Source of the DNA: Chrysophaeum taylorii
Taxonomy: Eukaryota; Sar; Pelagophyceae; Pelagomonadales; Pelagomonadaceae
Direction of reading: 5' to 3'
Assembly: GCA_029834535.1 (NCBI GenBank)
Contig: JAQMWT010000524.1
Coordinates: 604,996 to 668,995 of the forward strand
DNA: 64,000 nucleotides
The first letter of the stretch is position 1. Every line of letters begins with the position of its first letter. The notes beneath the pieces were generated by a model. The model was not told where the DNA came from. It did not search any database and saw only the letters and a program-made list of their open reading frames with translations. The position numbers were made by a program, and so were the translations under genes. Shown piece after piece: positions 1 to 64,000 of this stretch.

Positions 1-1
1 C

Positions 2-1105
2 TACTCTCAGTCACTATTAGAATGGTGCAAACTTTACGAAACACGCTCGGGGAACAACTCGACTCGCGATCCTGAAGTTTTAAGGCTAGTTGATCCCAAT
101 GATGTTCGCCCGTTATTGGAGTCCTTGTTAACGATATACAATGAGACGAAATTCTCCTCTAACCGACGCTTGGACAAACCCGCATCATGGATTCCATATA
201 TCCCTGGTACTACCGCTACCAAGCCACCTAAAGTATTACTGATGGACACCATTCATCAGTCCCACGACTCTCTAAACAACGCTTATTCATTGTTAGCTAC
301 CGTCGCTGGACAGTCTGGCTTTAATGCTCGTAAGCTTCGTAACGCAAAAGATAAAGCGTCGACAATTTCTTCTCGAGACACGTCCTACTATCGCCCACCT
401 TCTAATTATAATGTCAAAGGCACCAGTTTTGATCGTCCTGTCTACTCACAATCCACTAATCGCAACTCACGCTCTAATATGTCACTAATGGATCGAGCTA
501 CTTATCAAGTAGACCGTCTTCGCCATCTGTTTAGTAAGTTACAGGAAGCAAATCCCAATCCTTCTACCGATTCTAAAATAGTACAAGAAGAAATGAAGAG
601 GTTACTAAGTACCCTCTGGACCACTGCTTCTCAAGCTTCTACACAGACCCTCGATACAGAAGAAGCCACCCAAGTTCACCTATACCTATCACGAGCCGAT
701 ACAATGTCCAACACCATCTCGAATCTTCTAGAGACAGATAAAGAGTCTCACATGGTAGAAGAAAAGGATCAAGTTGAAACTTCTGCTCCTGCAGCGTCCC
801 CCAGTGATGCGGAGCAGAGGGGGGCTGCTGAAACGGAAAAGATGTTTCACACTTTTCTATCTATCAAAGATGATGAAATCGATAATATTCCTCAACCATT
901 ACTGCAACACATTAATGCTAAAGCACAGAATGCTATCGTTCGTCGTCAAGCACGGGGAGCTTCTTTTCACTCTGAGCTTCCCAATAATCAACATAACGAA
1001 GAAAACGAGGATGATACAGATCCCCCTGTGTTGCTCCTGAAATTAAACAATGGTTTTACACTTGTCGTGGTACCTTCCGAACAAACGCAAAGTTTCATGA
1101 CTTAG
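2..1105 (+). pseudogene. copia-1 gag region (partial)
   Basis: The frame is open from the first bases of the window, so the start lies upstream. The product is hydrophilic and rich in Ser, Thr, Asn and Gln, with a charged acidic segment near the end (about residues 330-345), as expected for a structural Gag. I see no CCHC zinc knuckle. The frame ends at TAG 1103-1105, but the same frame continues directly into the protease region, so this stop either is a decay mutation or marks a gag-pol boundary. A 26 bp palindrome-flanked insert sits in frame at 798-823. Assignment as Gag rests on position ahead of the protease; sequence alone would not prove it. Confidence 0.6.
798..823. repeat. 26 bp hairpin-type insert in copia-1 gag (copy 1)
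   Basis: A 26 bp unit with a C5 left arm and a G5 right arm. It is identical base for base to 5970-5995. In both places it is read in the same frame and encodes the peptide PSDAEQRG. Confidence 0.7.
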
Positions 1106-1810
1106 TATGTGTTTGGTCAAAGTTCTACACATGCTTGTTATGCAACAATGCTTAAACTGTATAATGAATACAACTTACCATTAATGACTACACCTGGGTA
1201 TGCAGATACGCGCGCTTCTCAACATGTGGTTAACTTTAAACGTTACGCCGACCCACTGCATATCGTTAAACTGCCCGAATCCTTGTCACCCGCCATCCAG
1301 ACGGCTACAGACACCCAAAGTATCACACATGCAATGATAACAAGAAGAGGCATTCCTGCTCTTCCAAAGCATCCTAACGTTGGATATGTCAAGCTGGATG
1401 TTGCTCTTTTCCTACCCAAACAAAATCAACAAAACGAACCTGATTTGCACATCATCAGCATGACTCAATGGGGAGAAGACAAACTTGGTATACATCTCTA
1501 TGGGGTTGAGTTTAAAGGACAATCATCTATCCAGAGCAAGATTGACGACAACGTCAAGATTACTTTGTTTAGATTAAACAATTTGTTACCTTCTCTCCCA
1601 ATCTATTCGTTACAGCAAGCTAAAGCTCGAAAAATGGAACTACGCTCTTTACAGTTCCGATTGAGTGCTTTTAACGAACAACGTGAGATGCTTAAACTAT
1701 ATTCCAAACTTCTCGAACGTGTAATTTACGTCCCGTGGTTTAAAACCATTTTGGAGTCCATGCACTCACAGTTGCCTTATGTTCGCAGACATTTCTCACC
1801 TCCTGTATGA
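1106..1810 (+). pseudogene. copia-1 aspartic protease region
   Basis: Same reading frame as the upstream gag. The retropepsin active-site block reads D-T-R-A-S-Q-H-V-V at 1205-1231, where the family has D-T/S-G-A-S, so the glycine next to the catalytic Asp is replaced by Arg and the protease would be expected to be inactive. The following 190 residues form a spacer up to the methyltransferase motif I and include a charged helical stretch (about 1610-1720). The frame ends at TGA 1808-1810 and continues in phase afterwards. Protease identity is inferred from this motif plus its place between gag and the later pol domains. Confidence 0.6.
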
Positions 1811-4097
1811 CGCAAGTTTAATACACGCTTGCTCCTTACTGTAACAACCACTTCTAATTCACGAGTACCGACTGTAACTCTACTTTGCTCCGGGATGTCC
1901 ACTCCTGCATTCTTGGCTTGTGCTTCCAATGACTTGCGAATCAACATTAACGTTAAAGTTCTTAATGAAAGCGATGAAAATCTTGCGCATATGCTACGAA
2001 GACGGATTGGTAATTCCATCGAAGTGTTTCCGTCACTACCAAAGTTCCTCACCTATCTGCATCGAGCATCGGGTGCTGAACGTGCATGATACTACTCTGA
2101 CATTGTGGAATTGACTTCCCCATGTACTAATCGTAACATAATCAATGGGAGATCTATATCAACTTCCGAGCGAGATATGGACGACTCTTTATTTCCAAGT
2201 GCTCTAAGTGTACTTGAGCTTTTAAAGCCCCTTGTTCTTTTTATGGAGATGACACCACCACACTCTGCATCATATGAAGATCATATACGAGTTGCTAACC
2301 TGATCTTCTCCACAATGCATTACACGGTGGACATATGCGATCGCTTTCCATGTTACTTGTGTGGAGATTATCAAGCTAGAGAAAGATGGATCCTCGTTGC
2401 TCGCAAATATAATACCGGCCCACTAGATTTGCTTTCTTGGCCCAAAAAGCGAGTTACTTCCTTCCTGGACATTGCGGATCATGTTAACTCCATAAGTCGC
2501 AAGTTAATTGTCGACGAACCCTGGACACAGGTCTTCTCGGATGTACCATTCGTTTCCATGCCCAAAACTTACAGCAGCTTCAGTCGCACAGGATCCGTTC
2601 GCCTAACAGTTGCCGAGCTAGAGACAATAACCATGCTGTTCCTCCGTTTGCATTCATATAAAACTAACCCTGCGATCGCTAACCGTTGGTTGCGATGGAG
2701 GACGGCGCCTAACACGCTTGCTCCCTGCGGCGGCCCCGGCCGTCCCGGAGTGAGACGGTGCCTGCTCGCCTCCCGGGCTGGCCGGTTAGCACCCGGAAAG
2801 TCCGCGCTGGGATGGGGTTCGCTCGGTTGGGCAGAACGCGACGGACAGGTCGATTGTTCGTGGACCAACACGTTTGCGGCCTGCGACGCTCTTGCACGAC
2901 TTCGCACAAGACCGCGCGCAGTGGCGGCCCGTCATCAACGAGTCCTCGTCCCTCGCCTCAGCCCCAACTGCGTGATTTTCCTCTGTGATTCCGGATCGGC
3001 TCCTGCCTGTCCGGCCTGGCTCCCATGCTCGGGAGAGGTCTGAAGTTAGTTAGTTAGTTAGTTAGTTAAAACAATCGAACACCCAAGTCAAGACGAAGTG
3101 GGGGGCATTTCTAACTTTTGCCAAGGATTCTTAACGTATTCAAGAAAGCCCCTTACGTGTATGACTTCACCTATTGAACTTAAGGCCTTTGTTATCCTCT
3201 ATAACACTATGGAGCGCTTGTTCCCAAATTCCACTACATTACCTGTGTCTTTTCGTATTACAACTATCGAATCTAACCAACCATCTCACAGGTTATTTTT
3301 AAACAAATCCTCTACTTTCTCCATTATCTACATCACTGGCGGAAGACATACAGGTAGAGACATCACAGTTTCTAACTCCTCCTCTAAATACCAGGCACAC
3401 ATAAGTGCATTTGGGGAAACCTACATCTTGCAAACACATGAAACAGGAATTGATAAGACTGCTTCCCTCAATCCTGTTACCGGTTTTCTTTGGTTATGCC
3501 AAGCTTACCACCATCATAATGAAACCCAAGACACCTGTCGTCTCGTGCAAACACTGGTCTCCTACACTTCACCTGTGCTTCATGGCTCTTTCAATTTCCA
3601 TCCCTAGACAAATCATCTTGAGTTTATCGATAGAATCTTTGCTTTAAGTGACATGCATCTGTCTCAAAGCAGGTACCTTGGCTTCATTACATCTAGTGAC
3701 AGAAAGATGGGCGCCAAAGTTCATTCTATTCACACACCAACTCCGACTATTCTTGGATTTACGAACATGATCCTTTACGATCCACGGCTTGATCGCATTC
3801 GACACTACTCAACTCGTGAACTGGCACGCGCCAATAACTTCACAGCGTACCAAATTAATTTTCTTCTGTATTTGTCCCCGGACCTTTGCTGTGACATAAT
3901 TGCTAATGCTATTCTGGCTGGAACCTATCATGTAATTTATACACAGTTGTGTCAGCTTGTCTATGATTTGCGTAAATTAACGTTATCACCATCTTTCGAC
4001 CCTGATCATGCTTCTCTAACCAAAAACTATAGGACAACCTTTTTCACTAACATGTTTCCAGCTGACACATCCTTAATATTAAACCAGAGTTCTATCA
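1811..4097 (+). pseudogene. copia-1 C5-cytosine DNA methyltransferase domain, split by SINE
   Basis: Would transfer a methyl group from AdoMet to cytosine C5 in DNA. Motifs in order: motif I with TLLCSGMSTPAF at about 1878-1913 (AdoMet loop); motif IV DIVELTSPCTN at 2099-2131, with the catalytic Cys after Pro; motif VI LFMEMTPP at about 2237-2260, keeping the Glu but not the usual Asn-Val; motif VIII YQARERW at 2368-2388 (QxRxR); motif IX RHYSTRELARANNF at about 3798-3840; motif X-like IIANAILAG at 3898-3925 (GNAV position). The target-recognition region between VIII and IX is very long. SINE copy 1 (2665-3066) sits inside it; removal with one TAAAAC duplication restores the frame. In-frame stops at 2087 and 3605. 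Copia-2 has a related domain in the same place. Confidence 0.8.
2665..3066 (+). mobile_element. SINE-like retroposon copy 1 with (GTTA)n tail
   Basis: 402 bp, GC-rich, ending in a (GTTA)n tail, with a target duplication TAAAAC at 2659-2664 and 3067-3072. Deleting the element plus one duplication rejoins the methyltransferase frame exactly. The body is shared with 4098-4651 and 16164-16525. Weak A-box-like (about 2785) and B-box-like GGTTCGCTC (about 2818) sites suggest a pol III promoter. No coding capacity, so probably mobilised by a LINE-type enzyme. Confidence 0.8.
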
Positions 4098-4651
4098 ATA
4101 ACTAACTAACTAACTTCAGACCTCTCCCGAGCATGGGAGCCAGGCCGGACAGGCAGGAGCCGATCCGGAATCACAGAGGAAAATCACGCAGTTGGGGCTG
4201 AGGCGAGGGACGAGGACTCGTTGATGACGGACCGCCACTGCGCGCGGTCTTGTGCGAAGTCGTGCAAGAGCGTCGCAGGCCGCAAACGTGCTGGTCCACG
4301 AACAATCGACCTGTCTTTAAATGTCGACTGCTAAGAGGGGGGGGGTGTGTGTGGGGAGCATGAAGGATGTGGGTGGGTTTGTGGGGTATGAGGGATGTGC
4401 CTGACGGGCGGAGATAAGTACGCGGGACCTAGTCGGGGTCATCGCCGAGGCCTGCCTCGAATCGACCTGTCCGTCGCGTTCTGCCCAACCGAGCGAACCC
4501 CATCCCAGCGCGGACTTTCCGGGTGCTAACCGGCCAGCCCGGGAGGCGAGCAGGCACCGTCTCACTCCGGGACGGCCGGGGCCGCCGCAGGGAGCAAGCG
4601 TGTTAGGCGCCGTCCTCCATCGCAACCAACGGTTAACGATCGCAGGGTTAG
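4098..4651 (-). mobile_element. SINE-like retroposon copy 2, inverted, carrying a nested R2 repeat
   Basis: Same family as 2665-3066 but in opposite orientation. Target duplication GTTCTATCA (9 bp) at 4089-4097 and 4652-4660. The tail reads (TAAC)n on the left. Removal joins the end of methyltransferase motif X to the integrase zinc-finger region in frame. A 144 bp R2 repeat is inserted at 4316-4459. Confidence 0.8.
4316..4459 (+). mobile_element. R2 short dispersed repeat nested in SINE copy 2
   Basis: Begins with the family core TTTAAATGTCGACTGCTAAG followed by a G run and a TG-rich tract. Flanked by a 12 bp duplication AATCGACCTGTC (4304-4315 and 4460-4471). SINE copy 1 has the uninterrupted single copy of this target, giving a direct empty-site comparison. 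Other copies occur near 9500, 37838, 39150, 40270, 47690, 61770 and 62815. Confidence 0.75.
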
Positions 4652-4660
4652 GTTCTATCA

Positions 4661-6928
4661 CAGTGTTATACATTTCTAATGAAGCATTCCAATGTTGTGA
4701 CAACCTCTCCTCCAACCACGAACTTCCATTGTTTCATCTCGATTCAGTAGCCCATGTATTCATGTCTAACATCTCATCCGTAGATGAAACATCTACTTCC
4801 CAAACTAAAATGAAACACATTCCTCTCATAACTCCAAGACAGCTACATGAGAAACATGCTTCTTTTGACAGAAAAGTACATGCCAGTGGCACTCTAGCTT
4901 TTCGAGATGCCCAGAGACATGCCACAAATTTTCACAACATTCACCATTCTAGTGATTCTCAGGCTATAATAGCTGTTCAGGTCATTGCCAGCCCGGGACA
5001 TCATCCCTCAGATGTGCCCTACCGTAATTTTTTGTGTGGATTGTACCTTACATAAAGTACGTTTTCCTCACCCACATCATCTTACCAAGCAACCTTCATT
5101 TGAAAAAGTCTTTCAACCTGGTGAAGCCTGGGCATGTGATGGTGGTTACGTATCTGTCCTATCCGAATGGGGCTCTTTTCGCCACATTTTAGTTTTCAAA
5201 TGTTTCATCTCTAAATTTTTGTTGGTGTACTTTTGTCGTACTACTAATGCTAGTGAATTTTGTAATGCCCTCGAGTTTGTTCGCAATTTTTGCTCCACCT
5301 ATGTTCATGTACAATCAAAACAAATTTATTGTGACTCTTTTAAACCCTATTTATCTCAACACGTTACCACTCCCTTCCGTGTTGAACATGGCATTAATAT
5401 GTCTGCTTTCCCTCCCTACTTACATGTGTTTAATCACGAAGTAGAAGCCGCTGTTGGTCATATAGCAACTGCTGCGTGTACACGACTCCGGCATATGCTT
5501 AATGTATCCTATAAAGGTCACCGCCTAACAGATCCGGCACCACACTACCCGTGGGCTGTTATACATGCTATTCAATCGTACAATCTCCTCCCTAATGTCT
5601 CTCTCGAACGCATTTATAATAAAGTCCTAAGCCCCCAACAAGTTTTGTTGGACCAATGTAATGTTCCCCAACAAGACTACCTCAAACATTTTGGTTCTGT
5701 TTGTTATTTGCATCTAAAATCTAATAAATTTCACAAATATGAACCTCGATGTCGTCCCTACATCTACTTATGTGGCGCTAATGTTATTAACCCTTTAGTC
5801 ACACCCCATGTTAACCACTTAGCTGATGTTGTCCTCAATCCTGAGAACGGCCAAGTCCGTGTCTCTTCTAAACTTACCTTTCCTCATCTCACTTCTAATT
5901 CTCCTCCCGATTACGAACAACATCCCCCACCTGCACCTTCACCCGAAATACCCTTTTCTGTTCAACGCACCCCCAGTGATGCGGAGCAGAGGGGGAATGC
6001 TATGTCCAACGACATTGAACACGAGAGGGGGACTCCTTCACCCCTCGCACACGCTCCTACTCCCGTTCCCGCATGTGCTCCCGCTGCTTCTGCACCCACT
6101 GCTTCTGTCGCCACACCTCCGGCATCTGAAGTGTCATCCACCACTTTACCCATTTTACAATCCTATCGGTCCCTCTACTCCCAAGATGTCCTTCGTCTCA
6201 CCCGCGGTCCTAATCACCCTCAGCCTCGTCGCAAGACCAATCTCACGGCTGTTCTCACTCGTATTGCTTCACCAACCGTTGCCGCTTATAAACAAGCTGG
6301 TGGCACGCTTGCTGACTTCAAGTATGACCTCTCCAAGCAGTATATAACTTTCTGCGACCCCACCCTCCACTCCCTTCATATTGCTCACGGCATCCACTGG
6401 ATGGCTATGCCTCCAGAGGGGGAATTTACACAAACTCTTCATCATCATGTTCACCAAGCGCTATTCCAGTCTTCTTCTGGTATGTGTCATAGTAGCCTTA
6501 ACCATCCGTCGGCGGATGCCACTCTTGTTCATCTCCTCGACGACTTTAGCTTCTCGGACCTTCACCTTCCTCGCGCTCTTGTTCATCTAATTTCTGAACA
6601 CGCCCACGCTTTTCGAGTTCCTCCCGCTCAATATGCCTATGCTTTGCTCACGCCTCATTCCAGTTTGGATCATAATGATGCTTCCTATGGTGCCTCCGAG
6701 CCTCACCTCCCCGCCATTGAAGACTACATCACTGTGCAGTCTCATTACATTGATGCACACCTTGGAGATGACCCTCTACTAGTTATTCAACTTGTCGAAG
6801 ATCCAGATCCCGATCACACTAACGCTATTGTTGATTCTTACACGATCATCCACCTTACCCATGCTCAAGATCCCAGCACTGTTGGTCCGGACGAATGTAA
6901 AATTCAAAGCCAAGGATATCAAGATTGA
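4661..6928 (+). pseudogene. copia-1 integrase and linker
   Basis: The zinc-binding part is read in frame 1 (4661-5055); the catalytic core continues in frame 2, so one frame change lies near 4985-5055. The distal half of the HHCC finger is readable as CVDCTLHK near 5040. Core acidic residues: ACDGGY near 5135, YCDSF near 5330 and NHEVEAAVG near 5435, giving D-D-E. The core is followed by the usual copia C-terminal block (about 5690-5770) and a Pro/Ser-rich linker (5900-6250). A 26 bp hairpin-type insert sits in this linker at 5970-5995. The frame ends at 6928 while RT continues in frame 0 from about 6890, so another frameshift separates them. Confidence 0.8.
5970..5995. repeat. 26 bp hairpin-type insert in copia-1 linker (copy 2)
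   Basis: Identical in all 26 positions to 798-823, with the C5/G5 arms, and read in the same frame as PSDAEQRG. The surrounding sequences are unrelated. Confidence 0.7.
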
Positions 6929-7990
6929 TGAATATGAGTTGACCCGCCTCAAAGGTCTTTCTGAGGCTGACCGTAAGGCTTATATCTCCGCGATTTCTAA
7001 GGAGATTTTTGACATTGTCAAGTTTGGCTGCTTTAAACTCTCGTTGCCTATGGTCAACTCCAAGCCCATTGATACCCGACTGGTATTACGAATAAAAACC
7101 AATGCTGCCGGCGAATACATCAAACATAAAGCGAGACTGGTCCTACGAGGATTCTTAGCTTCCCTGGGCACCGACTTTTTAAACACATTTAGTCCAATGG
7201 CGCAGCTCACCGGTATCCGTTGTGTTCTGGCGCTCGCAGCCCACCTCCGACTTCCCGTCTACCACATAGACGCCCCTAATGCCTTTGTTCAAGCCCCGAT
7301 AGACTCTCATGTCTACGTTAAATTGCCACAAGGTATTCACCTACTTGATCCAGAAGATGCAAAATATCAAGGACGACGTCTCCCAAAACTACTTAAATCT
7401 CTTTGTGGATTACGACAGAGTGCTGCTCTTTGGAACTAAACCATAAATGGTTTCTTCGACACGCTAGGCTATAAACGCTTTCGAACAGATACACGCATCT
7501 ATGCTAAAGTCCAATCCGATGCTACGTTTTTACTTTGTACGCTATCAGTGGATGATGTTGTTATCATCTGTACATCGGAAAGTCTACGTCGTGAATTCCA
7601 ACAAGCCATGAAGAAGGAATACTCCGTTGAAAACTTTGAAGAAGTTCATACTCTCTTAGGTATGCGCATAACTCGCACTACCGATGGCTCCATCTCACTT
7701 GACTGCCAAGCTAAGATTGATGCATTGTTTGAAGAGTATCCCATCTTAACGCAGTTACGTCCCACATCAACTCCTATGTCCCCTTCAACTACATATAAAA
7801 CTGTAGAGCCATCTTCTGATATGAAAAGTTCATCCAACACATCTTCTCCACCTTACTTGGCAAGCTCACTTTTGTACAGTTGGCCTGTCGCCCTGATTTA
7901 TCACAAAGCCTCAGTCGCTGTTCCCAAGGAATGCATAATCCAGCGTATTTGCATGTCCAAGTATTACAGGAACTCTTCGCTATTTGCGCA
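6890..7990 (+). pseudogene. copia-1 reverse transcriptase
   Basis: Typical Ty1/copia RT: a start block with TRLVLRIK and HKARLVLRGF (7075-7155), the AP(N)AFVQAPI block near 7270, SLCGLRQSAALWN at 7400-7437, and the catalytic box as SVDDVVI at about 7546-7566. An in-frame TAA at 7437-7439 stands where elements of this type have Gln or Lys after the LWN block. The frame moves from 0 to 2 near 7830 (LLGKLTFVQLACRPD) and to 1 near 7970. The element cannot make an intact RT now. Confidence 0.88.
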
Positions 7991-8720
7991 AGCCTGAAAA
8001 ACGCAATCTTCGACTATGGTACTACTCCGGTTCTTCCGCTCTAATGGACCATCTTAGATTTCTCATCGGCAATCGTACCGATATGGCAACCATGCTGGAT
8101 TACACTAAAGAACAAGTGGATTCAGATAATTTTGATCCACTGGTCGCGTTCGTCGATGCTGATAATGCACCCTCTTATGAACAAGATCGCAAATCTACAA
8201 CTGGTTATGCCATCTTTTTATTTGGTTCCCTCATCACTTGGAAGTCCAAACTACAGCCTATCACAGCTACTTCCACGCATGAGAGTGAACTTATTGCCCT
8301 TAATATGTGTGCTGTTGACGTGGTCTGGTTACGTAACTGTTAACGGAAATGGCTTTTGCTATAAACCCGCAATACTATCTTCGCCAACCTCCAGGGAAAG
8401 ATTTGTTATTAGATTATGATGCATATGACAACCCTCTCCCATCCGACATGTCATTTATGCGCAACAGTTCTATACTTGGAGACTCTGCTTCTGCTATCCA
8501 TCTGTCAAATAATCCTGACAGTGCGACCAAAGCCAAAGCCATTAGCACACGCTGGTTTCGTATTCGTGACTATGTGCACCTAAGACGTATTCGCTTGCAC
8601 CATGTTTCTGGCACCAAAAATATCGCTGATGGATTCACTAAACCCTTTGGTGCTCCTCTTTTCACTAGATTTCGCACGTTACTTGGTTTACAACAACCCA
8701 TAGCCCAGCAAGATGCTTAA
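7984..8720 (+). pseudogene. copia-1 RNase H
   Basis: RNase HI of the copia type: FVDADNAPSYEQDRKSTTGY at about 8148-8207, followed by WKSKLQ and the TSTHESELIAL block (Glu of the active site) near 8270-8300. The frame is broken by TAA at 8341-8343 and resumes in another phase at 8349-8720 with GDSASAIHLSNN (catalytic Asp) and STRWFRIRDYV. A single indel near 8345 explains the break. Removes the RNA strand of the RNA/DNA hybrid during cDNA synthesis. Confidence 0.85.
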
Positions 8721-9456
8721 TCATCACCCTTCACTATGTCCGCAATGACATTAAACTAGCCCTCCTGGAAAACGGTAATTGTGGCTCGCTGAAAACATAA
8801 AAAAATATGAAGGTCTCCATAAAATGAATCCTGCCAAGACCAAGGATGCCGCGAGCCGAGGTTACTCAGTATTGAATCGTGGACGCGGTGGCATTTCTGC
8901 ACTGTCCTCACCGTTTAATGCTTTGAACCCAGGACTTGCCCCTACTGGTTCTCCCAATAGCCGTAAACACCAAACATATCTTTCTGTTGCTCAAGGAAAT
9001 AAATCCCCCCCAGTGACTCCTACGTCACGATCAAATCAACATAATCTTTAATATACTAACTCTCATGTTAAAAGCACAGAGTACTATCTGTTAAAGCACT
9101 GCAAATTCGATGTTATGGCGATGATGTCTGGGAGCGTTCTTTCGCTTGGTACTCAACCACCAATTTTTTTGCTACCGTCACCTAAGGATCCTCAATGTTG
9201 GTATCAGCCCAGCCAACAGCTGCTTACTGGCGCACAACAAAACAACTGCATTGATAATCTTCATTTCTTGAGTTCCCTCCTGTGTCTAAAGACCAAACGT
9301 GTGCGCAATGCGCCTAATGTACCGGTAAATGAGGGTATTCGATTGCATCGATACCCACCTATTAAAGGCGTTGTCAAAGTCCATGTAATGTGTACCAAAT
9401 GTTTTAATAAAACCGACGCACCGGGTACGCAGCTTGTTCTCGCTATCTTATCTTAA
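8721..9456 (+). other. region downstream of copia-1 RNase H with two small open frames
   Basis: Two frames in the same phase, 8779-9051 (Ser/Pro/Asn-rich) and 9115-9456, separated by stops. No family recognised. They could be the 3' untranslated part or an extra 3' gene of copia-1, possibly continued after the Helitron insertion by the frames at 10654-12018. A CxxC pair (MCTKCF) near 9390 is the only notable motif. Confidence 0.3.
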
Positions 9457-9616
9457 CTACTAATCGACAGATGTTTGTCTGTCTGTCTGTTTGTTTGTCT
9501 TTAAATGTCGACTGCTAAGAGGGGGGGGGTTGTTTGTCCCTCGATTTAGGGTAAGGATCAGGTAGGCGCGAGAGTAAGGACCAGGTAGGCGCGCGAGCCA
9601 GACAGTGACCAAGCCG

Positions 9617-10335
9617 TCCGCGGCGACCTCGCAGACTATTTCCACGACCCGCGGCGGCTCTTTCAGCGCGCCATTCTCACGCCCCGTCGAAACGATGTCG
9701 AAATGATGTTGTCGATGCTGACAACGCGCGCGTGACCGCGGCCTTTTTTTCCCGGAGACGAGGCGTCGGAGTTCTTTGACTAGGTTGGGTCGGAAGACGA
9801 CGCTTCGCCCTCAAGAGTCGAGTTTTGAACTCCCTGACAACCAACGGCATGCTGACTTTGATCGCGAGCTTAATGTCTTCGCAACCTCGACCCGTCGCAC
9901 GGCCACTGCAACGGTACCAGATATAGGTTGGGTCGGAAGACGACGCTTCGCCCTCAAGAGTCGAGTTTTGAACTCCCTGACAACCAACGGCATGCTGACT
10001 TTGATCGCGAGCTCAAAGTCTTCGCAACCTCGACCCGTCGCACGGCCACTGCAACAGTACCAGATACATGATCGATCGTGTCGTTGTCACCGAGGCTCCT
10101 CCAGCCTGTATCCCTTAAGGCCCGCCGACGCCAAACGATCAGCAAGAGCCAGGGCCAGACGCCCCGCGAGGTCGGCGTCCTCTTGGCGAAGCCCGTCTTC
10201 TGCCACGTCCAGCTCTACGTGGCTCTCTGTCGATCGGCAACCCCGAGGATATCCTCTTCTTGGTCGACGACTCCACCCTACTCCACACGTGCTGCGCAAT
10301 ACCGATAAGCCCTCTCCCAGCGTCTACACGCGCAC
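9617..10335 (+). pseudogene. Helitron Pif1-like helicase remnant (C-terminal third)
   Basis: Frames shift several times, but the order of blocks matches the Helitron RepHel helicase end: GDLADYFHDP then QRAILTPRRND near 9630-9690, LRNLDPSHGHCNGT near 9880-9915 (and again near 10030), RYMIDRVVVTEAPP near 10063-10105, then SKSQGQTPREVGV and PVFCHVQLYVALCR at about 10140-10235, the last being helicase motif VI. Helitrons are rolling-circle transposons using Rep and 5'-3' helicase activities; only this helicase end is present. A 143 bp tandem duplication (9781-9923 and 9924-10066) repeats the LRNLDP block, so the copy is certainly non-functional. Confidence 0.75.
9781..10066 (+). repeat. 143 bp tandem duplication inside the helicase remnant
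   Basis: Units 9781-9923 and 9924-10066 are nearly identical, differing at only a few positions (for example around 9873 against 10016). The other two Helitron copies carry a single unit. Confidence 0.85.
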
Positions 10336-10650
10336 TATAGGTTAACTTACTGGGACCAGGTGAACTTACTGGAACCAGGTGAACTTACGGAGGTTAGAGA
10401 TTGGGACTAGGTGAAATTAGTGACCAGGCGAACTTACTGAGACCAAGTGAACTTACTGGGGTTTTTAGAGTAAACTCAAAGGTTAGCGGCGTGTGCGGAT
10501 CAAAGCAGCTTAGATTGGCGGGGGTGACGGCGACGAGTTCAAAGGAAAGTGGATGTGAGCACGAGTGGGTTTACGCCGAATTTACTGGGGTTGGAGATTG
10601 GGACTAGGTGAACTTAACGGGGACAAGGTGAACTTACTGGCCTGCACTTG
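10336..10650 (+). repeat. degenerate short-repeat array (GAACTTACTGG type)
   Basis: Irregular copies of GAACTTACTGGGACCAGGT and shortened variants, mixed with non-repeat spacer. The same kind of array in inverse orientation occupies 39172-39535 and 61806-62092, each time at the 3' side of the helicase remnant. Confidence 0.75.
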
Positions 10651-10653
10651 TTT

Positions 10654-12018
10654 GAACTGAAGACGAAGTTAAAACGGACAAAATTGTCAAAATCATCGAA
10701 GAACACTTGTCATCAGAACAACATGCCTCGCACTGCTTCGATGTGCCCCGTCCAATTTTCCTTTTGATCTGCGTTATGTGTAACCTGTCACTACATGGGA
10801 CAGCCTTAACTAGGAATAGTCTTCAGTCGTTTCATCTTTCATGCCACAATGACCCAGCTGCACATATGCGAGCCATCATCCTACGCTTGGGCAAGTCTAT
10901 TCCAATAAATAAGATGCTCAAAGATGCGCTCATTAAATGTATGGCTACCCACAATCTTAATGCTTCTGACATAATAGTGAACCCAGACGACCATGCACCC
11001 CTTTTGCTACAGCTACCTCATATCTCGACCGTTAATGTTGAAATCCTTGTAACGGCTTGGTCATTACTACAGTCCGTCGAAGATATAAAGTCCGCATTGT
11101 TACAAACCCGGATGAGTTGCTTGCTGTGCTCATTGAAGGTTTCGCTAATGATGTTTCTCACCAGCCTAATGATACTTCTCACGAGATGTTACCGCCAATG
11201 TTGGACTACTTCCTTAAGTTAGCCCCAGAGCATCAAACTGCTTTTAAAAATGTACTTATCCAGGTTGGTTATCCCTCTGCCATAATAGACGCATTCTCAG
11301 ACACTAAGTTGTCTGAGGGTAAACCAGCACAGTTGAACCTACGACAGTAGAACATACTGACAACGTGCATGAAACTTTGCGACAGTTAAGAGAAGAAATA
11401 CAATCTCTATCTTTGCATATCGCCAAGAGTGATAAGCAATCTATAGAACGAGATCAACGACTTTCTGATGCCTTGGAAACCACAACTCAACTCAAAAATG
11501 CTAACGATACCCTTAACGCGCAAGTGACCGAGAACATCAAGCACGTATCACTCTTAGACAACATACTTTCCAGCTATCAAATGCACCAGGATACTACATT
11601 GTCTACCCTTGCTGTCTTAGCTCATGTGATTTCTAAGTCACTTATCACTTCTATTGAACAGTCTCCTCCAAATACTTTTGAGGAGGCACAGCAAAACATA
11701 ATCGACGATACAGCTGCTAGCTTACATACTGCTATGTCTGATGCACAGGACCATGTTATTCGCGCAACAGATCTGCACACCTTAACACCAGCTGCAGCTA
11801 TGTCCTATTTGTCTTCTGTCATGTCACCACTTGTTGCTCTCAGCGATGCAATCACTATAAATAATGCTTCTAACGACCAATCCGAAGACCATGACTCTTC
11901 CTCTCCAGAATTAAAGAAACTTGAAGACAATAGTGATGATGAGTTGGACCACACATCTGATGCTGTGGATGCTGTTTCTCTACGCAATGTAACAACACGT
12001 CCAACTTCCTCCTCCTAA
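10654..12018 (+). pseudogene. unidentified coiled-coil protein gene, frameshifted
   Basis: Three successive frames cover one continuous coding-like stretch: frame 0 to about 11060, frame 2 to 11350, frame 1 from 11365 to the TAA at 12016-12018. Two indels would explain this. The first part is mixed hydrophobic; the last 217 codons give a heptad-rich helical region (about residues 1-70: LRQLREEIQSLSLHI) and an acidic Ser/Asp-rich tail. No domain recognised. By base composition it resembles copia-1. It could be the gag of another element or a 3' accessory gene of copia-1; I cannot decide. Confidence 0.35.
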
Positions 12019-12458
12019 CATTAATTGTTATGTTGCCTTCTCCTTTATGTTGTTGTTTTATGTTTAAGTTAGTCGCTGTTCTCATGTATCGTACACAAGC
12101 TTCACACTCAAGAACGTCTGGAAGGCATAAAGCCTTTCACACGTCGAGGGGGTCCAGAGCGCTACACTATAATGTGTACGACACTGGAACTCCTTACTCC
12201 TTTCACACCTTTTTCTACTTGAGGGTTTTCTCTCCGTAATACGGCTTTCCCTCTTTCCTTCCTTACCCTTCCGCAATTATTTATTTCATGACAATGAGAA
12301 TCGTCTGAAGCTTTCTACCAACATGGAGTAGGCCTCCAGGTGCGTACCGTCAGGTACGGGGTTTTCTGTTTAATTAACAGAGGCTTCGTTCCTCGTTGTC
12401 AGTGTAAACGCTTCTATGGGACTTAATGTCCTTAAGGAGCTAGGGCCTAAATCCCTAC
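12019..12458. other. non-coding stretch left of copia-2
   Basis: T-rich, no plausible gene. It ends in CCTAC, the target of copia-2. Sequence 22243 onward is the other side of this target, so 12019-12458 and roughly 22248-22330 were contiguous before copia-2 inserted. It may be the LTR or 3' untranslated part of an older element, but no second copy is in the window to test this. Confidence 0.4.
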
Positions 12459-12653
12459 TAGAGATAGAAAATCTGAACTAGGGTTAGTACCCCCTGTTCT
12501 AGGGTTAGTTCACTTAACTTTGCCACCTTTGGTTTAAGAAAACGCTGTGTTATTCACACCGGCTGTCCTCGATTAAGAGACAGATTCGAGGACAGACTAC
12601 CACTGTTCTCACACTCTGCTGAAGGGTGACCCAGTAATCATTACTGTTCTCTA
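12459..12653 (+). repeat. copia-2 5' LTR
   Basis: Termini are the inverted hexamers TAGAGA and TCTCTA rather than TG...CA. Contains a direct repeat CTAGGGTTAG near 12478 and 12500, and a stem-loop at 12563-12595. Confidence 0.92.
12563..12595 (+). promoter_or_regulatory. stem-loop in copia-2 LTR
   Basis: Arms CTGTCCTCGA and TCGAGGACAG are perfect complements around a 13 nt loop. The 3' LTR keeps the stem and extends it to 12 bp although neighbouring bases changed, hinting at selection on the structure. It could be an RNA element in R/U5. Confidence 0.55.
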
Positions 12654-12733
12654 GGTATTGGGCACCAGTCCCGGTATCAGCAGAGTCCCAGGATTTCCAG
12701 ACAAGTCAAGTTCACTGACGTTCCTGAACCAAA

Positions 12734-14927
12734 ATGCCGACGAACCAAGAACGCCAGAAGGAGATAAGAGAGCAAGAAGCCCGTATAGAAGCCAAGTACC
12801 AAAGAGACATGCAACAGCAAGCTCAAGCGTACGAAGCTCGGCATAAAGAAGAGATTTTAGACCAAGAAACTCGCTTGATGGCACAAATAAGCGCTTTGTC
12901 CACCCAAGTGCAAGCAACGCAAGCACCACCACCTGCCGTCGCTGCTGCGACTCCGCCTCCCACTCCGGCTCAACAAGATCCCAAGTCTAAGGTCAACACC
13001 TTTAGTGACCCCCCTAGCGCCGTCCTCAAGTCGATGGACAACGCTCAAGTCACACCCCAAATGCTTTCGTTTCGTGTCATGCAATTGTTCGTCGAACATC
13101 TGATGCCTGAAACAGGTATAACTCAGTACTTCCTACAGGGCTTCTACACGTGGGAATCCGTCCTGCGCGGATCTAACGATCTCGCTGACGCTCTCCTAAG
13201 CCACTGTATCGACGAATACGACAAGGACCCCGACAACCACTCTACCGCCGGGAACACGCAAAATTTCCAAGGCCGTCACGTCTACTACAAGGGTGTCTAC
13301 CGCAAGTTCGGCAAGCACTTCCTGGACAACGTCTACGAGCCAAAACTGCAAGAACTCAAAGATCAATACAAGGACCCAACCGATATGACAAAAGGCAAGT
13401 TGTATCCAATAACTCGACCACCTCTCCAAGGAAAAGAAGCCGACTTCATCGTATATCACCGCGAGACTGTACACCCCCTATTTCGCCGTTTCCTACATGC
13501 CGGTGGCGACTCCGTCAAGCACCCAGCGTACGACGAAATCGACGCACTCGAATCCTCCTACCCAATAGGACTCGAATTCGTGCTACAAGTTCGCCTCGCA
13601 CTCGATAAGCATACGGGCCAAAACCACATCCATCATGCGCATTAGGTTTACAATGCCTTTCTGGACACGCCGTTCAACCCTGAAATCCATGAGCCAGCTC
13701 ACTACATCGATTACATGCGTCATGTCCAGCAGCAGCTCCGCCAGATCACCACGGACGCTTCTCTCCAACTTCCCGACGACAAGATCCTCGAAGAAATTCA
13801 CCAAAATCTCCGCTTCAAGTACCCCCCAAGCTTACTTGACTCCCGCGCCCCAACACACATCAAGGGCTTTGCACGTCTTGCTAACTGTTTGCGCACTCCC
13901 AGCGATTCGCTGTTACTCGACGAAGACAAGGACGCCATCCACCACCTTCCTAAGCTCATCGCTCGCATTACCGTCATTTCAACATTCGAGCTCAACTTTT
14001 GGGCTCACCTCAAGCCCCACCCCACCCTTAACTTCAAGCCCTTGCGCTTCGTTACGGACTTTGGTCGTCTGCCAACAAAGGACAAAGACAACCCACGCTT
14101 TCGCTCCCGCCGTCATGGTCTCCACCTAACCGAAGACGATGATGAAACCTCTCCCTGTGAAGACGAAACCCCACCGGACCCCACTGAAGCCACCGACCCT
14201 GTCGCCGTTTTCTCACGGAAGCCAACCTTGATCAAGAGGAAGACAATAACCCCATTCACCAACTGCGCGCCTACCGCAAGAAGCAAATTTCGCGTCACGT
14301 CAAAAAGCCCCCTCCAGGCAAAAAGCCGCCTAATCCTCGCTCCCCGTCTTACTACGACGTCAATGACAGTCCTAAACCCAAGGCCACCCCTGTCACCCCA
14401 CCGAAGAACACCGTCCCCGCGCTCCTCCTGTCTCCTCTGACAAACGCGAACACCCGCATCTTCGAAAGGCCACCTTCCCAACACAACCTCATCCACCCAA
14501 ACCGTCTACTCCAGACCAACGCTTCAAGGTCCCCCTTCGTGAAGTTCGTCGCAAACTCCAAACCATTCGCAATCTTAGCCAAGCCGGTCGCCAACATACG
14601 TGCAGCTCCGAGCATATGAACAAGCTCATTAACCTCATCACCACCATTTCCGACGAGGTACTTCTTTCCGAAGCCGAAGCTGACGCCGCCGAATTTCTCC
14701 AGATGTTAACGCCCGATCCCCAAGATGATCAACCTGATGAAGACGACGCCGAAACCGATGACCAAGAAGACAAAGGACATCTCGGCTTCCATGACGACAA
14801 AGGTCAGCTAGACCTCTACGCCGACGCCATTCCCGAAACCCAAGATGAAGAAGACTCCGCCGAAGCCTACGCCAAACGTCACAATGACTACATGCGTGCT
14901 CTCCACAAGAGTCGGCTTTTTCCCTGA
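12734..14927 (+). pseudogene. copia-2 gag region
   Basis: Starts at ATG 12734, 80 bp after the LTR. The N-terminus is a charged helix with Gln/Glu heptads (residues 1-60), then an Ala/Pro linker, then a compact helical region with many aromatic residues (residues 100-300) consistent with a copia capsid. TAG at 13643-13645 interrupts the frame, which then continues in phase to about 14250. A second part, read at 14616-14927 in another frame, is very acidic (Asp/Glu-rich), like the acidic gag end of copia-1. No CCHC knuckle seen. Frameshifts lie between 14250 and 14616 and near 14920. Confidence 0.65.
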
Positions 14928-15099
14928 TGGTTGCCGACGACGCCTGTGCCGACAACCACGCCTTACTTCATCAGGCACCAAACCTCCAGATGATGAATTT
15001 CCCGACTTCATCCATTATCTCGACACGAGTCGCAGATTTTCTTTGTACCACTTACACTCCAGACACGACCTCAAAGAAGACTAGCTCCCTGCACGGATG

Positions 15100-15560
15100 C
15101 AATGCAATGGCCCCGGCACAGAAACCTCATTGATTGACGGTGGCGCATCATTTTTGCTTTACGCGCACAATTCAAAATTTTGTTCCCGAGACCATCCGCC
15201 GAATTCCCGAACATACTATTCATATGGGACGAGGCACTCTTACCAGTCACTTTATCGGCGTTAAACCGTTGTATCTGCAGGCTGCAGGTCTCTCTTCAAA
15301 GGATGCACAAGACAACACAGGTTACGTATTATATCTCGTATTTATGGTAGTCCCGCAATTTCGACAAGGTCTTCAAGTTATTGCAACATCCCAGCTTAAA
15401 GCTCTGCATGTACAAGCAACAGACCCGCCACTGCCTCACGAGCCCTACCTGTATGAGCTCTTAAAATCCTCGACCTCAGACCCCCACAATTACGCCACAC
15501 TTCTAGGAAAGACCGCCGTCGTACTTGCCGCTCGCAAGCCTAACGGCCTGTTGTCCCTGC
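15100..15560 (+). pseudogene. copia-2 aspartic protease region
   Basis: The retropepsin active site reads SLIDGGASF at about 15127-15153 (D-G-G-A-S, close to the D-S/T-G-A-S consensus). A frameshift in the T run directly after it moves the rest of the domain to the frame starting at 15134, with FVPETIRRIPEH and MGRGTLTSHF as the following strands. Cleaves the Gag-Pol precursor in intact elements. Identity rests on this motif and on its place just upstream of the methyltransferase, as in copia-1. Confidence 0.6.
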
Positions 15561-15599
15561 CATCCCATCCCCGGCAAACATTCGCCACTGTGGTTAGCT

Positions 15600-17760
15600 T
15601 TCACACACGAAAACGAATGTCACTCCACGATGAGATTGCACACATCACACGGCATGTCGCAAAGACACGCTCACAATCGCACACGCTTGACTTCGCGAAG
15701 TTACAAAACCATTCCATGTATCTTACCGCACTGCTCAACATCAAATCTCCTGTCGTCCACTATGCCTTCAATGGCTCCGCAGACCTCTCTGTGCAAACAC
15801 AAACCCCTCTGCTCAAAACAGCCATTATTGCCGGTGGACTTCACCAGGAAGGTTTCGACATTTTTCGCAAACGACACGACAAACGCCTAACTGTCGTAGT
15901 TACCTGCGAAATCAACGATATCCTGCGCACCCGTGCGCAACACCTCTTTCCGCATGCCACGCACTATGCGGACCTCAGAAAACTCAATGCCGCACTCCAA
16001 ACCGGCAAAATAAGACTCCCTACATTCGACCTCGCAGTTTTTACATTGCCTTGCCAGCATCCGAGTGAATGAAAGAATACGACGGTTATGACACTCCGGT
16101 CACCGCCGACCTCTTTGTCAAATAACAACTCCGCTTCGTTCGTTGCACGCTCCCGACTTATACTAACTAACTAACTAACTTCAGACCTCTCCCGAGCATG
16201 GGAGCCAGGCCGGACCGACAGGAGCCAGTCCGGAATGACGGGCCTGTAGACGAGGAGCGCCGAAAGGTCGGTCGGCGGAGAGTGACCATCAAGCTTGTCG
16301 CCATGCGACGAGGAGACCGCGATGTGACCGACAACCAACTCGTCGATAACCTTCCGTCTTCGCCCCCCGGCCATACCCCGTCCCACTGCGAACGTTCCGG
16401 CTGCCAACCGGCCCGTCCGGGAGGCGAATAGGTGCCAACCTACGCCGGGAGGGCGGATGCCCTCGCAAGGCTCAGGATTCATGAGGCACCGTCCTCCATC
16501 GCAACCGCAGTCGGCGATCAGGGTAACTTATACCATTGTCGAGAACGTCCCTCCCAACCCCCGAACTCACCACGAGTACGCTCAACTCGCCAAAGGTTAT
16601 CAGCGCTTAGGCTACTTCCGCCTTTCCGGCGTCTACAATGCCTCTGCTTTTGGTGATGTCATCAGCAAGACACGTTATCTAGCTGTGTATGCCCGGCACC
16701 CGCTCACCGGCTACACCCTCGAGAAAACCGCCTCCCCTTGGTTAACCTCGCCTCCGAGCATGGTTCATCTCCTGGATCCCAGTCCCACCATCCCTGACGA
16801 TCTCTGGATCGCCAAACCCGTCCTTCGTGGTACAGTGCCCCGTTCTACATTGGACTACTACCAGCACAAGGCCACCTACTCCTACAAGCCCGCAAACGCC
16901 TCGAAACTCTCGATTTCCGAGAATGCCCGCATCTGCCAAATGCTCGCACGTCTCACCAAGCCCTTCACGGATCTCGGTTTAGATGCCGACGGCACCCCCT
17001 ACGCCACAATGGCGTCCATTTCCCACCTACTGGTTTTCACGCTCCTGCACAACCATTTGTCGCAACACCCCACTCTCGCCGCTTGGAATACCATCCGCTG
17101 TTTTCATGCCTCAGAGTCTCAATGTGCTTACCATTTGGATGGAGCCATCACCAGCACCGCCGCTACTGCCGTCGCCTGTGGCTACTTCCTGCGCGCCTCC
17201 CTCACCCTCCATTCCAGGCCCCCTCAGACTTTCGACTGTCCCCATCAACCCGCAGTCTTTTCCCCAACGCACTCCTTTTCCCTGGATGTTCCCAAGGGCA
17301 CCGCCTATCTGGTCGTCGCTTACACCACCTCCTTGGCCACCGCACACAGCTGTTCGCGCCCGTCCACTTGGGTCCACTACATGAATCGTTCGCATCCTGG
17401 CTTTGCCGCGATCGACTCACAAGGGCGAATTTCTCTCGATGACCCCAAGGGACTCGTAATGTCCAAAGCACGTCCCACTTACGCGGACTATGTCGGCCAC
17501 ATCGGAGACACACTTCAGAATAGCACCAAGTGCTACTCGGTTACTGGCTCGTACCCAACCAACACGAGCTACTCCAATGCCTTGCTGCTGATCTCTCCAG
17601 ACCACATACGTTACGCGACCCTCAACGAAATCGCAAATTTGGACACCACTCGGACCCGGAACTGCTCCGCCTGTTCAAACAACACCCGCCGTACTTCGCG
17701 TTCAAGGCACTGGCCAACGCCGTCCCGCACCACATGTTGCAGGTAAAGTACAGCGCTGTC
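15600..17760 (+). pseudogene. copia-2 C5-cytosine DNA methyltransferase domain, split by SINE
   Basis: Motif order fits the DCM/DNMT fold: motif I region TAIIAGGLHQEGFD at about 15819-15860; VVVTCEIND at 15892-15918 (AdoMet-binding acidic residue); FPHATHYADLRKL at 15947-15985; motif IV FDLAVFTLPCQHPS at about 16028-16066, with the catalytic Pro-Cys; motif VI TIVENVPP at about 16533-16556 (intact Glu-Asn-Val); motif VIII NASAFGDVISKTRYLAV at 16636-16686; motif IX HIRYATLNEIA at about 17605-17637; motif X ALANAVPHHM at 17705-17734. The 300-residue region between VIII and IX resembles that of copia-1. SINE copy 3 lies between IV and VI. Frame breaks near 16070 and 17640. Confidence 0.82.
16164..16525 (-). 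mobile_element. SINE-like retroposon copy 3 in copia-2 methyltransferase
   Basis: 362 bp, same family as 2665-3066 but more diverged. (TAAC)n tail on the left; target duplication ACTTATAC at 16156-16163 and 16526-16533. Its removal joins the motif IV side to the motif VI Glu-Asn-Val. Confidence 0.8.
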
Positions 17761-19175
17761 CTCGCATTCCACGAATCGCACCACCACGTGAACCTTCACG
17801 TCGAATGGGCTACAATACGCAATGGCATCCCCGGCCCTGGAGACATCCACCAGGTTGCAGAATTCTTCTCAGCCATCTCCAGCCGTCTCCTAGCAGAGGA
17901 AGACCTGAACCTCACCTCCCTCTTCACTGCCGTTGCAGATGCTCACCATGATGCGATCCTGAAACCAAGCAAATCGACAAACCTCGAGACGCTTCTTGCC
18001 GAGGCAACCGTTGCTAAGATCCGAGTCGACAAGCGACCCAGCCCCCCCAGCGCTTCGACTGCCGCACTGCCTCCCTTGCACCAGCCCGGCACCACTCAGC
18101 ACGCCAAAAGAGTGCTCTTGGTTACTCGCTGGCACCGCATACACCACCAACAACCAGAGATTCTTCGCCGCACGATTGCCGCTAATGTAACGAATCTCCG
18201 CCCAGGTGATGATCGGTATCTGCAAGACTGCAGCGAATGCAAGCGCTGTCAATCGCATGTCAGCTTCCGTCACAAGAACACTTCCTGGTCACAGGACGAA
18301 CTGGCCTACGCTCCTGGCCAACACCTCCACATGGATGTGTCATACCCGAGCATCCACAAGTGCTACGGCGGATTTCGCTATATCATGCACTTCGTGTGTA
18401 TCATCTCAGCACACAAATGGGTCTATTTCCTACGGAAATTAGACGCACAAGATGTTCTGGCCGGCATCCTCTATGTGGTTAACGTCATCAAAGTCGAATT
18501 CGATGTCCATGTGAAGATCATATCCTCTGACGCATTCTCGACTTTTCGCTCCGAAGCCTTCCACCCTCTCAAGGTGCAGCTTGGTCTCCAATTCCAAATC
18601 CTTGGTCGCCACCTACACCAGCGGAACTTTGCTGAAAACATTATCAAAGAAAACACCCGCGGCACCGTGGTTCGTCTTCTCAACCTTCGCAGTGTACGCA
18701 TCGAAGGAAAGTCTATTGCCGCTGAGTATTATCACCCATTTGCTCTCCTGCATAAGATCCAAGCCGACAACCAGCGCTCTCATGGCCTGCCCTCGCGCAC
18801 GCACATGCCATGCACCGTTCCCCGGCGTATCATGTCGCCCACGGCACCGCTCTTAAAGCTTCTCCCCTTTGGCGAACCTGTCACTTTTGTCTACCATCAA
18901 AGTCACAAAGTGGAACCCTCCAGCGTCTCTGCCTCTTACTTTCATAGCAACAACTATCTCCCGAACCTCCCCGGTACGGACCGATTTATCCGTGATGTTC
19001 ACAGCTCTATCCTGCTTGTACATCAAGGGCGATATGGAAAAATCGTTACCTCAAACGACTTTCACGTCGACGCGGACATGCCAGTCAACCGAAACAAGGA
19101 GATCGAACGGATCAAAGCACTTGCACAGATCCCACCAAAGGCACGACAAGAGGACCCGCTACCAGCGAACAGCAA
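17760..19175 (+). pseudogene. copia-2 integrase
   Basis: Read in the frame that runs from 17530 to 19398. HHCC zinc finger: HRIHH near 18135 and CSECKRC near 18230. Catalytic core: HLHMDVSY at about 18325 (first Asp), IISSDAFSTF near 18520 (second Asp), RNFAENIIKE near 18625 (Glu). Inserts cDNA into host DNA. The frame upstream also contains methyltransferase motif X, so the two domains are fused in one polyprotein. A shift to frame 0 follows around 19140-19180, ahead of an acidic linker and RT. The catalytic residues are present; this is the best-preserved part of the element. Confidence 0.85.
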
Positions 19176-21281
19176 ATGCCGGAAGTTAGACAGGAATCAA
19201 AAAATGAGGGCGAGAATCACGAAGACGAGCACGATGACCAACCTAGCGATGACGACAAACACAAAGCACTGGATCCAACTCCCGCTGCTGATTCAAGTCC
19301 CGTCAGCGACGCGACACCTGAACAGGATTTTTCGTTCCTCAACCGGCCACCTCCACCGGATGGTAGCATCCCGATGCCCAAACGAAAAGATCGCCTAGAG
19401 GTTGTTCTCGACGATTCAGGTTTTACTCCAGTTCTCGTGCATCGCAACCAGAGCGATAAACTCAAGGCAGATCTCAATGACGAACGTGGATTCCGCATCC
19501 CTAAGGATCAACTCTACATCGTGAAACGTGTTGACGATGGAAAACTCTTCACCAGACGCATTCTCGCCTCAGAGTACGGTCGCAACTGGAAATACCAGCA
19601 AGAGCAATCCACGGCTCACGCCACAGCCAACATGTCCAGTACATTGATGTTCCTCATCAGTGTCAGCGCTCTGCACCAGGGCCACGCCGCCAGCATCGCC
19701 TCTGCTCTCAATATTCGAAGAGAAGCTAAGCCGCCTACTGATGTCCCGAAAGGATGTCACCTAGCAACTACCACACAAGACTACGGTATCATGGGCGGCA
19801 CCGCACTGGATTTGCAGAGAGATACCGACGCGGAACTCTTGTACGTTGACTTCCCCAGGAAGCCATACCACTCGTCTGTGTTGGTTGACCACCTTGATAA
19901 CGACAATTCTGTTCTCGAGAACTACATGTGCAATGACGAAATGTCACCGGCAGAGTACTATGCGCGTCAATGGAACCAAGAATTCTGTTGTATGGGCTCC
20001 TCTCTTTTATGGGACATCTCCGCGCATCAGCACTACCATCTAGCTTCTCGTCACAGGCATGCCTTCATGCATGATTCTGGCGAACTCGGACACCTCTTCC
20101 TAAGTCAAAGTGATCCGAATCAAGACATCCTACAAGAAGTCATGGACTATGATTTGCAGCACATCGATCACGTCGTGTTACAACTCGTGACCGCTGAAGA
20201 TATCGTCTATGAGCCGGAAAAGATTGTCGAACTTAAAGGACTCAGCGAAGAAGATAAGTTAAAGCACATCGCTTCGATTCGCAGGGAAATTGAGGGATTG
20301 TGCTCCAATGGTGTATTCCAGCTTGAGCCTTTACCACCAGACCGTTCGTCCATCTCGACAAAGCTCGTGCTGAAGATCAAGTATTTTGCTGACGGCACTC
20401 CCGACCGCTATAAAGCCCGTCTAGTCGCCCGAGGTTTCTTGGCACGTGTAGGTATTGACTTCTATGCCACATCCTCACCAACCGCAATGCTCGCTACCAA
20501 CCGGCTACTGCTCGCCATTGCTGTGAAGCACAAGCTCCCTGTCGCGCACGCGGACATTCCCCAGGCATTCATCCAATCCGCACTCGATCGCCCGGTATGG
20601 ATCGATTTTCCTCGAGGAATACGTGTCTCTCCAAATCTTGTCCAGCAGATACAGAAGAACCATCCAGAGTCAAAACTCGCTCTCCGACTCGTCAAGCCTC
20701 TCTATGGCCTCAAACAGTCAGCTTTGTTGTGGAACATTAAGCTCGACTCATTTCTTCGACAGCATGAGTTCGAACGCTCACAAGTCGATACTTGTCTTTA
20801 TATCAGTCGGGATCGATCTATCAACCAATGGGTATTACTATCCGTTTCAGTCGATGACCTATTGATCACTGGTACCAACACTGCCAAAATTGCGTCTCTT
20901 CGCACCGCTCTGGAGACCGAATATGGCAAGGGTACATGGCATGACAACATCCGATCCTTTCTTGGCATCGATGTCCACTACAATGTCTCCGCTGGTCATC
21001 TCACTATGAATGTTGCAGCGAAGATCAACAAGATGCTCGCTGAGCATAAGCTCAATCTACTTAGCCTAGACGTCCCCTATTCGGACATCCTCGTCCAAAA
21101 AAATTCTATTAAACTTCTCTCAGACTTGGCTACTACCTTAGATGTATTACGCCAAAACTTCCCTTTCTATTGTGGCACCAGCATTTATTTGTCTGTCACA
21201 TGTCGGCCGGACATTACCACCTTGTGCAACAAATGCTGCAGCGGGATGCACAACCCCGAACAAACACACCTTCTGCACTGA
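19176..21281 (+). CDS. copia-2 linker and reverse transcriptase
   Basis: 701-codon open frame. Residues 1-60 are an acidic linker (Glu/Asp/His-rich). RT occupies about residues 345-690: STKLVLKIKYFADG and YKARLVARGFLARVG near 20350-20455, ADIPQAFIQSALDRPVWIDF near 20550-20610, KPLYGLKQSALLWN at about 20695-20735, and the catalytic box LLSVSVDDLLITGT at about 20835-20875 (SVDD in place of the common YVDD). The final part reaches the PDI...CNKCCSGMHNP block. It ends at TGA 21279-21281, where the frame changes before RNase H. Synthesises cDNA from the element RNA. Confidence 0.9.
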   Translation: MPEVRQESKNEGENHEDEHDDQPSDDDKHKALDPTPAADSSPVSDATPEQDFSFLNRPPPPDGSIPMPKRKDRLEVVLDDSGFTPVLVHRNQSDKLKADLNDERGFRIPKDQLYIVKRVDDGKLFTRRILASEYGRNWKYQQEQSTAHATANMSSTLMFLISVSALHQGHAASIASALNIRREAKPPTDVPKGCHLATTTQDYGIMGGTALDLQRDTDAELLYVDFPRKPYHSSVLVDHLDNDNSVLENYMCNDEMSPAEYYARQWNQEFCCMGSSLLWDISAHQHYHLASRHRHAFMHDSGELGHLFLSQSDPNQDILQEVMDYDLQHIDHVVLQLVTAEDIVYEPEKIVELKGLSEEDKLKHIASIRREIEGLCSNGVFQLEPLPPDRSSISTKLVLKIKYFADGTPDRYKARLVARGFLARVGIDFYATSSPTAMLATNRLLLAIAVKHKLPVAHADIPQAFIQSALDRPVWIDFPRGIRVSPNLVQQIQKNHPESKLALRLVKPLYGLKQSALLWNIKLDSFLRQHEFERSQVDTCLYISRDRSINQWVLLSVSVDDLLITGTNTAKIASLRTALETEYGKGTWHDNIRSFLGIDVHYNVSAGHLTMNVAAKINKMLAEHKLNLLSLDVPYSDILVQKNSIKLLSDLATTLDVLRQNFPFYCGTSIYLSVTCRPDITTLCNKCCSGMHNPEQTHLLH

Positions 21282-21420
21282 TATGTTTTACTTCGCTTCT
21301 TAAAGGGCACTCCGAACGACGTCACTGGACTATTCATCCGACAGCCCCTCTATTACCCCCTTCATTCAGCATCTGATCGCCCGCTATCCTGAACTGCATC
21401 ACCTTCGTTCACCTATTATT

Positions 21421-22005
21421 TGTTTTACTGATGCAAGTTTTGCTGATCGTTCTGACCCTCGCTTACGATCCAATTCTGGTGCATGTATCTTCGTCTTTGG
21501 CAATCTCGTATTTTGGTCTAGCAAACGACAAACCCTTACTGCCAAAAGCACCATGGAAGCTGAACTCATCGCCGCCAGCGCAGCCGCTGATGAATGTCAC
21601 TGGTTCTACAAGCTTTTCTCATCTCACCCCTATCTGTTTTCATGTGACCAAGCTCACGCTACCCCATTGCTTCTTGATAACGCTAGCGCACTACATGTCG
21701 CCAATCACCCTAAAGTCAGAGCTCCTTCTCGTCATATCAATTTACGAGAATTTCGCATTCGTGACTACCAAGCTAATTCGATCATTAGACCTCTCTTATG
21801 TCCTACTCTCTACCAGGTCGCTGATCATGTTTCGAAGCTCCTTCAACGCAACTTATTTCACAAGTTCAAAAACGCCTACGGCGCTCATTCCACTTCATCC
21901 TCCCCACCATCCCATCAAGTCACTCTTTCAGCTGCTCTTCCACCGTATGACTCTGTCCAGAACACTCTCTACATTCTTGTCGATGGTAAGACGCTTCCAG
22001 CTTAG
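21421..22005 (+). pseudogene. copia-2 RNase H
   Basis: Frame 1. TDASFADRSDP at 21427-21459 has the first catalytic Asp; WSSKRQTLTAKSTMEAELIA near 21513-21573 has the catalytic Glu; LLDNASALHVANHP near 21670-21710 has the third acidic residue. The end block REFRIRDY matches the copia type. The connection from RT is broken between 21281 and about 21410. The frame ends at 22003-22005, 43 bp before the 3' LTR. Confidence 0.88.
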
Positions 22006-22047
22006 TTTGATCCAGATTTCGCTCCCCACGTTCAATCTGTGAGGGCG

Positions 22048-22242
22048 TAGAGATAGAAAATCTGAACTAGGGTTAGTAACCCCTGTTATAGGGTTAGTTC
22101 ACTTAACTTTGCCACCTTTGATTTAAGAAAACGCTGTGTTATTCACACCGGCTGTCCTCGAATAAGTGACAGATTCGAGGACAGACTACCACCGTTATCA
22201 CACTCTGCTGAAGGGCAACACAGTAGTAGTTACTGTTCTCTA
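22048..22242 (+). repeat. copia-2 3' LTR
   Basis: Same length as the 5' LTR (195 bp), TAGAGA...TCTCTA ends, followed by the target duplication CCTAC. Confidence 0.92.
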
Positions 22243-22330
22243 CCTACCTTGTGTAGTAGCATGTGACAAGCGGAATGGTCTGTACGCGCCTAAGACTACC
22301 ATGTACCCGGAGAGGGTCAAATCTCTCCAG

Positions 22331-22618
22331 ATACGGAATCGTGGTACTATACCGAACATTGAAGAGATAACAGAACTCTTCCATCAACTTATTGGCGAAC
22401 TCTTTCCCGTTGTCGGTACGAATCCTCTGAGGTAGAAAACCTTTGAGTAATATATTCGCGACAAAAGACTCGAGGATTGACTCAGCAGTCTTATGGTAGT
22501 ACGTCAAGAATCAAGAAATGAGAAAGTGGATCAAAAAAGAAGATCAGATATTATGTCTCGGGACCAGCACTGGGCAAAGGTCCGAGCAAATCCATACAAA
22601 GGACGGCGCAATCACCAT
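22331..22618 (-). pseudogene. gypsy-B integrase fragment (downstream piece)
   Basis: Minus-strand integrase core: VLCMDLLGPLPSAGPET near 22590-22540 (first Asp), ESILESFVANILLKG near 22480-22440, then RIRTDNGKEFANKL at about 22424-22385 (second Asp kept). The protein similarity stops near 22331. It continues in phase with 31614-32560 once gypsy-A is removed with one ACCAT duplication (22614-22618 and 31614-31618). Contains a stop near 22540 and a frame change near 22500. Confidence 0.8.
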
Positions 22619-22933
22619 TGAGGCGGGAACTCCCGCCTCCTAAGGCTTACCCCTCTTCTAGGGCCCCCCTTATAAGGGGCACCCTACTCCGTTCTGATGA
22701 TGTCAGTTTTCTCTATGACATAATCTCCCTTGATTTCTCTGATTCAAGTGTTCTTAATCATAAAGCAACAGCCGATCCTCAAGTTGTGAGGACCAGGCAC
22801 GGAAGTTGTTTGTGGTTGTGTGGCGGGGGAACGGCCATCCTCGTCCAGTGACTCCACCAAGGGCACGGACGCGAGCGGCGAGCCAGGATTCGAAGGCACG
22901 CCAGGTAGCCCCTAAAATTCTCCTTACGCCACA
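22619..22933 (+). repeat. gypsy-A 5' LTR
   Basis: 315 bp. Starts with a small inverted repeat (GGCGGGA...TCCCGCC), contains TTATAAGGGG near 22670 as a possible TATA region, and ends CGCCACA. Confidence 0.9.
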
Positions 22934-23041
22934 GGTGGTGGAGGATATGACATTTCGTGTGCCGACATTTTTAGTGACGAGGCGATTGCCGATATTCTAA
23001 GCGATGGAGTGGATGATAGGCCGAGTGAAACGGCCGAGAAA

Positions 23042-24382
23042 ATGAATACGAAAGCGGAAGAGGTGAAGAACCTTATAACGCATGAACGGCCTTTGGAGCT
23101 CTGTGAAAGCCCTGGCGTATTACTCACGAACGAAGAGTTCAAAGATTTTCAGCCTGCATATGATGATGGCTATGTGATAAAGAAAGATCCCGAACATATT
23201 ATGAGGGATGAGTATAGCTGCCGCCCGGAATCGAATTTGGATGGGACGATCAGCATGGATAATAGGAAGATGAGCGGACCGACGATATGGATACGAGCTC
23301 ACTGTTTCCTGAGGAAGAAACCGCCAGAGCGGAAAGAAGTGCGATTCCGACCCCGAGGCATGGATTTATTCGCCAACGGAGATTTAATTTACGTTTGGTC
23401 GGAGTTTTGGCAAGAAGACGACGCATGTGTCGATGTTTCGATAGACGAGACGATTGAGACAGTTCGGATAGGCTTGGGAGTACCAGTCGCCTACAGTGAC
23501 GATCCAGAGGTACTAGGACCTGCCGAACTGACGCCAGAGAGAGAGAAAGATAACAAGAGCCCCAGTCGAAGTTCGCGCCGGCACAGACGACGCCGATCGC
23601 GCGACGACGAACACGACGGAGACCGACACCAATATAATTTGGTTTTTTTGAGCGCAACGCTCGCGTTTACGACCCCTTGCGGTCAACAGTTACCATTAGG
23701 AGTGATGGTGTACCCGAACACGGACACCCGCACCGACGACGCAGCCGACGCCCTTGCCGCGGCCGCATTCGAAGATCTTGCTCGCCCGCCGATGGACGAG
23801 CCACCTAACGACGTGCTGACCAATCGTCGGTCTTTGGCACAGATTTATGAGCAGATGTCGAGCGATGAACTCGAAGATTCGAGCGATGAACTCGAAGCTC
23901 CACGGTACTGGGAAGGCGATTCAGATTCGGAAGATGAAGAAGCTACACCTTGTGAACCAGTGTCCGCGATAACGTTATTTGACGAGTCGTCCACGGACGA
24001 CCCGCCGTTTATTTTTGACGAGGAAGCCCTCGATGCCATCGGCTTATCTTCGGACCCTCCAGAGACTACCTTTGGCGACCAAACTGGCTGTGAGCCAGAC
24101 ATGGATTTCTGCAGTGATAGCTTGTGCGCTCATTCGCCTGACGAGACGATGACCACCGCGAGTGATGCAGACGACGATCTTACGATAGAGTTGACGTCGG
24201 GGACGACTCCATCTTTTCCTGCGGACCCTCCCGAAACGGTTTCGAGGGATCGAGCCACGGACACGCCGCCGGAAGAAAGGATAGATTTAAGAAGAAGATT
24301 AGCAGCGTTCTCAAGTGGGACGAAGACGAGCCGACGTGGAACCTGCAGGATTGGTGGACGAGAACTCGGAACTTCTTGCTAA
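23042..24382 (+). CDS. gypsy-A gag-like first frame
   Basis: Open in frame 2 from just inside the LTR edge (22916); the first in-frame ATG is at 23042. The first 170 residues contain a compact part with WIRAHCFLRKK and LIYVWSEFW; then a basic Arg/Ser/His tract (about 23560-23630) that could bind RNA, then a long acidic Ser/Asp/Glu region to the stop at 24380-24382. No CCHC knuckle. The pol frame (frame 1) is open well upstream of 24376 and overlaps this end by about 140 bp, so expression of pol would need a -1 shift in 24240-24380; the codons TTT AAG AAG near 24286 are one possible place. Gag identity is inferred from position. Confidence 0.6.
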   Translation: MNTKAEEVKNLITHERPLELCESPGVLLTNEEFKDFQPAYDDGYVIKKDPEHIMRDEYSCRPESNLDGTISMDNRKMSGPTIWIRAHCFLRKKPPERKEVRFRPRGMDLFANGDLIYVWSEFWQEDDACVDVSIDETIETVRIGLGVPVAYSDDPEVLGPAELTPEREKDNKSPSRSSRRHRRRRSRDDEHDGDRHQYNLVFLSATLAFTTPCGQQLPLGVMVYPNTDTRTDDAADALAAAAFEDLARPPMDEPPNDVLTNRRSLAQIYEQMSSDELEDSSDELEAPRYWEGDSDSEDEEATPCEPVSAITLFDESSTDDPPFIFDEEALDAIGLSSDPPETTFGDQTGCEPDMDFCSDSLCAHSPDETMTTASDADDDLTIELTSGTTPSFPADPPETVSRDRATDTPPEERIDLRRRLAAFSSGTKTSRRGTCRIGGRELGTSC

Positions 24383-27300
24383 AGAAGCCACCAGAACAAC
24401 CGCTCAGCTACGGACTCGAAGCCGCAGCTGACACGGAACCGATCGCCGACGATGGTGATGATCAACCGATGACGAATAAATTTACGGATGCATTCTGGAA
24501 AGACGAAATGAATGATTTATGGGAGGGGTCCTTTGCTTCCACGAACTACGAAGACCAGGATCCCCTACCAGCGCTGATTCCTTCCGAGATTGTCTTGGAG
24601 GAAGAGCGGAAGCCGCCAGATAAAGAGGCTGCCGCGAGCGTTACGTCGATGACGCCAACAACAGATGATACGAAAGCTCAAGCCGCGGTATCGATGCCCA
24701 ACCCCGGAGATGAGCGAGTCAGAGCCCGATGTGTTCATACTTCGTTGACGCCGCGAGACGGCAAGACGATCGAAGATGATTTGGTTACCCTCAGTTGTTT
24801 AGATACGGGTACTCTTACGTTTATAGCCTGTCACATCGACAGGAATCGTGACGGACCGAAATTCTCGACGACCATCGGTGTCGATGGAATGGCAGATGTT
24901 TCTTATATTTGCCGAGAAATGGTCAGAAAGTTGGCCAAAGATCAGTTGATTTTCGATGAAGGCGAACTTCCGATTAAGCGCAAGCTGTACGTATCAGGGT
25001 TGAATATGACGACGATCTTCCGTTGGATAGCGATTCGGGCCGCCCTCGCCGACAACATCGCCGCCCCCATTGTCGCTATTGTGACCGATACGAACTATCT
25101 GTTCCTGTTGGGAGGGCGCGATATACGAGTTTTAGGAGCCGTCGTGGACTACCCCCACGATCGGATCTGTTTTTATCGAACCCAAGTCGTCTACGGGCGC
25201 AAGAAGATTAAAATCAAGGATGAACGAGTCGATGCACCCATCGTAACCTTTCGATCTATTTACGACCGAGACCCGATAACCGCACCGATTTACAATCATC
25301 AACACGATGCCTTCCGGAAGAGTCTCGACCTAGTCAAGACTCGAGTTTACGCTCGCTTGAGCACGATTAAAGATCTCCGCAGCCCGCCGCCGGAAAGAAA
25401 GGTAGCCTTGGCTACGCGGGGACATGCGACAACCAAATTCTCCCCAGCTCCGGGAGAAGACGCGCGAGAAGTAGTGGCATACGCTGCGCGCACGCTTCAA
25501 ATCGGACCCGGTCGAACTTACAATCTACCGGTTATTCTGTCGAAACCTATGGAAATGGGACAGGTTTTCGTCGCTTCGTTTGCTGAAAACGAGCAGTTGG
25601 GAGTTGTCGAAGGAATGTGTTCTTCTTGCGAAGAGCACGACAGGTCCGCTGCTCGGGTTGCGGTTTCTGTCGCGGAAGAAGTGCCGACGGTCGTCACTCA
25701 AGGCGAGGTTCTCGCGATTGGCGATATTATTCGGTACGAAGATGAGTTGAACGTCTCTACGATCAACGAACTTACGAAAGAATGTGAAGAAGGATACGAC
25801 AAGGGGAACCTTTCTTTCACCGTTTCCGTCGCTAGTCATTTGACGCATTGCGACGCTTCTCCCCCGCCGATGTTGCTGAGCACGGCGCAGAAGGACGCTA
25901 CGACCGCCATTGCGGACAAGTCCTCCCTCAAACGACCCGAAAGCGACGACGATTTTGCTCAAAGGTCGGAAGAAGATGAAAAGAAGTACCGCGAGATCAC
26001 CGAAACAGAGATCCGCCGCCGATACGGAAAGGTTCAATGGCTTCCAATCACTTATCGCAAGGTGGTGATGCTGTTCAGTGGAGCCGGAGGCAGTACTATA
26101 GGTCTCCAACGAGCCAACGAAATGTGTGGGACATCGTTTCGAGTCGTGCTAGCACTCGATGCGTCGGATACCGCCAACCAGATACACCACAAGAACCTTT
26201 CGAATATTCCTGTGGTGCAGCACACACTTTGTGGTCGCTATGTTACAACCTTACGGTTGATCGAATCTTATTTACCCTACGCGGAATGGTCGTCGTCGAT
26301 GTGTATCGCGTCGCCACCCTGCGTACACTCCGCTCTGTGCAACTTGACCTCCAGAGATGTTGGGACAGGAGTCACCGCTACCCACTGGACTATGAAATTA
26401 TGCAAGAGGGCTGGTTTCTTCATGTGGTTGATAGAGCAGGAGGCCTCGATTATTTCTTACGTTGCACGTTTGCACCCTTACGTGTACGTCGTCAATTTTT
26501 ACGACATAACTCCCAGTTTGATGAGCTGTCGCGTGCGATTGTTGGTTTCCAGCCATCCGCTCCATTTGCGCGCAGTCCCAAAGACTTGCAAGAATATGCA
26601 GCAAGAGTTCGCCTCAGCACTTGGCTACGCCGACGAACGACATTTACTTCAGATGAACAATTTAGGATCATCACGAGCCGCGACAGACGCAGCTTATACC
26701 GTTACGCGTGTCCCGCTTCGCGTAGGACCGCACCGTTCCGATTACAGATCTTTGAATCTGAGAATGACGTCGGAGTTGCTGACAATGCCCCTTGATTTCG
26801 ATTGGGCCGGCTTCTCCAGGACGACCTCATTGAAACACTTGGCGTCCGTCGTGCCACCAGACACGATAGCCTTATTAGTGCTCGATCTGCACAACTCTGT
26901 GACCAGGGAATTTCACCTGAGCGGCGAAGCTTTGCCGTCAGCGTTGAGTCCTGCAGACCGACCGTTTGATTATTATTTGCAAGTTGATGAAACCACCCTT
27001 CGTCACGTACAAGTTCCGCTGTTAAACACGCGCACACGTGTCGTAAGATGGGTGTCGACTGATGATCTCCAAGATCGCACCAAATGGAAACCTCCAGAGG
27101 TACCGTTGATTCCGCCTGCAACAGATGAGCCGGGGACGTCTCATGCTTCTTCTGCTGCCCCCCCCCGACAACCAAATTTAGACGTTCCGCCAGATCCTGA
27201 GCGAGATCGGGAACCGAAGATTAAGAGCGAGCCGAGTGTTCGTGTCAAAGGCGAGAGGATCAACAAAAGCCACCCGGAAGTGAAACGAAAATACGAGAAA

Positions 27301-30300
27301 AAGTTCGATGTGCCATGGAAAGATGCGCCGCGCGATGCCGAGGGTGCACCACTGCCGCAGACTCCTGAGCATGTCAAGGACAACGAAGCAATGAAAGTTC
27401 AAATTCCTACGAAGGAAGAAGTTGACAAGGTTGTGCAGGAGCTGGGAATTCCTGACAATCCGCACTTAGATGACGAGGCGAAACTGATGCTCCGTCACTG
27501 TGTGCAATATTTTTGGGCCTTCTTCGACCCGATTATGAGACCTGTGGACTCACCTCCTGTGTCTCTACGATTCAAAGACGCGAATCCGCGACTGATTAAG
27601 ATGACGCCCTACAGATTGACGCCTGCGAAGCTCGATTGTCTCCGCAAGCAGATCAGCGAGTGGTGCCGGGATGGAGTCATTCGTCCGGCCAACTCACCTT
27701 GGGGTTTTCCTGTGTTGATGCTTCCGAAGAAAGGAGCTGAGATTGGAACGTCAAACGCGTTCCGTGCTGCAGTTGACTTACGTCAGCTCAACGATCAATT
27801 GGTCAATGACAGTTGGCCGAACATTCGACAAGATGATGCTTTAGCTTTTCTCGCCACGCGACGATGGCGGACATGCATTGATATTAGATGGGGATACCAC
27901 AACCTTCGTCTGGATCCGGCAGCGCAAGACGCTGTCACGATGGTTAGCCCACTTGGCGCTCATAGTTTCTTGCGATTACCTCTAGGTGTGAAGACGGCCG
28001 GAGCTCTTTTCCGCAAGCAAATGGCGAGCGACCTTTCGAAATGGATGTATCAAGACTTGGTTGCGTTTGTTGACGATATTATGATGGGATCCGACGATCT
28101 TCATCGACATTTACAAGTTTTGATCGAAGTGATGTGTCATTTGGCACAGAGAGGGTACAGCGGTCGAACCGCGAAGTTCCACCTTCTCAGGGATGATATA
28201 GAATTTCTGGGACACATTTCTACCCCAGAAGGCTTGAAGCCGAATCCGAAGACGCTGGAAGCACTGCAGAAGATGCCGATTCCAGGTACTTTGCCGAATA
28301 CTTCCCCGAAGACCCAGATACGCTCTTTCATCGGCATGAGTTACTGCCGGCGATATGTGAAGGGCTACTCGAAGATCGTGGAACCGCTGAGACGATTATG
28401 CCTTGAAGGTGTAAAGTTCGAGTGGACGCCCGAGTGTCAGAAAGCTTGGGATACGATTATTGAAGCTTTGGTTGATTCCCGTGGAGTCTACCACCCCGAT
28501 TATGATCTGCCTTTTCAGATCCGATCCGATGCTTCCAAGGATGGACTTGGAGCGTATCTCTTCCAGATTGTCGAAGTCAAGGACGATGCCGGAAGAGTGA
28601 CTCGAGAAGAACGAGTGATTGAATATTGGAGCCGAGCTGTGCCGAAGGAGATGCGCAAATATGAGCCCCGTCGGTTAGAGCTGCTGGCAGTTATACTTTC
28701 TCTAGAGCACTTTCGAGCCTACATCGAAGGGCACCGTACTGTTTTGGAGACCGATCACCGAAATTTGACGTTTTTACGTAAGGCGACGCACTCGTCTGGG
28801 CAGCTTGCTCGTTGGGCGATGCGCCTCGCCAACTTTGACCCTGAACTTGGTTACCAGCCGGGAAAGTCACCGGGAATGAGTATCCCTGACTGTCTCTCCC
28901 GCAGTCCGATAGATCATGTCATCGAGACTGACGAGTTTGGAGAACCTTTGAATCACGCTTATTTGGTGTTCCAAGAGCTTCCCCGACCTGTTGACGACCG
29001 AGGAATTCCCGCTTCCGGCTGCCACTTCGTAATGTCGTTTGTTACGACCGAACTGCCGGAAGACGAGGAAGAAGATCCTGAAAAGGATCCGATGAAACTG
29101 GCTACGTCTCACGCCACGAGACAACGTCGGAAGAACCGTGCGCGCGATGAGCCGCAGATCTTCAAGGTCGCAGCCGCTTACAAAGCTTATATCGATAAGA
29201 TACCCGATAATATGACGCTCGCTGAGATCGCACGTGAGCAAGAATCTGATGCTACTTGCGAGGATATTCGCTACCGAATGGCCTAAGGTCAGACGCCGCG
29301 ACGTTCCCGAGCGAACGAACGATTCGAAGTCGTTAAAGACGTTCTTTACCGCATTTCTGCTGATTTGCACCCGATGATTGTTGCACCTGCTACGTTGGGC
29401 AAGCGCATTATTCGACTCTACCATGACACTCCGGTTAACGGTGGTCATATGGGGCGTCACAGTACCGTCCAGACTATCCAAGAACGATTTTGGTGGCCTC
29501 ACATGTCGAACGAAGTTGGAGTCTTCATTGCTGAATGTTTAGTTTGCCAGAAAGCTCGTACGCCTGAGCCGAAACGAGCTGGACTCTTGCAGCAGCCCGT
29601 CTACGATGGCGATGGTGCTGTTCTTTGCATGGATTTATTTTGACCCTTGCCCAGCGCTGGTCCCGAGACGTATCTTCTAGTATTTTTTGATCCGTTCTCG
29701 CATTGTTTGATTCTGGATGTTTTGAACGATAAGACTGCTGAGTCTGTCCTCGAGTCTTTTGTCATTAACATTCTTCTCAAGGGCTACTTGCCCCAGATGA
29801 TTCGTACCGCCAACGGTAAAGAGTTCGTGAACAAGTTGATGCGCGAGTTTTGCCATCTCTTTAACACACGATACCAAACTACGATTCCTTATCATGCCCA
29901 GCCGAACCCGGCTGAGCGTGTAAACCGATTTATCAAGGCCTTCCTCCGTGCTTGCCTTCAGGGCCGGAACATCGCGGATTGGCCTGACTTTGCTCATTAT
30001 ATTGCGTTTTGTTATAACCGCAAGTTTATTCCAGGCACGCAGATTTCTACCTTTATGCTGCGCCTGAACCGTCAGCCGATGCTGCCGACTGACTACACGC
30101 TTATGGACTTTGATACGCGATTATTGCCGAAGACTCGCTCTGATGCAGTCGCCGAAACTCGTGAACGATTGAAGTACTATACGAAGATCGTCCGCGAGGC
30201 TCGTGATAAAGCTTTGAAGAAACAACGATTGGCTTACAATGCTGATCATGCTGATGTTGAATACAAGGAAGGATCGCACGTTTTGCTCTAAATTCCTTTC

Positions 30301-30927
30301 CTTCAGAATAAACTTCGACCGGAATGGCGAGGACCGTTTATTATCAAGGAACGCCTTTCCCCGGTCACCTATAGGATTGAGTCTCTCGACTCTCCGCCCG
30401 AAGAACGACGTGTTCATGTAAGTCAGATCACGCCTGTGATGGTACCTCCGATCGTTGATCAAGCCATCCGCAAACCCGAAGAAACCTTCCGTGATGATTA
30501 TCAGCACGGTAAGTTTGTTGTTTTCCGGATTCCCGACCGGAAGCGCTCTGATTGGCGCAAGAAGATTTATGTTGCTGAAGTTTATGAGCCTTACGATTAC
30601 CAAAATGATCGTGTTGCTCTACATTTCTATTCCGATTTGGGTCCGAACGATGATGTGGCTTATTTCAAGCCGACCTCTCACCTTTCGCACCGCAAGCTCA
30701 AGCCCGAGTTCAAGGACGTTGAAGGTCGAAGTTTCACCGACAAGTCCAGAATTTCTTCCAACACAACTCCTTGTGTCACGGATTTCGCTCCGCACGAGAT
30801 TGATGTGTTGATCCCCAAATTTACTTTACTTACTTGGCCGAGTTCCCGAACCGGTGTGGCAGTAACGCCCATTCCCCCACTTGCCTGCCTGCCACATGAC
30901 TTACCCTGGTTGTTGCCCTGGTACTGA
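24376..30927 (+). pseudogene. gypsy-A pol polyprotein (protease, methyltransferase, RT, RNase H, integrase)
   Basis: One frame across 6.5 kb with three stops: TAA 29284-29286 (gypsy-B has Gln here), TGA 29641-29643 (gypsy-B has Gly) and TAA 30289-30291. Retropepsin-like region near residue 169 (GVDGMADVSY, altered active site) and LGGRDIRVLGAVVDY near residue 246. Methyltransferase at residues 557-840. RT with MTPYRLTPAK, RAAVDLRQLND and AFVDDIM (residue 1231). RNase H with RSDASKDGLGAYL and LETDHRNLTF. Integrase with the HHCC finger 29425-29560, CMDLF at 29626-29640, then RTANGKEF at 29803-29826, where the second catalytic Asp is Ala, and AERVNRF. The C-terminal GPF module is at about 30330. 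The protein ends 374 bp before the 3' LTR. Confidence 0.9.
26038..26910 (+). other. C5-cytosine DNA methyltransferase domain within gypsy-A pol
   Basis: Motif I VVMLFSGAGGSTIGLQ at 26062-26109 (AdoMet loop). Motif II/III area VVLALDASD near 26140. Motif IV CIASPPCVHSAL near 26302-26337, with the catalytic Cys after Pro-Pro. Motif VI FMWLIEQEA at about 26419-26445, with the Glu kept and Asn replaced. Motif VIII SCRVRLLVSSHP at 26524-26559. Motif IX NLRMTSELLTMPLDF near 26755-26800. Motif X-like LASVVPPDTIALL at about 26839-26877. It is in frame with the protease before it and RT after it, with no stop. It is about 280 residues, so the target-recognition region is short, unlike copia-1 and copia-2. 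Predicted role: methylation of element cDNA or host DNA; specificity cannot be read from sequence. Confidence 0.85.
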
Positions 30928-31301
30928 CCTTGCAATTATGGGGGGGGTGTCATCTTGACACCCTCATCTGCGCTTCCACTGAACCCTACGTACCAGGCAT
31001 TTGTGTTGCTTTCTTGATGTCTTCTTGATATTACCCTCATTTGATTGTCCGATTTCGTGATGGCGTGAGGTATTACGCTGAGATCGGGCGTGTGGTGGTT
31101 TCACCCGCGGTTCGGGTTGGGAGGAAGGGTTGTTGAGGCCCCCGGTCCGGCCAGGCGGGGCGGGTATCTGAGAAAACCACTACACCGGTCATCGCCCGCG
31201 TTTACCAGAAGATTCGTTCACGAGATGCTCGTAAGGCGAAGCCGCGCTCCTCGCGCTAGCACCTCGCTGGGGCAGCTCGAATTCTTACCAGGGGAGTTCA
31301 G
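30928..31301 (+). other. gypsy-A 3' untranslated segment with G-run and hairpin
   Basis: A G8 run ends at about 30948, followed by TGTCATCTTGACACCC, a hairpin with arms GGGTGTCA/TGACACCC. A G-run then TG looks like a polypurine tract and LTR start, yet the mapped 3' LTR begins only at 31302. A second purine-rich tract, AGGGGAG, lies just before 31302. No gene here. Confidence 0.5.
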
Positions 31302-31613
31302 TGGCGGCATCTCCCGCCTCCTAAGGCTTACCCCTCTTCTAGGGCCCCCCTTATAAGGTGCACCCTACTCCGTTCTGATGATGTCAGTTTTCTCTATGAC
31401 ATCATCTTCCTTGATTTATGTGATTCAAGTGTTCTTAATCATAAAGCAACAGCCGATCCTCAAGTTGTGAGGACCAGGCACGGGAGTTATTTGTGGTTGT
31501 GTGGCGGGAGAACGGCCAGGCTCGTCCAGTGACGCCACCAAGGGCACGGACGCGAGCGGCGAGCCAGGATTCGAAGGCACGCCAGGTAGCCCCTAAATTC
31601 TCCTTAAGCCACA
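31302..31613 (+). repeat. gypsy-A 3' LTR
   Basis: 312 bp, collinear with 22619-22933 and differing by scattered substitutions and small indels, including in the first 12 bases. Followed by ACCAT. Confidence 0.9.
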
Positions 31614-32560
31614 ACCATCATACACCGGTTGCGGAAGAAGACCTGCTCTCTTTGGTTCAGGCGTGCGAGCTTTCTTGCACACTCTGCAACCAGCAATATA
31701 AGCACCCACCTCATTAGACATGTGGGGCCACCAAAGCCGTTCAAGTATTGACTGCACTGTACTTTGACGACCCATGTGACCACCATTGAGAGGTGTGTCA
31801 TGGTACAATCGGATGATGCGCGTCCGTAAAGTTCGGGGTGCGACTATCATCGGGTGCAAGTCGGGTGCGGCACGGTAGAGAACTCCTTTCACCACTTGAT
31901 AGCGATAATTGGCTCCGTACCGACGAAGAGAATGGCCCTGAGCCATGCGATAACGAATGTTCTCGCATGTAGCATCAGTGATCTGCACTTTGGCTATCTC
32001 TTCCAGAGTCAAATTATCCGGGATCTTGTCGATGTACTCTTGGTAATCATCGGCATCACGGAAAATACTAGGTTGGGTCTGCAGACGTCTAGGTTGGGTC
32101 TGCAGACGTGTCTGCAGACGTTGCTTCTGACGTTGTCTCGTAGCATGAGACGTGACCAATTGCATCGGATCGTCGAGACTCTCTTCTTCTTCCTCCACAG
32201 GCAGCTCAGTCGCAACAAACGACAAAATGACATGGCACCCAGCTAAAGGTACTCCTTCATCATCGACAGGGCGAGGAGCTTCTTGGCACACTAGATACGC
32301 GTGGTTCAAGGGTTCACCAAACTCATCCGTATCGATGACATGATCTATAGGATTGCGAGAGAGACAGTCAGGGATACTCATTCCCGGCGACTTCCCTGGT
32401 TTGTAGCCCAATTCAGGATCAAAATTGGCGAGTCGCATCGCCCATCGAGCCAAGTGCCCAGGCGAGTGCTTCTTCGCCTTTGGTGAAAACGTCAAATTGC
32501 GATGATCCGTCTCAAGGATCGTCTTGTGACCTTCGAAACCCTCGACTCTCGGCACCGCGA
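31614..32560 (-). pseudogene. gypsy-B pol fragment (RNase H end to integrase finger)
   Basis: Minus-strand frame without internal stops over about 310 codons: TILETDHRNLTF at about 32520-32485, LARWAMRLANFDPELGY, SIPDCLSRNPIDHV, then the linker, RYRMAQGHSLRR, and the integrase HHCC finger HDTPLNGGHMGRQST...CRVCKKAR near 31800-31660, ending in QPVYDG where gypsy-A inserted. Clearly related to gypsy-A, with several small differences and an extra Gln/Thr/Arg repeat (about 32055-32130, containing a tandem CTAGGTTGGGTCTGCAGACG unit). Its upstream end near 32560 meets host DNA or an A/T-rich junction; RT, methyltransferase and gag are absent, so whether gypsy-B carried a methyltransferase is unknown. 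Confidence 0.85.
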
Positions 32561-32686
32561 GGGTAAAGTAAAATGTAAAATAAAATAAAACAAGGTTATT
32601 TGACTTTATTCGTTTGACTCTGTAAAGGTGCAACGCTGACCACCCTTTGAGTTGACTCGACTTGAATATATAACTCGGTCTGAAAA
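32561..32686 (+). promoter_or_regulatory. short A/T-rich region upstream of the crotonase gene
   Basis: 126 bp between gypsy-B and the crotonase ATG. It contains a run of AAAATAAAAT type (about 32565-32592) and AATATATAAC at 32665-32674, only 12 bp before the ATG. That is close for a TATA box unless the leader is nearly absent. The whole promoter must lie here or within gypsy-B. Confidence 0.35.
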
Positions 32687-33559
32687 ATGGCCCGCGTGAG
32701 CACGACGGTGAAGAACGGGATTTGCGTCGTAAAACTGGCTCGACCGGAAAAGCTGAATGCGTTGGATTTGGCGATGTTCCGCGGCATCCGCGACGCGGCG
32801 AAGAGAGCGGCCGAGAACGACGTCCGGTGCGTGGTCGTCCATGGCGAAGGACGCGCGTTTTGCTCAGGTCTGGACGTTCGATCGACCGTTGGGAGCGTCG
32901 AGGAGCTGATGCGAAAGGATGGCGCGACGAACCTCGTGCAGGACGTCTCCTATCTCTGGCGGCGCGTCCCAGCGCCCGTCATCGCGAGCGTGCACGGCGT
33001 ATGCTTTGGCGGGGGCTTTCAGATCGCCCTCGGTGCTGACATGCGCTTCGCGCACCCCAAAACCAAGTTTTCGATCATGGAGGCCAAGTGGGGCCTCGTC
33101 CCCGACATGGGCTTCAGCGTCGTCTTGCCGCATATTTTACCGCGCGACAAGACCAAGGAACTCGTGATGACGGCCCGGGTCTTCGAGGCGCCAGAGGCCA
33201 GGGACTTGGGCCTTGTGACGCGCATAGAAGAGAACCCGCTCGAGGCCGCCCTCGAGGTGGCCGCCGATATCGCCGCCAAGTCACCCGACGCTTCGCGTGC
33301 CGCCAAGCGCCTCGTCGACGCCGTCTACGACCATCACAGGCCCCTCTGGCTCGAGACCTACGTCCAGCGCAAGCTCCTCTGGACCTGGAACCAACTCGCC
33401 ATGACCGCCAAGAGTCTTCGCCTCCCCCTCGTCCCAGGCTTCCTGGCACCGCAACCCGCGTGGGCCCAAGAGGCCGACGACGTCGCGCAATCCGCTCTCG
33501 AGGATCTCCTCTCGCCTACATCCTCCGAGGAGGATATCATGGGAACAAAAAGCACCTAA
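32687..33559 (+). CDS. crotonase-family enoyl-CoA hydratase/isomerase
   Basis: 290 residues, single exon, ATG at 32687. Crotonase fold: KLARPEKLNALDLAMF near residue 15-30; first oxyanion-hole block AFCSGLDV near residue 57-64; second block HGVCFGGGFQIALGADMRFA near residue 105-124; and MEAKWGLVPDMG near residue 135-146, where the family carries its catalytic or substrate-facing Glu. The length is normal for monofunctional enoyl-CoA hydratases. Acts on a CoA thioester, probably in fatty-acid or branched-chain degradation; the exact substrate is not readable. No clear mitochondrial or SKL-type peroxisomal signal (C-terminus GTKST). It is GC-rich, unlike the elements on its left. The intronless, bacterial-looking form could reflect old transfer, but many host genes here are intronless. 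Confidence 0.9.
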   Translation: MARVSTTVKNGICVVKLARPEKLNALDLAMFRGIRDAAKRAAENDVRCVVVHGEGRAFCSGLDVRSTVGSVEELMRKDGATNLVQDVSYLWRRVPAPVIASVHGVCFGGGFQIALGADMRFAHPKTKFSIMEAKWGLVPDMGFSVVLPHILPRDKTKELVMTARVFEAPEARDLGLVTRIEENPLEAALEVAADIAAKSPDASRAAKRLVDAVYDHHRPLWLETYVQRKLLWTWNQLAMTAKSLRLPLVPGFLAPQPAWAQEADDVAQSALEDLLSPTSSEEDIMGTKST

Positions 33560-33685
33560 CTTATCTTCTATACCGCCGCAGAGAGATGCGAGATGCGAGC
33601 CCATATATCGAGCGAACTACGTATTCGCTACATGAAGCAGGAGTAGTACGAGAGCGAGAGGAGGTGTGCGCGCAACTGGCGACAA

Positions 33686-33729
33686 CGGCCGGACAATGAC
33701 AGTGCAGCTGCACTGTCATTTTCCGGCCG
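33686..33729. terminator. 44 bp near-perfect palindrome downstream of crotonase gene
   Basis: Centred between 33707 and 33708. The inner 26 bp (33695-33720) are a perfect palindrome; the outer arms pair except for one position. As RNA it would form a 22 bp stem with almost no loop. It could end or stabilise the transcript; the function is inferred. Confidence 0.5.
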
Positions 33730-33830
33730 GTGTGCTGCAGCACGCCGGTCCCCCGCGGCGCACTCTCCCCGATTTCGTGCGCGTCCACGAGATAGGCATC
33801 TGAAGCCCCATCAAGGCCCCCTTCCCTCCC

Positions 33831-33858
33831 TCATAGCTCCTTCATGAAGGAGCTATGA
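33831..33858. terminator. 28 bp perfect palindrome
   Basis: Centred between 33844 and 33845, arms TCATAGCTCCTTCA and its complement. It lies about 100 bp after the previous palindrome and has an unrelated sequence. Confidence 0.45.
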
Positions 33859-34564
33859 AGGAGCCATGATGATGATGATGTTGATGATGATACTTTCTAA
33901 AACGCCGCGCGCACCCGTGCTGGCAGAACACTGGAAGGTGCGTGCCATAGAAGTTGATTTGACCTTTTTGGGCATTTTCAGTCCTTGTTTTTAACCCAGT
34001 TCGGCCACGAGCCGGCGAGCTGTGACTCCCTCCGCCGAAGATGGTGTGATCTCCCACGTCAAGCAAGAGCATCCTTGCCATAATATCAAAATATAAAATT
34101 TGGCAGTCAAAGTAGAGGAAACAAACTCGATCGACTTTCGTTGCGAGCTCTTCTTCACTACTCTCGAAGTCCGCCGTGTTTTCCGATTGGCTTGTAGATA
34201 AAGATTCTTAGGAGAAGGAAAGAACGGTGGTACGCGCGTGAATCGTATCCGCGTGTTGCCGGCCAGGGTCCGTGACGACGCGCGAGGGTTACAAGCGTCG
34301 TTTCAAACAAAACGATTCGGCTCCCTAGCAACGAGAGAGTTTGGAAGGGCTGCTCTAGCTTGCTCCAGATCTAGTCGTAGACTGCTCTCGCTTGTCTCGC
34401 CGTACTGTCGGCGCAGACTTTTCTCTTTCCCAGCGGCTTCTGCTTGAGCTCGCATTGCTTTGTTGGCGCCGTTGGCCCGCAGTTTGAAAGTGACTTAGTT
34501 TTTTTTTTTCTTGCTCAGCCTGTGCCAGTGCTCGAGAGCATGCTCTGATCGCAGCCGAATTGAC

Positions 34565-35008
34565 TTAATTTTGCAACATTGTTGTTGGCTTTTCCGGAGC
34601 TCGAGAGACGTTTCCGGACTTGGCGAGTAACTTGGCCCTTCGCCTTAGTGCCGCGAGCGCATCACTCGCGTCTGAAAAATTGAAGAACGCACGCGCAGCG
34701 CAAACGATGTTCTTGGCGCCACCACGGAATTTAACTTGGATTGTCGTCAAGAGGGTGGCGCGAAACACGCCCACAGAAGCGCGGTACTGACGGAATGTCT
34801 GCATGCTCTCCTGCGCTGCCGCAAAGACATGGGTGCGAGGCCGGACCGTCAGCTGCATCCTTGCGACGGCGCGCAGAGCGACGACGCCAGCGAGCGCGCG
34901 CCGTCGGTCACCCTGACAATCGTGATGAGCAAGAGAAAACGCCGAGGCATTTTGGTTTACGCATGTTAGGCAGTTGCTAACAACAAAAGTAAAGTTGAAG
35001 CTTGTCAA
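34565..35008 (-). CDS. doubtful hypothetical protein
   Basis: 147-codon minus-strand frame with no ATG at its limit and no recognised domain. Residues 40-147 are Ala/Arg-rich and helical, with a phase and base use not unlike the neighbouring IQ gene, so it might be an exon of an undetected gene. Equally it may be chance in GC-rich DNA. Confidence 0.2.
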   Translation of the reverse strand: MTSFNFTFVVSNCLTCVNQNASAFSLAHHDCQGDRRRALAGVVALRAVARMQLTVRPRTHVFAAAQESMQTFRQYRASVGVFRATLLTTIQVKFRGGAKNIVCAARAFFNFSDASDALAALRRRAKLLAKSGNVSRAPEKPTTMLQN

Positions 35009-35129
35009 AGGAAGGAGCCGTTAAGGATTTTAAGATAACGGCGAAATTGTGGAGGTAGTGAGTTGTTGAATCACCCCGTGGTTGAATCTGTCAAGTTAGC
35101 AGCTAGTGGGTGGCTTCTGGAAAACGGAT

Positions 35130-35222
35130 GTACCCCAAGGCCTAATCGGGGTCATCCCCGAGCTGCGGGGCAGGCGAAGTTTGGAGGAGGCCCGCCCGCA
35201 GGTCGTACGACGTGTTTTCGAA
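35130..35222 (+). repeat. diverged R2-family fragment
   Basis: Resembles the distal part of the R2 repeat seen in reverse at about 61590-61680: shared blocks TCGGGGTCAT, GGGGCAGGCGAAG and GCAGGTCGTACG in the same order. The TTTAAATG core is absent. Confidence 0.5.
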
Positions 35223-35462
35223 CGCTTCCTTCTTGGTACTTCGCAGTAGTATGCAGACCGCGAGGTTTTGTTGTGCCGGCGGCGGGGTCAGTTTACCGGT
35301 CAGGGGTGCATGGCCTCGCGCGAGAGACGATCCAAGCGCCCTGGACGAAGTCGGGGGGGGGGGGGGAACGAACCCAGCCGGAGGACAGAATGGAGGCGAA
35401 AACGATCGGTCGCGATGGCCGAAAAGAGAAGAGCGAGGTCGGCGACAGAAATCATATAATAA

Positions 35463-37412
35463 TTAGAAGGGGGGACTAAGTTTCTGCCGCTCCGCCTGTC
35501 GAAGGCGCCAGGTGGGTGGGGGCTTGCGCGGGGGGCTGAGTGGAGGTTCGTCTGGTTCGCGGGGCGCCACCGGCTTGACGTGGTTGCGGCGCGGTTTTTT
35601 GTCTCTCTCGTCGGTAGGAGGGGTTGTTGTGTATGGGTCGGGCGTCGTGGCCAAGGAACCTTGGCGGCGTTGTTGCGGAAAGAGCCACTTTCCTTTAGTC
35701 GTGTCGGCTTGAGGCGGCGTGTGGATGCGTGGTTCCTCGTGGTTCTCTGGAGTGGGACTGTGCCTCGGCGAGATGGCTCGCGGCTGGCGATGCGGAAACT
35801 GTTTCTTGGGCTTGACGACGTCGGTTTGTCCCACGGGAGAAGGCACCAAGTGCACCTGAGCGTCGCGCACGTCGGGTTCTGCGCGCGGCACCGGGGGGTT
35901 ATGCACGTGGCGCGATGGGTCCGGACTTGGTGCGACGCGGGCTTCCGGGTTTGACACCTCGCGCGCCGCGAGGGCCTCCGGCCTTGGCGCCACGCGGGCT
36001 TCCGGGCTTGGCGCCACGCGTGACGATGGTTGCGGGCTTGGTGCCTCTGGCCTTGGCGCGACGCGGGGCTCTAGGCTTGGCGCCGCGCGGGACTCTGGCC
36101 TTGGCGCGACGCGGGGCTCTAGGCTTGGCGCCGCGCGGGAGTCCGGCCTTGGCGCGACACGGGGCTCTAGGCTTGGCGCCGCGCGGGAGTCCGGCCTTGG
36201 CGCGACGCGGGGCTCTAGGCTTGGCGCGACGCGGGAGTCCGGCCTTGGCGCGACGCGGGAGTCCGGCCTTGGCGCGACGCGGGGCTCTAGGCTTAGCGCG
36301 ACGCGGGAGTCCGGCCTTGGCGCGACGCGGGAGTCCGGCCTTGGCGCCGCGCTGGAGTCCGGCCTTGGCGCCGCGCTGGAGTCCGGCCTTGGAACAACGC
36401 TGGAGACCGGTCTCGGCGGCTCGCGGGCCGCGCGAGACTCAGGCCTTGGCGCGACGTGGGAATCTGGCTTTGGCGGGGGCTCGCGCGCCGCGCGGGACTC
36501 TGGCCTCGGCGCGACGCGGCCGTCCGCGCTCCTCTCTGGTCGATCCGGGATGATTTGAGCCGACGACGGGTTGGGGTGTCGCATCGCGCGATTCTGGGCG
36601 TGGTGCGGTTTCTTTCCGTTCTTGTCTCGGTGGTCGAAATACATCTTCAACTTTTCCTCGGCATGGTCCATGGCCCGCGGATGGAACTGGCGTAGTTTGA
36701 CGACTTCGCGGCGCACGTCGCCAAGCTGCCCGCGCAAGGTTTCGAGGGCTTTGGCAAGGTTACGACACTTAGCGAGGACTCTTCCGACGGGCGTCTGGAG
36801 AACTTCGTGGCGGCGCCAGATCGCCTCGATCCTCGTGGCGGCCCGACGCGCCTCGACGAAGGACCGCAGCGCCGCCTGTTTTCGCGCCGTCGCCTGGAGG
36901 ACGCGCGCGGCGCGGACGCAGCGGTCGAAGCGCCGCCGTGCCGTAAAGCGCCGCACCGCCGCCTGGATCAAGATGGCGGCGCACGTTTCTCGCACGAAGG
37001 CGAAGTAGTCGAGACTCGCCCGCACGCGTCTCTGAATGACCCGCACCGCCGCGAGCGCGCGCGCCTTGGCCCTCGTCCGCGACAACATCCGGAGAGCCGA
37101 CTGGACGGCGACGATTTTTGCTCGCGCGCGACGCGCGCGCCGTCGACCGATAAACCCCCGGACCAGCGGCTGGATGAGGTGGGCGAGCGGGTCGCGTATC
37201 AGCACGCGCACCCCCACCATCTGCGCTCGCAGGAGCTCGTACTGCGCGCGGAGCGTCATGTTCTCCATCTTCAACTCGACATTTTGTTGTTGCACGTCCA
37301 GCGCGTTCTGCGGCCCGCCGGCCAGCAGGGTCTCAAAGTCAAAGTAACTCAGCATGCTGTTCGTGTCGTCCAAGTCGTCCTCCGCCTCGGTCATTGCCTT
37401 CTCGGACGTCAT
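35463..37412 (-). CDS. IQ-motif, repeat-tailed protein (calmodulin-binding candidate)
   Basis: About 649 residues from the ATG at 37410-37412; an in-frame GTG lies at 37440-37442. No intron. Order: acidic N-terminus, a short coiled coil (VQQQNVELKMENMTLRAQ, about residues 40-75), then about six IQ-like motifs (IQPLVRGFIGRRRAR, IQRRVRASLDYFAF, IQAAVRRFTARRRFD, LQATARKQAALRSF and weaker ones; residues 80-215), then a helical part, then a Pro/Arg/Ser low-complexity tail. The tail has tandem units of the APRPDSRV / APSLEPRV type (plus-strand 35930-36500). IQ motifs bind calmodulin or EF-hand proteins, so a cytoskeletal or Ca2+-regulated role is likely but not shown. No motor domain is present, so this is not a myosin. 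Confidence 0.75.
   Translation of the reverse strand: MTSEKAMTEAEDDLDDTNSMLSYFDFETLLAGGPQNALDVQQQNVELKMENMTLRAQYELLRAQMVGVRVLIRDPLAHLIQPLVRGFIGRRRARRARAKIVAVQSALRMLSRTRAKARALAAVRVIQRRVRASLDYFAFVRETCAAILIQAAVRRFTARRRFDRCVRAARVLQATARKQAALRSFVEARRAATRIEAIWRRHEVLQTPVGRVLAKCRNLAKALETLRGQLGDVRREVVKLRQFHPRAMDHAEEKLKMYFDHRDKNGKKPHHAQNRAMRHPNPSSAQIIPDRPERSADGRVAPRPESRAAREPPPKPDSHVAPRPESRAAREPPRPVSSVVPRPDSSAAPRPDSSAAPRPDSRVAPRPDSRVALSLEPRVAPRPDSRVAPRPDSRVAPSLEPRVAPRPDSRAAPSLEPRVAPRPDSRAAPSLEPRVAPRPESRAAPSLEPRVAPRPEAPSPQPSSRVAPSPEARVAPRPEALAAREVSNPEARVAPSPDPSRHVHNPPVPRAEPDVRDAQVHLVPSPVGQTDVVKPKKQFPHRQPRAISPRHSPTPENHEEPRIHTPPQADTTKGKWLFPQQRRQGSLATTPDPYTTTPPTDERDKKPRRNHVKPVAPREPDEPPLSPPRKPPPTWRLRQAERQKLSPPF
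35930..36510 (-). repeat. tandem coding repeats in the IQ-protein tail
   Basis: Units of about 24-48 bp encoding APRPDSRV, APRPESRA and APSLEPRV variants, about 20 units. Frame is kept throughout. Confidence 0.8.
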
Positions 37413-37816
37413 CCTCTTGTACTTCCCGCGCACCCGACTCACTCTATGGCAAAGCGACTTCCAGACGAAGCCTTTTTTTGCTATTTTTCTTTCCCCGTGG
37501 ATAACGGCTCAATTTTTCCTCAATACTCGTCATTTTTTGGGGCGGCGTGACCTCGTTGATGCGATGACGAGGGCACGCACGCATCGTCATTATCTGACGC
37601 GCTGGTGGTGGTGTTGGTGGTGGTGGTGGTGGTGGTGGTGTTCGGCTTGTTCTTTCCCGCGCGATCCCTGGTGAATTTGTTCATTGCGCAAAGGAAGAAG
37701 CCTCGGAAACTTCCGGAAACTATCGGATGCTTCCCCTCCTCGAAATTGCTGAAAGTCCCAGAAAAAAGTAGTCATATTTTTAAGGTCCGGTCAGTGAGCC
37801 TAGGCACGAATACAAG

Positions 37817-37905
37817 GTCTGTCTGTCTGTCTGTCTTTAAATGTCGACTGCTAAGAGGGGGGTGTGTGTGGGGAGCATGAAGGATGTGGGTGGGTTTGTG
37901 GGCAA
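37817..37905 (+). mobile_element. R2 short dispersed repeat
   Basis: (GTCT)n, then TTTAAATGTCGACTGCTAAG, a G run, the TG-rich tract and GAAGGATGTGGGTGGG; ends before a second TGTCTG stretch. Confidence 0.75.
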
Positions 37906-37908
37906 ACT

Positions 37909-37925
37909 GTCTGTCTTTCTTTCTG

Positions 37926-37985
<60 letters not shown>

Positions 37986-37987
37986 TC
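37909..37987 (+). repeat. (CTTT)n microsatellite
   Basis: About 18 CTTT units with one CTGT variant near the start, directly after the R2 copy. Confidence 0.9.
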
Positions 37988-38313
37988 AAAGAGCAAGAAT
38001 GGCCAAAGCCCTCGGCACGTCCACGTCACTCTTCCTCCAAGTTTCGGTCGTCTGGTATCTTGTGGGACCAAGGTGGATGCTGGCATCACGCAGTGAAGCG
38101 TCGCGTCGAACCACAGTCCAGATCGCTGCTTCCCATCGCGATGCGAAGGTGAAGATGCGACCGGGTCTGTGACTCTGTCTCTCCGCGCGGAGATAACCGT
38201 GCCCTCGGCTGCGCAACTTTCGCGTTCGTTTGACTTTAATCATCAGACGATTTTTATAATATCTCCAGCGACTCTGCACGGTAAAGAGGATCGTCGTCGA
38301 TGGTGACGGTCGC

Positions 38314-39101
38314 CTAGGCATCGACGAGGGAGAGGTCCTCGTTGATGGCAATCAAGGGCTGGTCACAGGCCTCACGGAAAAAGTTGAGCTCGCCGAGCAT
38401 GGAGAGGCGGTAGACTTGGCGTAATTTTTTCTGGTCGAGCTCGTCGGGGTGATCGGCAAACCAATCGTTGATGAAATTGTCGAGGCGGTGTGCGCCGTGC
38501 CAGCTCGTGTTCTCGTCGATCCAAAAATTGTAGATATTGGTAGGAACGTGCCTTGTTCTTTGAGGGAGTTGCCGAGCCACGGCCAGAGCTGGTCGCACGG
38601 AATCATCGCGAAGACGATATACATAGGGTGTAAATTCGAGGCAACCTCGCGCTCGTGGCTGACGTACTGCGTCACCGCTTCTCCGAAGACGATCGACCTC
38701 GAGTCCTTCAACCGCACCGATTCGAGCGCTGTGCGTTCGTATTTGGCCATCGACCGGAACCGAGCATCGGCGCATGCGGCGATCGTTTCAAGCCCTCGTT
38801 CCATCGCATGTGCCGCCGCGAGCTTCTAGTCGTCCTTCGCGGCCGACACGTACGCGGCGTCCTGGATCGTGTATCTGCCGTACCGCATCGGGTCTAATGT
38901 CCCTTCTTTGATGCCTTGGACATAATCACTCGCGAGAGCAAGCACGGCGATGTCTTGATTCGACGCCCACAGCTCCCACGCAACTGAATCCTCCGAGGGC
39001 TTGTCGGTCCGAAACGACCGCAATCCCTCGTCACTCACCTCCAGTCGCCGCGGCGTGCGCTTCAGCCCGTACGCCATACCTAACGCGACCAAGGGGGCCA
39101 T
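38314..39101 (-). pseudogene. TenA/THI-4/PqqC-family protein, broken
   Basis: About 262 codons from an ATG at 39099-39101. Recognisable TenA-type features: YTIQDAAYV near the start of the domain; ARFRSMAKYE; YVSHEREVA; YIVFAMIPCDQLWPWLG, with the Cys and aromatic residues of the active-site cleft; WIDENTSWHGAHRLDNFIND; and SMLGELNFFREAC, with the conserved Glu. TenA hydrolyses amino-pyrimidines in thiamin salvage; some relatives have other roles. Two lesions: TAG at 38826-38828 (plus-strand CTA) in place of a sense codon, and a frame change near 38540-38550. No GT-AG intron explains either. The 5' end lies about 30 bp from an R2/Helitron repeat. Confidence 0.7.
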
Positions 39102-39171
39102 TTCTTCTTCTTGGTAAGAAGACAAGTGCAGTGCACACACACCCCCCTCTTAGCAGTCGACATTTAAAGAC

Positions 39172-39535
39172 AAGTGCAGGCCAGTAAGTTCACCTAGTCC
39201 CAATCTCTAACCCCAGTAAGTTCACCTCGTCCCAGTAAGGTTCATATTAGTTCACCTGGTCAGTAAGTTCACCTAGTCCAAATCTCAAACCCCAGTAAGT
39301 TCGGCGTAAACCCACTCGTGCTCAAACCCACTCCTTCGAGCTCGTCGCTCTCGCCTCCGCCGATCTAAGCTGCTTTGATCCGCACACGCCGCTAACCTTT
39401 GAGTTTACTCTAAAACCCCCAGTAAGTTCACCTGGTCCCAGTAAGTTCACCTGGCCACTATATATTCACCTAGTTCCCAATCTCAAACCCCAGTAAGTTC
39501 ACCTTGTCCCAGTAAGTTCACCTATAGTGCGCGTG
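39172..39535 (-). repeat. degenerate short-repeat array (CCAGTAAGTTCACC type)
   Basis: Reverse orientation of the 10336-10650 array; about 12 copies of CAGTAAGTTCACCTGGTCC variants. Confidence 0.75.
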
Positions 39536-40137
39536 AAGACGCCGGGAGGGGGCTTATCGGTATTGCGCAGCACGTGTGGGGTAGGGTGGAGTCGTCGACT
39601 CAGAAGAGCATATTCTCGGGGATGCCGATCGACAGAGACCCACGTAGAGCTCGACGTGGCAGAAGACGGGCTAGGGCAAGAGGACGCCGGCCTTGCGGGG
39701 CGTATGCCCCTTGCTCTTGTTGATCGTTTGGCGTCGGTGGGGCTTAAGGGATACTGGTTGGAGGAGCCTCGGTGACACGACACGATCGATCATGCATCTG
39801 GTACCGTTGCAGTGGCCGTGCGACGGGTCGAGGTTGCGAAGACTTTAAGCTCGCGCTCAAAGTCAGCATGCCGTTGGTTGTCAGGGAGTCGAAAACTCGA
39901 CTGTAAAGAGCGAGGCGTCGTCTTCCGACCCAGCCTAGTCAGCCGAAAAGAACTCCGACGCCTCGTCTCCGGGAAAAAAAGGCCGCGGTCATTCATGCGC
40001 GCGTTGTCAGCATCGACAACATCGTTTCGACGGGGCGTGAGAATGGCGCGCTGGCTAAAAGAGCCGCCGCGGGTCGTGGAAATAGTCTGCGAGGTCGCCG
40101 TAGACGGCTTCGAGGATCAATGGCTGGCTCGCGGGCC
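39536..40137 (-). pseudogene. Helitron Pif1-like helicase remnant
   Basis: Collinear with 9617-10335 and 62093-62690. Blocks for LDPSHGHCNGT, DRSCRVTEAPP-type sequence and the motif VI end are readable only with frame changes. The LRNLDP block is single here. Non-functional. Confidence 0.65.
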
Positions 40138-40145
40138 TACCTGAT

Positions 40146-40318
40146 CCTTACCCTGAATCGGGGGACAAACTACCCGCGTACTTATCTCCGCCCGTCAGGC
40201 ACATCCCTCCTACCCCACACACCCACCCACATCCTTCATGCTCCCCACGCACACCCCTCTTAGCAGTCGACATTTAAAGAGAAACAAACAAACAGACAGA
40301 CAAACATCTGTCGATTAG
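40146..40318 (-). mobile_element. R2 repeat at the Helitron 5' side
   Basis: CTCTTAGCAGTCGACATTTA core at about 40257-40276, followed by an A/C-rich (AAAC, AGAC) run and ATCTGTCGATTAGTA, the same end as at 9457 and 62880. Confidence 0.7.
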
Positions 40319-40552
40319 TAGTAAGGAAGCCTTTTTTTAACCTCGCAACTAACCCTGATCGTGGTCGCTCGTCTTCCGCTCTTCACCCTTCTCCCCACCT
40401 CTTCCCCACCTTCCTTATTCTTCTTATTAATTCGCGTCGCGATTCGGGGGGCGTCCGGTTCGACCTGCAAGCAGGCGACCCCCGAAGAAGAAGCAAAAAC
40501 GAAAAGTAACCGGTGGAGAGAAAGAAACAAACAAACAAACAAAGAAACATAC

Positions 40553-42556
40553 ATGTGTTCGATAGTGGGCGTTCGGCATGGCGGCGAGGTGCGACTGGTG
40601 CAGTGCGCCCCCGGGATGGAGGTGGAGGAGGTCCGGAGCATATTGAGCGGGGTCGCGTCGCAGCGGGTCGTCGGGCTGGTGTCGGCCGACGGGGTGTGCT
40701 CGCCGTTGTCGTTTTTGTGCAGCGCGCCGTCTTATTTTGGGGGAAGATCCGAGGCCTTCGAACTGCTGTGCCAGGAGGAGGAGGAGGCGTTCCGGTGCGA
40801 GTTTGGGGAGGGGGCGTTCCACCTGGAGGGTGTCGAGCTGCGCGAGCTGCTTTCGGTGTTCTGGGGCGAGTCGGTCGACGGTCGGCTGGACTCGCGGGGG
40901 TTCGGGCGAGGCGCGGAGGCCATCGCGAAGGGCCAAAAAGAAGAAGGCCGCGTGCGCGGCGTGCTGGAGCGCGTGTGGCGGGCGTTTGGCGGCGGAAAGC
41001 AAAAAAAAGTAGACGCGTCGTCGGTGTTGGCGGGACTTTCGGTCTTGACGTCGGGCGATTCGAACCTCCGACTGAGCGAAAGTTTCGGTCTCTTCGACGC
41101 AAACGGGGACGGCGTGGTGACCCTCGACGAGATGGTCCGGTACGTGCACGCGGTGTTGACGGTGTACCGGGAGCGCGCGCCGCGTCTGGACGCTTGGCGG
41201 CTGGGTTCGGTCGAGGGTCTGGCGAAAGCGACCGCGGAAGCGTGCTTCGCGACGGCGGACGCGAACCGCGACGGCGTCGTGACTTTCGACGAATTCCGGG
41301 CCTGGCACGAGCGCCACGCGAGGCTCCCGAGCCGTGCGGAGTGCGCCAAGGCTCTAGGTCTCGAGCCCTGCGACCCGCGGCTGTTGTACGCGGCGGTCGT
41401 CGACGTCGGAGACGCGGCGACGTTCGCTGCCAAGTGCGCCGAAGGTCTCGTCGCGACCCCGGGAAAGGAGGACCACGTCGCGACCAGGCTCTGGACGGTG
41501 CTGGGAGGCGATCCCAAGAAGCTTCTAGTCGGCCTCGCCACGATCGCCGGCTGCGATCGGACCGAGACTTTGGCCGCGTTTCTCGACTCGGGCCCGGCGA
41601 CCAAAGAGGCTCTCGCGGCCTTTTTCTGGTGCGTCTTCGCGGTCCTCTGCGATGCGATCGGCGGCGACCCCGAGAAAGTCGCGATAGCCACGGCGGACCG
41701 CTGCTTCCGCGAGACGGCGACGACCGACGCGGCCGTCGCCTACGACGCCTTCAAGGACTGGGCCGAGAGAGACCGGTCGCGACTCGCGAGGGCCGCGACC
41801 TGCCTCGACGCCTTCACCCTCGAGGAGCTTTCGGGTTTCGTCAGACCCAACACGCGCCTCGACGCTCCTGCCTTCCGAAATCTTCTCCTGGCCACGCGAC
41901 GAGCCTTCGCCGCGCGCAAGGGCTTGGAAGCCGCGCCCCTCGAGCCCGACGCCGAGGCCCTCGTTCGCGACCTCTTCGACGCGCTCCGCCGCGACGACGA
42001 CGACGCCGCGTGCGCCGCCGACCACGCGCTTCTCGGACTCTCGGTCCTCTGCCGCCCCGATAATCGCGCCAAAGCCGCCTACGACCTCCTCCAAATAGAC
42101 GGCATCGTACCCGAAGGACGCCTCCTCGCCTTCCTCGACGCCGTCTACCGCGTCGTCGCTGCCCTCCACGCGGCCCCCCCCGCCCCCGACCTCGCCCACC
42201 TCGCCGCCCGCAACGCCCTCTCCCGCGCCGCGAAACCCGACAGCCTCACCCGCGACGAGTTTTTCCACTTCCTCATGACCGCCGACCTCGCCCCGACCAA
42301 GCTCCAGGCCGCCGTTCGCAGGTCGGGCCTCGCCGATCTCGACGCTTCGAGAGCGATGAATGCCCTCCAGGCCCAAGCCGATTCCAACGGCTATCTCGAC
42401 AAGAACGCCTTCGTCAATTCCCTCCGCCACCTCCTCCCCGACAACAAAGCCTCCAACCATGCCCTCGCCGACGTCTTCGACGCCATTCGCCACAAGACCG
42501 CCATCCACGTCGCCCAGCGCGTCCCCGCCGCCTGCATCCGCAAGCTCTCCTCCTGA
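40553..42556 (+). CDS. EF-hand calcium-binding protein
   Basis: 667 residues from ATG 40553, which follows an (ACAA)n-rich leader; the frame is open upstream to 40361 without an ATG, so 40553 is the best start. No introns. Two canonical EF-hand loops: DANGDGVVTLDE near residue 182-193 and DANRDGVVTFDE near residue 238-249, both with Asp/Asn/Asp at 1, 3 and 5 and Glu at 12. Weaker helix-loop-helix units follow through the C-terminal half (for example QADSNGYLDKNAF near residue 605). The N-terminal 130 residues are not recognised. Likely a cytosolic Ca2+ sensor or buffer; it has no membrane segment or kinase domain. An R2/Helitron repeat ends 235 bp before the ATG. Confidence 0.82.
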   Translation: MCSIVGVRHGGEVRLVQCAPGMEVEEVRSILSGVASQRVVGLVSADGVCSPLSFLCSAPSYFGGRSEAFELLCQEEEEAFRCEFGEGAFHLEGVELRELLSVFWGESVDGRLDSRGFGRGAEAIAKGQKEEGRVRGVLERVWRAFGGGKQKKVDASSVLAGLSVLTSGDSNLRLSESFGLFDANGDGVVTLDEMVRYVHAVLTVYRERAPRLDAWRLGSVEGLAKATAEACFATADANRDGVVTFDEFRAWHERHARLPSRAECAKALGLEPCDPRLLYAAVVDVGDAATFAAKCAEGLVATPGKEDHVATRLWTVLGGDPKKLLVGLATIAGCDRTETLAAFLDSGPATKEALAAFFWCVFAVLCDAIGGDPEKVAIATADRCFRETATTDAAVAYDAFKDWAERDRSRLARAATCLDAFTLEELSGFVRPNTRLDAPAFRNLLLATRRAFAARKGLEAAPLEPDAEALVRDLFDALRRDDDDAACAADHALLGLSVLCRPDNRAKAAYDLLQIDGIVPEGRLLAFLDAVYRVVAALHAAPPAPDLAHLAARNALSRAAKPDSLTRDEFFHFLMTADLAPTKLQAAVRRSGLADLDASRAMNALQAQADSNGYLDKNAFVNSLRHLLPDNKASNHALADVFDAIRHKTAIHVAQRVPAACIRKLSS

Positions 42557-42579
42557 TCTCTCGGCGGTTCCCTTCCCTT

Positions 42580-42626
42580 CCCTTCGCTTCGCTTCGCTTC
42601 GCTTCGCTTCGCTTCGCTTCGCTTTG
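42580..42626 (+). repeat. (TTCGC)n microsatellite
   Basis: About eight units of TTCGC preceded by TTCCC units, 25 bp after the EF-hand stop codon. Confidence 0.85.
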
Positions 42627-42744
42627 CTTTGGGGGAGGGACTCTTTTGATTTCCGACGACGACGACGACGGGGTTCATTTGTCTTTTCTCTTTTATTGGG
42701 GTCGGTCGCGAGTAGTACGTAATAATAAGGGAAAAGTCAAGTTT

Positions 42745-42845
42745 CCAACCACCATGTATGTTTGGTCACCGTAAATCCCCAACAAGTTTGGTCACTTAAG
42801 TTTAGTCAATCCGTATCTTGGCTGACTAAACTTATGCTTGAGGAA
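42745..42845 (-). repeat. MULE left subterminal array
   Basis: AAGTTTGGTCA-type units, reverse orientation of those at the right end. Likely transposase binding sites (inference). Confidence 0.6.
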
Positions 42846-42907
42846 AGCAAGGATAGGGCTCGCTGACAAAACAAGGCCCGCTGTGATCAAGCATTTGGAG
42901 GTTCTGC

Positions 42908-45900
42908 ATGTCGCGTCGTGACTCCGGAGCGTCCTTCGACTTCGACACGGATGACGAGGAGGTCGATATCGACGAGGGCTTCGCTCAGGTCGAGCGGGAC
43001 CGTGCTGGTATCACGCTGACGTCGGGCGACGACGACACCAAGAACGGCAAGCGTGGCCTGACGAAGGTTAACGATTGTGACAGATCGCCGCGTACGCTGT
43101 CGCAGCTCAGAATGTTCAAGCACCACGTTTCGCTGCTTTCACGCTACCCGACGAAATCCGAATTTAGTATGTGCGTTCGGGAAGAGGCCGAGTTGCAGCA
43201 GAAGATGGTCGACACGGGGGGGAAGCAACAGCGTGCATAACATGATCAATACCGCGACGGCGTTGTCGTTCAAGTGTAAAGTAGAGGGCTGCGGCTTCTT
43301 TAAGCGCGCTGCTCGTCGTGATGGGCTTATAGACTTTGTCGTCACGCATGATGAACCTCACACAGGAGTTTTTACACCGACGAAAACCCAGCCCAAGTCG
43401 AACTACCGCGCAGAGCACTTCTTACAGGCCGTGACGACCATCATCAAGAAGGGCTCTATGGAGAGCAAGTCAGGAGGCACTACTCGGAAAGGCGTCTGGT
43501 AGATGTCCACAACAACGTCATCAAGGAAAGGCTCAATGAGATGACGAACCGTGAGCATACACTCTCATCCGTCGAGAACATCTAGCTCAAGTCATCCTAG
43601 CGCTCTTGGGAAACGAGGAGAGGAACGCGGTATCAGCGGTGTCTTGCGCAGGTCTTGTTTGTGGCTGTTGTCCTGCGAGGAGGTGCATGTGTGTGATCAA
43701 ACTTGTAATGTTCTGACCAAACTTTGTGACAAAACTTGTGACTGTATGACCAAACGTGTGACTTTATGACCAAACTTTTGACTTGGTGACCAAACTTGTG
43801 ACTTAATGATCAAACTTATGTTCGTGTGATCAAACTTTGTGATTAAACTTGTAGCTTTCTGATCAAACTCTTTTGGTTTCGTGACCACACTTGAAAATCG
43901 TAGCTTAGTGTGTTAGTATACTTCGCCACATCTACATTCACGTGTGTGCATCAAAGTCACACTTGTCATTCTCTTAGGCGGAGTTGCACGCTTGCCAGCG
44001 CGCGTTGCGAGCCCACGGTCATGCGGTTAAGTTGTATGGCGCGAAACAAGGAGATCTCCTGAAGGTATTCATGAAGAGGCTCAAGTCTGAGCACAAGTCG
44101 GAACAAGAGTTCAGGCATGGCTCCGACAGGAGCCGGTACAAGAGCTTAGACCTCAACGACTACAAGATCCCTGAAACGCTGCAGTCACCTGCCTTGGCTG
44201 ATAGGAAGTTCTTCTTAGGTTATGTCGTCGTGTCGAAACCCGCCATACGCATGATGAATGCGGGCCTCCTGCGCCGGCAGGCGTTTATTGACGGCGTTCA
44301 CTGCCTCGACAACCAGGTGATGATCTCTGTGACCGGCCGTGATGCCAACAACCACCTCGTGATGATATCCACTTCGTGGTGGAACATGACCGAGTCTGCG
44401 GAATCGATCGGCAAGGTCATTAAACTGACCGTCGAGAACATCCCGCACAGAAACTGTCAGGGATTCGTCATAGTACAGGACTTCCAAAAGGGAAGCCTCA
44501 TAGCGCACGTCACCGTGAGTGACCTCGCTAGCACCATTTGATTCCTCGTCTAATTCCGATTCCTGCGCAGCATACGCCCGAGGCCGACGCCTTCTCGTGC
44601 AGTAAGTCTTTGATGAACTGTTTACTCTTCGTGAATACGTCCTATTCACAGTGAACCACGGCAGCGAGAACATCGCAAAGATCGCGGAATCCGGGGATGC
44701 CGCTATCTTTCGTCGCTTTGTTGAGGCGCCTACGAAGGCGGCCAGCGACGCTTTTCATGCCGAACTTTCTCCCAAGGCCCAGCGTTGGGTGAGTCATAAT
44801 CTCCTCGTGGCATTGAGTTTTCTGGCACTACAGGTTGCCAGTCGGCGCGAATATGCGCGAAAGCATCTGAACGATCAGGAAGCAGACACCGTCACAGTGT
44901 TAGACGGGCCCAGGGCACTCTTTGGCACGAGTACGAACAACCCGGCGGAGGCTTTCAACAAGAAGCACATCAACGCGAGGTTATGCAACGGACCCAAGTC
45001 CCTCCAGACCTTGTTCGCTGAGCAGGCAACGACCTACGCGGATACGAGCGCAGCGGCCATCCGGTGCGCAAAAACCGGCGAGAGGCTCACGTGAGTGTTC
45101 CTCGTGTTCGGATGCAAATTGTTGCGTCATTAGTTTCGTCTTGTCTTCGATCAAAATGGCGTGTTTTCGGCCAATAATCTCAAGGGTCTCAACCATCTCA
45201 AATACGTACGGGCCTACGGGCCTTTGTCTTTTCAGATCACACTCCCGTTGTTATGTTCACACTTGTCGGGTTGTTCTATGTGATATCTAAGCGTGAACCG
45301 TAGGCCCAACTACAATAATGATGCCCAAGTCAAGGTTGCAAAAAGCAAGACCCGGATAACAAGAGTTCAGCCTTACGGCGGCGGCGCTGGCGCCAATAAG
45401 GGGACGTTCTTGGTGTATGTCAAAGGTGACAACAATCAGCAACTTACGTCCGTCGTTGTTATCGGGCAGAAGGGATACGTGAATTTTGAAGATTCGGAGC
45501 AACTCGACGTACTTTCCTGTAGCTGTGGCAACTACGCGTTCTCTCGCTTGCCGTGCGTTTGCATGATTGGAGCTCAGATAGCTCGCGGTGAGCATGCTGA
45601 GGATCTCTATCCACTTTGGACCACGACGCAGCGTTGGGAAAATCAATATCGGGTCGGGGGGGTGTTTCCGATTCTCAACGCAACGGAAATTGAGTCGGCG
45701 CAAGGAGAAATTGAAGCCGAATGCAAAGAAGCTGGTGAGGAGTTTGAGCCTTGGCTGCCATCCGCGATCGGGCCCCGACGGACAGGCAGGCCAAAGACCG
45801 ACCAACGCCAAGAATCCTCGCTGCGGAAGAATACGGGGTCGGGGTCAAAGAAGGACCGGAAGCGAGCACGAAAAGAAATGGCCAAGACGTTCGCCGGGTT

Positions 45901-47232
45901 GGACCCAGAAGGAACTGCAGCCCGGGTCGCCAGTAAAAAGCGGAGGAAAGGAGGCCGCAAAGCAACCGAGCCTCCCGAGCCTACCGAGCCTCCCGCGTCT
46001 ACCGAGCCTCCCGCGTCTACCGAGCCTCCCGCGTCTACCAAGCCTACCGAGCCTCCCGCGTCTCCCGCGTATACCGAGCCTCCCGCGTCGACCGAGCCCC
46101 CAAACAAGCAGCAGAAAGAGTCGTCTACAAGCTCGTTTCCTCCCTGGTGGCCAACAGACAAAGAAGCGTGGGACCGTGCGCGCGCCGAGCTCACCACCAC
46201 CCTCAATATGCTTACGGCGCGCGGAAGGAGTTTCAAATCAGTCCGGGTGATGGCTTCGGATGTGCCATATCCCGCTGCGCAGCCTAAACACTACGTTCCT
46301 GGAACAGTCACCTACGCCAGAAACAAGTTCGCCGTCACGTACGACAACGGGGACGATACGGAGCGATATGATGCGAACGACGAAGACAAGGGAATCCTTG
46401 CCGAGCTGAGTATGGGGTACTTCTTACCTTTCGAGAACGATTCGGTGCGATATTTGAAGCCGAGTTCAATGATGTGTGTTTTTATGGGAGTGTCCAAGAA
46501 TGTTTGTAGCAGCGAGCTCGTGTGACCCCACGGTCCTATCGGGCATGTACACCCAACGCACTCGACACGGAAACAACTGGCTTCGTGCAGGAATCCAATC
46601 AATCAGGACGGCCTACGCGTGCTCCACCGGCCGGAAAGCCTCGCTCCAAGAAAAGGACCCAGTGCGCCATGTTCTCCGCTCGTTCAACAAGGCTCACAGG
46701 TGACTTGTGTATTTCCAAGCTCCCGCGTCGACTTCAAATCCATGGTTCATTAACGCCCGGGGGGCACTTCGACATAGCCGTGTGGTTGCCTCGACAAGAC
46801 CGCCGACGACAACCTCCACAACACTATCAAGAGGCACCCTCCTTAGAACCTCTGATGCGCGCTCTCGACCCTGAATCGATTCGCAAAGACGCTCTCCCTC
46901 TCGGATTTTGGGATCCAGAATGGGGTGATCCGTGTCACGCTGACCATTTACCTTTGTCTTTTGGCGTCTGCCTCTTGCCGAAGAATGGCGGACGACCACG
47001 GCAACAGCACCATGGTGAGTCGCGGTATGGGATGCTCCTACTATGGAAGGTGCGAGAATGGGCCCAGCTTAACCGCGTCAAGCCGTGGGAAACTGCTGGC
47101 GAGGCCGCGCGTCGCAGCCCTCGATATGCGAAGCTCCTTGCGTATCGCCGCGCTGCCTTAGGATCTCCTTCTAAGGCGGTCATGGGGGGGTGTCCATGCC
47201 GCGCGTGTAACGCCACGGTAGATTCTGCGTAG
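42908..47232 (+). CDS. MULE transposase, multi-exon
   Basis: ATG at 42908. A zinc-type N-terminal block, FKCKVEGCGFFKRAARRDG, lies near 43267-43324; catalytic region with AFIDGVH (first Asp) near 44282 and TGRDANNHLVMISTSWW near 44332-44385; FVIVQDFQKG near 44465 (second Asp). SWIM finger CSCGNYAFSRLPCVCMIG near 45518-45570, with Cys in place of the usual His. A Pro/Thr/Glu repeat tract follows (45960-46100), then a GRP-type basic tail. Two introns are well supported because GT-AG removal restores the phase: 45091-45291 (201 nt) and 46520-46590 (71 nt). Further introns are likely at about 43580-43977 and from 44515 (GTGAGT) to about 44606, but those joins are not exact. A G-run frame shift near 43217 may be a lesion. 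The C-terminus after 46700 is uncertain. Confidence 0.75.
43690..43910 (+). repeat. internal TGACCAAACTT array in MULE intron
   Basis: About ten units of TGACCAAACTTGTGAC and TGATCAAACTT variants, spaced 15-30 bp apart, in the presumed first intron. Same unit as the subterminal arrays. Confidence 0.75.
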
Positions 47233-47329
47233 CTGCAGCACCTAGCTTTCGTTTTAAAAGCATTTTCGCACCAAAAGCGCTCACGCGCCCCCTTAAAAAG
47301 CCTCCTTAAGTTTGATTTAAAAGGCCGAA

Positions 47330-47572
47330 GTTTGGTCAATACTGTGGAAGTTTGAGGAGTAGTGACCAAACTTGTTGACCAAACTTACAAGGAAATTAGT
47401 CAAACTTGAAGGGTTGATTGATCAAACTTAATGCAACTTCGGAGTGACCAAACTTAACTGACCTAACTTCTATGGAAAGTGACCACACATGTGAGTTTTT
47501 CCTTAATCATACATCAAAAACGAGCAAACATGAGAGAAATTCACCAAACTTTTTGACCAAACTTGACGGATC
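47330..47572 (+). repeat. MULE right subterminal array
   Basis: At least seven GACCAAACTT or GATCAAACTT units up to the terminal inverted repeat. Confidence 0.75.
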
Positions 47573-47690
47573 CCTAATAATAATAGACAACGCGATTTTT
47601 AAAAAAATGTTGTGTACGTCGCGTCCTACACACTCGAGTAATAAATAGCAAACGACTTCCTTTTTCGTGACCCGCTCGGAGTATGTCTTT

Positions 47691-47747
47691 AAATGTCGAC
47701 TGCTAAGAGGGGGGGGTGTGTGTGGGGAGCATGAAGGATGTGGGTGT
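47691..47747 (+). mobile_element. R2 short repeat next to the giant gene's stop codon
   Basis: Core TTTAAATGTCGACTGCTAAG, G run and TG tract, shortened. Flanked by GTATGTC on both sides (about 47684-47690 and 47746-47752), a probable 7 bp target duplication. It lies immediately downstream of the minus-strand stop codon at 47755-47757. Confidence 0.7.
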
Positions 47748-47754
47748 ATGTCGG

Positions 47755-50700
47755 TCAAAATGAATGACTACGACGACGCCCGCCTTCTCGGAGGGACTCC
47801 GGCGTGGTGGGCGAGTTGACCCCCAACCACTCATCATACCACGACTCTGGCGTCGCCGGCGCGTTGATGTCCAACCACCCGGCGCAAGTTTTCGTCTCGC
47901 TCGCCGCGACCGTCATACGACTCGTCTGTTCCTTGACCCTGCGGACCTTCCTCTCGCGCACCTCGAGTATGGTGCGGTGCGCCCACGCGGAGGTACCCGC
48001 CACGACGAATATGAAGAGCGCCGACAATAATACCGTCGCCAACGCGAGCATCCCCGAGTTCCACTCGGACGCTTCGTCGGCGTCAAACGCCGACACCAAA
48101 TAGAAAGTCCCGAGCGGCGCGAGCATGACCAGCTCGGCGAGCACCGTATCTTGCAACAACTCCGGCAGCCGCAAGAACGCGGCCGACAGCAGCAACCCGG
48201 CGGAGACCTGCGATCAACGTAAAAAGAAAGAAAGAATTCTCGCCGCGAAGAAAAAAAAAAGAAAGAAAGAATGCTCGCCGCGCCCCACCGTCGCGACGTT
48301 CCGCCAACGCAGATCCATGTAGATCTCTTCGAGCTCCTCGTGCGTGAGCTCGTGCTTCTCCGTCGACTTGAGACGATGGGCGAGGCGATCCTCGACGAGC
48401 TCGGCGGCCACCGGCTTGAGGTCGGGCCGGAGCTCGAGGAGAAAGTCGAACGAGTCTTCCGGAACCGGCGTCGCGAAACTATAGGTCGCTCGATTGAGCT
48501 TGGGATTGTACTCAAGCTTGTCGAGCAACAATCCGGGCAGGGTCACTTGGGTCAAAAAAATCACCGTCGGATTGATCAGCAGGTAAATCATGCCGAGAAG
48601 AAAGAGCGTCTCGAACAACCAGTGCCACGTCGCCTTGGTGCCGACGTCCGAAGCGTACGTCGCGAGGTACGTCGCGGGGACGAAGACAACCACGCCAACG
48701 AGGAACGCGGCGCCATAGAGCAAAGTCCTCGAGTGCAGACGACGATCCTCCTCCTCCTCCTCCTCCTCGTCGCCTTTGAGCTCCCCAAAACAACGCTGAT
48801 ACACGTTCTTCTCGGCCCACGACAGCTGGCTCAGCCGCGCGAACTCGACCAGCTTCGCCCTCAACTCGTTTTCGTCGTGGATCCCCTCTAGAACCTTGTG
48901 CCAACGGCGCGCCCGCCGCAACTCCTGGAGCACGATGTGGAAGACGTTGTTCCGGAACATGGCGGCCTTGGGCGTCCACCCCCACCTCGTCACCTGCGTC
49001 GTCGCACCACCCCTTTTTTGGATTTCCGTTTTTCGTTTCGATTCGAAAGATACACTTCGTAATAAAAGACGACGACACTGGAGCCAGACGAGGTCGCGCT
49101 CGAGCGTGTGTAGAATTCGCGCCTTGCGGCCACCGATCAGCGTGCCCTCCGCGATGGCCTCGGCAACGTCGGCTCGCAGCTCGGCACGCCGAGCCGCGAC
49201 AGCCTCGCACACCTCGCTCGTGATCTCCCGCGCCTCCTTGATCAGGGCGTTTTCTCCGCCGAGTATCGCCTTGAGCAGGAGCTTTGGCTTGAGCCTGACC
49301 GCCTGGGACTTGCGCTCGGGCGGCATCTTCGTCACGACCTTCAAAGCGGCCGACGTGGACCGTTTCGAGGAGAATGATCGCGCAAACGACGACGACAAGC
49401 GTCTCGCTCCAAACGACGACGACGACAACAATTTTTTTCTCTGGGAGAAGGACACGCTCCTCGACTTGCGCGACTCAAAGGTCTCGTTAGTCTCGTCTTT
49501 TTCTGCGCGCGACGGCGCACCGCCGGCAGCCCTCTTCTTCCACTCGAACAAACGCGTCGCGCACACAATCTTGACGGACCTCTCGAAGAGCAGGATGAAC
49601 GGAATGAGCGCGACCGTCGTCGCGAGCACGACCCAAAAATGCTCTGGTTTTAAGTCGCTGTCGCTCGGCGGCGAGCGATACGTGCACTCGCCCGACGTCT
49701 CGTCCCACTTGCACCTGCGTCGTAATAGCCGCCCGTCGAGAGTCGTCGTCGTTTGAGAGGCGCACATCCGTCGGCCGTTAAAGGTCCGCTTTCGAAGGCA
49801 CAGGCGGCCCGAATTCTTCTTGTCGCAGCCTGGATCTGGGTACCTGTGCTCGCGCCGTAAGATACGGATGGTTTAAAAAAGTCTCTCGCTCACTCGTATT
49901 GGTTTTCGAACGCGGAGGTCGCTCCCACGAGGAGAATTTCCAAGGCCAAGGCCAGCAGACGCACCGACCGCGGTTCGGTCTCGCTGTAGACGAACCAGAT
50001 GGAAAGCAAAACGTGGTGTGTCATCAGCGCCTCCGCGTAGCGCTCGTACCACGCCATGCCGCGCTCGTTTCGGAGCACGCGACCCAGAACCGTCGACTGG
50101 CTTCGCGCGAGTCGGCGACTACTCGGGATGGAGGGCGCCATTCCCTCGCTCGCCCTCGAAGAAGACGCTCGGCTGTTGTACCGCGACAGTTGGCGCGACG
50201 TCCTACCCGTCGACCGCTCGACGACGGCAGTCTCCTCCGCCTCGTCAGACGTATCGTCGGGCCGGGGTGTGGCCCCGTCGTACGTGCTCGCCTCGCTGAA
50301 CTCGACGCGCCTTGTGCCCGACGGCGAATCGTCCGACGCCTCAAATTCGAGTCGAACCACCGTCGCCGGCCCCTCTTCCTCGTCTACCGAACCTTTCGCC
50401 TCGTCGTCGTCGTCGCCTGATCGGTCATCGAACAACTCGATGACTGTACCGTGTGGGGAACCTTCGCCATTCTTGATAACGGCGTCGTCGTCAAAAGGCA
50501 TGTCGGCCGCCGGTGGAGCGCCTCCTTTATCTGCTGCGGTAGCGAGCGCCTTCGCGTCGATCGCGTCGATCAAGTGACCGAGCACCGCGAGCGACAATAC
50601 CAGCGCGCTAAACGTGCCCAAGACTACGAACATGACTCGCGACCGCTGCAGATCTGGACCACCGCCGAATATATCCTTGCTGAAGGTTTCTGCATACGTG

Positions 50701-53700
50701 GTGAAAACGTTCTGCGACCCGTAGTCGCGCGCCGTATCGTTCCGTGCTGCCGCCGCGTTTGAGAGAGCAACCTCGCAGTCGCAGGCCACAGTCTCCCCTG
50801 TCGACATGTCAGAGTTAGGCCTACAGCCATTGGTCGTCCACGCGGTGTCGCGAGATCCCCAAGAAACGCAGGCCTCGCGCGGCACTTCCCCGCCGCATTC
50901 CACGATCTCGACGTACTTGGTGCCGTTGCATTTTCGTCGCACCACGGTCGAGTTGTCAACCGGACATACCTCTTCGACGACCGCCTGCGAATTCCAATGA
51001 CAGACAATAGTGACGTTCCCCAGAGAAGAAGAAGAAGAAGAAGAAGAAGAAGAAGAAGCTGGTCCCGAAAGCGTCGACGGCGCCCGCGGCAGCAAAAAAG
51101 TCGTCGTTCCCGCGAGTGTCGTCTGAGAAGAAGACGATGATATAGTAGGGTCGCCGATGGCGTTGAATCGAAGCACAGCGCTCGACGTCAGCTGTGTCTC
51201 GTCGCGCACGTTTGCGCGGATCTCGGCACCCGACGCCGAGTATTCGACGGACTGTAGAGGTAGAATAGTGGTCGTGCCTCCCGTCGCTAGCTTTACATCG
51301 TCGAGGCCAGAAACGCGCCGAGTCACGACATCGATGTGTTCCGATTCGACCAATACGGCTTGCTCGTCCGCGACCAACGGCTCCGATATCTTCGCGACGT
51401 ACACGTCCAGCGCTTCGTATAGCGTGTCGCCTGCCCGCGCGGTGGTCTCGTTCGTACCGAGCATCCGCCGCCGTTCTTCTAATGTTGATGTCGTCGTCAG
51501 GTCGTCCAGATCGAACAACCTGGTCTCGAGGAGCTGGCTGAGCACCGTCAAACTGTTGAGCGAGGCATCGTCATCGAAGGCGATCTCGCGAGCCTCCTTG
51601 ATGATGCTGTTTATCTCCAAGAGAATGAACTCGGACGTATCCAAAGCGAGCGCCGACGCATTGCGAAGAACGGCTTCCAAACACGCCGCCATTAACGCCG
51701 TTTGCTCGACGGTTCCTGCGCAAATAGTTACGCGCGACACCAGAACATCTCCACACCTTGCGTGTACTGTCGGGCGACGACGATACTATCGGTGATCGTC
51801 GCAAGCATCACGGTATCGTCCGGCGCCTCTTGCGCCGCTGCGATAGCGATGTTGCACACGCATTCGTAACAATAGTTCGCGAGGGCCGCCGCCAGGAGAC
51901 GTTCAACAACCGCGAGCAGTGCGTTTCCGGCGAGTGCGTTACTGGCCACGAAAACGTCGACCGAGTCAACCGTCGAGGCGCCGACGGCATCATGGATCGT
52001 GACAAACACAGACAACGGGCACGCGCCGCCGCCGCCGCCGCCGCCGCCGCGATAGGTCGTCGCATTGTCGCAAGGTGGTCCTTCGGGGAGCAGCAGATCT
52101 TCCGCGACAGAGTTTTCGCTCGACACGCGCAAAACTTGACCGCCGCCGACGCCAAACGCGTACCGCAACGGTAGCTCGTCTCCTTCCCAGTTCCTCGCCG
52201 CCACGCTGAAGCTCGTGTTCAAGGCAATGCCGTTTTTTGGGTTTGCGATCACGTCGCCGCCGTACGGGCTTCGCGCCACGTACACTTGGATTGTGGCGAA
52301 ACCCACTTCGTTGTCCGCAGCATTCGAGACAGTAGCCTCGAGCTTGAATCCGTACGAGGTTCCTTCGCTCAACGCGTCACGCTGGATGACGAGATTCACG
52401 TCGCTCCTCGTCAGCAAACAACCGCTCGTACAAGTGAACAAGCAAGCCGCGTTGGCGGGCACACCGTCGTCGCCGACGACGTCGCACCGAGAGACCGCCA
52501 GCGCGGCGACCCAATCCTCGCACGTACGCGAAGGGTCGCCGTGCGCGTACCAACTCGCCGAATCTCCACGGCAATCGACCTCGCGCGGTTCGCGACGAGC
52601 GACCTCGAGACTCGAGCGATTAACGTCCGCCATGCTGGCGTCATCCACGAAGGTGCCTTCGACGAGACTCCAGGTTGTGTTAAGCCAGCGCGGGGTTGCC
52701 ATCGCTCGAGGCCGACGCGCGATGGCGATGCCGCCGAGCACCAATCGGTCTGTCGCAAAAACCACGGTAGGGGCCAAGTCGATGAATACGGACGGCGGGT
52801 CCACGTCGTGGTAGAGCTCGATCGACGTTGATGAAGCGCCAGGCAATCCGTTGTCCCTGAACACGTGAACTGTCACCTCAAAAATACGGTAGCCGCCGAG
52901 GCGCGACAGGTCGAGCTCGATCGCGTCGCTCGTCGAGTCTGCGACGAGAGCCGAACACGAGGCGTCGGAGGGGTTGTCGAGATTCGCACATGTCCAATTA
53001 AAGACTAGGCCTGCAGCTACCCCTGTCACATTTTGGACGTCCGGATCCGACGACCCGACGGCCGAGACAAGTTCTAATCCCGTTTGCGGCACCGACCGGC
53101 TACCACCAGAAATGTACGCCACGAGATCCGAACGGATAACCTTGATGAGTAAAGTTGCCTCGCTCGAACTCCCCGTACGTCGGTCGGCGACGGTCGCTAA
53201 CAGCACGTAGTCCGTCGCTGCCTCGAGCGTGTAAGGCGAGAGAGCGAACGTGCGCGGATCGTTCGACGCGGACTCTATTCCCGTCGCGGCGCCGTCGTCC
53301 GTTGTGAGCCTCCATCGATAGTCGAGGGAAACAAAGGAATCCAATTTGCCGTCGCAGTCTGTCGCGGCGCTAGCAACGGATCTGATGTTGAGTGCATCGC
53401 TGCGACGCATCTCTGTGGACTTGATATCAAGCACTATACCGCCTTCGAGCTCGAGCGTAGGACGATTGTCCGACCACAAGACAATTGTTGCGGCCCCACT
53501 CCCGGTCTCGCCGAAAGAGTTTTCCAAAGTAAGTTGGATTTCGACCGATGTCACGTTCGCATCGATGCGAAGCGCTTGGAGCGCGGCACTCGAGTACGTG
53601 ATTACCTGGGATGTTGTTGCGCTCGCCTCTGCAGCCGGTTCGTCGAGCGCCGCTAAGACGGCAAGTGACGTCGCGTTTCGATCCAGGGAGGGAATAGTTT

Positions 53701-56700
53701 GAACGGACCATGCTGTGCTCGTAAATCCACGACCGCCAGAACCCCAAGAAAGATAACTGTTGACTTCGAGCGTACCACAGACTGAGATTGATTCCGGTCC
53801 CTGGAAGACTACGACGGGAACGATTGGCGGATCCGGAGACGCGATGGTGACTGTCGAACTGCTTGCCGTTTGTTGGCAGCTACAGGTGGTATCATTAGCG
53901 CATGCACCTTTTATGACTTCGGCGCGCAGCGTCCAGGTCCCACCGACCAGGTTGTTGGTCGTCGAACTGCTCGCGTCTGCGTTCACTTGGCTGTTCGATT
54001 GCCACGCGCAGTCGACGACGCCACCACTCTGGGGGACACCGAAAAGCGTCGCACATTGAAATACGACGTCCTGTGCGAGCCCGGCTTGGTCTGTTGGCAT
54101 ATTAAAGTAAACCTCAATCGCCATCCCCGTCGAATCGTACTGAGCTGATGAAAGCTTCGGTGCGACAACATCATCACACGTCGTGCTCAAAACGCCGGGC
54201 AGGAACGACGGTTCTTTCGTGGCTTCAATAGGGTAATAAGCTGTCGTTGGCAAGTTGTTGCGAAAAGAAGGGTTGGCGCTTGGCTGTCCTGTCGAGAATC
54301 CCACGGTTTTGTTTCTAGACGACGAAAGGTGCACGAAAGGTATGATGCTCGGCGCCGCTGCTGGAGTTCCACTCGACTTTGGTGTGACCGTTGGCGTAGG
54401 CGCTGGCGTCGCAATGAAGGCGACGCTCGAAGGTATGGTTGATTCTTTGTAGAGAGTCGGCATCCTCGACGGCTTCAATGATGTAAGCACCGCATCTGCC
54501 ATCGCGGAGGGACTTGATGTCGCTACAATTGATGGCACTGGCCTTGGTAGGGATGTTGGCAGCTTGCCAGGTTTGGACGTCGCTTGCCCTGAGGGGAGTG
54601 GCCTTTGGAACCCACTGCTATTGTACATCGTTGGAATGGACGTGGGTTTCGATGGAGTTTCCTGAGGTGTCTCTGACATCATGAGTTGCGTTGGCTGCAG
54701 AGTATGCGACATGAACTGCGGCACGGGCATCGAGGTTTCTGCGTTCACACCACCCTCAAACGCGGATGAGGGCGCGAGTGAGGGTTCGAGAGTTCTGGAG
54801 CTCCAGTCTAGCTTCGCCGGCGCCAAGGTCGATGGAGGAGACGTTGCTTCTTGAAAAGGTGCTGGCGATCGTGTCGTCAAGGGTATCCATGGCGCTCGTG
54901 CTGGCAAGCGCGTTGATTGTTGCGCTGATGATGGAAGCAGCGTCGTCGATGCTTGGTGTGGTGAGGCGCTCGGAAGCGAGATACCAAACGAAGGACTATC
55001 CGTCGGCATGCTAAAAGGGATGCTGATGGGCGCACTCGTCAGTGCGGACGCCGTCTGTGTGAATGGTGACGGTATTTCTGTGGAGGTGGGGTGAGAAGGC
55101 TCAGGGGATCTCGTGGAAGAAAATAGCGACGGCTCCGAGAAACGCGTGGAGGGTACGAGCGATGGCTCAGATAGTGGTATCGTGTGGAGGATTGATGCGG
55201 CAGAAGATGGGACAAAGGTCGAAGAACTCCTCGGCGAGCTCGATGAACAGGCGGTTGGTTTGACGCTCGGGACAACTGAGCGGAATAATGTTGGGACAGT
55301 CGTAAGAACCAAGCTTGGTTGAAGAGTCTGCTGTGCTGACGACGGCGGAGGAGTCGACATCGAGCTAGGATATTCATCTTGAGGCGGCCCAAGGCTCGGT
55401 AAAGTGGTGATCGCGCCTACTGACCCGCCTACAGTCTCACTGCTCGGGCTTGGAATCACAGTTCGCAGGTGCGAAGGCTGAGCTGTCCGAGGCGAGTGAG
55501 GTTCGTGGGTTGGCACGTCGCTAGGTGTGATGCTTGGAAATAGTATGGCCAAGTGCGGCGTTGAACTAACTGAGGCCGAGCTTGGCTGTTGCAGTGTCTG
55601 GGTTGACGAGGGCTGAAGCTTGGGCATCGAGCTAGGTGACGTGGCTAGTGAGTTTGCAGGAGAAATAATCTGCGTCCCCTCCGGTGGGTTTGATGGTGCT
55701 GTCAAAGGGCGTTCTGCCAGTGTTCCAGTCGGTGGGGTGAAGGGTGCTGACGAAGGACAATCCATCGGATTCGCGGTCGGACTGTAAGAGAGAGCCCGCG
55801 TTGGTGCAAATGTTGGTGAATGTGTCGATGTGGTTGACGGTCCAGGGAAACGTGCTGGCGATGGCTGCGTGTTTGGAGAAATGCTCGGCGAACGCACCAG
55901 CGTTGCAGTTGGTGCGTTTGACGGAAGTCGTGAGGGCATGGAGGTTGGACTTCGAGTCGGATTCGAAGTCGTCGAAGTGCTTGGTTGGCTCATGGGCAAA
56001 CCCGAAGGCAATCGTGTCGATGGTGCGATCGGCGAAGCGTTCGGCACGCTACTGAGGGCATATGAGGATGATATTGTCGGTGATGCGATCACCAAAGCGC
56101 TCGGAAATGTGCTGGGAACGTCCGATTGCTTCGCTGTTGGTGATGCTTTCGGAAAAGCGACTGGTACAATGCTGGGTAACGCGGAAAGTGGTGTTGTTGT
56201 TGGTGATGCGATCGGCGAATTGCTCGAAAATGTAATGGGCCACCGCGACCACGTCATAGTTGGAGTGTCCGTGGTGAGATGCGACACTGCGGGTGTTGGC
56301 AAAGTGTTCGGAGGGCTCATTGGCACGTTCGAGCGTGCGGTTGTCGGTGATTCGTTGGGTGCAACGCCTGGCGGACTGCTGGACACGTTCAAGGCGGTTG
56401 GTGCTGTGATTGGCACACCGCTTGACAGATTGCTGGAAACGACTGAGGGCAGCCTGGTCGTCGCCGTGGTCAGCACAATGCTAGGCAGAGTGCTGCCGAG
56501 CACAGGATTATCAGTCGATGCAGTGGTCGGCGCAGCTCTTGGCAGACTGCTGGGCACGTCCGAGGGCAGCCTGGTAGACAATTCTTGCGGCGCAATGCTT
56601 GGCAGACTCCTAGAGACGTCGGAAGGGGTTCCGGTTAAGGCCGTGATCGGTGCAGCACTGGGCAGATTGCTAGGAAAATCTGAGGGCAGTCCCGTCGATG

Positions 56701-59700
56701 ATGTGATCACCACGGCGCTTGGCAGGCTGCTGGGGACTTCTGAGGGCGGTCCCGTCAATGCTGTAGTCGGTGCAATGCTTGGCAGCCTACTATAAAGGTT
56801 CGACGGCACTCTCGTTGATGCTGTGATCGGCACAGCGCTTGGCAGACTGCTGGGCACGTCCGAGAGGTTTGAAGTCGGTACCGTGATCAGCACAGCGCTT
56901 GGTAGACTGCTGGGCATGTCCGAGGGGTTTACTGTCGGTGTCATAGTCGGCACAGAGTTTGGCAGACGGCTTGGGACATCCGAGGGGAGCCCAGTCGATG
57001 CCGAAGACGGTAAGATGCTTGGCGGAATGCTGGCGACGTCCGGGGTGATCGGCACATGACTTGGTAGACTGCTGGTTATTTCCGAAGGCAGTCCCGTTGA
57101 TGCAGTGGTTGGCGCAACTCTTAACGGACTGCTGGGTACTTCTGAGGGAGTTCCTGCGGATGCTGCGGTCGGCGTAGCGCTGGGCAGAATGCTAGGCATG
57201 TTCGAGAGCAGTCCTGTCGATGCAGCGGTCGGCGCCCCGCCTGGAAGACTGCTGGGCACGTCTGAAGGCCATCCCGTTGATGCTCTGGTCGGCACAGCTA
57301 TTGGCGGACTGCTGGTGACTTCTGAGGGGCTTCCTGTTGATGGTGTGGTCGGCGTCCCGCTTGAGAGATTGCTAGGCACGTCCGAAGGCAGTACCGTTAA
57401 TGCAGTGGTCGGCGAAACTCTAGGCGGACTGCTGGGGACGTCTGACGGGGTTCCTGTTGATGGTGAGGTCGGCGCAGCGCTTGGAAGACTGCCCGGAACG
57501 TCTGAGGGAGTTAATGTCGAGGATGCTGTTGACACAGCGCTGGGCAAACTGCTGGGCACATCGGAAGGGTTTCGTGTTGGTGTGGTGATCGGAGTCTCGC
57601 TGGGCAGACGACTGGGGACGTCTGAGGGTTTGGCTCTCGGTGCCATGCTCGGTACACTGCTCGGATGACTGTTATGCGAGTCCGAAGGCAACACCGACGA
57701 TGCAGTGGTCGGCCCACCACTCGAGAGACCGCTCGGCAAGTCCGAAGGCAGCCCCGTCAATGCTGCGGTCGGCGCAGCGCTTGGCACCCTACTTGGCAAG
57801 TCCGAAGGCAGCTGCGTCGATGAAGCCGTCGGTACAGCGTTTGGCAAACTACTTTGTAAGTCCGAAGTCAACCCCGTCGGCTCTGCGGTCGGTGGAGCAC
57901 TTGGCAAACTGCTGGGGACGTCCGAAGGCAGCCCCGTCGGCACTGCGGTTAGTGCAGCGCTCGACACACTGCTGGGCACGTCCGTAGGTAGCCCTGTTGG
58001 CGCAATGGTCGGCGAAGCGCTCGGCACACTGTTGGGCACGTCCGAAGGAAGCCACGTGGACGCAGCCGTAGGCGTACCGCTTGGCACCTTACTTGGCAAG
58101 TCCGAAGGTAGCCCCGTCGCTGATGCGGTCGGCACATCGCTTGGCACACTACTTGGCAAGCCAGAAGGCAACCCAGTCGGCTCTGCGGTCGGTGCAGCGT
58201 TTGGCACACTGCTGGGGACGTTTGAAGGCAACCCCGTCGGCTTTGCGGATAGTACAGCGCTCGGCACACTGCTGGGCACGTCCGAAGATAGCCCCGTGGA
58301 CGCAGCCGTGGGCACATCGCTTGGAACGCTACTTGGCAAGTCCGAAGGCAGCTCCGTCGACGATGCGGTCGGCATATCGCTTGGCACATTACTTGGCAGG
58401 TCCGAAGGAAACCCCGCCGACGCTGCGGTTGGCACACCGCTCGGCACACTGCTAGGCACGTTTGAAGGCAGCCCCGTCGACACTGCGGTCGGCACACCGA
58501 CCGGCCCACTGCTAGGCATGTTTGAAGGCAACCCCGTCGACACGGCGGTCGGCGCAGCGCTCGGCACACTGCTAGGCGCGTCCGAAGGCAGCCTCGTCGA
58601 CGCTGCGGTCGGCACACCGACCGGCCCACTGCTAGGCATGTTTGAAGGCAACCCCGTCGACACGGCGGTCGGCGCAGCGCTCGGCACACTGCTAGGCGCG
58701 TCCGAAGGCAGCCTCGTCGACGCTGCGGTTGGTACACTGCTGGGCACACTACTCGGCAAGTCCGAAGGCAACCGCGTCGGCACTGCGGTCGGTGCAGCGC
58801 TTGGCACACGGCTGGGGACGTCCGAAGGCAACCCTGTCGGCACTGCGGTTAGTGCAGCGCTCGGCACACTGCTGGGCGCGTCCGAAGGTAGCCCCGTCGA
58901 CGCTGCGGTTGGCAAGCCACTCGGCACACTGCTAGGCACGTTTGAAGGCAGCCCCGTCGACGCTGCGGTCGGCACACCGACCGGCCCACTGCTAGGCATG
59001 TTTGAAGGCAACCCCGTCGACACGACGGTCGGCGCACCGCTCGGCACACTGCTAGGCGCGTCCGACGGCAGCCTCGTCGACGCTGCGGTTGGTACACTGC
59101 TGGGCACACTACTCGGCAAGTCCGAAGGCAACCGCGTCGGCTCTGTGGTCGGTGCAGCGCTTGGCACACGGCTGGGGACGTCCGAAGGCAACCCCGTCGG
59201 CACTGCGGTTAGTGCAGCGCTCGGCACACTGCTGGGCGCGTCCGAAGGTAGCCCCGTCGACGCTGCGGTTGGCAAGCCACTCGGCACGCTGCTAGGCACG
59301 TTTGAAGGCAGCCCCGTTGACGCAGGTGTGGGCGTATCGCTTGGCATCCTACTTGGCAAGTCTGAAGGCAGCCCCGTCGACGCTGCGGTCGGCACACCAC
59401 TCGGCACACTGCTAGGCGCATCCGAAGGCAGCCCCATTGACACTGCGGTCGGCACACCGCTCGGCACACTGCTAGGCGCGTCCGACGGCAGCCCCGTCGA
59501 TGCTGCGATCGGCGCACCGCTCGGCACACCGCTCGGCGCGTCCGATGGCAGCCCCGTCGATGCTGCGGTCGGCACACCGCTCGGCACACTGCTCGGCGCG
59601 TCCGAAGGCAGCCCCGTCGATGCTTCGGTTGGCACGGAGCTCGGTACACTGCTAGGCACGTTTGACGGCAGCCCCGTTGACGCTGCGGTCGGCACACCGC

Positions 59701-61519
59701 TCGGCACACTGCTAGGCGCGTCCGAAGGCAACCCCGTCGACGCTGCGGTCGGCACACCGCTCGGCACACTGCTAGGCGCGTCCGAAGGCAGCCCCGTCGA
59801 CGCTGCGGTCGGCACACCGCTCGGCACACTGCTAGGCGCGTCCAACGGCAACCCCGTCGACCCTGCGGTCGGCACACCGCTCGGCACGCTGCTAGGCGCG
59901 TCCGACGGCAGCCCCGTCGATGCTGCGGTCGGCACACCGCTCGGCACACTGCTAGGCGCGTCCGAAGGCAGCCCCGTCGACCCTGCGGTCGGCACACCGC
60001 TCGGCACACTGCTCGGCGCGTCCGAAGGCAGCCCCGTCGACGCTGCGGTCGGCACACCGCTCGGCACACTGCTAGGCGCGTCCGAAGGCAGCCCCGTCGA
60101 AACAGCGGTCGGCACAACGCTCGGCACGCTGCTAGGCGCGTCCGACGGCAGCCTCGTCGATGCTGCGGTCGGCACACCGCTCGGCACACTGCTAGGCGCG
60201 TCCGAAGGCAGCCCCGTCGACCCTGCGGTCGGCACACCGCTCGGCACGCTGCTAGGCGCGTCCGAAGGCAGCCCTGTCGACGCTTCGGTTGGCACACCGG
60301 TCGGCACGCTGGTAGGCACGTCCGACGGAAACCCCGTCGGCTCTGCAGACGGCCACGCACTCGGACGCGCGCTGGGCAAACGCGACGGCGAGGCCGTTGG
60401 TGCGAACGAGGGAAGACGCGACGGCACGGGCGTTGGCGGTACGGTTGGTGGGCTCGTCGGTAGGTTCGAGGGTACATTTGTTGGCGCCCCGCTCGGCACC
60501 CCCGTCGACGCAGTGGTCGGTACGATCGTGGGATCTTGGGAGGGCGTGGATGATGGGAGGGTTGTGGGTTGCGGCGTCGCCGTAACCGGTCTTTTGATGA
60601 GAATTCGACTGTAGCCGTCGCTCGTCGCGTAAACCCCGTTCCCCTCGCAGACGTACGCGAACCCAGCGTCATCAGTTTGAAAGAAGACGGTGGCCAGGAG
60701 GCCCGCGCAGTCGGAGCCGAACTGGGCGGCACAGTACGCCGGATACCCAGTTATCGTGTCGTAATAGGCGGTCGTCACGTAAACCGCTCCGAGGGCGTCG
60801 CCGTCGGCGCAGAGCCCAGATAGGTTGTTGTTGTTGTCGTCGAGGTAGGACGCGTTGCCGGCGAGGGCCATGAGGTCCGCATCCCACGGGTAGGCGGCGA
60901 TGACGTCGACAGTCGTGTTGTCGTACTCGGCGAGGGTCCAGTCGTCGGATGGGAGCGATCCCGAGACGGTGGAAGAGGACACGGTCGTGCCTTCCGGGTT
61001 AGCTCGAAGATCGATCGTTGCGTAGTAGGAGCCGTCGCGTTCGACGACCGTCACGGCGACCTTGTCGAGGGTGACGAGCTCCGAGCGCTGGATGAGAACG
61101 CGGGAAAGGCAGTCCGACGCGGCGTACGTGTCTCCCGACGCGGAGACGTAACCCTCGGCCGCGACGTCTCCGGCCGCGTTTCCGGCAGCCGTATAGTGGT
61201 ACGTCGCGCACAGGTTGTCATTGGCGCACGAAAAATTCGTCCCGGCAGTGAGTGCGACCATCTCGCTCCCCCACGCGTACGACGCGACCACCTCGCTCGC
61301 GTCGGTGTCGGCGAAGGACCAGCCTTCGGGCAACGCGTGAAACGAGGACACGCAGACCCCGGCATCGTCCGAGGGCGCCGTCGAGAGGTCGATCGTCGCG
61401 TAGTATGTTTTGTCCTTCCACACCGCGGACACCCACGTGCCCTCGACCACGACCGCCGTCGTGTATGATGACCGCGCGCCCACGACACCGCACGCCCCAA
61501 CCACTATCCCCACCCTCAT
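47755..61519 (-). CDS. giant PSxxPS-repeat / REJ-domain membrane protein
   Basis: Four exons on the minus strand: 61519-51757, 51715-49894, 49843-48289, 48207-47755. They sum to 13593 nt, 4530 residues; all three GT-AG joins keep the frame. N-terminus: signal peptide (MRVGIVVGACGVVGA), then two related extracellular units of about 150 residues ending SRVLIQR and SRILIKR. Next about 2100 residues of Pro/Ser/Thr repeats (GLPSDAPSSVPSGVPTAAST type). Then a Cys-containing, Asn-glycosylation-rich region resembling polycystin REJ (PYGGDVIANPKNGIALNTSF near 52285). A first membrane helix, VMFVVLGTFSALVLSLAVLG, near 50635-50575; then acidic/Ser-rich cytoplasmic linkers alternating with about six more helices to the C-terminus. 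Probably a cell-surface adhesion or cell-wall-spanning protein. It resembles polycystin-1 in layout, but I see no PLAT or channel signature. Confidence 0.85.
48208..48288 (-). other. intron 3 of giant gene (81 nt)
   Basis: GTGGGG...GATCGCAG. It contains a tandem duplication of a unit of about 35 nt starting GCGGCGAG and followed by CTTT-rich sequence; one unit removed would leave about 45 nt, like the other two introns. Confidence 0.75.
49844..49893 (-). other. intron 2 of giant gene (50 nt)
   Basis: GTGAGCGAG...GAGCACAG. Removal joins NQYE to YPDPGCDKKN in frame; without removal a TGA appears at once. Confidence 0.85.
51716..51756 (-). other. intron 1 of giant gene (41 nt)
   Basis: GTGTGGAG...TTTGCGCAG, with a GTAACT branch-like site. 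Removal joins VARQYTQG to TVEQTALMAA in frame. Confidence 0.8.
54200..60545 (-). repeat. Pro/Ser/Thr coding repeat region; regular 60 bp units at 57.7-60.33 kb
   Basis: From about 57720 to 60330 the period is exactly 60 bp (20 codons), more than 40 units. A higher-order 360 bp block (58741-59100) is repeated at 59101-59330, and a 120 bp pair occurs at 58501-58740. Towards 54200 the units degenerate to 10-13 codon forms. Confidence 0.92.
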
Positions 61520-61805
61520 ATCTCCCCGACCGCGCAGTTTTGCCAGTTTCGCGCCTACCTGATCCTTACCCTAAATCGAGGGACAGACAAACAAACATGC
61601 GTACGACCTACGGGCGGGGCCCGTCCTTTCTTCGCCTGCCCCACGCCTCGGCGATGACCCCGACTAGGTCCCGCGTACTTATCTCCGCCCGTCAGGCACA
61701 TCCCTCATACCCCACAAACCCACCCACATCCTTCATGCTCCCCACACACACCCCCCCCTCTTAGCAGTCGACATTTAAAGACAGACAAACAAACAAACAC
61801 AAGTG

Positions 61806-62092
61806 CAGGCCAGTAAGTTCACCTAGTCCCAAGTTTCGTATAAGTTCACCTGGTCAGTAAGTTCACCTAGCTCACACCAACTCCTTCGAGCTCGTCGCTG
61901 TCGCCTCCGCCAATCTAAGCTGCTTCGATCCGCACACGCCGCTAACCTTTGAGTTTACTCTAAAAGCCCTTTACTCTGAAAACCCCAGTAAGTTCACCTG
62001 GTCCCAGTAAGTTCACCTGGTCACTATATTGACCTATCCCAATCTCAAACCCCAGTAAGTTCACCTGGTCCCAGTAAGTTCACCTACAGCGC
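61806..62092 (-). repeat. degenerate short-repeat array (CCAGTAAGTTCACC type)
   Basis: Same family as 39172-39535; about eight copies. Confidence 0.75.
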
Positions 62093-62690
62093 GCGTGTAG
62101 ACGCCGGGAGGGGGCTTATCGGTATTGCGGAGCACGTGTGAAGTAGGGTGGAGTCGTCGACTCAGAAGAGCATATTCTCGGGGTTGCCGATCGACAGAGA
62201 GCCACGTAGAGCTGGACGTGACAGAAGACGGGCTTGTGGGCAAGAGGACGCCGACCTCGCGGGGCGTCTGGCCCTGGCTCTTGGTGATCGTTTGGCGTCG
62301 GCGGGCCTTAAGGGATACAGGTTGGAGGAGCCTCGGTGACAACGACACGATCGATCATGTATCTGGTACCGTTGCAGTGGCCGTGCGACGGGTCGAGGTT
62401 GCGAAGACTTTAAGCTCGCGATCAAAGTCAGCATGCCGTTGGTTGTCAGGGAGTTGAAAACTCGACTGTAAAGAGCGAGGCGTCGGCTTCCGACCCAACC
62501 TAGTCGGCCGAAAAGAACTCCGACGCCTCGTCTCCAGGAAAAAAAGGCCGCGGTCATGCGCGCGTTGTCAGCATCGACGACATCGTTTCGACGGGGCGTG
62601 AGAATGGCGCGCTGAAAGAGCCGCCGCGGGTCGTGGAAATAGTCTGCGAGGTCGCCGTAGACGGCTTGGAGGCTCACTGTCTGGCTCTCG
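62093..62690 (-). pseudogene. Helitron Pif1-like helicase remnant
   Basis: The most readable of the three in its first part: VYGDLADYFHDPRRLFQRAI and LTPRRNDVVDADNARM on the minus strand at about 62665-62560, then FNSLTTNGM, DRSCRC and TKSQGQTPREVGV near 62280-62245. Frame changes separate the blocks. These correspond to the ILTP-N-D-V and SQGQT-GV blocks of Helitron Pif1-type helicases. Confidence 0.72.
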
Positions 62691-62909
62691 CGCCTACCTG
62701 ATCCTTACTCTCGCGCCTACCTGATCCTTACCCTAAATCGAGGGACAGACAAACCCTCCTACCCCACAAACCCACCCACATCCTTCATGCTCCCCACACA
62801 CACCCCCCCCTCTTAGCAGTCGACATTTAAAGACAGACAAACAGACAAACATCTGTCGATTAGTAGTTAGGATCTGTCGATTAGTAGTTAGGATTTATGT
62901 TTATTTCTT

Positions 62910-63697
62910 CAAGGCTACATACAACTTGACAGCAGAAGGGTCGTCAAAATGTTGACGTCAAACGACCGTTACATGTTGACGTTGACGTGACTTGACGTGA
63001 GACCACTTTCTATTGCGAGCTGGGACCACACGTCGGCGGTGATGACGGGAGCGGCTCCAGTGCCTGTCCACCAGCTCGTGTTGGACGAGGATGTCGGCGG
63101 GGCGGAGGAGGAGGAATACGACGCGAGGCCGTTCATTCCCCTGGAGCAGTATCGGGATAACATGCCCGGGAAAGACCGCCAGCCGGGAGGAGAGCAGCGC
63201 CTTCAGGGGTTTGGAAGCACGTTAAGCGCCTGACAGGGGATCACCCAGAGCGTGCGAAGAAAGACACGGACTGCAGTAAAAAGACGCACTGCTGCATCTA
63301 TAGCGATCCGACCAGGGGCACGACGTGTTACGAACTGCTGCGATGCCTAGGAGGAATACCAGCGGTCCTTTGGACGGCTACATTTCGGTGACGACGGGTT
63401 TTCCTCCAACAAGAAAGCTGTCACGCTGTTGTATTTTCTTCTGCTTCTGCAGGAGGGAGGTACGAGAGACGAGGGAAGGCGAGGAAGATGCTAACTGCGC
63501 GCGCGGTACGTTTCCAGCGTATGCCGGCGCTTCTGGCCGCTTTTCTCGTTTTCGCGATGTTGACGTTGACTTGACCAACGTGACGGCCGTCATACTGGAA
63601 GTGGAGTTTGACGTGACCTAGATCCGACCACGGTCTGCGTGACGTCAAAGTCAAGATTTTTGACGCGACAAGAATTTCGAGTCAAGGTGCAGCCCTG
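62910..63697 (+). mobile_element. hAT-like element remnant with BED-type finger
   Basis: 788 bp. Imperfect terminal inverted repeats (left CAAGGCTACA, right complement CAGGGCTGCA), both followed by CTTGAC and TTGACGT-rich subterminal sequence. Flanking 8-mers TATTTCTT and TATTTTTT match at 7 of 8, the hAT duplication length. An internal frame at about 63205-63345 reads VWKHVKRLTGDHPERAK...CSKKTHCC, like a BED zinc finger. No catalytic domain, so non-autonomous. Confidence 0.55.
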
Positions 63698-63849
63698 TAT
63701 TTTTTTACAACTTGTAGTAGTAACATGCTCCTGCCACAGCAGTGTCCGCAACCGCGAACGAAAGAATGAATGGATGACACACGATGCCATAGCCCGCCCG
63801 AACAAAACCCGATGAGACCACCGACCCCGCCGCACCACCCCAGCGTTTT

Positions 63850-63980
63850 GGCGCTTCGAAAGAAGACCGTGGGCAGTTTTTTTTGCGTTTCAACGGCTCT
63901 TTCGCCCACCGCGTCGCTTCGATAGAAGACCGTGGGCAGTTTTTTTGGCGTTTCAACGGCTCTTTTTGCCCGCCGCGTCG
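63850..63980 (+). repeat. two-copy tandem repeat of about 63 bp
   Basis: Units starting CGCTTCGAAAGAAGACCG (about 63850) and CGCTTCGATAGAAGACCG (about 63913), each with a T run and TTTCAACGGCTCTT. No gene is supported in 63700-64000. Confidence 0.7.
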
Positions 63981-64000
63981 CTCGCTGCGGGTGCATCGGC

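Follow-up and report, generated by a model that had tools for sequence, protein, structure and literature searches.

Retrotransposons usually suffer from cytosine methylation, and an element that carries the methylating enzyme reverses this relationship. The locus described here raises the question of whether LTR retrotransposons of two superfamilies carry such an enzyme in one algal genome, and what it might do for them. The window, i.e. the whole stretch of DNA analysed, comprises 64,000 nt of Chrysophaeum taylorii (assembly GCA_029834535.1, contig JAQMWT010000524.1, positions 604,996-668,995, forward strand). The host is a pelagophyte, which belongs to the stramenopiles, and its assembly size is 70.8 Mb.

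Structure of the elements

Two LTR elements, copia-2 and gypsy-A, lie in the window with both of their boundaries, and a third (copia-1) is clipped at the window edge. Judged by sequence, all three are LTR retrotransposons with a C5-cytosine methyltransferase (DNMT) domain inside the Pol polyprotein. Their features are as follows.

2..8650, +, copia-1 (Ty1/copia); 5' end beyond the window, 3' LTR not delimited and end approximate
2-1810, +, copia-1 gag-protease frame, by eye
1199..1228, +, copia-1 protease-like active-site stretch DTRAS, read directly, without Pfam match
1808..1810, +, copia-1 conserved in-frame TGA, next base C, between gag-protease and DNMT-IN-RT
1874..3928, +, copia-1 DNMT domain, motifs I-X, from motif coordinates, PF00145 (12 bits) and PHROG/PADLOC matches of relatives
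1874-1918 (I), 2108-2134 (IV), 2237-2263 (VI), 2363-2404 (VIII), 3800-3844 (IX), 3887-3928 (X), +, copia-1 motifs
4973-6928, +, copia-1 rve and SH3_retrovirus, Pfam, both under the curated cut-off
6783-7439 (E 7.9e-24) and 7440-7997 (E 6.7e-9), +, copia-1 RVT_2, Pfam
to ~8.6 kb, +, copia-1 RNase H-like part, by eye
12459..22242, +, copia-2, complete Ty1/copia insertion
12459-12653 and 22048-22242, +, copia-2 LTRs, 195 bp, 93.3% identical
12454-12458 and 22243-22247, copia-2 TSD, CCTAC, perfect 5 bp
15821..17739, +, copia-2 DNMT domain, motif I to X, split by an inserted repeat at ~16.07-16.5 kb
15821-15856 (I), 16040-16060 (IV), 16535-16558 (VI), 16661-16696 (VIII), 17606-17635 (IX), 17704-17739 (X), +, copia-2 motifs
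17524-19398, +, copia-2 rve, Pfam E 0.0028, under cut-off
18996-21281, +, copia-2 RVT_2, Pfam E 3.3e-40
22619..31613, +, gypsy-A, complete Ty3/gypsy insertion with RVT_1, RNase H, rve and SH3 domains in order
~22619-22933 and ~31300-31613, +, gypsy-A LTRs, ~95% identical
22614-22618 and 31614-31618, gypsy-A TSD, ACCAT, perfect 5 bp
24166..29286, +, gypsy-A pol ORF, 1706 aa, protease-like (by eye), DNMT, RT and RNase H; Pfam
26062..26865, +, gypsy-A DNMT domain, motifs I to X, uninterrupted, PF00145 25 bits
26062-26106 (I), 26308-26331 (IV), 26425-26445 (VI), 26518-26553 (VIII), 26752-26790 (IX), 26830-26865 (X), +, gypsy-A motifs
29644..30927, +, gypsy-A integrase core and C-terminal SH3-like part, two ORFs; rve E 2.2e-7 (31.5 bits, cut-off 32.6), Integrase_p58_C E 6.8e-7

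The Pol order is gag, protease, DNMT, IN, RT, RH in copia-1 and copia-2, and protease, DNMT, RT, RH, IN in gypsy-A; the DNMT lies ahead of the integrase in the former and ahead of the reverse transcriptase in the latter. Gag and protease were assigned by eye, with no Pfam match in the ORFs of the three elements. The usual form of the protease active site is DTGAS; the protease motif of gypsy-A is weak. The original prediction had placed the DNMT after the protease within the pol frame. It does lie downstream of the protease-like motif, but the frame is broken in two elements of the window: in copia-2 by the inserted repeat, and in copia-1 by the conserved TGA, a second TGA (2087-2089) and inserted repeats (~2661-3060). 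The DNMT domains of copia-2 and gypsy-A are enclosed by complete LTRs and TSDs. Among the 28 ORFs scanned, no tyrosine recombinase or LINE endonuclease was matched by Pfam; integrase core and LTRs are present instead.

Identity of the methyltransferase domains

Motifs I, IV, VI, VIII, IX and X, in their customary naming, are read in the predicted order and places in all three regions. Profile support spans approximately motifs I-IV in gypsy-A, motifs up to VIII in copia-2, and IV-IX and IX-X in copia-1; the other motifs were read by eye. The curated profile was Pfam PF00145, with a cut-off of 22 bits. It matched all 12 gypsy-A family rows, and 12/12 scored copies exceeded the cut-off (window 25.0 bits, L078 27.0, ten others 24.0-27.7); within the whole 1706-aa ORF the match is 18.9 bits, under the cut-off. 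The gypsy-A domain also matched PADLOC MTase_II (1.7e-8). Its profile search against the PDB gave nothing significant (best GGA1 at 0.2; DNMT2 at 1.6 and 1.8), and a single-sequence AlphaFold model (pLDDT 32.5) was too low for use.

For copia-2, PF00145 matched 12/12 family rows (best 2.4e-12), with 11 of 11 scored copies over the cut-off (27.7-47.4 bits), and the domain was matched in NCBIfam. The broken pieces in the window have no Pfam match themselves; they align at 64-95% (blastp) to relatives that match PF00145. Two cytosine methyltransferases were the sole entries listed in its profile search against the PDB, the best being M.HhaI at a non-significant E 0.3. Chance or artefact is ruled out for gypsy-A and copia-2 by the PF00145 matches across copies.

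The copia-1 domain is identified more weakly, and we considered whether this part of Pol is a spacer of other origin whose fit to the motifs is accidental. Its window piece reaches 12 bits with PF00145 (E 0.14, within 2090-3043), under the cut-off; no match was obtained for window piece 1811-2086 or for five further copies, and only 1/8 family rows is listed (E 0.19). None of five sequences was matched in NCBIfam, and leptin (E 0.054) was the sole PDB entry listed by profile search. In hhalign, the score was reached by 2/200 column shuffles against DNMT2 and by 9/200 against copia-2. The copia-1 and copia-2 profiles barely part DNMT2 proteins from decoys, so that DNMT2 is a poor yardstick for both. 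However, the PHROG family 'DNA methyltransferase' is the best match for 4 of the 7 copia-1 type proteins scanned (E 1.8e-4, 0.0047, 0.025 and 0.34), and the sole match for three of those four; L073 matched an unknown family only, and two proteins had no match. PADLOC cytosine methylase or type II MTase profiles matched 3/7 ('DNA cytosine methylase', E 0.0014). Moreover, none of 2400 shuffles reached the score of the best copy against the dcm profile, and all motifs are in order. Chance or artefact is unlikely on this evidence, and a spacer of unrelated origin would be very improbable. The profile check upholds the prediction by PF00145 itself in gypsy-A and the copia-2 relatives, and more weakly by PHROG and PADLOC in copia-1 relatives; three DNMT-bearing elements from two superfamilies are retained.

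The in-frame UGA ahead of the copia-1 DNMT is kept in all 10 copies examined (window and L069-L077), which makes a bypass of the stop codon likely; TGA 1808-1810 is its probable site.

Conservation and abundance

The catalytic residues are kept almost without exception. The motif IV Cys is present in 32/32 gypsy-A, 35/35 copia-2 and 8/8 copia-1 stretches, the motif VI Glu in 32/32, 34/34 and 9/9, and the motif VIII Arg in 32/32, 29/30 and 9/9, respectively. Mean pN/pS in the domain is 0.16 in gypsy-A, 0.22 in copia-2 and 0.15 in copia-1; the copia-1 segment downstream towards IN has 0.23. By these ratios, the DNMT domain is under selection in many copies. Usual DNMT motif forms include ENV and FxGxGG. 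Here ENV is replaced by EMT in copia-1 and EQE in gypsy-A, and FxGxGG by AIIAGG in copia-2. Such deviations would fit a catalytically dead domain whose sole remaining task in Pol is structural or the binding of nucleic acid; the retained Cys, Glu and Arg and the pN/pS of 0.15-0.22 argue against this, and we consider it improbable.

The elements had been described as decayed. The families are anything but extinct: the genome has at least 124 matches to gypsy-A, at least 125 loci of copia-2 and at least 150 matches to copia-1, and many copies have open frames and conserved catalytic residues. Among the 150 best copia RTs, 76 have a listed DNMT match on their own strand no more than 7.5 kb upstream, versus four with a match within 7.5 kb on the opposite strand. 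In total, three copia lineages (copia-1, copia-1b and copia-2) and one gypsy lineage of this genome have the trait.

Origin of the methyltransferase domains

Relatives of the domains were sought in several sets. None was found for gypsy-A and copia-2 in a 5.8-billion protein set, and viral contigs likewise had none. Copia-2 is matched by cytosine methyltransferases of phages, with E values as low as 4e-5, and gypsy-A by those of plasmids at 0.007; copia-2 had no match in plasmids, nor gypsy-A in phages. The copia-1 and copia-2 domains pair in the tree (support 88/82, with a long-branch warning). By hhalign, gypsy-A is no closer than shuffles to copia-1 (62/200 reached the score) or to copia-2 (21/200). 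Repeated capture or exchange between superfamilies, as had been proposed, is not established: a single clade of all three domains is not rejected (AU p 0.397), and they are too divergent to decide between one capture and several.

When profiles of DNMT2 and of bacterial/phage dcm are compared, the scores tend towards DNMT2 for gypsy-A and towards dcm for copia-2. The gypsy-A domain scores 36-40 bits with DNMT2 and 22-30 bits with dcm, and its hhalign comparison with DNMT2 gives E 3e-10. The domain might resemble DNMT2 in acting on RNA, with packaged genomic RNA or primer tRNA as its substrate, and so affect reverse transcription or RNA stability rather than the epigenome; the small extent of CpG decay (below) would fit. 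However, copia-2 shows the reverse (48-68 bits with dcm, -0.5 to 13 with DNMT2), and the profiles are unequal, DNMT2 having 33 rows and dcm nine, two of which were picked because they match gypsy-A. The CFT motif is present in 33/33 DNMT2 rows but in 0/12 gypsy-A rows, and is absent in L078 and L079. For a clade of gypsy-A with DNMT2 the AU p is 0.196, which neither establishes nor rejects it. An RNA role is unlikely, although it is the foremost of the alternatives.

A broader proposal is tentative, its chances falling somewhat short of even. In this pelagophyte lineage, the DNMT may have joined the regular enzymes of LTR-retrotransposon Pol as a fourth one, in copia and gypsy alike. It would have been fixed in copia-1, copia-1b and copia-2 ahead of the RT divergence that leaves them at ~41% identity or less, and separately acquired by gypsy from another DNMT class; the output of copia-1 would be set by UGA bypass. 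If true, element-borne methylation would be an old and ordinary part of the copia life cycle there, not a rare accident.

Methylation footprint and possible role

The conserved domains suggest that such elements mark nucleic acid themselves. A footprint of CpG decay was sought in gypsy copies, LTR pairs and CpG/TpG composition, with no clear sign. Among 27 gypsy copies, C/T differences are 1.13x as frequent at CpG as at other C sites. Sorted by neighbouring base, the rates run from 0.021 to 0.075 with the highest values in the ACT and CCT contexts, and the four CpG contexts lie at 0.039-0.057; CpG is not clearly hypermutable. The LTR pairs show 6 transitions/7 transversions and 4/12, with one CpG-type change in all. 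CpG observed/expected is 0.90 in copia-1, 1.04 in copia-2, 1.23 in gypsy-A and 1.26 in the host-like part of the window; TpG is 1.20 in copia-1 and 1.10 in copia-2, versus 0.96 in the host-like part. The copia CpG values lie under the host-like one, so that a weak methylation effect may exist in the copias, and their CpG and TpG values would fit it. The claim that the elements mark their own cDNA or the host genome goes beyond what was demonstrated.

The enzyme might instead methylate host chromatin or other elements in trans, diluting or misdirecting the silencing marks of the host. Several lineages at very high copy number in one genome would suit this, as would the dinoflagellate precedent, where many retrotransposon DNMTs accompany near-uniform CG methylation (PMC5890265). 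However, the host-like part of the window is not CpG-depleted, and such a role is slightly less probable than an RNA role.

Self-methylation of cDNA ranks as the likeliest role, and the mechanism as a whole is given about an even chance. The DNMT would be translated within Pol, which in copia-1 requires the presumed UGA bypass. It would be freed by the protease and packaged, as we assume, with RT and IN in the particle, where it would methylate cytosines of the element's own new cDNA. The new insertion would then arrive already marked, and might either stay quiet and be tolerated by the host or pass for methylated host DNA. Self-methylation is supported by the profile matches (Pfam, PHROGs, PADLOC, and NCBIfam for copia-2), catalytic residues, pN/pS, copy number, LTR/TSD enclosure and RT linkage. 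A further support is the de novo CG methylation that SymbioDIRS DNMT3 domains, tested in isolation, bring about in yeast; the same test was inconclusive for Gypsy and LINE DNMTs (PMC5890265), which, with the little CpG decay, speaks against it. Three copia lineages and one gypsy lineage occur side by side at copy numbers that permit dating and selection tests, and the small-genome host is suited to asking whether the elements methylate themselves.

Comparison with known systems

Tca2 of Candida albicans is a copia-type element. According to its report (PMC2194720), a UGA between its upstream and downstream ORFs must be bypassed, as is proposed for copia-1; the Tca2 UGA separates gag from pol, whereas that of copia-1 follows the protease-like part, directly before the DNMT. 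The flanking sequence of the Tca2 UGA alone did not direct readthrough in yeast (PMC2194720).

DNMT-bearing retrotransposons have been reported in the dinoflagellate Symbiodinium (LINE, DIRS) and the charophyte Klebsormidium (Gypsy) (PMC5890265), so the precedent named in the original prediction is real. SymbioDIRS-Dnmt3 and SymbioLINE-Dnmt resemble the C. taylorii elements in having hundreds of copies in one algal genome and retained catalytic residues, but belong to the DIRS and LINE classes (PMC5890265). Copia, the most abundant class in Symbiodinium, lacks any DNMT domain there (PMC5890265). Other DIRS elements encode a Dam-like methyltransferase, which is likewise retrotransposon-borne but is an N6-adenine enzyme and structurally unrelated (PMC5890265). 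In the literature searched, a copia element with a DNMT is touched on in a single passing phrase but not otherwise documented, and no stramenopile case is given. The closest likeness is between gypsy-A and KnitGypsy-Dnmt3 of Klebsormidium nitens: both have the DNMT in the Gypsy Pol ORF, intronless copies and purifying selection (Ka/Ks <0.2 in KnitGypsy-Dnmt3; PMC5890265). KnitGypsy-Dnmt3 has a Dnmt3 domain, DIRS-like repeats and a charophyte host (PMC5890265), whereas gypsy-A has ordinary LTRs, a 5-bp TSD and a stramenopile host; its DNMT was compared with DNMT2 and dcm. Relative to the published cases found, the occurrence of the trait in a stramenopile and in copia elements appears to be new.

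Methyltransferase domains in Pol

At the level of sequence, curated profiles settle the identity of the gypsy-A and copia-2 Pol domains as C5-cytosine methyltransferases (DNMTs). The original prediction had claimed ordered motifs of these enzymes in copia-1, copia-2, and gypsy-A; the order was borne out in all three. The Pfam DNA_methylase profile (PF00145; cut-off 22 bits) matched 12/12 copia-2 family rows and 12/12 gypsy-A family rows, the gypsy-A support spanning about motifs I to IV, with later motifs assigned by eye. All the scores seen (12 gypsy-A and 11 copia-2 copies) were above 22 bits. The DNA-methyltransferase models of PADLOC and PHROG also matched both domains. The NCBIfam model TIGR00675 gave 7.5e-11 and 1.9e-6 for copia-2, both under its own cut-off, and 0.045 for gypsy-A.

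The support for the copia-1 DNMT is weaker than for the other two. PF00145 reached 12 bits (E 0.14) on the copia-1 piece in the window, and the Pfam scan gave no PF00145 match in five other copia-1 copies. Among seven copia-1 type proteins, the DNA methyltransferase family PHROG_116 matched four, best in the copies L072 and L071 (E 1.8e-4 and 0.0047), where motif IV to IX is covered; one matched an unknown PHROG family, and two had no match. A PADLOC cytosine methylase or type II MTase was found in three of the same seven. A dcm profile, built from nine bacterial and phage enzymes, was compared with eight copia-1 rows, which are not independent: 0/2400 composition shuffles reached the best row and 1/2400 the median. 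With the DNMT2 profile, 4/2400 and 25/2400 did so. The column-shuffled hhalign controls were weak for copia-1: 2/200 shuffles reached the copia-1 score against DNMT2 and 9/200 that against copia-2. The nine dcm references were picked partly for matching copia-2 or gypsy-A, so the dcm shuffle test is circular for these two elements.

Structure of the elements

Both copia-2 and gypsy-A are complete insertions, with the following terminal features:

12459-12653 and 22048-22242 (+): copia-2 LTRs, 195 bp, 93.3% identity between the pair
TAGAGA...TCTCTA: copia-2 ends, with the target duplication CCTAC flanking either side
about 22619-22933 and 31300-31613 (+): gypsy-A LTRs, about 95% identity, outer start placed by eye
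ACCAT: gypsy-A target duplication, on both flanks

The 5' start of copia-1 lies before the window. Pfam identified RVT_2 in copia-1 and copia-2, RVT_1 and RNase H models in gypsy-A, and an integrase (IN) core in all three, each under its curated cut-off; gag and protease have been identified only by eye. The reverse transcriptases (RTs) of copia-1 and copia-2 are 41% identical across one stretch of 182 residues and 22% across another of 104, and the two elements are therefore placed in different copia lineages.

Several other repeats were observed. A second gypsy fragment (31593-32978, -), with RNase H and an integrase zinc-binding domain, lies on the strand opposite to gypsy-A and is in part 78% complementary to it. 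Parts of one short interspersed repeat occur at 2661-3060 and 4099-4654 in copia-1, which holds two inverted copies, and at 16162-16506 in the copia-2 DNMT. A dispersed repeat has three copies (9451-10616, +; 39179-40327, -; 61882-62759, -), roughly 84-96% alike where matched. Within a 3280-aa open frame (51728-61570, -), 60-nt repeats form an array from about 56.5 kb onwards.

Abundance and conservation

The host, Chrysophaeum taylorii, is a pelagophyte (Ochrophyta), and its assembly (70.8 Mb, 697 contigs), in which the window occupies 604996-668995 of contig C524, was searched. The counts are lower bounds, as only the best candidates were scored, and include the window's own copy. There were at least 124 matches to the gypsy-A DNMT (among 1023 candidates), at least 134 to copia-2 (at least 125 loci once merged), at least 150 to copia-1 (among 885), and at least 153 to copia-1b (among 1017), another lineage, with about 42% identity to copia-1. 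Open frames of at least 1500 aa were found for 24 of the 124 gypsy-A matches, 21 of them without a stop inside the match. The genome has 57 PF00145 matches, and for 49 of them a copia-2 match lies no more than 2 kb away on the same strand; the remaining eight include the host genes L001 (DNMT2-like) and L002, which we take, from reading its sequence, to be DNMT5-like. Among the matches listed, a same-strand DNMT match lies upstream, no more than 7.5 kb away, for 76 of the 150 best copia RTs; for 4/150, an opposite-strand match lies within 7.5 kb. The lists comprise best matches only, and part of those for copia-2, so 76/150 is a lower bound.

At L076 (2-1474, +), a copia-1b DNMT continues in frame into copia-1 sequence that lies upstream of the in-frame TGA of that element; this chimera arose perhaps from template switching or nested insertion. 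The host gene at L001 (1498-2577, +) is overlapped by an opposite-strand frame, by eye a light-harvesting (FCP-type) protein.

Pairwise pN/pS of the DNMT domain was 0.16 in gypsy-A (14 copies, 91 pairs), 0.22 in copia-2 (8 copies, 28 pairs), and 0.15 in copia-1 (6 copies, 15 pairs), for copies selected for open frames and with synonymous sites near saturation in some pairs. The copia-1 segment downstream of the DNMT, towards IN, gave 0.23. The catalytic Cys, Glu, and Arg are retained nearly without exception in 32 gypsy, 36 copia-2, and 9 copia-1 loci (mostly the top scorers, with some divergent copies picked in addition; any stretch showing over five differences was left out of the count). 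In copia-2, 34/36 loci retain the Gly of motif I.

Origin of the domains

The copia-2 DNMT scored 48-68 bits with the dcm profile and at most 13 with DNMT2, whereas gypsy-A scored 36-40 bits with DNMT2 and 22-30 with dcm; this contrast arises partly from reference choice. The gypsy-A domain is without the CFT motif of DNMT2. In the tree, copia-1 and copia-2 paired (support 88/82, with a long-branch warning), and a single clade of all three was not rejected. With the tree undecided, the dcm-like copia-2 and the DNMT2-leaning gypsy-A suggest that the copia and gypsy DNMTs might have come from different sources.

Expression of copia-1

The gag-protease frame is separated from the DNMT-IN-RT frame by an in-frame TGA, with C as the next base, in the window (TGA at 1808-1810) and in 9/9 other copia-1 copies; L074 has two extra bases after the TGA. 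In the copy L075, the upstream frame is open down to the TGA throughout the stretch shown, and the window's additional TAG (1103-1105) is a Gln codon. Among the other eight, the chimeric L076 is open, and in seven the upstream frame is broken by stops or shifts. An ATG overlapping the TGA opens a different frame (by eye). We infer that DNMT-IN-RT would be made via stop-codon bypass, most simply readthrough.

Possible function

Methylation of the element's own cDNA would be the likeliest role, because the DNMT is a Pol product adjoining RT and IN. As for marking of the genome, C/T differences at CpG were 1.13x those at other C sites (27 gypsy copies), and the LTR pairs held one CpG-type transition in total, which speaks against strong marking. 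CpG observed/expected was 0.90 in copia-1, 1.04 in copia-2, 1.23 in gypsy-A, and 1.26 in the host-like part; the TpG values were 1.20, 1.10, 1.06, and 0.96, respectively. The lower CpG and higher TpG of the copias would be consistent with a weak loss of CpG. Sorted by adjacent bases, C/T rates were lowest at TCA (0.021) and highest at ACT (0.075), and the four CpG contexts fell in between (0.039-0.057). These values would fit weak or non-CpG methylation, cDNA-only methylation, or action on RNA. Separately, transversions exceeded transitions in the LTR pairs (12459-31613; 7 to 6 in copia-2, 12 to 4 in gypsy-A), unlike the gypsy copies compared among themselves (ts/tv 2.02).

Comparison with known systems

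A term search of the main text of the C. taylorii genome paper (PMC10366177) gave no occurrence of retrotransposon, transposable, or copia. Apart from one phrase in a 2025 paper, no account of a DNMT in a copia element or in a stramenopile retrotransposon was recognised among titles and abstracts of the open-licence literature. That paper (PMC12344493) mentions DNMT3 in 'LTR Copia and DIRS families' and credits De Mendoza et al. 2018 (PMC5890265), which says Gypsy. The 2018 work describes DNMTs in LINE, DIRS, and Gypsy elements. According to the same paper, isolated Symbiodinium retrotransposon DNMT3 domains methylate CG in yeast, and the outcome for Gypsy and LINE retrotransposon DNMTs was inconclusive.

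In Candida Tca2, a UGA lies between the ORFs and its bypass is required, and the flanking sequence by itself gave no readthrough in yeast, as described in PMC2194720. The copia-1 element resembles Tca2 in having a UGA between ORFs that would need bypass. The Symbiodinium Copia elements are without a DNMT in the account of De Mendoza et al. 2018 (PMC5890265), whereas copia-2 of C. taylorii carries a DNMT domain and copia-1 a probable one.
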